From contig CM049311.1 in NCBI GenBank assembly GCA_026874595.1, forward strand, positions 71,654,453 to 71,718,452: DNA of 64,000 nucleotides, given 5' to 3'. Of this stretch, positions 1 through 64,000 are shown piece by piece. The notes below the pieces were generated by a model. That model worked only from the letters and a program-made list of their open reading frames with translations, made no database searches and was not told the origin of the DNA. The DNA is from Sipunculus nudus. Its lineage: Eukaryota > Annelida > Sipuncula > Golfingiida > Sipunculidae. A program made the translations under genes and the position numbers. Within the stretch, counting starts at the first letter, position 1. Every line of letters begins with the position of its first letter.

Positions 1-274
1 TAGTTATCGATATGATGAAAAAATTCCAGGTTGGGTCAACAGTACTCTTGAAAACAGAATTACATATAAAACATGTCTCGAGGTTTTTGTCTTCTCCCAA
101 GATTTCATAAATTAAAATTCCATTAAAAAAAAAACCTTATAAAAAGAATCATACAGTTTGCTTTAGGATAGGAGTACTAACTGGTACATATCAGTTCACA
201 ATTGTTAATGTTTGCATCAGTAATAATAATGTCAATTCTTTTCACGGGATATTGTGTGTGTAGTAACCAGGGTA
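1..274. other. No gene recognised
   Basis: AT-rich non-coding sequence. I see no open frame of convincing composition, no RNA gene and no repeat boundary here. Confidence 0.5.
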
Positions 275-535
275 GGGGCCTCAAGTAGTCAAGTAGTAGA
301 TCAACCCGCTCTCTACAATGGTGACTCGGGTTCGATCCCAGGCAGTGCCATGAGTGAGAATTTGTAGTTACCCGTCAAAAGTCGGTAGTTTTCTCTGGGT
401 TCTCCAGTTTTTTCCACCGCTACAGATTACTGAACGCCACCATCCGAGCCATATGGAGTTCCTCATATTAGTTATTATAACTACATGAGGTTGTACAATC
501 CATGTAAAATGAATAGTTTATTTGTATTCATTTGA
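275..535 (+). repeat. tRNA-derived SINE copy
   Basis: The start has a box A-like stretch (TAGTCAAGTAG, about 288-298) and a perfect box B (GGTTCGATCCC, about 328-338), spaced as in an RNA polymerase III promoter. The cloverleaf is degenerate and is followed by about 190 bp of unrelated body (with CTGGGTTCTCC) ending in an AT-rich tail, so this is a SINE rather than a working tRNA gene. I could not define a target-site duplication, so both ends are approximate. Confidence 0.55.
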
Positions 536-1661
536 AGTAAGTCTGTATTAATAGGATTTAGGTTGTATGGTGTTTTTACTAGTATATGAAAATGGGTCTA
601 CATGCAGCAGTTCTAAGATTCATCCCCACAGTTGTACCAGCTATTGGTAACGATTGATAACCATAGTGTGTCAACTGGCATTATAATCCAAAATTAAAAG
701 TTTGGAAAAAAAATTTTATAAAGTGATGTTCCTGTCAGTGTCATACATGACAAAACCTTCAGTGCCAACTCAGTTGACCCAAACACTGCGTACGATCATA
801 ACATGCAGTGTGCACGCTCGTGGAAAAGATTTTATCATTATTTCTCGAGTCCAAAGTTTAAAGTGCGACTTCAGCCAGATGAACAGTTGTTGTCTGTCAT
901 ATCTAGAAGTGAGGTCTGCTATAACAGTCATGTGACCAAGATTTGTATGTATAGATGTTTCATGTTTCAGTCATATGTGTTTGTCCAATGGTAAATCGGG
1001 TTGTTTTGATGATTATTATTATTTTTATGAATTCATTTGCAATCACATGTATTAGAAAAGTATGGTTTTAGCGTTGTTTCTTTTTCTAGCCAGATCAATG
1101 CAGCAGATAGCTTTGTGTGCTGGTCATTATTTTTGGACTTTCTGTTAATCTACTGTGATAAATTTGACCTGTTGAAAATTAATAAAACAATTTAAACCTG
1201 TATGTTACTGTACGTGATGTGAATGTATGTGTGTTGCACGGTGGTAGTTTGAGTAAGGCATGTAAAAGTATAATCTCTAATACAGTAACTGTAGATGTTA
1301 TCTTTACCATTAATGATATTCCGGTTTAGTGTCATGTCATTCCACAGAAAACTTGGGTTTATACAGAATTAATATGGACTGTTTCCAGTTTGCCTTTGGG
1401 TTATTACTATTCATTATTGGTGTTAAAGGACTCTTGTTGAGCTGTGACTGTGGTGGTATCTAGAGATCAAAGCCTAGGATCTAGACTCTCTGGTACTCTG
1501 CGTATTTATTGTTATTCTGTGTAATTGTAATGATTTATTATATTGTATTGTTAGGATTGTTCTAAGAATAAATTATAATTATTTGTTAACAAAAAACCAC
1601 TGACTTCTTTATTCATTCCCCTAGACATTTTACGCTGCCTAGTGTTACAGAACCTTTTTTT
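536..1661. other. No gene recognised; AT-rich spacer
   Basis: No convincing coding frame; the open frames near 702-994 overlap each other and lack coding character. Possible polyadenylation signals (AATAAA-type, about 1181 and 1567) are present, but no upstream exon can be linked to them. Confidence 0.4.
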
Positions 1662-1690
1662 AGCTCAGCTGACTATAAGTCATCTGAGCT
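1662..1690 (+). repeat. 5' terminal hairpin of P1 copy a
   Basis: The arms pair as 7 bp, one mismatch at position 8, 5 bp and a 3-nt loop. The same structure recurs at 8948-8976 and 10850-10878. Confidence 0.8.
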
Positions 1691-3409
1691 ATAGTCATTG
1701 TCCATTGTCCGTCGTCCTTCCATCTGTCTGTCCCTCCGTCCGTAGATGTGGCACATTTTGAAACCGTTAGACCAAGGAATCCAAAATTCAGCATAATGTT
1801 AGATGTCCCCAAGATCTCCTACCAAGCTGAATACTGGGTCTTTGTGACTTCATTCCTTTGAGAAATTAAGGAAAAACCTCAATTTTTTATTAAAAACCTA
1901 TTTTCATACTTCAGGACTGCCTAATATCAAAACCACTCATCTGTGTTTTTCTCATATTAACCATGAATATTCCTCTATATAGTTCCTACGTACATGCCAG
2001 AAATTAGGTCTGTATTATATAATTTAAAAAAGTTATGGGCTCAAACATAATGCATTTTGTAAAAATTCAGGAAAGATATTTGATCATTTCACACAAAACA
2101 TGTTACAGCTTAGGGTTTTACTGAACATGTTACAGCTTAGGGGTTTTTTTTCCAGTAATATAACTTTTATTAATCAAAATTAAATTGTATACACAAAATT
2201 AGATCAAAATCTTTTAATTTTTTTAAAATATTAGCAAAAATAAAAAAATTGGTACCTTAAATTTTGCCCAACTTTGACCATGGCACCTTTTTTTTTTTGT
2301 AAGTACATTTGATTTAATTTTCACAGCCAGTTTACATATGGATTTAATCTGATGAATTTTGAAATTCAAAAGTATAAGCTTAAAAAATAGTCTAGCTATT
2401 GAAGTTTTTAGAGGTCTTAATGTATTTGTATTTTCTAGCATCATGACCTCAGTTTTGTTTACTACAACTTTGCCTGGTAATCCAAACATTGGCAAAATGT
2501 TAGATGTCTCGAAGATCTCCTTCCAAGCCAAAAACTGGGTCTCTGTGACCTTTTTACTTTGAGAAATTAAAAATATATAAAAATCATTTTTACACTTCAG
2601 GAATGCCTAATATCAAAACCACTGACTTTTTTTCTTCATATTTTCCATAAATAATTGTGTATATATAACCTATGTTCATGCCTTAAATTAGGTCAGTTTA
2701 TATAATTTAAAAAAGTTATGGGCCCAAACATAAGCACTTTTAAAATTTTGCCGAACTTTTTTTTAAGTACATTTTATTTTAATTTTCACAGCCAGTTTAC
2801 ATGTGGATATAATCTGATGAATTTTGAAATTTGAAAGTATAAGCTTAAAAAATAGTCTAGCTGTTGAAGTTTTTTAGAGGCCTTAATGTATTTGTATTTT
2901 CTAGCATCATGACCCCACTTTTGTTTACTGCGGCTTTGCCTGTTAATCCAAATATTGGCATAATAATAGATGTCATAGTAAATATTCATATTCTTCCATA
3001 CATTTCCTATGTACATAACAAAATTAAGGTTGGTACTGCTTAATTTGTTGAAGTTATAGGCCCAAACATAATGCACCTTGTAAAAAATCAGGAAATATAT
3101 TTACTCTCTTAACATAAGAATTGCTGATGCTAGAGAATTTTTTCAGGGATATAACTTCATTTAATCAAGATTCAATGGTTTACCCAAAATTAGATCTGAA
3201 ATTTGCAATATTTTTAAGTTATTAGCATAAATATGAAATCAGTACCTTAAATTTTGCCCAACTTTGGGCATGGCGCTTTTTTTCCTGTAAGTACTGTGGA
3301 TTTAATTTTTACAGCATATACACATAAGGATTTAATCTGTTAAAATCTGAAATTTGAAAATAAAAGCTGCAAAATTAGGCTAGTCATTGAATTTTGTTGC
3401 AGGCTCTTG
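1662..3409 (+). mobile_element. Hairpin-ended repeat family P1, copy a (Helentron/pearl-like)
   Basis: The copy starts with a 29-nt imperfect hairpin (1662-1690; arms AGCTCAGCTGACT and AGTCATCTGAGCT, loop ATA) after a T run. A TGTCCGTC-rich pyrimidine stretch follows. The end is placed at CTTG (3406-3409) followed by T, by comparison with copy b at 8461-8464. It has no open frame. A segment of about 180 bp (2311-2490) is repeated at 2783-2960 and again downstream at 4334-4510. The design of terminal hairpin, tandem core and CTTG|T end resembles bivalve pearl-type and Helentron-derived non-autonomous elements; the class is inferred. Confidence 0.6.
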
Positions 3410-4510
3410 TTTTATTCCCTTACATTGTCAAGCAGTCCACTTTGGGCACTGTAGGTCATTCAGTGCAGCTCTCTATGCTCCCCAGGGTGTTCTTATATAA
3501 TCCCATCACTCAGGCAAGCCATCTCTCTTGTTGAGCATGATCAGGCTGCCTGCAGTTTATACCACAGGGAGTCTTTCTTCCCCCCCCCCCCCCCCATTCT
3601 GTTGACAGACCTGTACTATTAAAAAGATGAATCTTATAATTTCACATTTTTTTTAGCAATGAGCGGTAACAACTGAGACCCCTCCCCCCCCCCCCCCCCC
3701 CCCACTTCTTCAATACACAGGACTAATAAACAAGATGGATCTTATAATTTTAATGTTAAATAAATTCTTTTTGATGCGACTTGGACAATTTTGATTTTTT
3801 TAAAGAAAAAATTTCAAGAATTTAATCCTTATATTCAAATGTGATAAAATATTAGGAATTAATGTAAGTACTAACTGACAAAATTTAAGAAGACATAAAT
3901 ACTTTGTAGCATCTCATTCATATCTCTTAAAGTTGGCGGGGCCTAGGTGTGAATAACACTGTTAACTTAGTATTAAAATTAGGAATATTGGTCAAACTTT
4001 GTGGGATTAATTTTTAACTCATATTGGCATATATTTAACTTTTGAAAACTTAATTACCTTCACACATCATTTGTTTATGAAATGTTACTTTTATATAACA
4101 CTTACCGTAGGCCTATTTGTTCCCTTGGTGCATGACTACATGGTTTAGCTCATGTCCATTATTCTATAATTTACAGAGTTTCATTTTAGCGGGGCCATTT
4201 TCTCATATCTTTTCTAATGATAATATACATAGAAAAACCAAAAGAAATAAAAATGTTTTGCAGTTACTAATATTTTCAAAATTTCAGCCGAGTGATATGA
4301 CCCATGTTTCCCTTGTTTTTCGTAAGTATATTTAATGTATTTTTCACAGCCGGGATACATGTGGATTTTATCAGTTGAATTCTGAAATTTGAAAGTAAAA
4401 GCTTAAAAATTATTCTAACTATTGAAGTTTTTCAGATGCTCTAATGTGTTTGCATTTGGTATATCCAAGACTTCACTCTTGCTCACTTCAGCCTTGACTA
4501 GGTTACCTTA
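3410..4510. repeat. Sequence shared with 8465-8890, plus a degraded P1 core unit
   Basis: Both P1 copies a and b are followed by the same sequence (CACTTTGG, then a poly-C or pyrimidine stretch, then ATCTTATAATTTCA, then a GTGATAAAATA block). This indicates a duplicated block or insertion into a second repeat. Poly-C runs lie at 3580-3595 and 3684-3703. The part at 4334-4510 is a diverged repeat of the P1 core segment. No gene is seen. Confidence 0.5.
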
Positions 4511-4939
4511 TTAGTGATGCAGCACTGGCAGAACACCCCTGCTGTATATACATACACTTATTCTCATGGGCCCTACCCTAACACCCCCCCCCCCCCCCAT
4601 CTCCACCACCACCACCAATTATATTGCAATACATCGTTTGTTATTGTCAACTATTTCTTTCAATGTAAAGCTGTTTTTGATCCAATGTGCACAATTTTTC
4701 TTGAAATATTAATTCAAGAAATACTAGTAATCCAAGAGATGCCACGTTGTTCTGATGTAGCATTTTTAAGAAATTATTTCCTTTTAAATAATTAAACAAA
4801 ATATAATTTAACCAACCAATAGGCATAATTTGATAATATATGAAACAAATCATGGATAAATAAAGGTGCAATTTAAAATTGTGAATTCTGGAGTGGTATT
4901 TTCATATATTTATTGCTTTGCAAATTTAAAAAATATATT

Positions 4940-4976
<37 letters not shown>

Positions 4977-5230
4977 GTGTGCATAATGTGATGTTACCTG
5001 ACTAAATTAAGTATAAGTGTTGATGCAATTTAGATTTGTGAATCAATTTAAATATTCAGATATATACGATATACTGTATATATATAGTAAAATTTATAAA
5101 CTTGAAACAATGACTTAAAAAAAAAGAAAAAAAAATAGGAACTAATGCAAATATTTGTTCATTATTTTCCTGTCTCAGTAGAATGGACATTAAAGTTATT
5201 TGCTTTGTTTTCACCTCTCTTCCTGTTCTT
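4511..5230. other. No gene; poly-C and (TA)n tracts
   Basis: AT-rich spacer with a poly-C run near 4585-4598 and an uninterrupted (TA)n tract at 4943-4974. The open frames here overlap on both strands and carry no recognisable domain. Confidence 0.5.
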
Positions 5231-5899
5231 ATGCCACCGCCACAAAGTGGCCGGGGCATATAGTTTTTTATGCCCCCGCCACAAAGTGGTCGGGGCATAT
5301 AGTTTTACCCATGTCCGTCATTCCGTCATTCCGAAATCAAACAGTTGTACGGACTTTTTTTTCGCAGTGCCTACAGATATTGGCCTGATTTTTGGTGTGT
5401 GGGCAGATAATGACCAGTTACAGATCGAGTTCGCGTTTCGTCCCGGTTGACCTACTTCTGACCGTTTTACGGCTCCTAAACTTAGAAAATTTCATGAAAA
5501 ATAGAAATTTTCATGACAAATACACATGTACGGACTTTTTTTCGCAATGCCTGCAGATATTGGCCTGATTTTTGGTGTGTGGGCAGATAATGACCAGTTA
5601 CAGATCGAGTTCGCGTTTCGTCCCGGTTGACCTACTTTTGACCGTTTTACGGCTCCTTAACTTAGAAAATTTCATGACTAATACACATGTACGGACTTTT
5701 TTCACAGTGCCTGCAGATACTGGCCTGATTTTGATGTGTTCCTTGATAATGACCCTTTACAGATCGAGTTTGCATTTTGCCCTTGTTGACCTACTTTTGA
5801 CCATACAACACTTCCTGAACTTAAAAAAATTTACAAAATTTAACAAATGTTTCTAATTTGCCCCAGGCGGGGGCATTCGTGTCGTTCCAACACATCTAG
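5231..5899 (+). mobile_element. Hairpin-ended repeat family P2 (Helentron-like)
   Basis: The element begins with two tandem copies of a 29-nt hairpin (5231-5259 and 5270-5298; ATGCCCC outer arm, CCAC/GTGG inner stem, AAA loop). TGTCCGTC follows. The core holds three diverged units starting near 5346, 5527 and 5689, with spacings of about 181 and 162 bp. The 3' side has a GC stem (GCCCC...GGGGGC) and a GTGT...ACAC stem, and ends in CTAG (5896-5899) followed by T. No protein is encoded; the open frames are artefacts of the repeats. It shares architecture but not sequence with families P1 and P3. The Helentron-like class is inferred. Confidence 0.6.
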
Positions 5900-6633
5900 T
5901 TAAATATATAAAAATAATTCCATTTATGTCAAATTTTATCCTTTACGTATATGCAGAGGTGCTGGTACTCCCACCAGTGCCTGTAAGCACCATTGAATTC
6001 AATTCCGTATTATGTATTTAAATCCAAAGGTGCTGAAACTTAACCCCCCCCCCCCCCCCCCCATGTACATGTGAAGCGTCGGTGAAAAAAAAACTATACA
6101 TGTTCCATGTTTTCAGCGTGTAACGATAAAGGCATGGTGTAAAACCTAGGGACGACCGGTGACGCATACATTAACGAAAAGAATATATTCACAAATGTGT
6201 CATTTCCTTTGAAATAAAGTGCATGTTTAACGACGAAAAGGAAAAAGGGGTTACCGGTATGACACGTATATACCTCTCATGTATCTAATATATAGGTTTC
6301 CTTACCAGTGTTGATACGTAAAATATTTGTATATACATGTATAGTTAAACCTGGCGGCACAGGGAAATGACAGTGGCATTGATATCAAATGACCTATGTT
6401 CTAGGATTAATGACGGATCCAAAACGCAAGGAAAAGTTTAGCCACAGGCGCTTGAATCCCTATAAATATGATATGTATGGTTTTTCAAGGTATATATTGT
6501 GTTAAAAGTATTTTAAAGCGGTTTCAGACCATTGAGTTTGAATACTTTTCCCTTTTCTGAAAGAAATTTTCATTCAAAAAGGGGAGAAGTATACAGGCAC
6601 ATAGGTCTTAAGTCGCATGATATTACTATTTAG
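5900..6633. other. No gene recognised
   Basis: Non-coding spacer with a poly-C run near 6043-6062. No coding frame, RNA gene or repeat boundary is identifiable. Confidence 0.45.
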
Positions 6634-8464
6634 CTCAGCTGACTAAATGTCCGTCGGCTGTCCGTCTGTCTGTCTGTCCGTTCGTTAAACTGGTACGTTT
6701 TGAAACCGATGGACATACGAATTAAAAATTCGGCATGCACTTAGATGTCCCTGAAATCTCTTCACATACGGAAATATCGGGTTATTTGGACTTTGTTCCT
6801 TCGAGATATAAAGGAAAAAGCTCAATTTTCCATTGAAAAGCCATTGTTACACTTCAATACTGCCTTTTATCAAAACCACTGATCTTTTATTGATCATATA
6901 AAATATACATATTCCTCAGTTTACAGTCAAGCCCACTTAGTGTCATATCGGTTAACTGAAAATCCCGTTTATTGTTACATAAAACAAAAATCCCAAACCA
7001 TTTACTATATGTACAATGATAAATCTGACCGTTTAATATCATGGAATATTGTCATAACCCGTTTATTGTCATGTTTTGAACCTTTGGCATTACCATACCA
7101 GTTCGCAGTTAATATCACATCAAACGCCGACACGAAGATCAATGAGGCCAAGAGCTTGTAATAGGTCAGGCTTGTCAAACAATTTCATCTAGCTCCTGTG
7201 AGCGGCAGGCAAGTGCAGTGATGCATGCGGGTCACTCACCGGCACTTGGCAAATTTATGTCTTAAAAATCTACGTTTATCCAGATCATGTTTCTTCGTAC
7301 GTTAACAAGGGCGATGTTTTCGATTTCATGCCATACACGATGAATTCCTGACCTTTGCTAGACCGCAGTTTACACCTCACTGACGTTTCGCCGAGATGAT
7401 ATGAAGCACAAGCTGTTAACGGTGTTTACGGCTGTAAATCTCCTTTAAAGTTCCACGAAACGGTGGAAACGTACTGAGAGCACTGGAAGCGATACCCGAT
7501 CCAAAACCTTAACAGCCGTGAAACTTGACAATCGTTTGACGATGCCCGCTGTCCTATCATAAAGACGATCATGGAAATTTCGGTCAATTATAAAACATCC
7601 GGAAAATAAGATGGAACAGTCAACAGGGAAGTGCAAGAATTATCTAATAAAATAGTTTGCCTTCGCGTATGACGTTATAACTTTGCTGCATATTTCCAGA
7701 CATTTGACCTCGTGACCCAGACGCTACGTCACTTTCTGTTGGCAAATCGGATTTTGGTCAATTATTGTCACATACGGCACAAAAGTAACAGGAAATAAAT
7801 TTTTTAGATGCGCATGAAAGTAATTTGATATGCCGTTGTGCAAAAATATTATAATTAACGTTTCTGTTTCCTTTTTATTGACGATTTATTTTATATTAAT
7901 GTGAGACATAACGCTTATTCTATGACTCAAAGGACATCGATGTCGAAGCCCGCATAATATCACATCCCGGTTATTATCATAATATAAGCATGAACCATCG
8001 ACATAACAATAAGCGCACTCGACTGTATTTCCTATGTACATACCAGAAATCAGGTCAGTATTGTGTAATTTCTTGAAGTTATGGGCCCAAACATAATGTA
8101 CTTTGTAAAAAAATCAGGATGTATATAGTTGCTTAATTTACATGAAAATTGTGGGAGATGGAAATTGTTTTCAAGGATGTAACTTTATTTGATCAAGATT
8201 CAATTGTATACCAAAAATTAGATCCAAATTTTGCAATTTTCAAAGTTATAAGAATAAATATAATATCATTACCATAAATTTTGCCCAAAATTGACCACGG
8301 CACCCCCCCCCCCCCCCCCCAGTATGTACTGAGGATTTTTTTAATTTTTCACATCATGTATATATAATCATTGAATCTGTTAAAATCTGAACTTTTAAAT
8401 AAAATCTCAAAAATGAGGGTAAATGTAGTTTGATTTTTTTTGAGGGGGGGGGGGGGGGCTCTTG
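6634..8464 (+). mobile_element. P1 repeat copy b, split by an inserted TIR element
   Basis: It begins with the P1 start (AGCTCAGCTGACT) but the right hairpin arm is degraded. It ends with CTTG (8461-8464) followed by T. The body matches copy a on both sides of a 1,102-bp insertion (6924-8025): about 6840-6921 corresponds to about 1895-1970, and 8028-8115 resumes at about 1985-2065. A poly-C tract (about 8304-8321) and a poly-G tract (about 8444-8458) lie near the 3' end. No gene. Confidence 0.6.
6924..8025. mobile_element. Pogo/Tc1-mariner-type non-autonomous TIR element
   Basis: The left end CAGTCAAGCCCACTTAGTG and the inverted right end (CAGTCGAGTGCGCTTATTG read from 8025 backwards) are imperfect terminal inverted repeats starting with CAGTC. 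TA lies on both sides (6922-6923 and 8026-8027), the target duplication of Tc1/mariner-pogo elements. There is no transposase frame, so it is non-autonomous. It sits inside P1 copy b, and the P1 sequence continues on both sides, which makes the insertion younger than that copy. Confidence 0.75.
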
Positions 8465-8947
8465 TATTCACCGGGATTGTCTAACAGACCACTTTGGTCA
8501 CTGGAGATCATTCAGAACAGTCATCTCTGCTTACCTTATCTGTTAGCCATGCACCAAGCTGGGCTTGTTAGGCAAGGTACTTGGGCAGCTGCCTGATTCC
8601 AGGTCGCGCTGCCTGAAGTGAGCACCCCCTCTGACAATTTTTTCTCTCTCTCTTTCTCTCACTCTCTCCATCCCACCCCTTCCAGGTGACAGGTTAAAAA
8701 AACAAGATGCATCTTATAATTTCATATTATCTTTTGGTTCTCTTGATGAATTTTTTATATATTTTTTTAAAATAAATTTTCAGGTTTTGCTACATCTTCA
8801 GTCAGTCAATCCTATGCTGTACATATTGCAAATTTATAATTTTTAATTATTAAAAAAGTGATAAAATATAAGATTTTGATAACTATTAGTTGACACAATT
8901 AATAATGGCAGTAAGATACTTATCCTCATTAACAATCCTGTTTTTTT
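8465..8947. repeat. Repeated flank between P1 copies
   Basis: The first part matches the 3' flank of P1 copy a. The last 80 bp (8868-8947) is nearly identical to 10766-10849, so the 5' flank of copies c and d is duplicated with the element starts. A CT-rich tract lies at about 8642-8680. Confidence 0.55.
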
Positions 8948-10620
8948 AGCTCAGCTGACTGTAAGTCATCTGAGCTATAGCGATCACCCTTTGTCCGGCG
9001 GCCGTCTGGCCGTCCGTCCGTTAACAGGACACAAATCGTAACCGTTAGACCTAGAAACTTCTAACTGTACATCCAGGGAGGTCCTTGGAAAAACTCCTTG
9101 GAAACCTCAAAGTAGGTCATGGTGACCTATATTTTGAGACCTACGGACCGAAAACATGATTTTGAGCATCCAGACAGTCAGACGGTGCACAAATTGTATC
9201 CATTAGGCCTAGAAACCTTTAACAGGACATTTTGGGAGATCCTAGGCAAATGTCCTTGGACACCTGAAACTAGGTCACTTTGACCTATATTCTGGGAACT
9301 ATAGGGAAAAGATGTCATATGAGCACCCTGAATGTTTGATGGAGATAATCGTATCTTGAAGGCCTAGAATCTTCTAACACAATATCCTGGGAGTTTCTAG
9401 GCAAATCTCCTTGGAAACCTGAAATTAGGTCACGGTGGCCTATATTTTATGACCTAAAGGCTGAAAACAAGGTTTTTTAGCATCCAGACAGTCAGACAGG
9501 GCACACATTACATCAATAAGGCCTAGAATCCTCCAACGTGACATTAAGGGAGGTCCTAGGCAAATCTCCTGGGAAACCCAAAATAAGGTCATGGTGACCT
9601 ATATTTTGTGACCTACGGGTCGATAACTTGATTTCAGGCACCTTGAATGTCAGATTGGGACAAATTGTATATGTGGGGCCTAGAATCTTCTATCTCAATA
9701 TCCTGGGAGTTTCTAGGCAAATCTCCTTGGAAACCTAAAATTAGGTCATGGTGACATATATTTTGTGACCCATGGGCCTAAAACAGGATTTTGAGCACTA
9801 AGAAAGTCAGATGGGGCACAAATAGTATCCATTAGGTCTAGAATCCTTAAACATGATATTGAGGGAGGTCCTAGGCAAATTTCCTTGAAAACCTGAAATA
9901 AGTTCGCTGTGATTTATATTCTGCGACCTATAGGAAAAGGATATATGAACACCCTGAATGTCAGATGCTGACGAATCGTATCTGTTAGGCGTAGAATGTT
10001 CTTACACAAATTCCTGGGAGGCTCTAGGCAAATCTCTTTGGAAACCTGAAATAAGGTCATGGTTACCTACATTTTGTGACCTACAAGACAAAAACCTGAT
10101 TTTGAGCCTCCTGAATGTCAGATGGGCACAAATCATATCTGTTAGGCCTTGAATCTTCTAATGCATCATACTTGGAGGTCTTAGGCAAATCTCCTTTGAA
10201 ACCTGAAAATAGGTCATGGTGACCTATATTTTGTGACCTACAGGCCGAAAACAGGATTTTGAGCACCCAGGAAGTCAGACAGGTCACACATTGTATTTGT
10301 TAGGCCTAGAATCTTCTAATGTTACGTTCTGAGACGTCCTCGGCAGAATTCTGTGGAAAACTGAAATTAGGTCACTATGACTAATATTTGCGACCTTCAG
10401 GAAAAGAAGTCATATATGCACCCAGACAGTCAGTCAGGGCACACATTGTATTTGTTAGGCCTAGAATATTCTAATTTAACATTTTGAAACATCCTTTGCC
10501 AATATCCTTGGAAAACTTAAATTAGGTCAACATGACCTATATTTTGCAACCTATCAGAAAAGATGTCATATCAGCACCCAGACAGACAGGGCACAAATTG
10601 TATCCAGTAGGCCTTTTGAA
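8948..10620 (+). mobile_element. P1 copy c with tandem core array of about 157 bp
   Basis: A complete 5' hairpin (8948-8976) is followed by TGTCCGGCGGCCG and then about ten tandem units. Each unit carries the landmark TAGGCAAATCTCCTTGGAAAC or a variant, near 9080, 9240, 9395, 9555, 9710, 9870, 10020, 10178, 10335 and 10490. Units near 9395 and 9710 share GTTTCTAGGC, while those between carry GTCCTAGGC, so a dimeric higher-order period of about 315 bp is visible. The 3' terminus is not seen; sequence changes near 10620. No coding capacity. Confidence 0.7.
9035..10615. repeat. Tandem array, about 157-bp monomers, alternating dimer pattern
   Basis: This is the internal array of P1 copy c, described from the regular recurrence of AGGTCA(T)GGTGACC and CTTGGAAACCTGAAA blocks. 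Confidence 0.75.
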
Positions 10621-10849
10621 TACGGGATGCATAAATCATAAAGCTGAATGTCACAAGTAAACACGCATTGTCCCTTATTTTGCCTTATTGTTATTATAAT
10701 CTCGCACCGACGAGACTAGAGTCAAAGTGAGGCTGAGATACTGAAAGTCCATATTTTCCCTTTAAAATATAAGATTTTGATAACTATTAGTTGACACAAT
10801 TAATAAAGGCAGTAAGATATTTATCCTCATTAACAATCCTGTTTTGTTT
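10621..10849. other. Junction and duplicated 5' flank of P1
   Basis: A short unique segment (about 10621-10765) is followed by 10766-10849, a near-copy of 8868-8947. Confidence 0.55.
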
Positions 10850-11304
10850 AGCTCAGCTGACTGTAAGTCATCTGAGCTATAGCGATCACCCTTTGTCCGG
10901 CGGCCGTCTGGCCGGCCGTCCGTTAACAGGACACAAATCGTAACCGTTAGACCTAGAAACTTCTAACTGTACATTCAGGGAGGTCCTGGGAAAAACTCCT
11001 TGGAAACCTTAAATTAGATCATGGTGACCTATATTCTGCTAGCTATGGACCAGAAACATGATTTTGAGCACCCAGACAGACAGGGTACAAATTGTATTCA
11101 TTTTCCTTTGAACCCTGTATTGTGAAATCCAAGGGGGTGCTGGGCAGGTCTCCTATGAATCCTGAAATTTTTATTTTCTGTCCATTTTTTCAACAATGTA
11201 ACTTTAGCCACAGGCTAATCTCACAGACAATATATAACATTAATAAAAAAAAACATGAGCACCCAGTCGAAATTAACTGAGCGTCATGGCCCATGGGCCA
11301 CTTG
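10850..11304 (+). mobile_element. Compact full-length P1 element (copy d)
   Basis: This 455-bp copy has both ends: the 5' hairpin (10850-10878) after a T-rich run, and the 3' palindrome TGGCCCATGGGCCA (11287-11300) directly followed by CTTG (11301-11304) and TTTT. Only about one core monomer lies between, so it approximates a minimal unit of the family. It encodes no protein. Confidence 0.7.
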
Positions 11305-12450
11305 TTTTATATGTAGAATTAATACAAGTGTTCTGCAATCAATGTCTAAAGTATGTTTAGCTGTAAATTGTAAAATTTTCAGTCTAATAAATGATGCATT
11401 AAAACCATGATAGGAGGTACTTTTAGCCATAATTAAATTATTTTTAATTTGCATATGGAACGTTTAACCCGGTTTCAGAATTATAAATAACATTAATACA
11501 ATTTTTATTGGTCAAATGTATTCTTTTAATTTAAGTTTAGGCACTTAATTTTTTTTTTTTTTTTTTCCTTTTTGCTTTATTGAATGGTTTCAGGCCATAA
11601 TTCTCATGTATTACATAGTAAAATGTATAGATATCAGATATAGTTAATACGCGTCGTTGCAGTTAAAGGTATTTCACCTCTTTAAAATACCTCTCGGCAA
11701 ATCGACAATGTACGCTCTGAGCACAGCGCGTGACCTCACGGAGATCTTCCACTCACGCGGTTAAAAATTTTCAGGTTTTGCAAGCAGCCAACCGACGCTG
11801 GGTAAAACAAAACCTGACTGGCTCAACGTGTAAACAAAGATAACGGCGTTCGCGCGAAGCTCGCTCAGCTGATGACAAGAGAGGAAATTTGAATCCGTGG
11901 GGGAAAATTAACCGATCTTGGCCCACACCAGCAAGATAGTATCGAGATTGTCCTGAAAGGTTACAATTGCATCCTGTGTAACCCGACGTTAAACACAGGA
12001 GGGAATACCACAAAGACAGCACCGCCTGATGGCCAAACCTTAAAACCGCGGTTTCATGGAATGGTTCAGTGGAGCTAATAGTCGACCATAGCGTAACCGC
12101 TGCTAATGGAGCGTAATCGAGAATAAAATGTTTGCACCTCCAGGAAGAGAATATGGTAATTGTTGCAGCTGACATATTGATGACATTTGTGAAAAAAAAA
12201 ACACCGATGGTATGTGCACATTTAGAGAAGACAGGGGCAGTGAGTATACCACAATCTCTCAAAGGAGTTGTAATTTGACGCAGAAAAATTCAAAGTCTGT
12301 ATGGGCATTTATAGAACATTTATATATGCACCATAAACTACATTTGTGCTTTCCCATAAAATGATGATACAGCTTGAATTAAAGGTGAGTCAACAAAGGG
12401 GAATATCCGTAACATATGCTTTTCCGCACACGTTCCCCCTTAGAATAGGC
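11305..12450. other. Spacer leading into gypsy remnant
   Basis: A poly-T run lies near 11550-11566. From about 11770 the GC content rises, and broken + strand frames lead into the protease region, so 11770-12450 may be gag-side remnant. No motif confirms this. The long - strand frame at 11771-12262 has no recognisable domain. No long terminal repeat was found. Confidence 0.35.
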
Positions 12451-12482
12451 TCAGTTTTGAGAATGCATTTCGGAGTTGCCCG

Positions 12483-12905
12483 AAGCTGTAGTTAGTATAA
12501 GAGGAAGTGAGATGCGATGCCTCCTGGATACTGGGGTCCAAGTATCCACCATTACTGAGTGATTTTATAGAGATGATAGGAATGACCCTCTGGACGTGTC
12601 AGAGCTCATCACCATCTCAGGAGCTCAGAGCTTGGACATCCAGTACCTTGAGTATATTGAGCGGGAAATATGTGATATGTGGTCAAAAGTTTGAGAATAT
12701 GGGATTCCTGAGTGGCTGCGACCCACGAGGCACACCTATGAAGTATCGAAGGCTAAAAGGCCCTGGTGTGATTGGATGTAATGTTCTGCAGAGGGTGCAG
12801 ACAATCTTATTAGAGAAAATAGGCCACGAGTTCCTGACAACTGTACCGCTTACATGGGAGAAGGGAAGAGCTGGGGGGAAGTCCTTGCATTATACGGCAA
12901 GATAG
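12483..12905 (+). pseudogene. Retropepsin-like aspartic protease fragment
   Basis: The stretch near 12506-12560 reads GSEMRCLLDTGVQVSTITE, with the D-T-G catalytic triplet, and then a stop. A second frame farther on contains GPGVIGCNVL, resembling the second half of retroviral-type proteases. The two halves lie in different frames, so the domain is broken. Confidence 0.7.
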
Positions 12906-13145
12906 ATCTTAAGGCAAACTTACAGCGCCAACGACTATCTGCCTATACTGCTGCACCAGAAGATAAAGCTACTTCTTTGTCCGACTTGAGTCCACCCATA
13001 GAAGGATTGATGTAGCGCATGGATATCGCTAAGCATCTGGCCGTCCTGGATAGATCTGCTTCGCAAACAAGAAGGCGTATTCAGTAAGAATGAAGATGAT
13101 ATCGGATTCTGTGACTTAGTTACACATAGGATACCCACTACTGAT

Positions 13146-13702
13146 GACGTACCAGTGAGGTTTCCACACCGAAGTGTTCTACCTAATCAGTGTGGAGAAG
13201 TAAGAGTATTTATTGGGACTGCTTTCAGGAATCGACAAACCCGAATGGCTCTCAGAGGGGCTGCAAATTTCTGTAGCTTAGGTTTAGCTCATGGACTTTA
13301 TCAAATACCGGTAGATGAGGTTGACCGTCACAAAACATCATTCAGGCCTGGCACCGCAGGATTGTACGAATTTTTCCGGTTGCCTAGGGACTTTGCCCGG
13401 TACTTTTATGAGGCTGATGGACCGGATATTCGGGGATCAGAACTTCAGACTATCTTGCACTACCTGGATGATATGCTAATGTTTGGGTCGACCTTCGATG
13501 AGATGTTAGAGCACATAGACGTAGTTCTAACCCGCCTTGGAGAACATGGCTTGAAAGTCAAACCTGAAAAGTGCAGTTTAGGCCATCTCGTGTCAGTTAA
13601 AGGAATTGCTCCAGACTCTGACATGCTAAGACCGATACAAGAATGGGAAGTCCCCAAGACTGAGCACCAGCTAAGAAGCTTTCTTGGATTAGCTAGCTAC
13701 TA
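13146..13702 (+). pseudogene. Reverse transcriptase fragment
   Basis: A 182-codon open stretch (13155-13703) includes the catalytic YLDD box (about 13458-13469, in HYLDDMLMFG), a downstream HGLKVKPEKCSLG block and SFLGLASY at the start of the connection region. The domain is shortened: between DFARYFYEADG and the YLDD region part of the fingers and palm is missing compared with intact gypsy elements. Confidence 0.8.
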
Positions 13703-14290
13703 ACGCCAGTTTATTAAGGGATTTGCAAGCATTGCTGCCACACTACTTAAACTTCTGAGAGGCTGTAAGAGAAGTAAGAAGCGGCAGCACTTATCCAGAA
13801 GCATTACTGAGAATGGACCCCAGAATATCAAGAGGCATACGGCGAGTTGAAACAGAAACTTACAGCATCGCCAGTGCTTGGACATCAAGACTTCTCTTAA
13901 CCGTTCATAGTGGAAACTGATGCCTGTATGCAAGGCCTGGGAGCTGAACTCGCACAACACCAAGGAGATCAACGTGTTGCTATAAGCTATGCCAGCCGCG
14001 GTCTTCTGAAAGCCGAACGAAATATGGATAACAATAGCAGCCGCAAGCTAGAACTATTGGCTTTGAAGTGGGCGATCATTGAAAAATTCCGCGATATACT
14101 CCTGAGTCAGAGTTCACTGTATATACGGACAACAACCCACTATGCTACCTTCAGTCTACAGCCAGGCTTCAATTTAAGGTAAAGTACAGGCCAGGGAAGA
14201 ACAACACTGTTCCTGATGCCCTAAGCCGAAAAGAGAGCCATGGAAAGGAGCCCTTGAGCGTAAGATTCGAAACCATCTCCGCTGACTCTG
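13703..14290 (+). pseudogene. RNase H-like fragment
   Basis: A 90-codon open stretch (13910-14182) contains VETDACMQGLGAELAQ and YASRGLLKAERN, typical of the RNase H domain of gypsy pol. KYRPGKNNTVPDALSR follows in another frame. Stops before and after confirm decay. Confidence 0.75.
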
Positions 14291-14379
14291 TTTGCGACTG
14301 TCTTGAGTCAAAGGTACCGATGACAGACTAACCTGGAGAATTAGGGTCCGCAATGAGAGAAAACTTGTTGCCTCACTAG

Positions 14380-15420
14380 TTGCAAGAAGTACACACTCGT
14401 TCAATTGAGACCGTAACCCAAGTTACAAGTACGCTTCCGGGGGTCCGGAAAGAAGACTTATCTTCACTCCAACATGAAGACCCTGTTTTGTCTAGGATAT
14501 GGCAATGGTGGGGAGGTCAGCCTGTTTCAACAAGCAAGCGCTCAGACAAGAATCTAAGGAGAGACGTGTAATCCTGAGGGACTGGGATTCCTTTGCGAGC
14601 GAGGATGAGTATTGTGTCGCACAGTTCAAGAAAGGGAAAGAGGTATACCAGGTACTGATACCTCCATGTCTAAAGCCAACTGTACTGAAGTCAGTCCACG
14701 ACCAGATGGGCCATCAGGGACCAGACAGGACGTTACTTTTAACCAGGCCTGATGTTACTGGCCTGGGATGGCCAAGAAAAAAGCGCAGTACGTCAGCCGA
14801 TGCCAGCAATGTACCTAGGCTAAAGCTGGTAGTCAGCCAAAGACGACTACGGGAACCTGATTGCCCACAGACCACTTGAAATCCTCGCGATTGATTTCAC
14901 CCTGCTAGAACCTGGCATAGGCGGACACGAGGATGTTCACATTATGACCGATGTCTTTACGAAGTACACCGAGCTGTTGCACTGAAAGACCACCTTGCCA
15001 AGACAGTGACTAAAGTGCCAGTAGAAAACTGGTTTGTACAGTTTGGTTTGCCACGTCGCATTCACAGTGACCAGGGCAGGAATTTGAGAGTTCCTTAGTA
15101 CGCCAGCTCTGTGATATCTATGGGGTAGCCAAGAGTCGAACGACGCCCTTTCACTTTAAAGGAAACGGTCAGTGCGAACGTCCTGTTGATCGTCTCCTAG
15201 GAGAAGGCAAAGACGAAAACGGGGGAGCAACAGTTGAAGATTGGATAGCTGAACACTTTGAGCGATTTGAGACGGCATGTCGCGTAGCCTGTAAACGAAA
15301 CGAGGAGGCAGATCTTGAGAGACAGTCAAGTGCTAATAAGAAGACCAAGAACACCTGTATACCCATCGGTGGAAGAGTATTTGTAAGAAACCAAGGATTC
15401 AGGGGACGGCACATAATTCA
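14380..15420 (+). pseudogene. Integrase fragment
   Basis: The H2C2 zinc-binding half (HDQMGHQGPD near 14697-14727, CQQC near 14800-14812) is followed by the core with AIDFTLLEP, a TDVFTKYT block and an HSDQGRNFE block. The sequence then reads TTPFHFKGNGQCER before breaking up. Several frame changes are present. The last recognisable part, VFVRNQGFRGRH, ends near 15410. Confidence 0.75.
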
Positions 15421-15597
15421 ACAAATTTCTACCAATTTACTACTAATTTACTTGGGATCAAAGACCCTCTACGGTCTTTGTTAAGCCATTGATGAGATAA
15501 GTCCTGCAATAACAATATTTGAACATTATTATAACAACAACCTGAATTACATGGTGTCTTCGCTGCATGTGCTAATTGAGCAGATTCATAATCAATA

Positions 15598-15640
<43 letters not shown>

Positions 15641-16220
15641 AAGATTTTTAATAAAACTAGAATGAGATACAGGGAGAAAAGAAAGGAAGGAGAGAAAGCC
15701 TTTTACTGTATTCTTAAGATTCGAACGCTATAGATGTACATGCAGCACGGTCTAACGGCATTCTTTTACTCCTTTTAATTTACCAAAAAAAAATACGGCC
15801 ATATTACATAAGTTAATTTGGATACTGTAAGAATACAAAATGTAAATTATATTACTTGAATGTTCCATTTATTAGAAATAACTTTAATATATTATATTTT
15901 AACTATCATTATATATTTTCTGTAAATCATTTAAAAACCTTGACTAAGATAGAAAAAGATACTTTTCTAAAAGATAATCTAAAAGAGACTTGAGCTAAAT
16001 AACAAGTTAATTTCGTGAAAATATTATAGCAAACTGTCCCTATTTTCTGTTATTTCCACTATTATCGCTCATAAAACGTCAATCGTGAACCAAATAAGGT
16101 AAAACGAAAACAAATCATAGAAACTAAATTTTGAAATTTCTCCGCAACTGGTATAACATTCAGTAAATTTTGGTCAAATCACACAGATCTAATATACTAC
16201 AGCATGAATCTTCCCGATAT
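15421..16220. repeat. Low-complexity spacer with inverted copy elsewhere
   Basis: A (GA)n tract lies at 15600-15637. The block 15490-15780 (with GTGCTAATTGAGCAGAT and CTTAAGATTCGAACG) recurs inverted within 22560-23070. The rest (15790-16220) is AT-rich with nothing recognisable. Confidence 0.55.
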
Positions 16221-16221
16221 T

Positions 16222-16885
16222 TGCTGTGTATTTTAAACTTTATTGGCCTGATCCATGTTATGATATTGGTGTTTATGATTATAACCTTGTTTATTTGCTG
16301 TGTATGTTAAACTTTATCGGCCTGATCCATGTTATGATATTGGTGGATATGATTATAACCTTATATATTTGCTGTGTATGTTTAACTTAATAATTTGTTG
16401 ACCTGATCCATGTTATAATATTGGTGGATATGATTAAAATCTTGTATATTTGCTGTGTATGTTTAACATTTTTTTGGCCTGATCCATATTATAATATTGG
16501 TGGATATGATTATAATCTTGTATATTTGCTGTGTATGTTTAATTTTATGGGCCTGAACCATGTTATGATATTGGTGGATATGATTATAACCTTGTATATT
16601 TGCTGTGTAGGTTTAACTTTATTGGCCTGATCCATGTTATGATATTTGTGGATATGATTATAACCTTGTATATTTGCTGTGCATGTTAAACTTTGTTGGC
16701 CTGATCCATGTTATGATATTGATGGATATGATTATAACCTTATAGATTTGCTGTCTATGTTTAACTTTATTGGCCTGATCCATGTTATGATATTTGTGGA
16801 TATGATTATAACCTTGTATATTTGCTGTGCATGTCAAACTTTGTTGGTCTGATCCATGTTATGATATTGGTGGATATGATTATAG
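16222..16885. repeat. Minisatellite, about 75-bp unit, nine copies
   Basis: The phrase GGCCTGATCCATGTTATGAT recurs with small changes near 16245, 16319, 16400, 16478, 16550, 16627, 16700, 16773 and 16848. The open frame at 16421-16630 is a product of the repeat period and is not a gene. Confidence 0.85.
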
Positions 16886-17209
16886 CCTTTTAACTCTAGA
16901 TTGATAATGGATTTTGAAAATTGTAATGAACAGTCAAAGCCCTGTTTTATTCAACAATATGCTTATTGTATTTTACCAGTTCAAATATCATAGGCATTTC
17001 AACGCATCATTTTAAATGCTAATATATAAGAATATATAACTATGTGACTTAGCCAATTTAAATTTGCTAAATTAAACAAATTTCATTTATATTTAAAGTC
17101 AGCTAAATGCCGCGAATGAGCAGAAGTGCATGCTGATCTGAGCAGTTAAAGTGTAATTTTATAACCAATAAAATGAAACAGAGACCGGTTATCGGATACA
17201 TCAACAGCA

Positions 17210-17263
<54 letters not shown>

Positions 17264-17968
17264 GCATTTATTTGAACTAAACTGCATTTAAACTTATCTA
17301 GCCACGATATAGAGGGACGCAAACTTAACCTGTATTCTACATTAAGTTTAAATGAAATTCATTTAAATTGTGATTAAAAGGGTTTAATTAAAGTAAGGTC
17401 ATCATGGAAAATGGGTAACCTTTACAGGATTCTATAAAAGATTAAACAAATGTTGAGACTAACTGGTTGGAATTTTATTTGTCTTCTATTTTCATGAGAA
17501 AAAAAATCTAATAAAGGTAATGTCATTACCTGTATTAGATTCTTTTTCCTTATGAAAATACAAGATATTTTCCAACAATATCAAGGTCATTTATTCTAAT
17601 TTAAAAGGAAATTAAGCAAACTTCAAAATTATCACCTTACATTTAAATTTGAGAAAGCGTGTTTCAAGAATGGGAACATCCAGTCGGGAGCAAGGAGGAG
17701 TCAGGTTATTGCCACTTAAAATCAAACATAGAAAGCTTGTTGGGTTATGGAGCAATCATCATTTATTAATACACAGGTCCTTAATACAAGTTAAGAATAA
17801 TAAATGACTGAGTTATAAATATCTTTAATATATAAAATATTTACACGAGCAATATATACACAGTTTATCTACAAGGATTATTACAAGTCAGTTAAATAAG
17901 CACCACTATATATGTTATGCCATTAATTACACTCCGGTCTAGTGAACAGCTGTGTACCAGTTATCAGC
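16886..17968. other. No gene recognised; (TA)n tract
   Basis: AT-rich sequence with an uninterrupted (TA)n tract at 17213-17263. No coding frame or RNA gene is seen. Confidence 0.5.
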
Positions 17969-18333
17969 CAGACAGCTTTTTTCATTATATACACACAACG
18001 AACATGACTCTGGTTTTTGATACAGTATAAATGTTCGCACTTTGCCCCCCTGACTTTTTCCTCGCATACCGAATCATGTATAATAACAATCGACTGGGAA
18101 GTTGCGCTACGCTATGTGTGTTCCTGTCGATCTGCATAACAGCAACAAGTGGTCAGAAGAACTTAGCGGACTGTACCCGTATCCTCTTTGTGTCATGTGC
18201 AAGTGTATGCTTCAGTAAGCACATTCAGGTAGGAAAGTAGGATTAAAAATTAATAGTTTTACTCTGCCACCAGAAGGAGACTTTCTACCCAATCTTAAAA
18301 TACTGAACTTGTCATACAGCACGAACTATCCCA
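17969..18333 (+). pseudogene. Broken LRR-gene copy abutting ENPP exon 1
   Basis: This is a collapsed copy of the start and one late piece of the LRR gene at 48623-49777. The part 17969-18030 matches that gene's 5' flank (AGACAGCTT...CGAACATGACTCTGG). 18080-18210 matches the signal peptide and N-terminal cysteine region. 18276-18330 (CTACCCAATCTTAAAATACT) matches the late LRR LPNLKTLNLS, so about 500 bp between them are lost. The equivalent of the start codon is changed (GAAGATG became GAAGTTG), with a small deletion next to it, and a stop follows soon after. It cannot make the LRR protein. It ends three bases before the ENPP start codon. Confidence 0.75.
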
Positions 18334-18336
18334 GCG

Positions 18337-19210
18337 ATGCAGTTCTTTTGTATAGCAACGGTTGCTTGGTGTATCTTTGCCAACATCTTAGCTCACTTTA
18401 ATAACAATATTTTGTTGCTGATATCCCTTGATGGCTTCAGATGGGATTATTTAAAAATGGTGAAGGATAAAGGGAAAACCACGCCAAACTTTGATTCTTT
18501 AGTGACAAACGGCGTGACCATCACTGATGGGGGCGTAAAAAACGCGTTTGTTACAGTAACATTGCCTAATCATTATTCCATTGTGACCGGATTGTATGAG
18601 GAAAGTCATGGCATGGTAGCAAATTCATATTATGATCCTGTGTACAACAGTACTTTTAATGTTAGTCATATAACAGAGGACAAATGGTGGAACAATGGTA
18701 CTGACAGTGATACAGGGCCAGAGCCAATCTGGGTTACAAATGAAAAAGGACCACAGACAATATTTAAACGGCGTAGTGGTGTATATTTCTGGTCCGGCGG
18801 TGAAGCAAAGATTAAAGGGCGCAGACCATACCATTATGAGAAATACAATCTAGAAGTTCCATTCAATGAAAGAGCTGAAACAGTCATAAATTGGTTTCGA
18901 GCGGAAGACGATCCTATAAATCTGGGTTTGTTATATTTTCATGAACCAGATGCAACCGGCCATGTATATGGACCCGATTCAGAAGAAATGGTGGATAAGA
19001 TCATTGAATTGGATGGTAACATTGGCAGTCTTATTGATAAGCTGAAAAAGCACAAACTCTTCGAGAAAATAAATATTATTTTGACAAGCGATCATGGGAT
19101 GCAACAGATTCCTGATAATCATTTAGTTTCTCTCACACCACATATTTCTGAGTCTGATGTGGACCATTATATTGACGAGATTACATTCACCTTCTTGTAT
19201 GCAAGGCCAG
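18337..19210 (+). CDS. ENPP4/5-like ectonucleotide phosphodiesterase, coding exon 1
   Basis: This is the catalytic part of a type I membrane ectonucleotide pyrophosphatase/phosphodiesterase, a family that hydrolyses nucleotide or lysophospholipid phosphodiesters outside the cell. The exon gives residues 1-291. Residues 1-19 form a signal peptide. Zinc ligand D32 lies in LISLDGFRWD, nucleophile T75 in VTVTLPNHY, D205 and H209 in HEPDATGHVYG, D252 and H253 in TSDHGM. The usual F of the nucleophile loop is L76. The ATG is the first in frame and is followed directly by the signal peptide. The exon ends at a GTAAGT donor (19211), leaving phase 1 that joins 29089 exactly. Reading past the donor runs into (TA)n, so the open frame beyond it is intron. 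ENPP4 and ENPP5 cannot be told apart here. Confidence 0.93.
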
Positions 19211-19213
19211 GTA

Positions 19214-19217
<4 letters not shown>

Positions 19218-19252
<35 letters not shown>
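19218..19252. repeat. (TA)n tract just inside intron 1 donor
   Basis: The uninterrupted dinucleotide tract begins seven bases after the GT of the exon 1 donor. Confidence 0.95.
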
Positions 19253-19257
<5 letters not shown>

Positions 19258-19374
19258 GTGACAATTAATGATTTGATCGTAGATAATTTTTTGGAAAAAG
19301 TCCAAGCTTTCATTGAATTGAGTAACATGAATGGCTGTTTTTTGTTTGCACATTCATTTTTGTATAAACCATGA

Positions 19375-20963
19375 CAATAATAGAATATTTGCTGTCTGTC
19401 TCGTTCATGTAGAATATGCATTTTAGGTATCCAGCTAAAAAAAAGGTTAAATAAATGTCCTGTGTGTATGTATATTTATTAAAATGTTTCATTAGTTTTT
19501 TATACAAATATTATTAAGTATTAGAATAAGTATTTGTGGATTAAGTGCTCAAGGCCCATGAGCAACTAAGTGGATATTACTTGGTACCACCTGTTTTTAA
19601 GATCTCATTTCTATGAATTTTAGCTGACTTGGTTAACAATTGAGTGGTTACTTGAATCAAATAGGACTAAAACGAGTAAGAAAGTCTGAGTAATTATTAC
19701 AAAAATCAGGACCTTAGTCCATTTCAAACACTTAATCAGTTATTCAGGTATAGTTATACAGGTACAGTTTTCCTAACACGACCAGAGGCCCGATCTTACT
19801 CACGTGCGAAATTCCAAAACGGGGGGGGGGGGGGGGGGACATGAAACAGGAAACGCGAAAGAAACCATCCTTAGGCAGCTTGAAAATTCTTGGTTTGTGA
19901 AGTGGCGCCGGTGGCCTTAGAGCTATATTTTGTTTTGCATCACTGCCTGCGCCAGGTGGAGGCAGTTTTCGACATAAATTACCGTGTCTTAAATCAGCCA
20001 CCGTATAGATAGGCGTGAGAGAGTAACCCTAACTCAAACTTATAAGTGTGCAAATGCATACGTCTTTGTGAATGATCTGTTAGTGTCATATTATAGTATC
20101 GTTAGTATCGTTGGCCTTTATCTTTTGAAGTGTGCATCACGTTGAAACACAAAATTTTATATGTCACCATGTTATTTCTGCTGTATCCAGGGCCTAGCGA
20201 AAGATACGTAAATATTTTTTCCAATAAACCACTTGAAATCCCGAACATTATGTCCTTGATATTCATGATTCATTTCCTCTGAAAAGCATCTCGATACGAC
20301 GCATGCTGTTCAGGCGCACCCATAGAGAGGTAGCTCAATTCAACGCGATTCAATCCTCATGCCCAGGGTACCCTTAGAGATGTTACCCAGTACCTCGCAG
20401 TGTTTATAAACGCACCATGAGGCGCGTCGGGTAGGCTATATGTTCTGGTGATGATAAACCCACGAGGCTGTTTGTCAAATGGTTGTCGCTCTGGGCAGTA
20501 CCACATTAATTGAACAAAATTAGAATTATTTAGTATATTAACTTAATTTTTTTTCAAGGTTGATTTGAAATAAACTTTGTGTAGAATGTTATTACGAACA
20601 CACATTGTCGTTTATGTAATTTCATAGGTTAAAGGCCAAAAACAAAATCGCTCGCGATGTTTAACGTAATAAACCAAAAATATATTCTTTCTAAAATATT
20701 GACACCTTCAAACATGAATTCGAATTTAATTAAAATTGTTACAAAACTTCATTTTTAGAGCCATGTGCAGAAAATTACGACACAGAGGCGTTACGTTTGA
20801 CTGACTAGGCTACATCCCCGTTCGGAAATTGCACTGTAGGTTAAACAGGAACAGGCAAATAAAATATATAATACTGGATACCAACTGGACCAGCAATACT
20901 TGAACGATGTTCTTTTCAAAATCAAATATTTCGGTAGTTTTTTCTTGTGTGCATGTTCGTAAA
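19375..20963. other. ENPP intron 1, no further gene seen
   Basis: Non-coding intron sequence with a poly-G run at about 19820-19838. Open frames here are short and overlap on both strands. Confidence 0.5.
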
Positions 20964-21002
20964 CTGATATCCTTTATTTCAAGAAACTCTTTTATCAAAA
21001 TA

Positions 21003-21080
<78 letters not shown>

Positions 21081-21120
21081 TATTTTGATAAAAGAGTTTT
21101 CTTGAAATAAAGGATATCAG
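20964..21120. repeat. Long palindrome with (TA)n centre
   Basis: The left arm (20964-21008, beginning CTGATATCCTTTATTTCAAG) and the right arm (about 21074-21120, its reverse complement) match over about 45 bases except one extra A. The loop is an uninterrupted (TA)n at 21006-21077 that is itself self-complementary, so all of the 157 bp could fold or extrude as a cruciform. An open frame through it is an artefact. Confidence 0.9.
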
Positions 21121-21429
21121 ACCGTCCTTTACAGGGATTTATTGGTAAATAAATCTGTCACAACTAAAAGAAATATTAACTATAATTGGCATTATTTAAT
21201 TCTTACTACCATTCCATTAAGCCAAAATATAGGTTATATCATATATTAGAAAGTTAAATGATATAAAAACACAAGCCGAGGCCACAGGGAAGAATGCTGT
21301 ATGATAATTGTATTATTTTAATATCAGTGAACATCAAAAAGAAACATAACCCCGTTTGGGGGACCTCTTGTTAATTTAGAAGTCCATAGGATTACAGGCC
21401 GTTCACAACCTGAGTGTGATCTGGTAAAC

Positions 21430-21930
21430 TTCTCCTTCAGCCTTGTCTACTTTCTATGTACTTCTCTATCGTTGATTTATTCGTTCTTCTCTGTAGTTTG
21501 TCACTCTTTCTTGATTTTTTCTCTCGTTCTTTCGTTTTCTCTCGTTCTTCCTTTTTTTTTCGTCCTTTACACTATCACTTTTTTTCTCGCCTTTCTTTGC
21601 CTTTTTCTTTCTCTACAGTCAGTCTCATTTTGTTATATCTTTTTCCTTTTTTTTATATTTTCTTGTTTTGACTTCCTCTGTCTGTCTCTTTTTCTTTCTC
21701 CTCTCTCACTCTTTCATCCTTTCTTTCCTTTTTTTTAATTCGATCACCCCATTTTCTTCTTTCTCTCTAGTACTTTTGCTTTCAAACTCTTTATTTTCTC
21801 TTTCTTTCTTCCTTTCCCGCATTTCTTGCTTTTCTTTGCCTTTTCATTTCTCTCCTCTTCTGTTTCATTTTATTTCTCTCTTCCTCTTCTTTCATGAATT
21901 TTTCCTTTTCCTCCCTATTTTAAATCAAGC
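21430..21930. repeat. Pyrimidine-rich (T/C) tract
   Basis: About 500 bp of almost pure C and T on the + strand (TTTCTC, CTTTCT motifs) create three overlapping Phe/Ser/Leu-rich open frames. They are composition artefacts. Confidence 0.85.
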
Positions 21931-22559
21931 ACCCATTGGTCACGACATTTAGCTAAATTTGAATATGAATGAAATTTCGTGTTGTTTTAGAAAATGAAAA
22001 TGGGCTTAGTTACACAGATATATATTCTAAATATTAGCATTAAAAAAAGCTGAGTTGAAATGGCCCTGGTATTTTGAACCGGTATATACTACATGAAGCC
22101 TGTTTTGCTGAATTGAAACAGGACCATGATTGCTAATATAACCAGTATAATGGAACAAGTTTTTGAGAAATTTCAAAATATCAGTTTTGTAATGATTTGT
22201 GTATATTACACTTTTTGGTACACAATTTGCCTTAATACTGGGATTGAATTAAATTAAATAACTTTAAAATGAAAGGCGAGTAACAAATTATCCAATAAAG
22301 TCAAAAATATTATATATTTAATTTTATTTACTTAAATATATTTATTTTTTATCGAATTGAGACACATGGATAAGTATTGATGTCAGCTGCTATGAAATGC
22401 GGACATGCTATATTCACATTGGTAATAATGACGTTATGTGAGCGATAATACGGTAGCAAATCGACAATAAGCTCAGTTGACCATTATAATTTTCATGGAA
22501 TCATATAAATATTATCCACTCATCGGTTATCTTTCAGAAAAGTTATTTGTCTGTCTTAA
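21931..22559. other. Intron 1 sequence, nothing recognised
   Basis: AT-rich intron sequence with no coding frame, RNA gene or repeat boundary identified. Confidence 0.45.
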
Positions 22560-23070
22560 TCGAGGTTCTTTTAAGAATTTTCTCAAAATGTTAAATGAGA
22601 GGTCATTTTTTTTTAATCTAAAGGAGTAAAGCAGGTAGACTTTTGGAACTCTGTAAACTGTTAGGGCATTACGGTGTAATGCGAGCCAACGCGATGAGTG
22701 CCTGGCGTTTCGAAATGTATGAACCCTAAAATAAAAGTGACTTTAGATGCACTTCTAACGTTCGAATCTTAAGAAACACAGCAATAGCCTTTCTCTCCTC
22801 TATTCCTTCTTTCTTCCTTCCTTTCTTTTCCCCTCTGTTTTTCTTCCTTTTGCTTTCTTTTTTTCAATATTTCACTTTTTATATATTTCTGCTTTTAATT
22901 CTTGCTTTTTTGCTTTCAAATTATTTTTTTCTTTTCTTACTTCCTTCCTTTTCTCTCTCACCCTTTCTCTCTTAATCAGGTTTATTGATCTGCTCAATTA
23001 GCACAAATCACAAAGACACGATGCAATCGGGGTCATTGTTATTGCAGCACTTAGCTCACCCATGGCTAAA
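22560..23070 (-). repeat. Inverted copy of the 15.49-15.78 kb block
   Basis: The blocks CGTTCGAATCTTAAGAAAC, the CTTT/CCTT tract and ATCTGCTCAATTAGCAC are the reverse complement of 15490-15780, in the same order. A repeat family lacking obvious ends, or an inverted duplication. Confidence 0.65.
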
Positions 23071-24239
23071 TAAAAACTGCAGCTGGAAGTTTATCCAAAG
23101 TGAATAAACAAGGCTCTGCAAAACATTTAATTTTTCTCTGGAAGTATAAGTGAGGTTATATTGTGTATAAAAATGTTTTGTACACACATTTTGTTTCACG
23201 TTATTTTTTTCTGTTAAGGAAAAACACCAGCATTTACATGGAAAAAAAACAGATAATAACACACATAAATGTATAGCTATAGAATCACTGTAAACAAAGT
23301 TTAAGCTGTGCTATTGTTGCTTGGCTTGTTTTGCCAGGTTTCAAGATAAAAAAAAAACCTATTAAGTCTGCAAAGCCAATAGTCACATACACGACCTCTA
23401 GCTTCAGAAATGAATGTAAAACGTCGTCCACCCGGGATTTCGTCAAACCCGAAATCGTTTAGCTCAAATAAAATTAGGCATGTTAGTTTCCCGAATCCAT
23501 GTGAGATAACCTTTCACAAATTATATTTGATTTTGATGGGACTGATTTATAAAACTTACGTGAATACAGCGGCAGACTACGCATGTTTGTTTAGAGCAAC
23601 ATGACATGTCAATCGAAAGTCTTGCGGCAAGGTGATGACGGTTAGTCACTCAAAATATTTTCCGCTGATTAGCTCCCAAACGTTGAGAATTTATTAATGT
23701 ACTAAAGCAATAAAGTTCCTGTGGTTATTTTTTTTAGATATCCCGTTCACAAGGCTTGCTTTAAGACAAATAAATAAAAAATGCCTATCAGCCTATATAG
23801 GCTGCAGGCTATAAGTCAATAAGCGGCATTTTATCATTTTATTTTCGATTAATTTAAAAATATATTCTGTATCTGAATAAGATGTGCTGGAATAAACTGT
23901 AAAACATATTTTAAACTAAATTAAAACGCTGATAAATTCTAACGTGTTCCATCCATATAAAGTTTCAATTTGCTTAAATGTAGAGAATCTTCATAGCTTT
24001 AACAAAAAAACACACAGGGGCCCCAAAGCAGCAGAATCTCTAATGCAAAGGAAATACTGAAATTTAGTCAGGTCATGCTGGAGGTCTAGTTCTGCTTCCT
24101 GAAATGTTAAACCTAACATAACCACAGCTGAATTGGATTTCATTGCCCCCCCCCCCCCCCAGGGAATTTTCGCGACCTAGTTTTTAGCACAATACGGCAT
24201 CAATGGAATTAGCAAAACAGAACATTAGCTTTATAATGA
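23071..24239. other. Intron 1 sequence, nothing recognised
   Basis: AT-rich sequence with a poly-C run near 24147-24160. No coding frame stands out. Confidence 0.4.
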
Positions 24240-25640
24240 TATATGATTTCGCCTTAAAAATGTAACATACGAAAATGTTTTTGGCCACTTATGTACCCTA
24301 CTACTGAATGTTCCTTTAAAAAAACTTTTTTTTCAGGATATTATGGGTACAAAAAGCATATTTAAATATTTAGGCATATCCTTATGTACTAATATGTTTA
24401 AAACATCATTCAGCACAAATCCATATACATATTTAGAATTAGTTTGTAAAATTTTGCAAGATTAGACACAATAAACATTGATGGACAAGCATTTCAAATT
24501 TTGGAGAAATGCCATCTTCAGTGTCTTTTGCTTCATAGCTTTTGCAGTTTTCAACATATCTGCAAGATCTTTGTATCATTAGACTTTAAAGAACATTTCA
24601 ATTGCAAAGATTATAAATATGACCGTATGCATAAAAAAAGGAGAAGCTATGTACATATCTGTTACCCCTAGCCCTTATATATATATGTGAGACAGTTTGA
24701 ACCATGAACTTACAGGACCATCAGCCGGAGAATGCATACAGCTCTCGGGAATTTCCATAATCTCACTAGCTGGCTGTTTTAAGGTGTCCTTTGCCCGTTT
24801 CAAGGTGTTTCAACACATATAAATGCTGCAAAAATCTAGAAAGTCAACTTTTTTTACAAACCGCGTCCTCAATTTGAAAACTTTCTTTTTTCTGGCGCGA
24901 CTTTCGAGCGGTTTAGACCATAACTTTCATATTGTACACATTTTAGGTGCACAATTTTTGACATCAATGCAATCAGGAGAACATAAGCTTTATAAAGATA
25001 TTAAATTTGGCTTTAAAAATTATATGTAAAAATTCTTTGGCCACTTTTGAACCCCTACCCCTTACTTTTTCTTGAACATTTACATTTTTCAAAGCATATT
25101 TGGTGATTTAGCCATATCCTTATATATCCTCTGAATATGTTTAAAGCATCTCTCAGCACAAATGCATATACATTTTTAACATTAATTATTCAAATATTCA
25201 TCAAGATTTGACAAAATAAACAGTCATGAACAGGCAAGTCAAATATTTGCGAAATACCATCTTCACAGTGTCTTGTGCATCATAGCTTATGTAATTCTCA
25301 ACATATCTGCAAGATCTAGGTATCATTAGGTTTTTAAGAACATTCCAATTACAATGATATAAATATGATCATGTACATGAGAACAAAAAGAAGCAATGTG
25401 CATATCTGTTACCCTCTACCCCTAAAATATGAGGCAGTTTGAACCATGAACTTGCAAGGCCTATGGCCGGAGAAGCCTACAGCGATCAGTAATTTTCATG
25501 ATCCCACTAGCTTGCTGTTTAAAGGTGTCCCATGCCTGTTTCCTGGTGTTTCAAAACATAAAATTAAAGAAAACACCTAGAAATTCAATTTTGGCAAAGA
25601 AATACTCAATTTTAAAACGTTATCTGGAGTGACAGCGCGC
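24240..25640 (+). repeat. Two direct copies of a repeat of about 0.7 kb
   Basis: The blocks GGCATATCCTTATGTACTAA, CAACATATCTGCAAGATCT, GGCCGGAGAA-like, AAAGTCAACTTTTTTTACAA and GGCGCGACTTTC occur once in 24240-24930 and, diverged, again in 24930-25640. Reverse-complement copies of the same blocks lie at 26711-26960, 27650-28170 and 28170-28970. Confidence 0.7.
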
Positions 25641-26710
25641 CAGTATAAGCATCAACATAAAATAATTGACACAAATAGAACTTGGATTACATTACTATAT
25701 AATAATACCGTTCAGAACATTAATATCCCTAAAATCCTGAATTTTTTATCCCTCGAAGTTATATCCTGCACATGTGCTCTTTATACCAAAGGCATATTTA
25801 CAAAAGTGCATTTCGTTCTGTATCCCAAAATATGCAAAAAAAAAAAACACACAAAAAGCAAATATATTTTCAGCCATATTCTTTTAACTATGTCCATGAT
25901 TAACACTGAAAATCTTGTATTTGGAGTAAGATCTTCTTGTGATTGAAGTTGCAGGAAGTTCTGAAGTATCTACTGATATAATTTATTGATAAAATGTTTA
26001 ATCCTAAAAATGCAAAAATATAAAAAAAATACTCAGATGGTACGACCTACCGTCAAGTATAAATTACTGGGTCTTAACTCAAGCTTCCGTGAACTTCACA
26101 ATGTTAAAGTTTTATATATGGATGCCGTACTATTCAATTAACTTTAAACTTGCTGAAAATTATTCTAATGAGTTCAGGGTTCAAAACATGTTATTGATAT
26201 TAAAGGGTTAGAGATTAGTACAAAACACTTATCTTTTTCTTCCTCTACATTTTATTCGTCATACATGTTTGCAATAAATTACAATAGTTCCTACAAATCC
26301 AAAAACACAAAAATCTGGCACTTATATTGATATGTGTGTGTGTGAAACAAAAAACAATATCTAAACAACCCAGCTCCATTGTTGTCAAATGTAACCTTAA
26401 TTTATTAAATGGTGTTATTTTGCATAATCTATAGGCAACTATGATGAAAAATCCAAATGTATTTGTGCTATTTGAGATAAAAGAACGATTAAAATTTAAA
26501 TACGCCTTTGGTATAGGCGCAAATGTTAATTTTAAGGGTAATAAATTCATGATTAGAGGATACAAAATGGCCTCAGAATTAAAATATATATGATTTCCTC
26601 TGAGCAAAACAGTAATTATTATAAAGTAATTTTCTTTTTATTCTATTTTTTTTTCAAAATAATGCAATGTTGATACATAATAATATTTATAAGGGATAAT
26701 TTTCCATATA
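25641..26710. other. Centre of the intron 1 inverted-repeat cluster
   Basis: Imperfect symmetry continues inwards: TATACCAAAGGCATATTTA (about 25780-25800) has an inverted match near 26495-26515. No gene is seen. Confidence 0.45.
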
Positions 26711-26960
26711 CAAGCGCAAAGTCACTCCAGATAATGTTTTTTTAATTGTGTAGTTGGTTGCAAAAAGGAGGATTTCAGGGTGACTGCTCTATTTATATGT
26801 TTGAAAACACCATGAAACGGGGAAAGGATACCTTTAAACAGCCAGCTAGTCTGATCATGAAAATTCTTTAGCGCTGTAGGCTTAGTTCATGCTTCAAACG
26901 GCCTTATGTTTTAGGGGGAAGGGGTAACAGATATACACATACACTCCCGAGGCAGCGGAA
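26711..26960 (-). repeat. Inverted copy of the intron 1 repeat (partial)
   Basis: AAGTCACTCCAGATAATG matches the reverse complement of about 25618-25636, and CCGTTTCATGGTGTTTTC-type sequence follows in inverted order. Confidence 0.6.
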
Positions 26961-27640
26961 ATCTTGCGCTTCTAAAGAAGCAACTGATTTTCACGCTGCC
27001 AGCTTTGACCGTTTATGATATATTTAGACACCAGATGGCGGTTCGTTGTCTGCTGAAAAGACAAACACTCGACAGGCATCCTGGCTCCGTCCATAGCTGC
27101 GCTTCAAGCGCCGCTTGATGAGTTTACGGTCGAATTTTAAGTGCTCCCTCTGCATTCTCGCATCATCGACCCATTCGATTATGACATAATGAATGTGTTA
27201 GCGTAGCAATGTATCTGGTGTCTGCAGAACTGAAACCAGCCAGCGAGGTGTGCACGCAGCCTTTGTTGTTACGTTTCGTTTGAATTTCAGCTCACCGGCC
27301 GGGCATCCTATGTGCCCAAGGCCCTAAGCAAACCACGTCTCGGGCAATTCTCTCTGAGCCTGTGGCCTGTTCAGTCGGTTACCGGGGCGATGAGCTGTCA
27401 ATCAAAACGAAATGAACATGATTGGCTCCGTGTATTCCTCGCTTGGCAGTGTCTTCCAGCACAAGGTCTCACCTGATTGGACAAAAATACAGTGCTCCCC
27501 TCTGGTGTAGCAATTCAGGATACGAGGTCATAACAAACAGCGCTTACGATATAGGTACTAGGCCTATAGTTAAAGCGCTGTGTAAAGAGCGTAATATACA
27601 CATAGCTCCTGTTGTTCTCATACATATCATCATATTTATT
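26961..27640. other. More GC-rich segment within the inverted-repeat cluster
   Basis: The segment interrupts the repeat copies and is visibly richer in G+C than its surroundings. It could be an inserted element, but I found no terminal repeats or coding domain. Confidence 0.4.
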
Positions 27641-28970
27641 ATTATTGCATAGGAATGCTCCTACAAATCCTATGATACCAAGATCTTGCAGATATGTTGA
27701 GGTTTGCAAAAGCTATGAAGAAAAAGACACTTTGAAAAGTATATTTCTGCAATTATTTAACTTGCTTGTCTATGATTGTTTGTTGTGTTTAACCTTTCTA
27801 AATTTGGAAAACTAATGCTAAATATGTATATGCAATTGTGCTTAAGGATGTTTTCAGGATATTCAGATATCAGGATATGCCTAAATCCTAAAATATACCT
27901 TTTATACTCATAATATCTGGAAAAATATTTTTTTTAATTTTCAAGGGGTATCGGTACAAAAAAGGCCCAAGAATATTTACATGTTACATTTTCAAGGCCA
28001 AATTAAATATCATTATAAAGGTAAAGATTTTCTAATTCCGTTGATGCCAAAAATGTGCAATTATTATGTACAGTAAGGAAATTTTGGTCCATAAAACCCT
28101 GTAAAGTCGCGCCAGAAAAAGTTTTTCAAATTGAGGACGCGGTTTGTAAAAAAAGTTGACTTTCTGGGTGTTTGCAGCATTTACATGTATGAAAATACCT
28201 AGAAACGGGTAAAGCACACCTTAAAACAGCCAGCTTATGAGATCATGGATATTCCCGAGAGCTGTAGGCTTCTCCGGCCGATTCAAATTCAAACTCATGA
28301 TTCAAACTGTCTCATATATAACAGATAGGGGGTAACAAATATGCACAAATAAGCTTCTCTTTTTTCTCATGTTTATGATCATATTTGCCATCATTGATAT
28401 TGGAATGTTCCTACAAATCCAGTGATACCAAGATCTTGCAGATATGTTGAGAATTGTGAAAGCTATGAAGCAAAAGACACTCTGAAGATGGTATTCCTGC
28501 AAAATTTTGTTTGCTTGTCCATGACTGTTTTCTTAGTGCCTATTCTTGCAAAATTTTGAAAGCTAATACTAAATATGAATATGTATTTGTGCTAAGTGAT
28601 GTTTCAAACATATTAAGACATAAGGATATGCCTTTATCTTTAAAATACGCCTTTTGTACACATACTTTCTGAAAAAAAATTATTTTTTAAAAGAAAAAAA
28701 GAGAAAAATTGAGGGGTAGGGCTAGAAAAGTGGCCAAAGAATTTTCACATGTTACGTTTTCAAGGTCAAATTATATATCATTACAAAGCTAATATTCTAC
28801 CAATTTCATTGATGCCATAATTGTGCACTTATGATGTATAATAAAAATGTTATGGTCCATAAGCCGATGGAAAGTCGCAACAGAAAGTAAAGTCTTCAAA
28901 TAGAGGACGCGGTTTATAAAAAGTTGATTTTCCAGGTGTGTGCAGTATTTATATGTTTGAAAAAACCTGG
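27641..28970 (-). repeat. Two inverted copies of the intron 1 repeat
   Basis: Reverse-complement matches to the 24.24-25.64 kb copies are clear: CAAGATCTTGCAGATATGTTGA occurs near 27680 and 28430, and GTCGCGCCAGAAAAAG with GAGGACGCGGTTTGTAAAAA near 28105-28150. The second unit ends near 28970, about 120 bp before ENPP exon 2. Confidence 0.7.
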
Positions 28971-29088
28971 AAATGAGTAAAAGGACACCGCAAGAAGAAA
29001 GAAAACTAGGGGGTCCCGAAAATTTCACTTTCTAGACCATGGACTATCAGCAGTCGTGATCCATGCATTCTCTTTTGTTTTGTTTCAG

Positions 29089-29262
29089 ACAAAGTTGATT
29101 CTGTCTATGAAGCTCTCAAGGGTTTGGAGCATGTGACTGTGTACAAGAAGGAGGACATCCCAGCAGAGTTTCTCTACCGATACAACAGGCGTATCCCATC
29201 AATATTTGTGACAGCAGATGCTGGTTGGTTGGTGTCCATGAAACCGTTTAACTACACTGCAA
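29089..29262 (+). CDS. ENPP4/5-like gene, coding exon 2
   Basis: The exon encodes about residues 292-349 of the phosphodiesterase: DKVDSVYEALKGL, then YKKEDIPAEF and FVTADAGWLVSM, the conserved stretch between the catalytic core halves. It follows a TTTTGTTTTGTTTCAG acceptor (AG at 29087-29088) and ends before GTAAGC. Entry and exit are both phase 1, so it joins exon 1 and exon 3 without a shift. The open frame continues past the donor into intron. Confidence 0.9.
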
Positions 29263-29329
29263 GTAAGCTAATGATTCCTGGTGAAAGATTTAAGTGTATC
29301 CTTCTCTGCCTCATTATTATTTTTATTTT

Positions 29330-29994
29330 TAGTCAACGGCTGGAGATAGAATTACTAAAACGGTCCATATCCGTCCTTCCGTCTGTCCCAATCCATTCTT
29401 GTAACAAATAACATTACCCAGCGGGCACATGGAATGTTTTATCGGTTCCTGCAGACTGGTGGTGCCACTTGTATTTTTTTCGGATGTTAACACGTTTTTC
29501 TCTATTTTTCAGTCTGGCTGTAAACAGGCCACAAGCTGTGTCGATTAGACCTGGAATCTACTAACTGTACATCCAGGGAGGTCCTACTCAAATCTCCTTG
29601 GAAACCTTAAATGAGGTGGAAGTGACCTTTAATCCTCAACATATGTTAAAGAACATGATGTGAGCACCCTATAGGACAGATATGCATGATTTGTTTTACA
29701 TTTGGATCTAGAAACGTCTAATTTGATGAAGATCCAAGGAGGTTCCTGTAAATATTTCTTGAACACCTGAAACAAGGTTACTGTGACCTATAATCTGCAA
29801 GCTGTATGAAAGACACGATTTAAAACTCTGTTAGTCAGATGGCCACAAATTGTAGCAGCTAGATGTAGAATAAGGTCACTGTAAACTAAATCTAAGGTCT
29901 GTTTGCAAAATGCATGATTTTGCGCACTCTGAGTCATTTAACCCATTGTTCAAGGTTCCTTGAATTCAGCTGAGCGTCATCGCCCATGGGCCAC

Positions 29995-29997
<3 letters not shown>
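29330..29997 (+). mobile_element. P1-related repeat copy e (decayed 5' end)
   Basis: A TCCGTC-rich start is followed by P1 core units (ACATCCAGGGAGGTCC, CTCCTTGGAAACC). It ends in the GCCCATGGGC palindrome and CTTG (29994-29997) followed by TT. The 5' hairpin is not recognisable. It lies in ENPP intron 2. Confidence 0.6.

Positions 29998-30032
<35 letters not shown>
29998..30032. repeat. (TTA)n microsatellite
   Basis: Trinucleotide tract directly following the 3' end of P1 copy e. Confidence 0.9.
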
Positions 30033-30034
<2 letters not shown>

Positions 30035-30312
30035 AACAATTATAGCCACTGAGAGGTAACAAAAAGTTAATTGAAAACTTTTAATTAAGCAAATTACTAG
30101 TAATTATTTAACATGTATCACTGATTCTGATGTGTTTTGAATGGTTCATTTTCTCTTAAGACATCATTAAGACATAAATGCTGATGTTGAAATTTTCATA
30201 TAAATCTAAGATTAATTATCTTGTACTAGTCTTGTACATAATAACCCTTAAATTTTGCCATATTATGAACAAAAAAGTTTGACTGCCCTTGAAGATGCCA
30301 ATCTGACATTTT

Positions 30313-31436
30313 TAGCTCGGCTGACTATAAGTCATCTGTCCAACCCAACTCATCTAGTATTTGTTTTGAAAAACAACATAACATTAAACAATAAATTAAT
30401 ATTTTTTTTATTGATTTTTAATTACAAATTGAAGAAAATTAATAAAAAAAGGAATTTGTTAGTTGATGAGTAACAGAAAATTAACTTGCAGTTACTGATG
30501 ATGTAAGAATCATGTATGGATGGATAGAATGTCAATGTCAATGTTATTCCAAATAACACCATGCAGTCACCTATGGTATTTTTCAGTTAAATTTTAATGA
30601 TAAAAAAATAAATCGTATTTTTCATTACTAATCATTAGGGATCATATGAAGGAAATTAATGATAGACAAAGATGCAGCTGATAATATTAATCTAGATTCC
30701 TACTGTGTCTAGTGTGTAGATTGATGTGTAAGTAGTCCAAAGTGAATATATTCCATTTATTTCTTTTTAATATAAATAAAAGCCATAAAACCAGGTACTT
30801 ATGATCATTATTTAAATTTGTAAATTTTGTATATTCTGGATTCATCATTGTTTGGCTGAAACTGAATAAATACTAAACATGGTGCGAATGATTTGCAAAT
30901 GTATTTGAATCGAATATGAATATATACTGCATTAAACAATTTTATTGCATAAGAATGGGAATTCAGGTAAAAATGAAAGTATTTGAATACCAGTGAAGAT
31001 ACTTTCAAAATGTATTCATGAATGCATTCATGAATATATTCTATAATATTGTTTCAATAATCATTTCAGTTATTTTTTATTTTAAAAAATCATATGATTT
31101 TCTTATTGTTTGTTTTTTAATAGAAATTATATTGGCATAATATTTGTTATTAAATTTTAATAAATAGTTAAACTCTTAAATTAGAAGTACTGCTTATAAG
31201 TTAAATGGCCAAGTCAAAATCTGTGTGACAATAGCACTCCATTTGTTAATAAAATAAATGAAATCAATCCTCTTCCCTGTCTTCAAAGATACTATCAAAA
31301 TCATACATAAGCTAAACACCAACAACTCATAACAAAGCTTATATTTATTACCACACAAAACCAGCATGTGCCTCTTTCCAAAATTATATTTTTTATTATA
31401 TGTAACAGCTGAGCGCCGTGACCCATGGGTCCCTTG
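30313..31436 (+). mobile_element. P1-related repeat copy f
   Basis: The start AGCTCGGCTGACTATAAGTC resembles the P1 hairpin, whose right arm is cut short. The end is CCCATGGGTC and then CTTG (31433-31436) followed by TT. The interior lacks the 157-bp core and is AT-rich. It lies in ENPP intron 2. That the two ends belong to one insertion is inferred. Confidence 0.45.
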
Positions 31437-31526
31437 TTTAACAAAAACTATTGTCTTTCTCTTTTGTTATTGTATACTACAGTTACGTTTTAATTTACTC
31501 AAAGCACTTTTATTCATTATTTTAAG

Positions 31527-31748
31527 AAGGTAAACATGGGTACAACAACAGTCTTCCTGTCATGCACCCGATCTTCATTGCCCATGGCCCTGTGTTCAAG
31601 AAGGGTGAGACTGTGCCACAGTTTAACAGTGTGGACATTTATCCACTTATGTGTAAAATCCTGGATGTTGAGGCTGCTCCAAACCAAGGCAGTTATAACA
31701 ATATTAAACAGGTTCTGCTGGGATATGATACTTTTACAATCCTAACTT
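31527..31748 (+). CDS. ENPP4/5-like gene, coding exon 3
   Basis: The exon supplies about residues 350-423, including KHGYNNSLPVMHP with the last zinc ligand (H353) and HGPVFKKGETVPQFNSVDIY, typical of the family. Two in-frame acceptors are possible, AG at 31525-31526 (used here) or at 31528-31529, which would drop one residue. The donor is GTGAGT at 31749, leaving phase 1. The + strand frame starting at 31536 is a shadow. Confidence 0.9.
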
Positions 31749-31972
31749 GTGAGTATATTGTTTTTTAATCAATTTGTACTCAAAATTTCACCTCAATTTT
31801 CTAATATGTGCGTGCATGTGAATGAGCATAAGGAAACTTGCATCTACTGCTCAATCATGCCATGGCCATCATTCCCTATGGTTTTTCTCATTTACTTAGT
31901 TGTCATACGGCTATGCGATTATCTACAAACAACTTTTATATTATTTAACATGTTCTTGTATGTCATGGGCAC

Positions 31973-31980
31973 CTAATAAC
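31973..31980. repeat. Left 8-bp target-site duplication of hAT element
   Basis: CTAATAAC, identical to 39052-39059. Confidence 0.9.
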
Positions 31981-33581
31981 CAGACATGGGGTAATAGTAA
32001 TAAGTAATAGTAATAGACTATTACAGCTTTTTCCATGTAATAGTGATAGTGATAGTAATAGTAATAGTAATAGTAATAGTAATAGACTAAAAAAATTTAG
32101 CTGTAATAGTAATAGTAATAGAAACAGGAGGCAAAGTAATAGAGTAATACATATTACTTTCTATTACTTCCTGTGAGCCCCTTGATCATAAAGCATATCA
32201 GCAAATAATGCTCAACAGACTCATTTTTGTCCAGTGATTACCCAGGATGTGCCTATTGTTGAGGTAAGCATGGGCTAGCTGCCACATTGCTGGTGACCAC
32301 TGGTGCTAATTACATAAGAGTACTGGACAGAGCAGGTCTAGGCCAAATAAGTAACCTGGCACAATCTGACCTTTGATTACTAAACCATGGATAAACAAGA
32401 GACATGTTTGATGTCAAGAGACAGATAATAAGTGTACATCTTATCTCACATCCATCAATCCATATACATATTCTGAAATGTACCTAGACAAGTTTTTACC
32501 AGCCTGTTTGCATTTTAATAATATAGATTCCAAAATCTAACATTCAAGCAAAATTTAATATGGCACCAGATACAGTGGTGTTTTCACCACCCATAAAGTA
32601 TTGAAGCCTACAATGCTATAAACTCGTACCAGTACTACAATAATCTAAATAAAGTCATACTACAGGCATATGTATTATCTAGTTAATTTATATACATATT
32701 CTTTTAAAACCATGCATTCTTTTAATATATTGTCTGTTATTTCATAGTACCAATTTTGCAGACCTTCATTCAGTGTTATTTCATAGTACCAATTTTGCAG
32801 ACCTTCATTCAGTGTCTAAAATTATGTTAATTCATATTTTGAAAATTAAATGAACCATTTTTCATGACATTAATTAATTTGATTATAAAATATGAGAATA
32901 TAAGTAACTGTTAATATTTTATTATTTAATAAATGAAATTTTGATATCAAATAATTAGATCATGTTATGTACAAAATTCAAAGTACAAGATTGTTTAATA
33001 CCAAATTTATTGTGAAAGTGATTTAAATAATATTTTATTTGATTTGTAAAATTGATGTAAGTTTTAATATCTAGATACTCAATAATAATTGGCAATAATC
33101 ATGAATAATTCCTCTTAAGTTACACTGAAAATCTTTATTAATTAGGAGAATGAAGAAAATGGAAGTATGTACTACAAAATAAATTTATGTGAAATATATA
33201 AGAAGACAAAATATACAAGTATGCATATAATTAATAATCAATATTTTACATCTTGGCTGCGTAAGGTCTAGAATCCTCCCATCAGTTTTAGTAATAGTAA
33301 TAGTTATAGTAATAGTAATAGATACCAGAGTTGGGTCCAAAAGTAATTGTAATTGAAGTAATTGTAATTACAATTACTTTTTCAAGTAATTGTACTTGTA
33401 ATCGATTACTTTTTTAAATCCTGAAAAGTAATTGTACTTGTCATCAATTACTTTTCAATTACTTTCAAGTTCTGTGTAAAATGTGAGAGTAATATACAAT
33501 TACAGCATTCAAAGTGACGGTATTATTAAATGTATAAAAAATCTTTTATCGTTTCAAAGTACACAAAGCACAATGCTCATA

Positions 33582-34908
33582 CTGTAGATTCATATTATTT
33601 CGTGGGCTTAAAATTTCGTGGTTTTTGTACAAAACTCATATCGTGGGGTATTTGAATTCGTGGAAAAAACAAAGAAAACTTTAGGAAATAATGTTCATTA
33701 ATACCTCCATTTGCGCAAGGAAGACAAACCCGACATACACAGGTGGTTCGGCTTTGATGCTGATCATACTGGTGCGCCTGTACCGCGGGTTAGTGTTGAA
33801 CAAACAAACCCGACCCGAGCCTTACAAAGAATTAATCAGCCGTGACCGACACGTGCCGACCGACTCATCGGCTGTCAGTTATAACTATTAGTTATAACAC
33901 CCGATCACACCACGTTGACAGAAAACGTAAACCATCACTTAACCGGAGAAAACTGAAACGGGACCGTCCACATGAAGGTTTTAACTTTTATAATCTAGGC
34001 GGTATTCACATGTGACGCCTGTAAATCCCGGACGGGGCTGTGAGACGAGACACGGTTCGTTCATCATTCATCATGTTGACTATATTTGGAGATTACAAAG
34101 AAATAATTTGCATAAAAGTATTCTGTGACGCTTACTTACGCTAAAATATATGTACAACTATCGGCAATATTTGGAAGAACTACCGCCTGCATGTATTATC
34201 AATGGCTCACTGTTATGCATGCAACTGTTGCTGCAATATTCGGTCTACGTGCTCTTTCGCGTCCCGCGGTAATCGCGGTAATGCAAAGTTTACACGGCCC
34301 TTGTTTTTAAGGCCAATAGGTAGCGTAAGTCTCGTTTAATCTCTATTGAAAGAAGGTTGAAAAGGCCGGTTCCGAAAAAAAGCCGTGCCTCGGTAGCTGT
34401 GGTTACGAACATTGGAACTTGTGTACCGTTCTTGGTGTGTTAGAAATATACCGCTTTGCGCGACAGAAATGTGGTTCTGTTCTTGAATTTTTCACCCGAA
34501 ATGTTTAGGAAATTTGGGGATACGTTTTCAGTTTAAATTATACTTTGATATTGTTTTATTGTAAACATATCAGGGGGCCATGTTTGTTCGATGATAGGGG
34601 AAATAATTTGATTGACAAAGGAATATTTATAAATCCCATATTTTTATAGTAATTTAGGAAAAAGCAATTCGGTGCATTTAATAAATGTATCAAAGACAAT
34701 CATAAAACAGTAGTAAAACATTTTTTGTATCTTCATTGAAAATCAGCCAGCGGTTTCAATTATATATATATATAAAGTCGACCACCAGCTACCGTTAGGA
34801 TACCATATATCCTCTGACCGTGTGATTTTTTGATCGTTGGAATCATGAATTCGTGGATTATCTTGATCCACGAAAATAAAATCCCAACTAATATTTCTGA
34901 ATCTACAG
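33582..34908. mobile_element. TA-flanked TIR element (1,327 bp)
   Basis: A perfect 11-bp terminal repeat, CTGTAGATTCA (33582-33592) and its complement (34898-34908), lies between TA dinucleotides (33580-33581, 34909-34910). The subterminal sequence carries TTTCGTGG blocks at the left and CCACGAAAAT at the right, extending the inverted symmetry. No transposase frame, so it is non-autonomous, probably Tc1/mariner-like. Confidence 0.75.
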
Positions 34909-35725
34909 TATTACTATAGAACTATTACTTCACATGCCTTGCTAGGTGGCCAGATAATACAGGTGTGGTTTGTTGTCGGCCAGTTATCACCTGGTCTACA
35001 ACCTACTGTCAGGACACAAGTTAGCCAGGTGTAAGATACCAGGGATCTAGTGCATTGTGCTAATTAATTAACTGAATAGATCAGTTCACATACAGAGATT
35101 ACCAACAGTCTGGCCTTTGATCACTAAGCTGGTCTTAATTAGTGATTGCCCAATGCACAGGGGTGCTCATCATGCAGCCAAGCTTTACTCTGTTATTATG
35201 AGGCTCAGTTAAATGGGCAAACATGAGGTAATAGTAGTAAGTAAGAGTAACATACAGCTTTTTTCATGTTATAGGAATAAAACTAAATATATGAGCTGAA
35301 ATAGTAATAATAATCGCAAAAGAAGGCAAATTTATATTTAAATTAAAAATGTACACTTATTTTCCATTCCCTGTTAGGTCATTAAGAAGATGAGCAAATA
35401 TTTCTTAACAGGCTTTTATCTGTTCGAGTGATCGCCTATATGATGTACAGATTGTTAAGGCAAGTTAATATAAAAAATGATAACCATCGGTGCCAATTGC
35501 ATGAGAGTACTGGAACGCAGGATTCAGCACAAGTTACCTAATTAACTCTATCTGGCTCTTGATGACTAAAACATCCATGAATATAGGGATAGATAGAGAA
35601 AGTATATTATTATTTTGACACGAACATAATATATTACAAATTTACAACAATGAATCCATATCTATTTTGAAAAAAGAGGATAGAGAGAAATATTTTATTT
35701 AACATAAAGTAATTCTCTCTTTTGT

Positions 35726-35726
35726 G

Positions 35727-35788
<62 letters not shown>
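35726..35788. repeat. (TA)n tract
   Basis: Nearly uninterrupted TA dinucleotides just upstream of the LINE fragment. Confidence 0.9.
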
Positions 35789-35809
35789 ACATATAATTTG
35801 TTTTTGTCA

Positions 35810-36481
35810 GGAGACTTGTGTTTGTATAGTATTAATTATCCAGGCTTTGATGGATTTTTCCACAACACTCAATATAACAACTGGTCAGCTAAAGTAGAAG
35901 AAATTCTAGATATTGCGAATGTATCGCATATTGTTGCTCAGGGGTTAGTATGTCCTATTGAAAATGTTGGCAAAAAATTACGAGAATTCTACGAATCTAA
36001 GTGGCTAGAAGAAATAAAATTAAAGCCAAAACTAAGAACATACGCATTACTAAAACCTTCATTCTCTACTGAACCTTATGTCACTCGTTATTTAACGCGA
36101 GAAAAGAGATCCTTAATGGCACAGCTTAGATGTGGAATCTTACCGTTAGAAATTGAAGTTGGGAGGTTTAAAAATATTCGAGACGCAATCACAGGTAAAT
36201 TTAGAAAATTAAAACCCGAGGAAAGAATATGCACCATGTGTGAGGACAATTCAATTGAAGATGAAATCCATTTCATATGCTCATGTCCAAAATATGAGGA
36301 AATAAGAGAGAAACTTTACAAATCTATTCATAACAGTGAAACTGAGTTGTTAGGATTATCTCCTAAAAGTCAATTTATATACCTGCTTCAAAACTGTGTT
36401 AAAGAAATCAGTGACTTTGTAGCCAAAGCATGGGAGATAAGAAAGAACTGTTTGTACGCCTGTACCACCATTATCGACTAG
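35810..36481 (+). pseudogene. C-terminal fragment of a non-LTR retrotransposon ORF
   Basis: About 220 codons remain open to a TAG. They show the region after the reverse transcriptase and a terminal zinc-binding motif (ICTMCEDN ... HFICSCPKYEEIREKL) of the kind called zf-RVT in LINE ORF2 proteins of molluscs and cnidarians. The preceding block RSLMAQLRCGILPLEIEVGRF is also typical. The reverse transcriptase itself is missing, so the copy is 5'-truncated, as is common for LINE insertions. It begins at the (TA)n tract, has no credible start codon and is unlikely to be expressed as a gene. The clade cannot be assigned by eye. Confidence 0.75.
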
Positions 36482-37356
36482 AGAATTGAGTGTCATATAA
36501 ACCCCTGCGAGGGTTGGGTACTATAAGCAGACATTTATTATATTTTTCATGTATTATTGTACATGACACTATAATAAATAAACTCATACATATGTAATTA
36601 TTTACTATGGTGTAAAACTAATGGAGTGACAATAAATAAATTTTATAACTACTTAACGTTTTAACAATAGATTATATTGCTCGAATTCATTCTAGACAGT
36701 GATGAGAATAGAGAATCATATTTACATAAAAGTCATATAAACAGTCATATTTATGGGAAGGTTGTTAATATAGTTGACAATTCAATTGTTTGATAATTAA
36801 TGCTTAATTTTATTAACTTGAAAATACCTTGCACCACTATTTGACAGATAGTATTTATATGTAACATTTTTTGTTATCATTAAGTAAATTAAAAAGTCTC
36901 ATTCAAAATTAGTTTGTTATTAAGTTAAGTAATAAAGTAATGTCACTTAAAAGTAATAGATGAGAAACTGTGGCAATAGTAAATTTGTAATAGCAATAGC
37001 AAAATAATAAAATAAAACTAAAAGTTATGTTTACATTAAAAATTGAACTAAACCCAACCCTGATGAGTATGTTAACATTTTTTTAGACTAAACATCCAGG
37101 AGTCAGCATGAGCAGAGAACTGTGGACACGAAACAAATATCAAATAAAGTGTAATAATTTTGGAAAGACCCATGCTCAAATTGTAGAGAGTGCATTCACC
37201 ACTGTGTGATGCATTTTTGTTATCAGATTTTGATATGTGTGTTTATTGAAAATAAATATGTAATACCAAGTTGTTTTTTGTCACTATCACAATGTTAATC
37301 CCCTGAAAGCACAAAAGTAATTGCAAAAGTAATTCCAATTACTTCAAAAGGTATTT

Positions 37357-38812
37357 GTATCCGCCAAAACAGAGTTTTGCGGATACTATGTTTTCAGCTG
37401 CACGCCGCCGCCGCCGCGTAGGTGTCCGGAGAACTCCTCCGTAACCGCTGGGTGGAATTTTACGAAACCCGGGATTATGTTCGGGTCACATGTGAACTGC
37501 TGCGCCCCGATTTTGTTTTGACCTCTGACCTTTCCTCTGCGCTCTGCGTCCGTTTGTGCGTCTGTTTCCACACATAAACCCACATATCTTGGGAACCGTT
37601 TGACCGATCAGGAAATTTTTTTTTGCACAAATGTAGCCCTTGGAGAGCTTTATAACATACACAAAAAATGGTGGCGCCACCTGCATCCATGTTTGCACAG
37701 TGTCCATCTGTTCGTCTGCCTTGGGTTAAACTCATTCATATCTCTGCAGTGACTTGAATAATTCACCTGAAATTCGGCATGCGTATACATCCTGGATAGC
37801 TTTTCTGATTTTATTACAGGTGGCGCCACCTACATTCACGTGTCTGCAGACATCCAAGCTCATATCTCGGGAACCGTTTGACCGATCAGGAAAATTTTTT
37901 TTGCACAAATGTAGCCCTTGGAGAGCTTTATAACATACACAAAAAATGGTGGCGTCACCTGCAACCATGTTTGCACAGTGTCCATCTGTTCGTCTGCCTT
38001 CGGTTAAAATCACTCATATCTCTGCAGTGGTTTGACTAATTCACCTGAAATTCGGCATGCTTATACATCCTGGATAGCTTTTCTGATTTTATGACAGGTG
38101 GCGCCACCTACAATCAATTTTACGCTGCAGACATCCAAGCTCATATCTCGGGAACCGTTTGACCGATTGGGCCAAAATTTTGCATGTGTATAAATCTCCC
38201 ATAGCTCTTTATCATACGTAAAACTGGTGGCACAACCTGCAGCCATTTTTGCACAGCTCCCGTCTGTTTGTCTGCCATGGGATAAAATCACTCATATCTC
38301 GGCAGTGGTTTGACATATCTGCCTAAAATTTTGCAAGTTTATACATCCCCGACAGCTCTCTTGATTTTATGACAGGTGGCGCCACCTGCATTCTAGTTTA
38401 TGCAGCAGATATCCAAGCTCATATCTTGGGAACCGTTTGACCGATTGGGCCAAAGTTTTGCATGTGTATAGTTCTCACATAGCTCTTTATCATACGCTAA
38501 ACTGGTGGCGCCACCTGCAACCATTTTTGCACAGCGTCCATCTGTTTGTCTGCCAAGGGCAAAAATCACTCATATACATGTAGTGGTTTGACTTATCTGC
38601 CTTAAATTTTGCATATGTATACAACTTGGACGGCTTTCTGGATTTTGTGGTAGGTGGCGCAACCTACATACACAATTTGGCTGCAGACATCCATGCTAAT
38701 ATGCAACACTTCACTCTATTTCCCCTTGCCACTCAATCCATGCCTCACTTCATCCGTTCCACTCTGATTTAGGCGAATACACGTAGTCGCTTGTCGACTA
38801 CCCGTATTCTAG
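37357..38812 (+). mobile_element. Hairpin-ended repeat family P3 (Helentron-like)
   Basis: It starts with a 30-nt hairpin (37357-37386; outer arm GTATCCG/CGGATAC, inner AAAAC/GTTTT, loop AGA). A core of about 280-bp units follows: CATATCTCGGGAACCG recurs near 37582, 37861, 38142 and 38420. Each unit contains two halves carrying the palindrome GGTGGCGCCACC. The 3' side has an imperfect stem (GAATACACGTAGTCG / CGACTACCCGTATTC) running into CTAG (38809-38812) followed by T. No coding capacity. It lies inside the second TIR element of ENPP intron 3. Confidence 0.7.
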
Positions 38813-39051
38813 TTGTATTTGTAATCGATTACTTTTTTGAAAACACAAAAGTAGTTGTAATTGTAATCTATTACTTTTAATAGTCTTTGTATTTATAATC
38901 GATTATTTTAAAAGTATTTGGACCCAACCCTGATATTAGATACCCCAGTAATAGTAATAGTAATAGAAGACAAAATGTGGTAATAGTAATAGTAATAACA
39001 GAAATAGTAATAGTAATAGTAATAGAACAACCGTAATAGACCCCATGTCTG

Positions 39052-39059
39052 CTAATAAC
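39052..39059. repeat. Right 8-bp target-site duplication of hAT element
   Basis: CTAATAAC, identical to 31973-31980. Confidence 0.9.
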
Positions 39060-40542
39060 ATGAGTGTTTATAAGATCAGCATGCCCAAATTAGAAGACTG
39101 TGGAATAAATGTTAAAAGCAGAATACTGAACTGTACCTTAGCAGATTCATTGTAGAGATATCTATAAGTATGACAGTCCTGTCACAGGATGTCAGGGCGG
39201 ACATGTAGTTTTATATTGTTCCCATTTTTTTTTAATATTTATGATAGCTTGAAGCAGATTGATACTAATAACAGGATGAGGGGTGTTACAATACAGTGGT
39301 GTACTAAGTCAGATATTGTACTGTATCCCTATATACATAACCTGATGATACATGAACACAGCATACATTGTTTAATAACAGTCTTTCTGCTCTGTATAAG
39401 ACTTGTAAGGTTCTAACTCATTGGTTAGAATCATATTTAAAAGCATTTGATTGGCTAACTGCTGAATGACTGCACCCAGTGGAAGGATAGTCTGGACCAA
39501 GATTGAAGTAACCAGATTAATGTATTTCAGGTCAGGTCCCATGACAAGTGGAAGGGATTCCTTTAGATGTATTATCAGTCACTTCTGTAAATGTATAGCC
39601 TCACAGCCCGATGAGATAAGGGACATATCAAAATATGTTTCGTATCTTGAGAAAAATGTCCCCTTGCAGCCCTATAGGTATCAGTGAACAAAAATGGTTA
39701 CTTCATACATCCTTGAAATCCCTTGTACATGTAAAATTAATTTATTTATTATTTAATATAACATTATATGTTCGTGGATGCAGCGTACAATTTGTGAGAG
39801 TACGATTGTAATAGTGCATAAATAAGCTCTGAAGCTCTAACATGGGCAATTCATAGCACACTATGCCGTAAACCCCATTTTATTCGAGATACACGTTAGC
39901 CTACCATGTATGAGACTGGCGCTGCTCACTGTGTTCTTACAGTTCTATGGCGCAGAAACCTGCACATCAAACCTGATGCTCGGACCCCCAGAGACGACAT
40001 TTTTAAATGAGATTTTAGTGCCACAGACTCAGAAGCATATCCAAACATTCCTGAAAGCACTGTATTACAATACATTATGTATCTACGGAAAATGTATATG
40101 TCCAGCCCTAGATATTAATAAACAATAAACATGCCACTCCATTCCTAGACAGAGTGGCACACCTATAAGGTATTGATTTACTTTATCTTGTATCCCATGC
40201 TTAAAACTCCACACCTATTGCTATATCCCCAACACCTACTGCTGTAACCCCAAGGCCTGCTGTTGTGACCAAAACAAATGTTGTGAGGACATTCATCATG
40301 AGTCATAATAAGAAATGAAAAAAATGAAAGCCATGTATGGAAAAACGAATGCCTGCGAAAACCATTCCTTCATGGATAGGAAAAATTTAATGCCACATAA
40401 ATATCCTGTTAAAGGGTAAATTTAATCCATTTTCATATTACTGGTTTGAACAGTTGAACAGTTTGTATTCAATGATAGAAAAATTGGTTCTATTTCGGTA
40501 ATGCTTATATTATAATATTGAGTTTGTGTTTTATTTTGGCAG
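39060..40542. other. Rest of ENPP intron 3, no gene seen
   Basis: Non-coding intron sequence. Several short frames are open, but none shows a domain or a signal peptide. The intron ends in a TTTTATTTTGGCAG acceptor (AG at 40541-40542). Confidence 0.5.
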
Positions 40543-40727
40543 TGGTGCTTGCGCTCGGTTTTACGGCAACTGTAGCAGGGATTATCACAGTGGCGGCATG
40601 CCGAGCACAGACGACACTTCGTGGTCACAGCAGGATACCAGTCAACTTAGACATAGTGGAGACCCAAACCCTGCAAGGAAACACCCAACTGTTAGGAGAC
40701 TATGACGAAGAAGATGAAATACATTAA
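40543..40727 (+). CDS. ENPP4/5-like gene, last coding exon (membrane anchor)
   Basis: Joined in phase to exon 3, the exon encodes the transmembrane helix LVLALGFTATVAGIITVAA and a cytoplasmic tail of about 38 residues ending in an acidic DYDEEDEIH before TAA (40725-40727). A C-terminal single-pass anchor with a short tail is the arrangement of ENPP4 and ENPP5. The tail has no dileucine or tyrosine sorting motif that I would call with confidence. Confidence 0.88.
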
Positions 40728-41135
40728 GAGGCCAGGTTTTATGTATCAGGTACTTCATGCCTTGACAGATAGGGCACGTAAACACACCTTCCTGTTCTGA
40801 CAGTGTTAGGGCGCGAAGGCACACCTTCCGCTCCTGACAGTGTTAGGGCACGAAGGCACACCTTCCTGTCCTGACAGTGTTAGGGCACACAGGCACACCT
40901 TTCTGTCACGACAGTGTTAGGGTACAAAGGCACACCTTCCTGTCCTGACAGTGTTAGGGCACGTAGGCACATCTTCCTGTCCTGACAGTGTTAGGGCACA
41001 CAGGCACACCTTTCTGTCACGACATTGTTAGGGTACAAAGGCACACCTTCCTGTCCTGACAGTGTTAGGGCACGAAGGCACACCTTCCTATCCTGGTAGT
41101 GTTAGGGTAAGTAGACAGACCTTCATGCTATGATA
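40728..41135 (+). other. Probable ENPP 3' untranslated region start
   Basis: Sequence after the stop codon; the 37-bp tandem array falls here. A possible polyadenylation signal (AATAAA, near 41739) lies farther on. The transcript end is not defined. Confidence 0.4.
40767..41110. repeat. 37-bp tandem array with 111-bp higher-order pattern
   Basis: About nine units of the type GGCACACCTTCCTGTCC...ACAGTGTTAGGG, spaced 37 bp (for example 40804, 40841, 40878). The variants CACACAGGCACACCTTTC, then GTACAAAGGC, then GGCACG recur in order, giving a three-unit period. Confidence 0.85.
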
Positions 41136-41820
41136 GTTGATATCATAATGGCCAGATTTTCTAAACCATCCTCTATCGGATGTATTTCTCTTGGTAACAG
41201 ACATATACATATTCAAGGGAGTATTGCATACATGCATATGTAGTGCATATGTGTATACGGCCTATTTGTCTCGCCTATGAACAGCTTTATTCCGATTTGC
41301 TCACATTTGTGGATTTCGCTATAAACGGCATATATACGTGTACAGCCAGAGTATTGACGCCTGTGGATCAAATCTACACGTTTTGACAATTTCACAGACT
41401 TGTGGTGCTGTATTACTTGGCTGTGTGAAAGTCAAATACTTTTTATGTGATAAAATAATTTGTTGCTTAATGGAAAAGGTAGTAAAATATTATCAGGTTA
41501 AATCTGCATGTGTTGAACCTCAGCTGTGACGTAGCATTCATGTTAGTCCCTTCAAATATGACTTCCCTGGGCTTTATCGAATATGTAGTGAATTAATGTT
41601 ATCTTAAATCTCAGAAACATATCTGAGTAAACAAAACAATACAGAATCAAGAACATTAGATGCAGAACGATTACCCTTTCATCATTTATTTAATTTTTTT
41701 CAAGTTTTACCTTAAGAGAGTTCTAGTGATATTGACTGTAAATAAATTAAGGTACACTTTCTCTACGAGGTTCAGTAAAACTTCGTATGTTCATTTCCTT
41801 GTTTTGATTAACAAGTATAC
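41136..41820. other. No gene recognised
   Basis: AT-rich spacer; short frames show no domain. Confidence 0.45.
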
Positions 41821-41837
41821 AGGCAAATTTGATCGGC

Positions 41838-42215
41838 TTCCGCTGACTAGAGGTAGAGCATAGGGCTCACATCTGAGAGGTCGTGAGTTCGAATCTCAGC
41901 CGAGGCGGTGAGATTTTTCACGGTCGGCCCTTTCCCAGGGTGAGCGCAGTGCAGGCTTAAAGGCGAGACTGTGCCCAACAATCGTGTTTCCCTCACAAAC
42001 GAGTGCGCCTTTCGGGGGTTCCTCAGTGTTATGACCCAGCAATGGTTATGATACACACACAGGACCCACAGGAATAGTCAACCGAGCCTGGTTGTCGCCA
42101 GAATTATTGCGTGTAAGCTCCTGTCATATTCCGAAACCGGAATCGAATTCTGCATTTGTACATAGTACTTAGTTAAGAGGCGGTTACCTCTACCAAAAAA
42201 AAATAAGAAAAAAGT
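41838..42215 (+). repeat. tRNA-derived SINE with target-site duplication
   Basis: A box A-like start (CTAGAGGTAGAGC) and a box B (GAGTTCGAATCTC) are followed by about 300 bp of body and an A-rich tail. Near-identical 17-bp sequences flank it: AGGCAAATTTGATCGGC (41821-41837) and AGGCACATTTGATTGGC (42216-42232), two mismatches. It encodes no protein and needs LINE enzymes to move. Confidence 0.8.
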
Positions 42216-42232
42216 AGGCACATTTGATTGGC

Positions 42233-42689
42233 AGGTAGATGGAAAAATTTGCAATTTATGATAGAAAGGTATTGGCTAATGAAGTTACTATGTAACAAGA
42301 ACATGTTTAGTAAAATTATTATAGTGAATCAATGTGACAAGGCCTTTTTAGAATGGTTCTGATTTACAGAAAACCCTTTTATTTTAATGAGTATAATTAC
42401 TAATTATCACATTATGTACCACAGCTGTATAAATAGTTATTGAAACAGTAACAAGCTGCCTATAAAGTCACAAATTAATTTGCACAACTCATCATTTTTT
42501 GTCTGTAAATTGTGCTCATACACATGTGGGCTTACTGTGATAAGAATGCCAGACTGTTTACAATGTAAAAAACAATAATCATATTGCACCATTTAAGATC
42601 ATATTCAACAATTTGTAATCACAAAGGTGATGTTGATGTAATTTACCAGCACATTTGTAACTTTTTGCTCCAATAACTATGTGCACAGG
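42233..42689. other. No gene recognised
   Basis: AT-rich spacer without a coding frame. Confidence 0.45.
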
Positions 42690-42873
42690 CGCTTGTGTCC
42701 ATTAATTGGTACTTTCATGGTAGGCCCGCACAGTATGACCTGCAACCTTTTGATAAGGCTCTTTCAATTGTGCTGGGTACTAGTCTATATATTTCTCGCT
42801 TATAGTCAATCGAAAGATGACACACAATTCTTTGCGGGCCTACCATGCAAGTAACAATTAATGGATACAAAGC
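42690..42873. mobile_element. Small inverted-repeat element (MITE-like)
   Basis: Arms 42698-42730 (TCCATTAATTGGTACTTTCA...) and 42833-42865 are inverted repeats with two mismatches over 33 bases, extending weakly by about 8 bases outward. They enclose about 100 bp. No target duplication could be defined. Confidence 0.65.
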
Positions 42874-42903
42874 AGTTGCAAATATAGATGCCGGCCTTGT
42901 GTA

Positions 42904-45063
42904 TCTATAATAATACTTATAAAAGGAATTCGGTTCACGTTTGTTCGCAGTGTTCTCTATAACCGCGTTGTGTACAATATTGTGCCATACATCATTTTAA
43001 AGGTTATTATCCCCGCAGTGGCATAGGCGATATGAAAATAAATAATTTGTAATATACATATAATTTTGAGTGATTTTTCCGTTTTTTTTTTACCGAGCAC
43101 AGCCGAACTGCCTTCGGCAATCACCGGAATGCGTGCATCGTGGTCACTTAACTTCTAACACTAAGGACTATCTAATACTTATAAAAGGAATTTAGTTCAC
43201 GTTTGTTCGCAATGTTCTCTAAAACCGCGTTGTGTACAATATTGTGCCATACATTATTTTAAAGGTTATTATCCCCGCAGTGACATAGGCGATATGAAAA
43301 TAAATAATTTTTAATAAACATATAATTTTGAGGGATTTTTCCGTTTTTTACCGAGCACAGCCGAACTGCCTTCGGCAATCACCGGAATGCGTGCATCGTG
43401 GTCACTTAACCTCTAACACTAAGGACCATTGTTCATATGAATAACGCTTGCTTTCAATGAGGTATATGACCCACGTGCGTGGTCAGTAAAAGAGAAAAAC
43501 ACATGTTTCTCGATTTATGAAGTGGAGAGTTCAACCCAGGAGGATTAATGACAAAACCTAATTCAAGGTCCCAATTTCAGGAACAGGCGTGGGGTTGGGT
43601 GGAGTGGAGTGGTGTCTGGTGTTTCAGGCCTCAAAATTTGTCTGATACGATGAAAAAAAAACATTGCGGCGGTTGAAAATGAATACGGACCCTCTGCATG
43701 GTGTCCCGTTGGGTCCGCTTCTGCTACTTACGAGGTATGCACATTTCTGTTTCTTTCTTCAGGAACAGTTTCCTTGCAACGTACATTTAATAAATTTTTC
43801 ATGTGTTCCTCACATCAACCTAATCTTTATACGTCCACCGATAGAATCCAGTTAAATATGATCGAAAACCTGAATGCCCCCGCGTCTCATTCCGGTTCGC
43901 AATGTCAACAACATCATTGGCCAGGTCATCAAGGTAAACATACCGGGGTATAAATTTCTTGCCACGAGGACAGAACCACAAAATAAATGTTAAAAATATT
44001 GGAGCGACTGCAGGATCACTCACGCACCGTCTCCACCAGATTATGAGTTTATACGGACGGACGGTATGATGTTAAGGATTCATGTAATTTAAAAGTAAGT
44101 GGCAAAATTAAGATACAAGCAGCTGTACATAGAAACGTTTTCTGTTTACAGAAGTGTTTTGCCTCAGAGAGGTGCGCGAGTTATTCTGCAGTCTTGCCAA
44201 AATGTTTATACATATCTTATGGAGACAGTTTCCAACTGAAAACCTATATTTTCTGTTAACTTTTAGAATAAAAAAATGAGCCAACATTTCACATCTCAGT
44301 TAATTAATCTCCCCAACCCCGGTAATAAGCCCGGTATACCGGGTCTATCAGCTAGTTGTTCATATGAATAACGCTTGCTTTCAATGAGAGATTTGCCCCA
44401 CATGCGTGGTCAGTAAAAGAGAAAAACACATGTTTCTCGCCTTTATGAAATTGAGAGTTCAACCCAGGAGTATTAATGAAAAAAACCTAATTCAAGGTCC
44501 CAGTTTCAGGAACAGGGCTGGGGTTGTGTGGGGTTTCAGGCCTCAAAATTTGTCTGATATGATGAAAAAAGGTTGCGGTGGCTGAAAATGGGATACGGAC
44601 CCACTTCACGGAGTCCCGCTGGGCCCGCTTCTGCTATTTACGATGTATGCACGATGTATTTCTGTTTCCTTCTTCAAGAACAGTTTCCTATCAACGTACA
44701 TTTAATTAATCTTTCATGTGTTCCTCACATCAACCTATTCTTTATTCGACCAACGATAGAAACCAGTCAAATATCAACGAAACACTGTATGCCTCCGCGT
44801 CTCATTCCGGTTCGCAATGTATAAACATCATCACTGATCAGGTCTTCAATGTAAACATACCTGGGTATGATTTTTGCTTCGAGCACAGCGCCACAAAATA
44901 ACAGTAAAAATTATTTGTACATATCGTATTCCGAGAGTATTCCACTAAAAATCTATATTTTCTTTTAAATTTTATAATAAAAATTGAGCCAACATTCAAT
45001 ATCTCAGTAAATATATCTCCCAAATCGCGGTAAAAAGCCCGATATACCGGGTTTATCAGCTAG
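42904..45063 (+). mobile_element. Helitron, non-autonomous, head-to-tail concatemer
   Basis: The 5' end TCTATAATAATACTTATAAA follows an A, and the 3' end CTAG (45060-45063) precedes a T, so the element sits between A and T as Helitrons do. A GC palindrome (TACCGGG side, near 45040-45052) lies about 8 bases before CTAG. Inside, a second 5' end starts at 43171 (TCTAATACTTATAAAAGGAA), duplicating about 262 bp, and a complete first 3' end stands at 44352-44355 followed by a second body. No RepHel protein is encoded. The inverted fragment at 51544-52470 belongs to the same family. Confidence 0.8.
42911..43434. repeat. 262-bp tandem duplication of the Helitron 5' region
   Basis: 42911-43172 and 43173-43434 are near-identical, including CTGCCTTCGGCAATCACCGG and CTCTAACACTAAGGAC. 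Confidence 0.85.
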
Positions 45064-45241
45064 TATTTATATAAACAAGTAACTGAAAAGCAATATTAAC
45101 TGGTTTGGTGGTGGGGAAAGGGTAGGGATTTTCTATATAGTTGACTGAAACCTATTTAAGTCAATATCTGTACCAACATGGATTCAAGCGCCTGTGCTAT
45201 GTGTTACGGTCACACGCGAGACTGAACTAAATGTACAAAAT

Positions 45242-45472
45242 TTAAATATCCTCCAAAAGCCACTGATGCGTCTCTTTCCTCTCATCAACAGTAAACAGTG
45301 GTTGTTCCTTCCTCTGGTAACCTGTTGCTAAGAAACAGTTCTTTAAAGACTTGTCCATCTCTTTCCCGAACGATGTTTTCAGCAAGAGTTTCAGACTAGC
45401 CACCATTAATAGCAAAAACAGAAGTAAAACCAGAAGTACGACGCACACGAAGAGGACTACTTCCGTTGACAT
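45242..45472 (-). CDS. Possible small single-pass membrane protein (76 aa)
   Basis: From the ATG at 45470-45472 the - strand frame gives MSTEVVLFVCVVLLVLLLFL, a hydrophobic segment of about 22 residues. A basic, polar tail of about 50 residues follows, with LKTSFGKEMDKSL and a C-terminal WLLEDI. The open frame extends 28 codons upstream without another ATG. An AG acceptor-like site lies just before the ATG (TTGACAG), so it could also be a terminal exon of a longer gene. No family is recognised. Unsure whether it is expressed. Confidence 0.35.
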   Translation of the reverse strand: MSTEVVLFVCVVLLVLLLFLLLMVASLKLLLKTSFGKEMDKSLKNCFLATGYQRKEQPLFTVDERKETHQWLLEDI

Positions 45473-45944
45473 GCTGTCAACCGAACAAAAGGCGGAAATG
45501 AAGTAAACGCCAGCTGAGCAAATCCACTCTGATGTGGGTAGGAAGACCCAGGTCACCCGTATAGCCTCTGGTTATAGTGCTGAGTTGGCACTTCTCTCTG
45601 CCTAGCTGCTAACCGCGATAGCACAGTCTTTTTTGTTAATTTTCTTGTATCATAAGACTGTTAACACTGCGCCAGTCACAAAAAAAAAAACAACTGAAGA
45701 GATCATTCTTATTGGCTTCTCTCTGTCCAGTTCGAATCCCTCAAGAGTCCTCTGGTAACAAAATAGTGAATTGTTCCCCGGTCTTCAGATATAGACAGGT
45801 TGTGACGTCGGGGTGACTTCTATAATCCCGGGTATGTGCATGGAAAACCTGAAACAAGCAAGGCTTCATAATAATACGTAATTCATATCATATGGATAGT
45901 TTGTCTTTATTAAATAGTGTCACCAATTGGCCGTTCACTTTTAT

Positions 45945-47425
45945 ATACTAACACACTTCTACAACTACTTATTCAACTACTTTTACTTATTCTTCTACTA
46001 CTACTAATATTACTACTTCTACTACGCTACCACTACTATTACTTTTACTACTATTACTGCTACTTTTACCATTTCTACTACTGCCACTATGCTAGTACTA
46101 CTACTTCTGCTACTGTTACAACTACTTCTACTACTACTTAGCTACTATTACTATAACTTCTAGTACTATTACTGCTACTTCTACAATTTCTGCTACTGTC
46201 ACTATGCTTCTACTGTTACTACGACTACTACTACTTCTACTACTACTACTAAGCTACTACTACCATTAATTCTACTTCTATTACTGTTACTTCAACCACT
46301 TCTGCTACTGCCACTATGCTACTACTGCTACGACTACGACTACTACTACTACTACTACTACTACATTTTGGGTAGTATTATCTTAACTAGCAATATCTTA
46401 AGTTTTACTTCCGTTTTATTAAGTCATTTATCCAAGAACTTAGTTTTCAATGAAAACCACTGCTACTAATACTTGTTCGCTACTACTACTACTATTACTT
46501 CTACTACTATTACTGCTACTTCTACTACTGCCACTATGCTACTACTGCTAACACTACTACAACTACTTCTACTATTACTTTTGCTACAGCTACGGCTGCA
46601 ACTAATACTGCTACTGCGACTACTACTGCTACTACTACTGCTACAACAGCTGCTACTACTACTGCTACTACTGCTGCTTCTACTACTTTTACTACTACTA
46701 TCATTATGCTACTACTACTACTACTACTACTACCTCCTACTATTACTACTACTGCTACTTCTACTTCTACTTCTTCTTCCACTTTGCAACTTTTACTACC
46801 ACTACTGCTACTAAGTACTGTTTTACAATAACTACTACCTCTAATACTATTACTGCTACTTATACATTCATACATGCAGAATATAAAACATCGTAATAGA
46901 AAATGAGAAACGAGATGTGTTTGGACCCGTGTTTTTATTTTTTCTGTACATAGAGCATCTGCTCATACCCGTTTTCTGGTTTTATGGAATTGAAAAATAG
47001 ATTTTTTTTCATTACCGATTTTCAATGAAAACCTTTGCTTAGGCTACAGTTTCGAAATTGAAATATCTTCGGCTCGGTCTCTCTGCTTACAAAGCAGTAT
47101 CGGCTTCTCTGTATGCAAAGATTTATGCAATTTAAGTCAAGAAGAAACCTACGAATTTGGACCGTAGTCTTGCCTAATATATTCAGCCAGAAAAACATTG
47201 TTTGGGTAGTAATATCTTAACTAGCAACATCTTAATTTATACTAACGTTTTATTAAGTCATTAATCCAAGAACTTAGTTAAAATGAAAAATTCTTCTACT
47301 ACTAGGCTACTAGTACTATTAATTGTACTACTATTACTTCAACTACTATTACTTCTACTACTGTTACCGCAATTTTTACCACTTCTTCTATTGCCACTGT
47401 GCTACTACTGCTACTACTTCATTTT
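45945..47425. repeat. Imperfect (ACT)n satellite with a repeated unique block
   Basis: Trinucleotide ACT/CTA/GCT repeats fill 45945-46370, 46465-46860 and 47285-47420. A block of about 85 bp (GGGTAGTATTATCTTAACTA ... TTTTATTAAGTCATT) recurs near 46375, 47208 and 47428. Long Leu-, Val- or Thr-rich frames on both strands are composition artefacts. Confidence 0.9.
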
Positions 47426-47591
47426 TGGGTAGAAATATCTTAACTAAGCAATATCTTAATTTATACTTACTTTTATTAAGTCATTAATTCAAGAATTTAG
47501 CTATGTATCACTGTCAGTTTCCTGTGCTGCCTGGTTATAACTATATGACTATTTGACATCTATCAACACTGCATAATAAGGAAATCAACAT

Positions 47592-47638
47592 TTATATATA
47601 TATATATAATTATATATATATATATATATATTTATATA
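47592..47638. repeat. (TA)n tract
   Basis: TA dinucleotides with one interruption. Confidence 0.9.
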
Positions 47639-47639
47639 C

Positions 47640-48485
47640 ATGAAAGGCAAAACACGTAATACCGGTAACCTGTTGTTCCTTTCGTTGTAAACCGTACACT
47701 TGATTTAAAATGCAGAGTCATGGTGTATAAACGTATACTTAGTGTTAATTTATGATTCTCCAATCGTTCGTGGGTTTGTCAACATGGTTTTACAAGTATA
47801 TGCAGAATATCTGTAACTTTTACGGACTCCTCTCACGTACAACGATAAAAATGTAGAGTTCTTGCGTCATAACTTTTGCACTCATATCTTAATTATTATG
47901 AATGTGGAAGGTAGCCCCTGTGCGACCTGGTAACAAACACTACAAGCACTATGTTTCTAAAGTCTCTCATCAAATATAGTTGGTTATTTCTTATTGGTAG
48001 CCACTTTATACTCTTCATTATTATCAGACATTGTCGCGGGGCCTCTGATGTATGTAACACGGCAGTAGCGATAACCGGATATATGTAAACATCAGGCTTT
48101 TATGTAGGTATAACACTTCAGTCACGTATGCTGTGCCATCGGTTTACTTATCCTTGGATACTCTTTAATTTTCATGCAGCGCCCTAGTTCTTTAAGGAAG
48201 ATACACGCGGTTTTCATCACAGAGGGTTGTTGCCTTAGCTCTCGTGTTTCTCCAATACGCTTCGATGCCCTCCGTAGTGAAATCTGCGCCGCGATATTTA
48301 CAGCTCGGGGGGGGGGGGGGTTACTTAATATGCAACTACATGCAGGGATGTCAAAATGCCGGCAAATACTCATAAAGTCCGTGCCGGCAGTAAATCCCGT
48401 GAAAATGCCAAGCTTAAAGCCAAGGTGTTCCGAATGAAAAAAAAGTGGGTATTTGCTATTAAGGTTATTCATGAGTGCACTCCGT
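47640..48485. other. Upstream spacer of LRR gene 1
   Basis: No domain in the open frames on either strand; they overlap each other. A poly-G run lies at about 48307-48320. Confidence 0.45.
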
Positions 48486-48545
48486 TAGACAGCTTATATA
48501 TATCATATGAAAACACGAACGTGACTCTGGTGCTTTGATATACTA
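48486..48545 (+). promoter_or_regulatory. Putative core promoter of LRR gene 1
   Basis: The block AGACAGCTT, a TATA-like stretch (CTTATATATATC, about 48492-48503) and CGAACGTGACTCTGG are conserved in the broken copy at 17969-18030, including TATA (ATTATATAC). Conservation of a non-coding block upstream of two copies suggests promoter function or simple co-duplication. Confidence 0.4.
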
Positions 48546-48622
48546 TCATCAATGGTTACACTTTGAGACCCTAGTATCTACCTCACGTATAGAATCACGT
48601 GTTTTCACACTCGGCTGGGAAG

Positions 48623-49777
48623 ATGTTTCGCTTCGCCATTCTATGTGTATTCCTGTGGGCTTGCATCGCAGCAACAATCGGTCAAGACAACTGGGCAGGC
48701 TGTACCGGTATTCCTCTTTTTGTCATGTGCAAGTGTTTATATGTTAACACAAGTATTCACGGCATTCGCTGTAACAAAGCAGGGTTTAACAGTTCTACTC
48801 TGTCTATAGCTCTGTCAACTATCCCTGCTTCCGTCAAGGAGATGACGATAACTGGAGACACCATTCATGAACTGCCATCCAGTCTGTTCTGGCGTGCAAA
48901 TAGTGTCACGTCACTGGACCTTTCCAATAACTCGATTCAAACTATACATGGCGACACATTCAGTGAGAACGTCCAGGGCGTTAAGACGCTGAATTTAGAT
49001 ACAAATGATATTTATGTTAGCAACGTGACAGCCTGTTTCAGATATTTAACCAATCTTCGAGTTCTCTCTATGAAGAATGCCTTCAGTGGATTTTCTAATT
49101 CGACAGTAACCTTAGATGACTTGTCTTATCTCTTTACTGGGATATCATTAGTCAATCTGGAAGAATTATATTTGGACTACAATAAACTACCAGGTGCGGC
49201 TGTGTCTTTTATTAAGAATTTTACCACCTTAAAGCATGCGTCGTTCTTCGGAAACAACATTTCCCTTCCAAGATTACAAGAAGACTGGCTACCTAATCTT
49301 AAAACACTGAACTTGTCGCACAACACTATACCATATCTCACGAAGCAATCGTTGGATGCATTAGGCAAGGTTGCAGGGGAAAGAGATATTATCCTTGATA
49401 TTAGGAATAACCCGTTTCAGTGCACATGTAATAAAATATACTTCCTGACATGGTTAAATAAAACTAAAGTTTCTTTGATTGGTCGAGGTGACCTCACGTG
49501 TGCGTTCCCACGTGACCTCCTCAAAATACGATTGGATAATCTGCGCCTTGACCATCTAAAATGCACCGAAATAGTTCCAATTTGGAAGAGAAATGACGTC
49601 ATCGTTAAGGCTGTCTGTGTCGGGATGCTTGGGATTTTATTTATCATTATCCCTTTCATCAACAGGAAATTTATCAAACGAAAAGTATCGAAGATTGTAG
49701 AATCAGCCCGGAAAGTTCTAGGTATCAGACAGCATGAGGGGTATTCTGCCATGGAGGATGAAACCATTGGACAATGA
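48623..49777 (+). CDS. LRR type I membrane protein (trophoblast-glycoprotein-like), gene 1
   Basis: A single-exon frame of 384 residues. I chose the ATG at 48623 because it starts the signal peptide (MFRFAILCVFLWACIAATIG); the frame extends 8 codons upstream without another ATG. A cysteine-containing N-terminal cap follows (C-x-C near VMCKCLY). Then come about seven LRRs (for example VTSLDLSNNSIQTI, LEELYLDYNKLPG, LKTLNLSHNTIPYL). An LRRCT cap (NNPFQCTCN ... LTCAFP ... HLKC), a transmembrane helix (AVCVGMLGILFIIIPFI) and a basic tail with LGIRQHEGYS complete it. N-glycosylation sites are frequent outside. The architecture fits an adhesion or receptor role at the cell surface; the ligand is unknown. 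Paralogue of 59305-60477. Confidence 0.88.
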   Translation: MFRFAILCVFLWACIAATIGQDNWAGCTGIPLFVMCKCLYVNTSIHGIRCNKAGFNSSTLSIALSTIPASVKEMTITGDTIHELPSSLFWRANSVTSLDLSNNSIQTIHGDTFSENVQGVKTLNLDTNDIYVSNVTACFRYLTNLRVLSMKNAFSGFSNSTVTLDDLSYLFTGISLVNLEELYLDYNKLPGAAVSFIKNFTTLKHASFFGNNISLPRLQEDWLPNLKTLNLSHNTIPYLTKQSLDALGKVAGERDIILDIRNNPFQCTCNKIYFLTWLNKTKVSLIGRGDLTCAFPRDLLKIRLDNLRLDHLKCTEIVPIWKRNDVIVKAVCVGMLGILFIIIPFINRKFIKRKVSKIVESARKVLGIRQHEGYSAMEDETIGQ

Positions 49778-51543
49778 AAGATCTATCTCGAAGTCATTCA
49801 ATGACTCAGATAACATCTATATAACCTGATGGAGGTGGCACTCAACCCTTGTCACGTAACTCCTCTGTTGCCATAGGAAACGATGTCAACTGTGTCCTGA
49901 GGGAGATGCATGGGGGTTATCTATCAGAAACCACACCAGTATTCAGTTGCTGATTTCGCTATGGTGTACCGTGCGTCAGCTATCGTAATTTGTTCAAGTG
50001 CAAAATATTGAGCGAGTAATGTGTTTGTAAAATATAACACAGGGACCAGCTTGGTCTGTTTGACTCACTCTGTAACATGGACTTTAACACCGGTATATCG
50101 TATATGTTTGTATTTGGTAGATACAACCATTCGCTTTATCTTTTCATATAACAGGTGTCCACGTAAAGGAAAAACTTATTTACATTTTGCATTTATGCAT
50201 TAGGATAAAAAAATATAAAATACCAATTAAAATATATAAAAGCTCCATTCTGTTAAGATACATGCCTGGACATTAATGCTTTAGTAATAACGTTTTGATG
50301 CTAAGTTATATCGCTATACATATTCCAAGTTTCTATATCTCATCGTCCTTTGTTTTAATAATATTCTGGTGTTTGATATTTGACATTTAACATAATTATT
50401 ACAGTCAAGCGAATAAGAAACATGATGTATCAGTGACGCCCGGATGGATCAAGGTTTTTAGGAGGGGGTATTTACCGTTTGCGCTAAGAAACTAACCCTG
50501 AAAAGTCCAAATCTCCAGGAAATTGAATTAGCCGTAAAAATAAGGGAAATAAAGGTAATTTTTCCAAACATAGGGAAAACGGGTTTTAATAAACACCACC
50601 TTTCCAACCCCCCCCCCCCCCCCCGTCCCAACCTGCTTATCCGACCCTATCTTCAGTCACGTGATCAGCACTAGTATTTGCGCCTTTTTTTATTGTATCT
50701 TACACACGCAGTGACTTTTGTTTATCGTTTGTCTTACATGCCGAATGTACCAAACCATTGTCAAAACTTCATAAAATCTGGGATTTTTCTGGACATTGAC
50801 ATTTTGTTCGAAGAAAAAAAAGCAGGAAATATTTTATATTAAGACAGATTTGCAAAATCGTTTCGTTTATCCGCAACAAAAAACTAAAGGGGAAATTTAT
50901 ATAAATGTAACAATCTATATACAGCTTCAAGGGTTTCAGAATTGAAAGAGATTTAATTATAAATAAATTTGTAGAGAGGATACGAGGGCTTGTATGCATA
51001 TGTTTTTCCTTTATAAATTAACGCATTCAATGTTTCCGTGTGCATGAATACTAATTATAAAACTGATCGATGCACTAATTGGCTGGAACTTTAAATGGTA
51101 CGTTCATTAAGGTAGCTGGAATGATACACTATTTTTTAAATCTTATAATTTTGCGCTAGTTTATTATTTTTACGTCAGGAAAAAATATCCCAGTCTCTGC
51201 TGTACCAGAGGATTTACAATATTAAATTAATTTGTATTAGAGTGTACTTTTGCATGTTTTGTGCGCGTTTATGACAAACGTTTTATGAGAAATTTTAAAA
51301 CGACTCTCTGATTTACACCCATAAGTAACTGGGTATACATTAGTATAAGGTATTAGCTGTATTTTAAGGTGACCCATGACTAAAATGCTGAATCCTGGCG
51401 GTGGTTATTGGATTCATTTAATTTTAGTTATAAAATTACCTGCCAGATGGCAGCAGCAAAGACTCAAGATCAAGATACTCTCTTTACTTGAGATTTATTG
51501 AGGCATGTCGAGGCACAATGTTAAACAGATTATATATAATATA
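49778..51543. other. 3' flank of LRR gene 1 and spacer
   Basis: No gene recognised. A poly-C run lies near 50609-50624. No clear polyadenylation signal can be singled out. Confidence 0.45.
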
Positions 51544-52470
51544 CTAGCTGATAAACCCGGTATACCGGCCTTATTACCGGGGTTGGGGAGATATATTAAC
51601 TTAGATGTAGAATTTTGGCTCATTTTTTAATTTTTAAAATATAGGTTTTCAGTGGGAAACTGTCTCAATAAGATATGTATAAATATTTTTTTTTCATTTA
51701 TTTTGTGGGGCTGTCCTCGTGGCAAAAAAATTATACCCCGGTATGTTTACCTTGAAGACCTCGTCAATGATGATGTTTACATTGCGAACCGGAATGAGAC
51801 GCGGGGCATTCAGGTTTTCGATGATCTTTGACTGGATTCTATCGTTGGACGTGTAAGAATAGGTTGATGTGAGGAACACATGAAAAATTTATTATATGAA
51901 CGTTGCAAGTAAACTGTTCCTGAAGAAAGAAGCAGAAATTTACATACCTCGTAAGTAGCAGAAGTGGACCCAATGGGACACCATGCAGAGGGTCCGTATT
52001 CATTTTCAACCGCCGCAATTTTTTTTTTTTTTTTCATCGTATCAGACAAATTTTGAGGCCTGAACCCCCCGTCACCACTCCAACCCACCCCATGTCTGTT
52101 CCTGAAATTGGGATCTTGAATTACGTTTTTTCATTAATCCTCCTGGGTTGAACTCCCTATTTCATAAAGCGAGAAACATGTGTTTTTCTCTTTTACTGAC
52201 CACGCACAAGGGTGAGAGCCTCGTTCAAATGTAAGGCCCGACATGCTCAAATCCCTCACTGAAAGCAAGCGTTATTCATATGAACAATAGCAGTGTTTGA
52301 GGTTTAGTGACCACGATGCATGCATTTTTGCATTGCCGAAGTCAGCTAGGCTGTGCTCGGTCTTACCTCCGTGCAAGTCATTAAAAACGGAAAAATCAAA
52401 CAAAAGTATATGTACATTAAAAATTATTTATTCTCGTATAGCCTATGTCACTGCGGGGATAATGCTCGTG
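51544..52470 (-). mobile_element. Inverted Helitron fragment, same family as 42.9-45.1 kb
   Basis: Reading the - strand, the 3' end is TTTATCAGCTAG (CTAG at 51544-51547) followed by T, with the CCGGTATACCGG palindrome (about 51558-51570) just upstream. The body matches the 43.43-45.06 kb copies (GAAAAATTTATT, AACGTTGCAAG, TGTTCATATGAATAACGC inverted near 52267-52288). The leading unit continues to about 52470, and the 5' TC end is missing. Confidence 0.75.
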
Positions 52471-54873
52471 CAAGATGAAGGCATAACAAGCAATGAGATA
52501 GGATATCCTAACCCCTCAGTAAATGTTTAGTCGTTGTACAGCCGCATTACTTGTGTTGACCTATTCAAGCTGTAAATATAGTTGACCAATAAATAGTACT
52601 CAGGCTTGGCATTATTCGATGGTTCTGGTGCCAATAGAATGAAGTGAAATTAATTATACAGTGACGTTTATTGTATTTTTTAGCTAAAATGCCTCTCAGG
52701 TTGGCGATGGAACGATGTTTGTCCCTTTATAGGCATATGTGTCAGCGATGTTAATGCGAAAAAATAGCAGTTTTAATTAATTTTATTTTTGTTGAGGGTC
52801 AGAATATAACAAGGAATAATCCATCCAATTTTTAGGAAATCTAGTATATTTTTAATTTAAGATACGACATACAATGGTGACATAGGGAAATTTCCCGACG
52901 AGGGTCAAAGGCATTCATTGGTGTTAAGGGCCAATTTGTTCTAGAATTCACGTGAGTATCCATGTTGGCTAAGTAATTATCTAGTTAATTTATTTCATTA
53001 TATTTCTGGCAATATCTGCTAATATTGTTTTAGTGCATTTGTGAGGAGAGTTTCGTCCTCAGGAAAAGAGCTTTTGATTCAAATGTTTGGCGGATGTAAA
53101 TGCGCTCTCTTAGTGATCTGTAAAATCTGTTATGTATATCAATGGCCACTGTAACCACGAATGGCAGTAAATACCCAGTAATGCGTCATCTTTCCATTTT
53201 CCTCCCACCTCAGTGTCAAGTTCTGTTAACCCGGCACCAAAAAATAAATAAATCACATGCAAAATAACAAGTGTATAACCTTCGGTTAGTGTTGCCTTAC
53301 AAGAGTCCGCCTCAAACAGCATTGGTGTTATTAATTGCTCAACGGGGGCAGTTCTGCTTCGGTTGCACCGATTAGGGAAGCTGTGTCTTGGGAATGTTTA
53401 CAAATCACCTTTGTTATGTTTGTTTAAACTGCTCGTAATGTATACAAGTCATATTTCTGATATGTCAAGGATTCCAAAAGTGAAAGTATGGGACTCGTCT
53501 GTGTTTCGCATCTCACCCAGCGGGGGTACACAGCAGTCCTCCCAGGCATCCTTTCGTGTAGCCGCTGCTTTATAAAACAAGATTCCCTTGGTTCGAACAC
53601 CATGGCGGGCACAAGGCAAAGAATCGTAATCAGACCAATATAAAAGCGTGGTATCGAAATGTGCAATAAAATTTTAAATGCGACACCCCTTTCTTGGCGT
53701 TTCGAGTCACTTGTTGTTTCTCCACCTCAAACTTTATGGGGAACGTGTATTTTCATGATTTAAACCTTTTGTTTTTATAAATGACGGTATTCCCAGCTAG
53801 TGGTGATAAGATTCATAGTTAGCAATCATGAGCACTCCAATTTCGAGAGATTTCGAAGGGAAGGGCACGGGTCTTGTCAAAGAGCCAGATGGGTCTCTGA
53901 ATGACATACCAGTTTTTTTAACACATTAAAACGAACAAGTCTGGGTGTAGGCCAATTTTCATAGATTAAAGCCAAATAATCAATAGATTTATTTTTTATA
54001 TCATTAATTACACTAATCCATTCATATACGCAAATTTATATAAAAAAATATATTTATTATGTCCTCAGAAAACAGAGAAGAGTTGTCTATTGAGGATTAT
54101 CAAATTGTTCTTGGGTGCCCCTGTCTAGAAAGGCGATAGAAATATAACCCTGGATTTAATATGGCCGCCATTTATCTAAGATGGCGGAAGAATGATTGGA
54201 AACATCTATTTTAAGATACATTGTGGGAGAAAGTCGTGAAAAAAAGTATGCTTGCAAATATCTAAATGAAAAATCAACCGGATGAACCGTATCACGGGTA
54301 TACCCCATTATCATGAATGGCTTATGCATGTGTCCTATGAGCAAATAAATATGTTTCTTTGGGTCAGTTACTTCTCTTAATCCGTTGGAATACCCATTTT
54401 ACATATTTAAGAGGAAAATATAATCACTGACGACCTGGCATGGCCAATTATATCCGGGACCCCCTAATTATAACACGACCATCCGGACACACTCGCACGT
54501 ATTCACTTCGTTCGATAACCGTCAGACCAACTGCGCAACGAATAAGAAACAAAGTCAAGAGCAGGCATTTGCCTAGAACAGAAAGTTAAGTGTGGTTTTC
54601 TGGTTAATCCCTTATGCTAATGTAAAACATACAGATGTGTTTATAGTTTATACATGTATTTATAACTCGCATATGCGACAGAAGTTCTAATTGTGGTTAT
54701 TTACTTTCATTCTCCAAACTGTCACATGATGAGACCTAATATAGGAGCCTGAAATGCGTGGCCTGGTTCCCGTCAGGACAATTTTTTAAGAATAAACATA
54801 AACATATTTTTAAAACCCTATACTTAATTCATATACATGTATATATATATATTATATGTCACACAGGCAAAAT

Positions 54874-54877
<4 letters not shown>
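52471..54877. other. No gene recognised
   Basis: Short frames near 53110-53666 lie on both strands without domains. A short self-complementary pair, ATGGCCGCCAT and AAGATGGCGG (about 54162-54188), is present. Confidence 0.4.

Positions 54878-54925
<48 letters not shown>
54878..54925. repeat. (TA)n tract
   Basis: Uninterrupted TA dinucleotides. Confidence 0.95.
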
Positions 54926-54926
<1 letters not shown>

Positions 54927-54978
54927 GTATAAAAATGTCTATTTTATCTTAATTATGACAACCTTCCATGCCTTTTAA

Positions 54979-55086
54979 CCCCCCTCCCCCCCCCCCGGCC
55001 TTGCGAGTCAATCCCCCCCCCCCCACCCCGGCCTTGCGAGTCATCTCCCCATCCTGCGAGTCAACCCCCCCCCCCCCCCCCCCCCA
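54979..55086. repeat. Poly-C array with GGCCTTGCGAGTCA spacers
   Basis: C runs of 7 to about 20 bases are separated by CCTTGCGAGTCA-type spacers (three copies). The - strand is G-rich, and its Gly-rich open frame is an artefact. Confidence 0.85.
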
Positions 55087-55209
55087 CCCTTGAAGATAAA
55101 TTGACACCACTGGATTGGAACATATCGAGACATGCATTCACGGGAAAAAGCAACAAAATACGAACAAAGAACAGACATTAAATAGATAACAAAAATAGAC
55201 CTTTTCCGC

Positions 55210-55720
55210 GAGCATGCACCTAATGAACAAAATCATTACAGATCCAAAACAAGCACATGTTAAAGTTTTGGGACAACTCTCCATAGCTCGGCAAACTCGA
55301 TTTCTTATCCCTATTGCTTTCATATTTCACGTATGCATTGTACAGGTGTCCAGGAATCCCCCTTATGATTATGGGTCAAAGGCCACATGCCCTAAATTTT
55401 CATTATGAAGTTAAGTTAAATTTTTTTGTTAAGCTTATTGGTCCATTGCTAATGAAGATATTTGAATTAATCTTAGTACAATGATGGACAGTGACAATAT
55501 CCAGACACAGCAATTAAAACTTTTGCCACATTTTAATTTCTGGGCCATCAATTAGCACTTATAACAAATAAAATTTTTACATATCCAGACCCAGCTATGG
55601 TTAAACTTTTTGGATAACTCTTTATATGTAAAAAAGACCCCCACCCTATATTGTTTTCATATTTCATATATGTAATGTGTAGGGGTTAGAAAACTAACCC
55701 CCACTCATATAGGGGGGGGG
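55210..55720. repeat. Two diverged tandem units
   Basis: CAGATCCAAAACAAGC...TTTTGGGACAACTC (about 55238) and CCAGACCCAGCTATGG...TTTTTGGATAACTC (about 55583) are related, each followed by a TTTCATATTTCA block, giving a period of about 345 bp. Confidence 0.55.
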
Positions 55721-57264
55721 GGTTCAAAAGGTCTATTGAGGTGTTTTGATGCTGCGCTATTGTTGGTAAACGCATAAACTTTTGTCTTTCTGACAAGTCT
55801 TCAGAGATGTCAAAGGAGGCTTTATCTGACCAACTAGAAAACCAACGAAGTCTAGTTTTCACGGTTAAAACATTGTAAAATATAAAGAAAATACGTCAAG
55901 CAGCTGCGATAAAATATGGACAGCAAACAGGATGAAAGTTGTACCTTGGCAATAGGTTAAGGTACCAGCAAAGTATTTAAACGATATTACCCGCTAGGTA
56001 ATATCCATGAAAGGAAAGTGATGAAACATCCCAAGGAATGATTCTATAGCCTTAGAGGAGATAAAGCGATCGGTGATGAAGGGGTAGCCCGGCCAGAGCT
56101 TTAGTATTTATGTCTGCAACTATAATGCATAAAATAACATTCCATGTTCCAATATATGTAACTCACTGATAGCTCTTATCAGTAAACCCCTGTACAGGAA
56201 TTATCAAATCTTAACCACTGGATCTACTGAGCCAGTCTGGAGAGGAAGACAGGTTTGTGGGATGCAGCAGTCAGAATGATATACTTTCCCATAGAGCCAA
56301 TGTTCTTCAAACATGCATAATGTAAAATGGTAGTACTAGTGTTTACCCTTACGTATCAGTGTATGCCAGTTTACTTCTGGTCAGGGAACTTTGTAACAGT
56401 ATAAGTGTTTTATAAGACGAAAACACATTTCCTACTAGAAATAAACGCAAAAGAAATTTATTACCAATATGAAAATTACATGAAAATACAAACATGTCAT
56501 AGTTATGTGTAGACTGATAGATTATAAAACGTTAACTTGTTGCTCCAGATGAAATGAAACCATGGTTGTCATACACAAAACAGCAAATAAAATAAACCAA
56601 ATAAATTATATTACACGAATATATAGTAACAATTTACGACTATACCAGAATGCTTGAACTGCGTCATATAAATCACGTGTTATTTCGCTGAACCCATTTC
56701 GAAAATATTTTTTTTCTTTTGTTTTGTATTGTAAGGTTAAGCTTAGCTTCTGCCAACATTTGCATTTATCTAAGTTACCATTTGTGGCATAGTTTTTTTT
56801 AAATATATGCTCATAATAGTGTCTGCTATATACAAAAATGTTTAATAAACTGGGAAACACTTGAAATTACCAACTCGCAAACGCACACACTCTCTACTAG
56901 AACTAGAGAAGAACAGTATGATTCTCATATAAAAAAATATCAAATTTAGTAGTACATATATATTAGTTCATATACACAATAAGTATTAAAACACCAATAC
57001 CGCCTTTTTATACATGTAATTAGTTAAACGAAGGGCTATCGAGACTTACTTGAATATAAGTGTAAAAAGCTTACATCCGCCTTAGGTGCACAAGAAAATA
57101 CAAACTAGGTTTTACAGAATAAACAAGGCAGCTGATACAGGCCTGCCAAAAGTAATTGACCGAAAAAAAAGTAAGTGCTCCAGAAAAAAAGAGTAGACAT
57201 CTTAGACATCAAATTAGCGTCAATTCCCCCATTTTTTTCTCACAGACTAAATTAAGTTGTGCTT

Positions 57265-57267
<3 letters not shown>
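55721..57267. other. No gene recognised
   Basis: AT-rich sequence. No domain or RNA gene is seen. Confidence 0.4.

Positions 57268-57327
<60 letters not shown>
57268..57327. repeat. (TA)n tract
   Basis: Uninterrupted TA dinucleotides; the Ile/Tyr-rich frames on both strands are artefacts. Confidence 0.95.
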
Positions 57328-57329
<2 letters not shown>

Positions 57330-58059
57330 ATGCACATATCATTTCCAAAGTCAGATATATACATGCATGGCGCACATCCCAGTTCATGAAGATAAGGGCA
57401 TTTTCTACGTTGTTACACAAACTGGACATGCGCACAAAAAATGCAGGGGAGATATGGTATTAATCGGAATTTGTTCATGAAGAAAGGAGGAAAAAAAGTG
57501 CTGCTGAAAAAAGAGTGAAAAAAATGTAATTATCTTCATTCTAAGGAAATCCTCAAAAAGAATTTCTGTTTAAAAAAAGTGATATTGCAGGTCTGTTATA
57601 TAACAATTTCAAATACATTTTAACTGGATTCAGGGTGAATTATCATTAAAAACATTGGACTGACATAAAAAATCTATATACAGATGTGATATATATTCTT
57701 ACATCTCACTGCTAAAATGGATGAGTATTAGTTGACAGAACTATAATCATGGATATACGACAAGTTAATGTAGAAACATTAGGAAACATTCCGGTTTTTT
57801 TAACAATATTAAAAAACATAAAGCTTGATATACTTATTAATTAAATGTATCATTTTTTTAATTTAGTAATAGAGGAATAATATTAAAGCAATTAAGGGTT
57901 TCAAAATAGTATCAATCATAACTTTTAATATAATAAATTTATCTTGGTTGTGTGTGTGCGTGTGCATGCGTATGTGTCTGTGTATGCGAACGATTGTTTT
58001 GTTAACATTTGATTATATACTCATCTTGGTCAACGCATGCCATTCCTGGAGACAAAATC
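57328..58059. other. No gene recognised
   Basis: AT-rich, with a (TG)-rich stretch near 57949-57985. Confidence 0.4.
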
Positions 58060-58380
58060 CTCATTGAGTGCGACGAAAATGCAGCTGACATATGGAAATG
58101 TGCATTTTTTGTTATAGAAGCGAGTTTTGCTTCGACCTGCATTCTTGTTTCCTTAACGTACCAGCACATGCAGAGAATGCGGCTATTTAAAGAAGGTATC
58201 TTGTACCACAGAACTTTGGCCGTCACGGTTCTGGACAAATAAACGCTGCGTGTAATTGTCGCCGAAGGTTATTTCTTGAAGGATACATTTCTTGTGCATG
58301 TCCGCTGACACAAACAAACCTTTAAAGACACTTTCCGTCATATTCATGTGGTTACGATATATGTAGAAGCGAACATATAC
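58060..58380 (-). pseudogene. Possible degraded coding segment (weak FGF-like resemblance)
   Basis: Read on the - strand from about 58380, one frame gives FKGLFVSADMHKKC, then ILQEITFGDNYTQRLF, and meets a stop. The same frame later gives GRSKTRFYNKKCTFPYV. The order (GL-x-V, KKC-x-L-x-E, a Tyr after a DN pair, then a basic stretch before an aromatic or proline end) recalls the beta-trefoil core of fibroblast growth factors, with at least two stops. Other frames are also open here, so this may be chance. Low confidence. Confidence 0.22.
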
Positions 58381-59304
58381 GAAAAAAAAATATTATTACT
58401 GTAAATTGACCAAAAATTGCCTGAATATAACTTATCAGGGAACTATTGCAGTCTATTTCTTTATCGTTCTTCTCTGCAGACGAAAGATAAATCCTGTTGG
58501 CAAACATGAAGTATACAGTATATATATGCATCCAGCAACACAACTAAACAGCTATTGTACAGGCGAGCACAGCTGCTATGGCGTAAAAGCCGGTATAAAA
58601 AAGGATACAAATTTTTTGACATGCAACACATTCGAGGCTAAGTCACATGTAAGTAACCCGATGAACAAACTCCAACAAATGTTCAATACGCCAGTAATAA
58701 ATTCAGCACTCAGATGTACCGCCTGACGAAATGAGAACGTCCAATAAATCCTGAATGCCCAAATGCGGAAAACCTTTAACATAGCAGAACGCTGTTCATC
58801 ACAGCGGTGGGGTATTTAGGCCTTACCTTTTGAGTATGATGAGGATATCATCAGTTTCGTATCTACATATAAGCTTCTTCAATGTTTACCCTGACATCTT
58901 ATATAAACTACTGTGCTTCTTTTACGGGGTCTGTATGTGGCACCTTCACTCCACAGAAAATGATAATTAAACTCGCATGCACTCAGCGCCGTGTTCTCAT
59001 ATGCCTCCCGTATCGGTTCCTTAAATCAGGAAGTTTCATACCTGCGTAAAAAGATGTTTCACCATTAAACTTAAACGAGAGAAAAAAAATAACTGGTCTA
59101 TAACATGTATGATGACTGCGTTTTCTTGCTGACGAGCGACCCTTTTTCGTCAAATTTTGTATATCATAAGATCCTTGGTTATGTTTTGTTCGCCTTCGGT
59201 ACCCCCCCCCCCCCCCCCCGTGTGTTAAATCGTAGATCCGCTCGTTGTACTCAAAACAGAATGGTGCCTATTACATCCTGCTTTAAACGGGCTACAGTAC
59301 ACTT
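58381..59304. other. 3' side spacer of LRR gene 2
   Basis: A + strand open frame at 58406-58726 is bounded by splice-like sites (TTCTTCTCTGCAG before 58480, GTAAGT at about 58649), so an exon is conceivable, but no domain is recognisable. A poly-C run lies near 59202-59219. Confidence 0.3.
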
Positions 59305-60477
59305 TCAGACTTTTGGAGGATCTACACTTGAGTATCCATCGAACGGTCGTATTCCAAGTTGCAACCGGAAAAAGTGACCAACATTTTGTGCTTTCCGTTT
59401 AACCTTGTCTCTGTTCATGTACAAAATGATCACTGATAAAACGCCTAGAATCGTAAAAACAATACTGAATGCAATGATGGATCCCCTGTTACTACCCTTA
59501 GCAGAAGAATTACGCATTGACGCGCACACAAAGTCTTCCGGTAGTAGACTGGTGACCTTCCGATTTCTCAGCCCTGTCGGTTCTGCACATACCAGTTCTT
59601 CCCTGCCAACTAAATTCACGGACGTGGTATTAATCCATTTTACAAAAGCTTTACCTTCGCAAGTACATTTAATTATATTATTCCGTATGTCAAGCGTGAT
59701 CTTTTTCTTCTTTGCTGTTTTATCCAAAGCTTCCATGGATTTCTCCGGCAACAGTTTCAGAGCGTTGTAAGACAGATTGAGCAGTTCGATAGTGTGGAGC
59801 CAATCCTCATGCAAGAAGGGCTGGTCGATCATGTTGTGTGTGAATGATACGTATGTCAGGTTGGTGAAGTGTTGGATGAGAGATACCGCCTGACCTGGTA
59901 ACTGGTTAGAACCCAGATCCAGTGTATGAAGCTGATCCAGTAACGTTGCGTAGAACACGTTAGCCAAGTCTCTGTAGTGGATTGCCGCGCTTAGACTATC
60001 GTTGAAAGCGTTCCTCATCGACAGCTTTTGCAAACTCTCAAAATTACTAAACAAGTTAACTTTGTCATGAATAAAAATGTCATTATTATCCAAGATCAGA
60101 GTTTTTACCGACTGAACGCGATGGAAGGTTTTTCCATGCACTGTCCGGATATTGTTGCCTGATAAATCTAGATATTCAATGTTATTTTTAGGGGTATGAC
60201 CTTTTCCAAATAGGTTAATCGGCAGCTCATAGATAAAGTCATCCATTACAATTAAATGACGTACAGAGGGTGGTACATTTGAAAGAGCAGGCTGTATAGA
60301 GGCTCTGTTGAAGCCGGTCCTAACACAACGAATAAGATATGGTTTGTACGTCAAGTAATCCTCGCAGTCACATTTTTCAAACTGCCTTAAACCTCTGCAC
60401 GGGTACAGAGGATCCGTCCCAAATACTGCGGTAGTCATGACCGCAGCCATCAGAGTCGAGGTAAGAACGAGCTCCAT
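59305..60477 (-). CDS. LRR type I membrane protein (trophoblast-glycoprotein-like), gene 2
   Basis: A single-exon - strand frame of 390 residues. The start is the ATG at 60475-60477, which opens a signal peptide (MELVLTSTLMAAVMTTAVFG); the 12 codons upstream contain no ATG. After an N-terminal cysteine cap (YPCRG ... KCDCED ... IRC) come about seven LRRs (for example IEYLDLSGNNIRTV, LHTLDLGSNQLPGQ, IELLNLSYNALKLL). An LRRCT cap (NNIIKCTCE ... ELVCAEP ... DFVC), a transmembrane helix (SIIAFSIVFTILGVLSVII) and a tail of about 36 residues ending LGIRPFDGYSSVDPPKV follow. The layout and the LGIR-x-x-(D/E)-GYS tail motif match LRR gene 1, so they are paralogues. Cell-surface adhesion or signalling is inferred. 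Confidence 0.88.
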   Translation of the reverse strand: MELVLTSTLMAAVMTTAVFGTDPLYPCRGLRQFEKCDCEDYLTYKPYLIRCVRTGFNRASIQPALSNVPPSVRHLIVMDDFIYELPINLFGKGHTPKNNIEYLDLSGNNIRTVHGKTFHRVQSVKTLILDNNDIFIHDKVNLFSNFESLQKLSMRNAFNDSLSAAIHYRDLANVFYATLLDQLHTLDLGSNQLPGQAVSLIQHFTNLTYVSFTHNMIDQPFLHEDWLHTIELLNLSYNALKLLPEKSMEALDKTAKKKKITLDIRNNIIKCTCEGKAFVKWINTTSVNLVGREELVCAEPTGLRNRKVTSLLPEDFVCASMRNSSAKGSNRGSIIAFSIVFTILGVLSVIILYMNRDKVKRKAQNVGHFFRLQLGIRPFDGYSSVDPPKV

Positions 60478-62840
60478 TTTCTCGGTTAGTCCGAAGGCCA
60501 CTCTGCAACACACCTGGACGAATGATAATGTAAATAAATTCCCTGGTCGTAGTCTTACCGTCTGTGGTCTGTGTGTTGTGTAAGAGTTTCAGTTCTACCA
60601 AACAGGCCGTTTGATTGATATGGAAGTGGTAACGGTGTCGCTGTTGAATTGAAAGTGTTTGACACAGTTGTTTCCGCCTAGTTTGTCACGTGCGTATCAG
60701 CAGGCTCCTGGCCAGATTAATCGAATACATGTATTGGCAAGCGTCCCCTTTCCATGATCAATACCAAGCTACTTATAATGACCTCAATCCGTAACACAAC
60801 AACGGCGTGGGCTACAGGTGTTACAAGTATTTCTAACACGAGCTTCACAGGCAATTAGTTCAATAGTTACCTGTTCTAATCCTGATTTACGTTGATTGCA
60901 ATCAGTCGAAGTGCCTGTCGTCTGCATTGCTAAATACAAATTGTTCACACTCACATGTACAAAATGCTAATGCGGTCGACATGACCTACTAGACTGTGTA
61001 TAGTATATGTTTGAACACACCATGCACTGGTGACCCAGGTATCCGTGGTTGCGTGGAGGTAGCTGGCATTGTGAACCTCGCTTTTGGCCCCGCGTGTCTG
61101 ATGTGTCGGCTATTGTCTAGTAATGCAGCCATGAAGCGATATTTCAGGACGTATCCGTGTGAAAGTTATTTAGTGCATCGGGGTCACGGACTTGTGGTTA
61201 TCAATGCGTTGTGTGTGTCTGTGTTGTGTCTATATTTATAATTTATCTATATTCATTCATACTGATCCAAATGCATCTCTTCTTGTCCTTTATTTAAATT
61301 TTTTTACGCAAACTACATATGTACTATATTCATATAGAGACAGTCCACAATATTCCCATACTAAGTAACACCTGGGCTTTTTGGAATGTTAAAAAAGAGC
61401 AAAACACAGACTTTAAATGCGATCTTGGCGTGTCATATCTAATGTAATTTGCATTACACCTTGTATGTCTGGAAATACGTTAAACTATATCAACGTATAC
61501 TGGGAAGAACATGCCCTATAATGATAAAGTCTTCTTCATGTCGTAATCTACAGTGGGAACAGTCCCGCACTTTTGAACGTACGTGTGTGTGTCTTGGTGG
61601 CAACGTTTATGTTCCATCCGAGTGTTGTATGCAGTGGAAGGGGAAGTCGATTAGTGATAAGTGCACTTTATTCATGGTTGTATTAACCAGAAAGCGCGCT
61701 AAGTGCAAGGTTATATTTGGTTAGCAGAAATATATTAAGATTGTATCAACCCCTCCAACAAATTAAAATATATTTGATTTACGTATGGCTTCGCAAAACA
61801 AAAAAAGTCAAACACACAATCACACATGCACCCAACCGCATCATTTTATTATATTCTCAGCCGTCGTATATTAAAAAATTGAAGCTGTACCCACTACGTG
61901 TCCGTATTGACATTTCCTACTATGTGAAAGTCCCGTCACATACATATATAGGCATTGTAATTAAACGGGTAAAAAATGCCCCAGTGGTATGCCGATGTGC
62001 GGGGTCGAGTAAAGTGGTGAATTACACCAGAGTCGCTTGTCAGTGGGATACGAGATGAAGGACTTGAATCTTTAATCGGAATAGGCGCCTAAGCCTGGTT
62101 TTTCATGCTATTTGTGCTGGGGCGTGTTTTCGTTGTCCGATCATGTTCCTGTTGGCAAAAATGATGCAAACAAGAACATGTGTCATTGACGGGGTCCCCC
62201 CCCCCCCCCCCCCCGTTTCGCCCATCTGAGGCTGATAACACTTAAGCTGCCAACTTTGGACTTTTCTTTCGATATATATAAAGATATCTACATGAAGCAT
62301 ATAAGAAGATATTTAGAGGGTGGTTTTGTTTAATAAGACTATTTTTTCCAGCATTTATCTTCTTCTGTTCTATCATTTGTTGAAAAAAACTTGTCTCTCC
62401 GATGAGTGTTCTGATGTTCTCCGAAGATCCTTTGGACTGCCAACGGTTTCCCGTCCTGTTCCTTTGCCACTGATGTTCTTTGTCATAATTGTTTTTCCTG
62501 GACTCTGTGCCCAAGGTACATTGTGGTGCCAAATGTGTGCTTGATCACGGTCTTATATTGAATAAGCATAATACACACGTCAGACCAGCTTGGTATATCG
62601 TGATATCAGGATATAACTTTCACAAATTCCTTGTAGAAGAACATGCTCCGTCCATTTCTGACCCTATTTTGTGTAGTACGAAAGTATATTGACATTTCAT
62701 CCATAGGTATAGTTACCTCTGGTCACCCCGGTATGTATAATCAATACGGTGTTGGTGCGCGCTTTTTACAAAGTTGTTTTTATTGTATATATTCATGGGG
62801 CCTGAGAATTGGCCAAGATGGCTTAATTTGTTCCATAGGA
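60478..62840. other. No gene recognised
   Basis: Several open frames up to 113 codons (60996-61241, 61449-61724, 61717-62058) show no signal peptide or domain. A poly-C run lies at about 62197-62214. A 5' untranslated exon or promoter for LRR gene 2 should lie just above 60478. Confidence 0.4.
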
Positions 62841-63604
62841 AATAGCAGAAACCTATACACTAGGTGGCTGTATTTCATAGGAAATAGTAGAAATATATAC
62901 GCTTTAGCTCACGTATCATAATACTGAACTTCGGGGTGTATAATTTTCAGGAAACGAAAAAACTACACTCACATGACCATGTAATATATCGGTGGTCTTC
63001 CTATTTAAACTGTTGCGCAATGCACATGGATACTTTCATGTCATTCACCTTATAAAAAGTGAAAAGTGTACCCAGCATATTATTAGGAATAACCTTCAAT
63101 TGTCTGGTATATATATACTAGCTTGGACTCTCGTATAAAAGCTGCCAAACGCTACAGGTTTATAAGATCTAACACATGCAGAAAAAGCTACAGGGACAAT
63201 GTAATCTCACTAAATGACAGAAAATAGCAGAAACCTATACACTAGGTGGCTGTATTTCATAGGAAATAGTAGAAATATATACGCTTTAGCTCACGTATCA
63301 TAATACTGAACTTCGGGGTGTATAATTTTCAGGAAACGAAAAAACTACACTCACATGACCATGTAATATATCGGTGGTCTTCCTATTTAAACTGTTGCGC
63401 AATGCACATGGATACTTTCATGTCATTCACCTTATAAAAAGTGAAAAGTGTACCCAGCATATTATTAGGAATAACCTTCAATTGTCTGGTATATATATAC
63501 TAGCTTGGACTCTCGTATAAAAGCTGCCAAACGCTACAGGTTTATAAGATCTAACACATGCAGAAAAAGCTACAGGGACAATGTAATCTCACTAAATGAC
63601 ACTG
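62841..63604. repeat. 382-bp perfect tandem duplication
   Basis: 62841-63222 and 63223-63604 appear identical base for base as far as I can compare, from AATAGCAGAAACCTATACAC to CTCACTAAATGACA. The sequence inside is non-coding. Confidence 0.85.
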
Positions 63605-64000
63605 GTTATATATAAGTCAGATTATTATTGTTTTTAAATCTGTTTGGTCTGCTGTTCTCTGTCTCGATCAGATGTACACTGTTCTCTGTCTCGATCAGAT
63701 GTATATATGACACATGTTGCTTTTTACAATAGAGGGAGGTGCAGGGTGCTTTTATTATAAGCACGAGTTTTTATAAGAAGGCGACATGCCGAATGTGCAA
63801 TATATTAGTCTGTACCAAGTGAGTGTGCTGCCGAATGAGTGAGCTCAACGTTTAATAAAACTGTTGAACACAGATAATGTTTATTTACTGGAATTATATA
63901 GCATGGTGCTTAGTTTGAATGTTGCTCCGAAGGGAAGTGTACCACCGCCGGCCCTGTTCCGTGCACTATGAAAGTACATGTGTATCCGTCTCAATCCACT
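63605..64000. other. End of window, no gene recognised
   Basis: A 25-bp phrase (CTGTTCTCTGTCTCGATCAG plus ATGTA) is duplicated near 63652-63705. Nothing else is recognised. Confidence 0.5.

What the first reader, a model, noticed from the sequence alone, without database searches (positions are those of the whole stretch)
1662..38812. Three unrelated repeat families share one 5' hairpin geometry
Hairpins at 1662-1690, 8948-8976 and 10850-10878 (P1), 5231-5259 and 5270-5298 (P2) and 37357-37386 (P3) have different sequences but the same plan. Each has 7 paired bases, an interruption at position 8 (mismatch in P1 and P2, one-base bulge in P3), about 5 more pairs and a 3-nt loop, total 29-30 nt. 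All are followed by ATAG or TATG and a TGTCC-rich stretch. All have tandem cores (about 157, 162-181 and 2x140 bp) and a palindrome before a CTAG|T or CTTG|T end. Structure conserved without sequence suggests recognition of a folded single strand by a replicase or recombinase, as in Helentrons.
Basis: partly seen in the sequence, partly recalled or inferred. Interest (0 to 1): 0.75.

Follow-up and report, generated by a model that had tools for sequence, protein, structure and literature searches.

The report
Helentron-type transposon ends with hairpin
These repeats are non-coding hitch-hiking jumping elements of the Helentron kind, present in thousands of copies in this animal genome, and the shared hairpin at their front end is the published anatomy of such elements with one small regularity, an unpaired base at the same place in several families, that I did not find described.

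Summary
A blind scan of the window finds 5 of the 6 named hairpins and one other. In P1, P2 and P3 the outer stem is 8 pairs, not 7; then one interruption, 5 pairs and a 3-nt loop. Genome copies show the hairpin is terminal, next to a T-run. The 3' ends carry a complement of the 5' arm, a palindrome and CTAG|T or CTTG|T. This is the published anatomy of Helitron2/Helentron elements and their non-autonomous HINEs, reported in oyster and Drosophila. The genome also encodes an open OTU-Rep-Pif1-endonuclease Helentron frame, but I could not link its ends to P1-P3. What may be new is narrow: in P1, P2, P3 and a further family, P5, the interrupting base is a C at arm position 9, and the 3' complement has G there, so end-to-end pairing runs through the site where the local hairpin breaks. 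P2 copies that restore the pair are rare but not depleted against a control substitution, so a function of the interruption is unproven. New members of a known kind.

The parts
1661..1691 (+). P1a 5' terminal hairpin (8 pairs, C.T at base 9, 5 pairs, loop ATA); 3' end of P1a not found
   Evidence: copies; 3' end in 0 of 8 loci
1692..1745 (+). P1a GTCC/GTCK-rich stretch
5230..5260 (+). P2 extra tandem copy of the 5' hairpin, with an added mismatch at position 6
5269..5299 (+). P2 5' terminal hairpin (8 pairs, C.C at base 9, 5 pairs, loop AAA)
5346..5831 (+). P2 tandem core (159-180 bp units)
5866..5876 (+). P2 3' subterminal inverted repeat, complementary to the 5' arm through base 9
5879..5893 (+). 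P2 3' palindrome (decayed by one base against the consensus of genome copies); element end CTAG|T at 5899
6631..6645 (+). P1-type 5' arm whose hairpin 3' arm is missing
8947..8977 (+). P1b 5' terminal hairpin (loop GTA)
9031..10553 (+). P1b tandem core, 157 bp x 9.7
10849..10879 (+). P1c 5' terminal hairpin; local duplicate of P1b with its flank
11274..11282 (+). P1c 3' subterminal repeat (A, not G, opposite base 9)
11287..11300 (+). P1c 3' palindrome TGGCCCATGGGCCA; element end CTTG|T at 11304
29512..29997 (+). P1d: P1 copy without a recognised 5' end; 3' subterminal repeat TCAGCTGAGC at 29966-29975 pairs through base 9; ends CTTG|T
30314..31436 (+). P1e: decayed P1 5' hairpin at 30314 and a P1 3' end (CTGAGC at 31409, CTTG|T at 31436); that the two belong to one element is inferred
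37357..37386 (+). P3 5' terminal hairpin (8 pairs, bulged C, 5 pairs, loop AGA)
37583..38702 (+). P3 tandem core, 278 bp x 4.0
38769..38780 (+). P3 3' subterminal repeat (one base decayed against the other 17 copies whose 3' end was found)
38775..38809 (+). P3 3' palindrome; element end CTAG|T at 38812
33338..33455 (+). Related sequence without insertion, aligned across the P3 junction (paralogous empty site, low-complexity AT-rich)

Best explanation
P1, P2 and P3 are non-autonomous Helentrons (HINEs), mobilised in trans by a Helentron RepHel-endonuclease made elsewhere in the genome. The Rep (HUH) nuclease is taken to nick at the T|hairpin boundary and at CTAG|T or CTTG|T and to copy the element by rolling circle. 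The 5' arm has two alternative partners: its own 3' arm, giving the interrupted 8+5 hairpin, and the 3' subterminal repeat, giving a helix that runs through base 9. I think the interruption keeps the local hairpin weak enough to be displaced by end-to-end pairing when replication reaches the 3' end, a form of the termination switch that Bao and Jurka proposed in 2013. Shown: terminal position, both complementarities, T|T junctions, copy numbers, a Helentron frame in the genome. Inferred: trans-mobilisation by such a protein, nick sites, switch role.
For: Hairpins next to T-runs in fetched copies: P1 20, P1a 7, P2 29, P3 29 (at least two P2 pairs share flanks). 3' ends with the 5'-arm complement: P2 13 of 30 loci, P3 18 of 30, window copies included; of the complete ends CTAG in 11 of 11 P2 and 15 of 17 P3, each followed by TT. 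Twelve P1 3' ends, 11 with G opposite base 9; P5, G opposite base 9 in 4 of 4, each repeat with 1-2 changes (by eye). Paralogous empty site for P3. Hairpin 30/31 identical between P1a and P1b against 58/88 just downstream. P1 copies with the pair restored fold at about -15.2 to -15.5 kcal/mol against -10.6 (DNA parameters). Exact-pattern counts: P1 18,053, P3 3,121, P2 2,446. Frame open for 2,250 codons with OTU, Helitron_like_N, PIF1 and Exo_endo_phos.
Against: No autonomous element with P1-P3 ends was found; about 14 kb around one Helentron showed no such hairpin and its ends were not reached. Pair-restoring changes are not rarer than a control: P2 partner 15 G against 20 A (all 35); P2 base 9, 14 G against 5 A among 100 listed of 222; dead copies have little power here. 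P1 copies with a perfect stem exist (L095, L134), and the 6631 copy lacks the 3' arm. P1a 3' ends were not found in 8 loci. Fusarium Helitron2 ends print an uninterrupted 5' stem. P4 has its bulge on the other arm.
Confidence: 0.82

Rival explanations
1. The interruption is a protein recognition feature: the Rep HUH domain reads an extrahelical or mismatched base in a folded single strand, as E. coli TnpA-REP reads the bulge of its REP hairpin.
For: Unpaired base at the same place in P1, P2, P3 and P5; bulge required for E. coli TnpA-REP activity.
Against: No depletion of pair-restoring changes among P2 copies; P4 has its bulge on the other arm at position 7; no binding data.
Confidence: 0.3
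2. The interruption means nothing: the local inverted repeat is only a partial copy of the 5' arm, each family had a mismatch by chance and copies keep it by descent.
For: DINE-1 IR is described as partial and/or interrupted; neutral-looking substitution spectrum; fetched copies were picked by similarity; P2, P3 and P5 arms may be distantly related (by eye).
Against: Same position and same base (C, in the 5' arm) in four families; P5 came up with a GTCY anchor that set no hairpin shape, as well as by shape, though in loci fetched through P3.
Confidence: 0.45
3. The hairpins are a by-product of MITE-like cut-and-paste elements with short inverted repeats (the old reading of DINE-1 and pearl).
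For: Short subterminal inverted repeats, no long frames in the elements.
Against: 3' repeat is clearly internal, ends asymmetric; by eye no target duplication beyond T's at the P2 and P3 junctions read.
Confidence: 0.03

Closest known systems
Cg_HINE elements of Crassostrea gigas (PMC7492417; passages and section 7 read)
   Same: 5' subTIR plus complementary IR, GTCY/GTCC/GTCK microsatellite in several, satellite-like core, 3' subTIR and palindrome, TT insertion, no TSD
Helitron2 (Bao and Jurka 2013, PMC3627910; passages read)
   Same: 5' ATIR pairs downstream to make a 5' hairpin; 3' ATIR lies before the 3' hairpin; end-to-end pairing proposed to break the hairpin
   Different: No constant interruption mentioned in the passages read
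DINE-1 of Drosophila (PMC2374699; passages read)
   Same: 13-bp subTIR, partial or interrupted IR, GTCY microsatellite, central repeats, 3' stem-loop, TT insertion
   Different: Different sequences; has a conserved core of about 90 bp
REP/TnpA-REP of bacteria (PMC8266576; passages read)
   Same: HUH enzyme reads a hairpin with a bulge in mid-stem
   Different: Analogy only; bacterial, no tandem core

Membership tests
HINE / non-autonomous Helentron | 5' subTIR with adjacent complementary IR (5' hairpin) at or near the 5' end | tested here: met
HINE / non-autonomous Helentron | 3' subTIR internal to the 3' end, complementary to the 5' one | tested here: met
   not found for the P1a subtype (0 of 8 loci)
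HINE / non-autonomous Helentron | 3' palindrome after the 3' subTIR | tested here: met
   weak in the window P2 copy
HINE / non-autonomous Helentron | Insertion between T and T without target duplication | tested here: met
   T-rich 5' flanks and TT 3' flanks in 28 of 28 complete P2 and P3 ends, read by eye; one paralogous empty site, for P3 only
HINE / non-autonomous Helentron | No coding capacity, central tandem repeats | tested here: met
   longest stop-to-stop frame there 127 codons, in the P1a region
HINE / non-autonomous Helentron | Autonomous Helentron sharing the same ends | tested here: inconclusive
   Helentron frames present; ends not reached
Canonical Helitron (Helitron1) | 5' TC, 3' CTRR, A|T insertion, no 5' hairpin | tested here: not met

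The most novel reading that the evidence does not exclude
Helentron 5' ends share a fixed geometry, 8 pairs, one unpaired C of the 5' arm at base 9, 5 pairs, 3-4 nt loop, across families unlike in sequence, with a G in the 3' subterminal repeat opposite that C, so that base 9 is where the local hairpin and the end-to-end duplex differ: a built-in strand switch or HUH recognition mark.
Probability: 0.25. Interest if true: 0.6.

Novelty: new member of a known kind. Interest (0 to 1): 0.35.

Why it matters
If the base-9 rule holds in more families it gives a concrete, testable handle on how Helentrons mark their 5' end and stop replication, which is proposed but, to my own knowledge, not shown. 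It would also give a compact search key for Helentron-type elements. Otherwise the finding is a clean example of known anatomy in an abundant repeat set.

Tried and rejected
Pattern scans of prokaryote and virus collections for the hairpin: 49 stretches, judged chance by eye from the match and the 40 bases after it; two further scans found none. Rfam (gathering threshold) and tRNA scans of the window: nothing. Paper searches for the end sequences: nothing relevant. Link to an autonomous element: one open Helentron frame and flanks of a near-identical second copy compared over a span of about 14 kb, the middle not compared, without reaching ends or finding the hairpins. P1a 3' ends by the P1d end: 0 of 8 loci. 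Reading the interruption as maintained in copies: not supported. MITE and canonical Helitron readings rejected on end structure. Not done: P1 base-9 transversion spectrum and a whole-genome count of P1 3' ends (service did not answer); P2 partner C to T count. Literature: searches did not turn up a fixed interruption position for Helentron 5' hairpins, by listings and the passages read; supplements and figures were not readable.
Full report
What is there. A blind scan for the claimed shape found 5 of the 6, plus one inside the P1 core, and 19 of 20 dinucleotide shuffles of the window gave none. The shape was taken from the claim, so this says that such hairpins are rare, not that the shape was predicted. 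With the outermost pair counted, the stem is 8 pairs in the three families, then one interruption, 5 pairs and a 3-nt loop: C.T in P1, C.C in P2, bulged C in P3 (base 8 or 9, which cannot be told apart).

Are they the true ends? Yes, for the copies read. P1a and P1b start to match each other 6 bases before the hairpin, and the 6631 copy shares only the last T's. Genome-wide, the matches to P3 begin at query bases 4-16, at or before the T-rich bases next to the hairpin, most P2 and P1b matches likewise, and 85 fetched 5' ends (P1 20, P1a 7, P2 29, P3 29) differ upstream apart from T-rich bases (at least two pairs of P2 loci share flanks and so are duplicates). 3' ends were found in 13 of 30 P2 loci and 18 of 30 P3 loci, window copies included; the others were not reached within the fetched stretch or lack that end. 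Of the complete ones, CTAG stands in 11 of 11 P2 and 15 of 17 P3, followed by TT in each. For P1a no 3' end was found in 8 loci, but 12 P1 3' ends elsewhere in the window and fetched loci end CTTG, 11 of them before a T. One sequence in the window (33338-33455) aligns across the P3 junction with a 2-base gap there, a paralogous empty site, though AT-rich. The 8947 and 10849 copies share their upstream flank and count as one insertion.

The 3' partner. P1, P2 and P3 have, before a 3' palindrome, a sequence complementary to the 5' arm. In P2 it is GGCGGGGGCAT, in P3 TTTAGGCGGATAC in 17 of the 18 copies found (the window copy is decayed), in P1 CAGCTGAGC. The base opposite position 9 is G in P1 11 of 12, the exception being the window copy P1c, in P2 13 of 13 and in P3 18 of 18 (by eye; a looser fuzzy count for P2 gave 18 G, 1 A, 2 T of 21). 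So the 5' arm can pair with the far end straight through the base at which its own hairpin is broken.

More families. Two scans of the fetched loci, one by shape and one anchored on GTCY-rich stretches without a shape limit, turned up P4 and P5. P5 (GTCCCCCG-C-TTCCT-TGGA-AGGAA-CGGGGGAC) is a repeat with 42 matches, 40 of 1,591 candidates scored. In 24 copies read, the hairpin lies at T-rich flanks, base 9 is C in 23 and T in 1, and many copies have decayed stems; L154 has a deletion in the arm. Four 3' ends carry the complement, each with 1-2 changes, with G opposite base 9 in 4 of 4, a short AT palindrome and CTTG|TT in 3 of 4 (by eye). P4 (6 pairs, bulge on the 3' side, 6 pairs, 4-nt loop) lies inside P2 copies, in 13 of 30 P2 loci. 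P4 breaks the rule: its bulge is on the other arm at position 7.

Is the interruption kept? In the 85 copies it is open in 84; L134 has a G-C pair there. These copies were chosen by similarity, so descent explains much of this. Of 8 further P1 copies met in the flanks of fetched loci, 7 keep it (sorted by strand by eye). Whole-genome exact counts: P1 with free bases at 9 and its partner 18,053; of the roughly 100 places listed all but three are C.T, two are C.A and one C.C, none paired. P2 with C.C 2,446. P3 with or without the extra base 3,121, every listed place with the C. For P2, copies with base 9 not C number 222; of the 100 listed 81 are T, 14 G, 5 A, and 18 form a Watson-Crick pair. 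Copies with C at 9 and A or G as partner number 35: 20 A, and 15 G, the G restoring the pair. Restoring and non-restoring transversions do not differ (14:5, p 0.06, the direction being against selection for an open base; 15:20, p 0.50). Since inserted copies are mostly dead, the test cannot exclude a role in active elements, but it gives no support for one. Between P1a and P1b the hairpin is 30/31 identical against 58/88 just downstream (Fisher p 0.0003), which speaks for constraint on the end as a whole.

The likely machine. The genome holds 143 Helitron_like_N matches, some of them pieces of one locus. One locus, L143, has a frame open for 2,250 codons with OTU, Rep, PIF1 and endonuclease domains, the parts published for Helentrons. 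A relative (L142), 85.6% identical over the frame, has a near-identical copy on another chromosome, 99.35% over 4.3 kb upstream and 99.36% over 2.7 kb downstream, the middle not compared; the shared stretch spans at least 14 kb and its ends were not reached. No P1-P3 hairpin lay in what was read. The partnership is therefore unproven.

What is known. Bao and Jurka 2013 (passages) describe the 5' hairpin made by the 5' ATIR with downstream bases, the 3' ATIR before the 3' hairpin, compensatory changes, and the idea that ATIR-ATIR pairing breaks the 5' hairpin to end replication. Yang and Barbash 2008 (passages) describe a partial or interrupted IR and a GTCY microsatellite in DINE-1. Thomas 2014 (passages) ties such elements to Helentrons. 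Vojvoda Zeljko 2020 (passages and section 7) reports eleven oyster HINEs with the same layout. P1-P3 and P5 are further members. Recalled, not tested: the Drosophila melanogaster DINE-1 5' end, whose printed subTIR is ATACCCGTTACTC, also folds in my memory of it with a break at about base 8 and a 3-nt loop; common oyster elements likewise.

What may be new is the constancy of base 9 and its relation to the 3' repeat. P2, P3 and P5 arms resemble one another faintly, so they may not be independent, which would weaken the case.

Noticed in passing
6918-8025: Insert of about 1.1 kb inside the P1-type copy that starts at 6631, with CAGTC-like inverted ends and possible TA duplication (by eye); looks like a Tc1/mariner-type MITE.
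   Followed up: no
13 of 30 P2 loci, e.g. L096 minus 1778: P4, a HINE 5' end lodged inside a P2 subfamily behind the same P2 sequence in most of these loci, so probably a nested insertion that then spread with its host.
   Followed up: partly
L142, L144-L146: Helentron region of at least 14 kb with direct repeats on both sides of the frame (alignments of about 70 to 770 bp) and a 69-bp coding repeat near its N-terminal end; flanks 99.35% identical on two chromosomes.
   Followed up: partly
5229-5306: The P2 5' hairpin is tandemly doubled (39-bp unit), so this copy has two 5' ends.
   Followed up: partly
62837-63601: Tandem duplication of 382 bp, 99.7% identical: very recent or an assembly artefact.
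   Followed up: no
24187-28989: 1.2-kb inverted repeats about 75% alike, with internal direct copies.
   Followed up: no
43006-45078 and 51533-52463: Repeat family in opposite orientations, 77-84% alike over the longer pieces.
   Followed up: no
16217-16889: 74-bp unit repeated 9 times.
   Followed up: no
18307-19374; 48593-49777; 59305-60588; 13011-13703: Frames matching type I phosphodiesterase/pyrophosphatase, two LRR proteins and a reverse transcriptase.
   Followed up: partly
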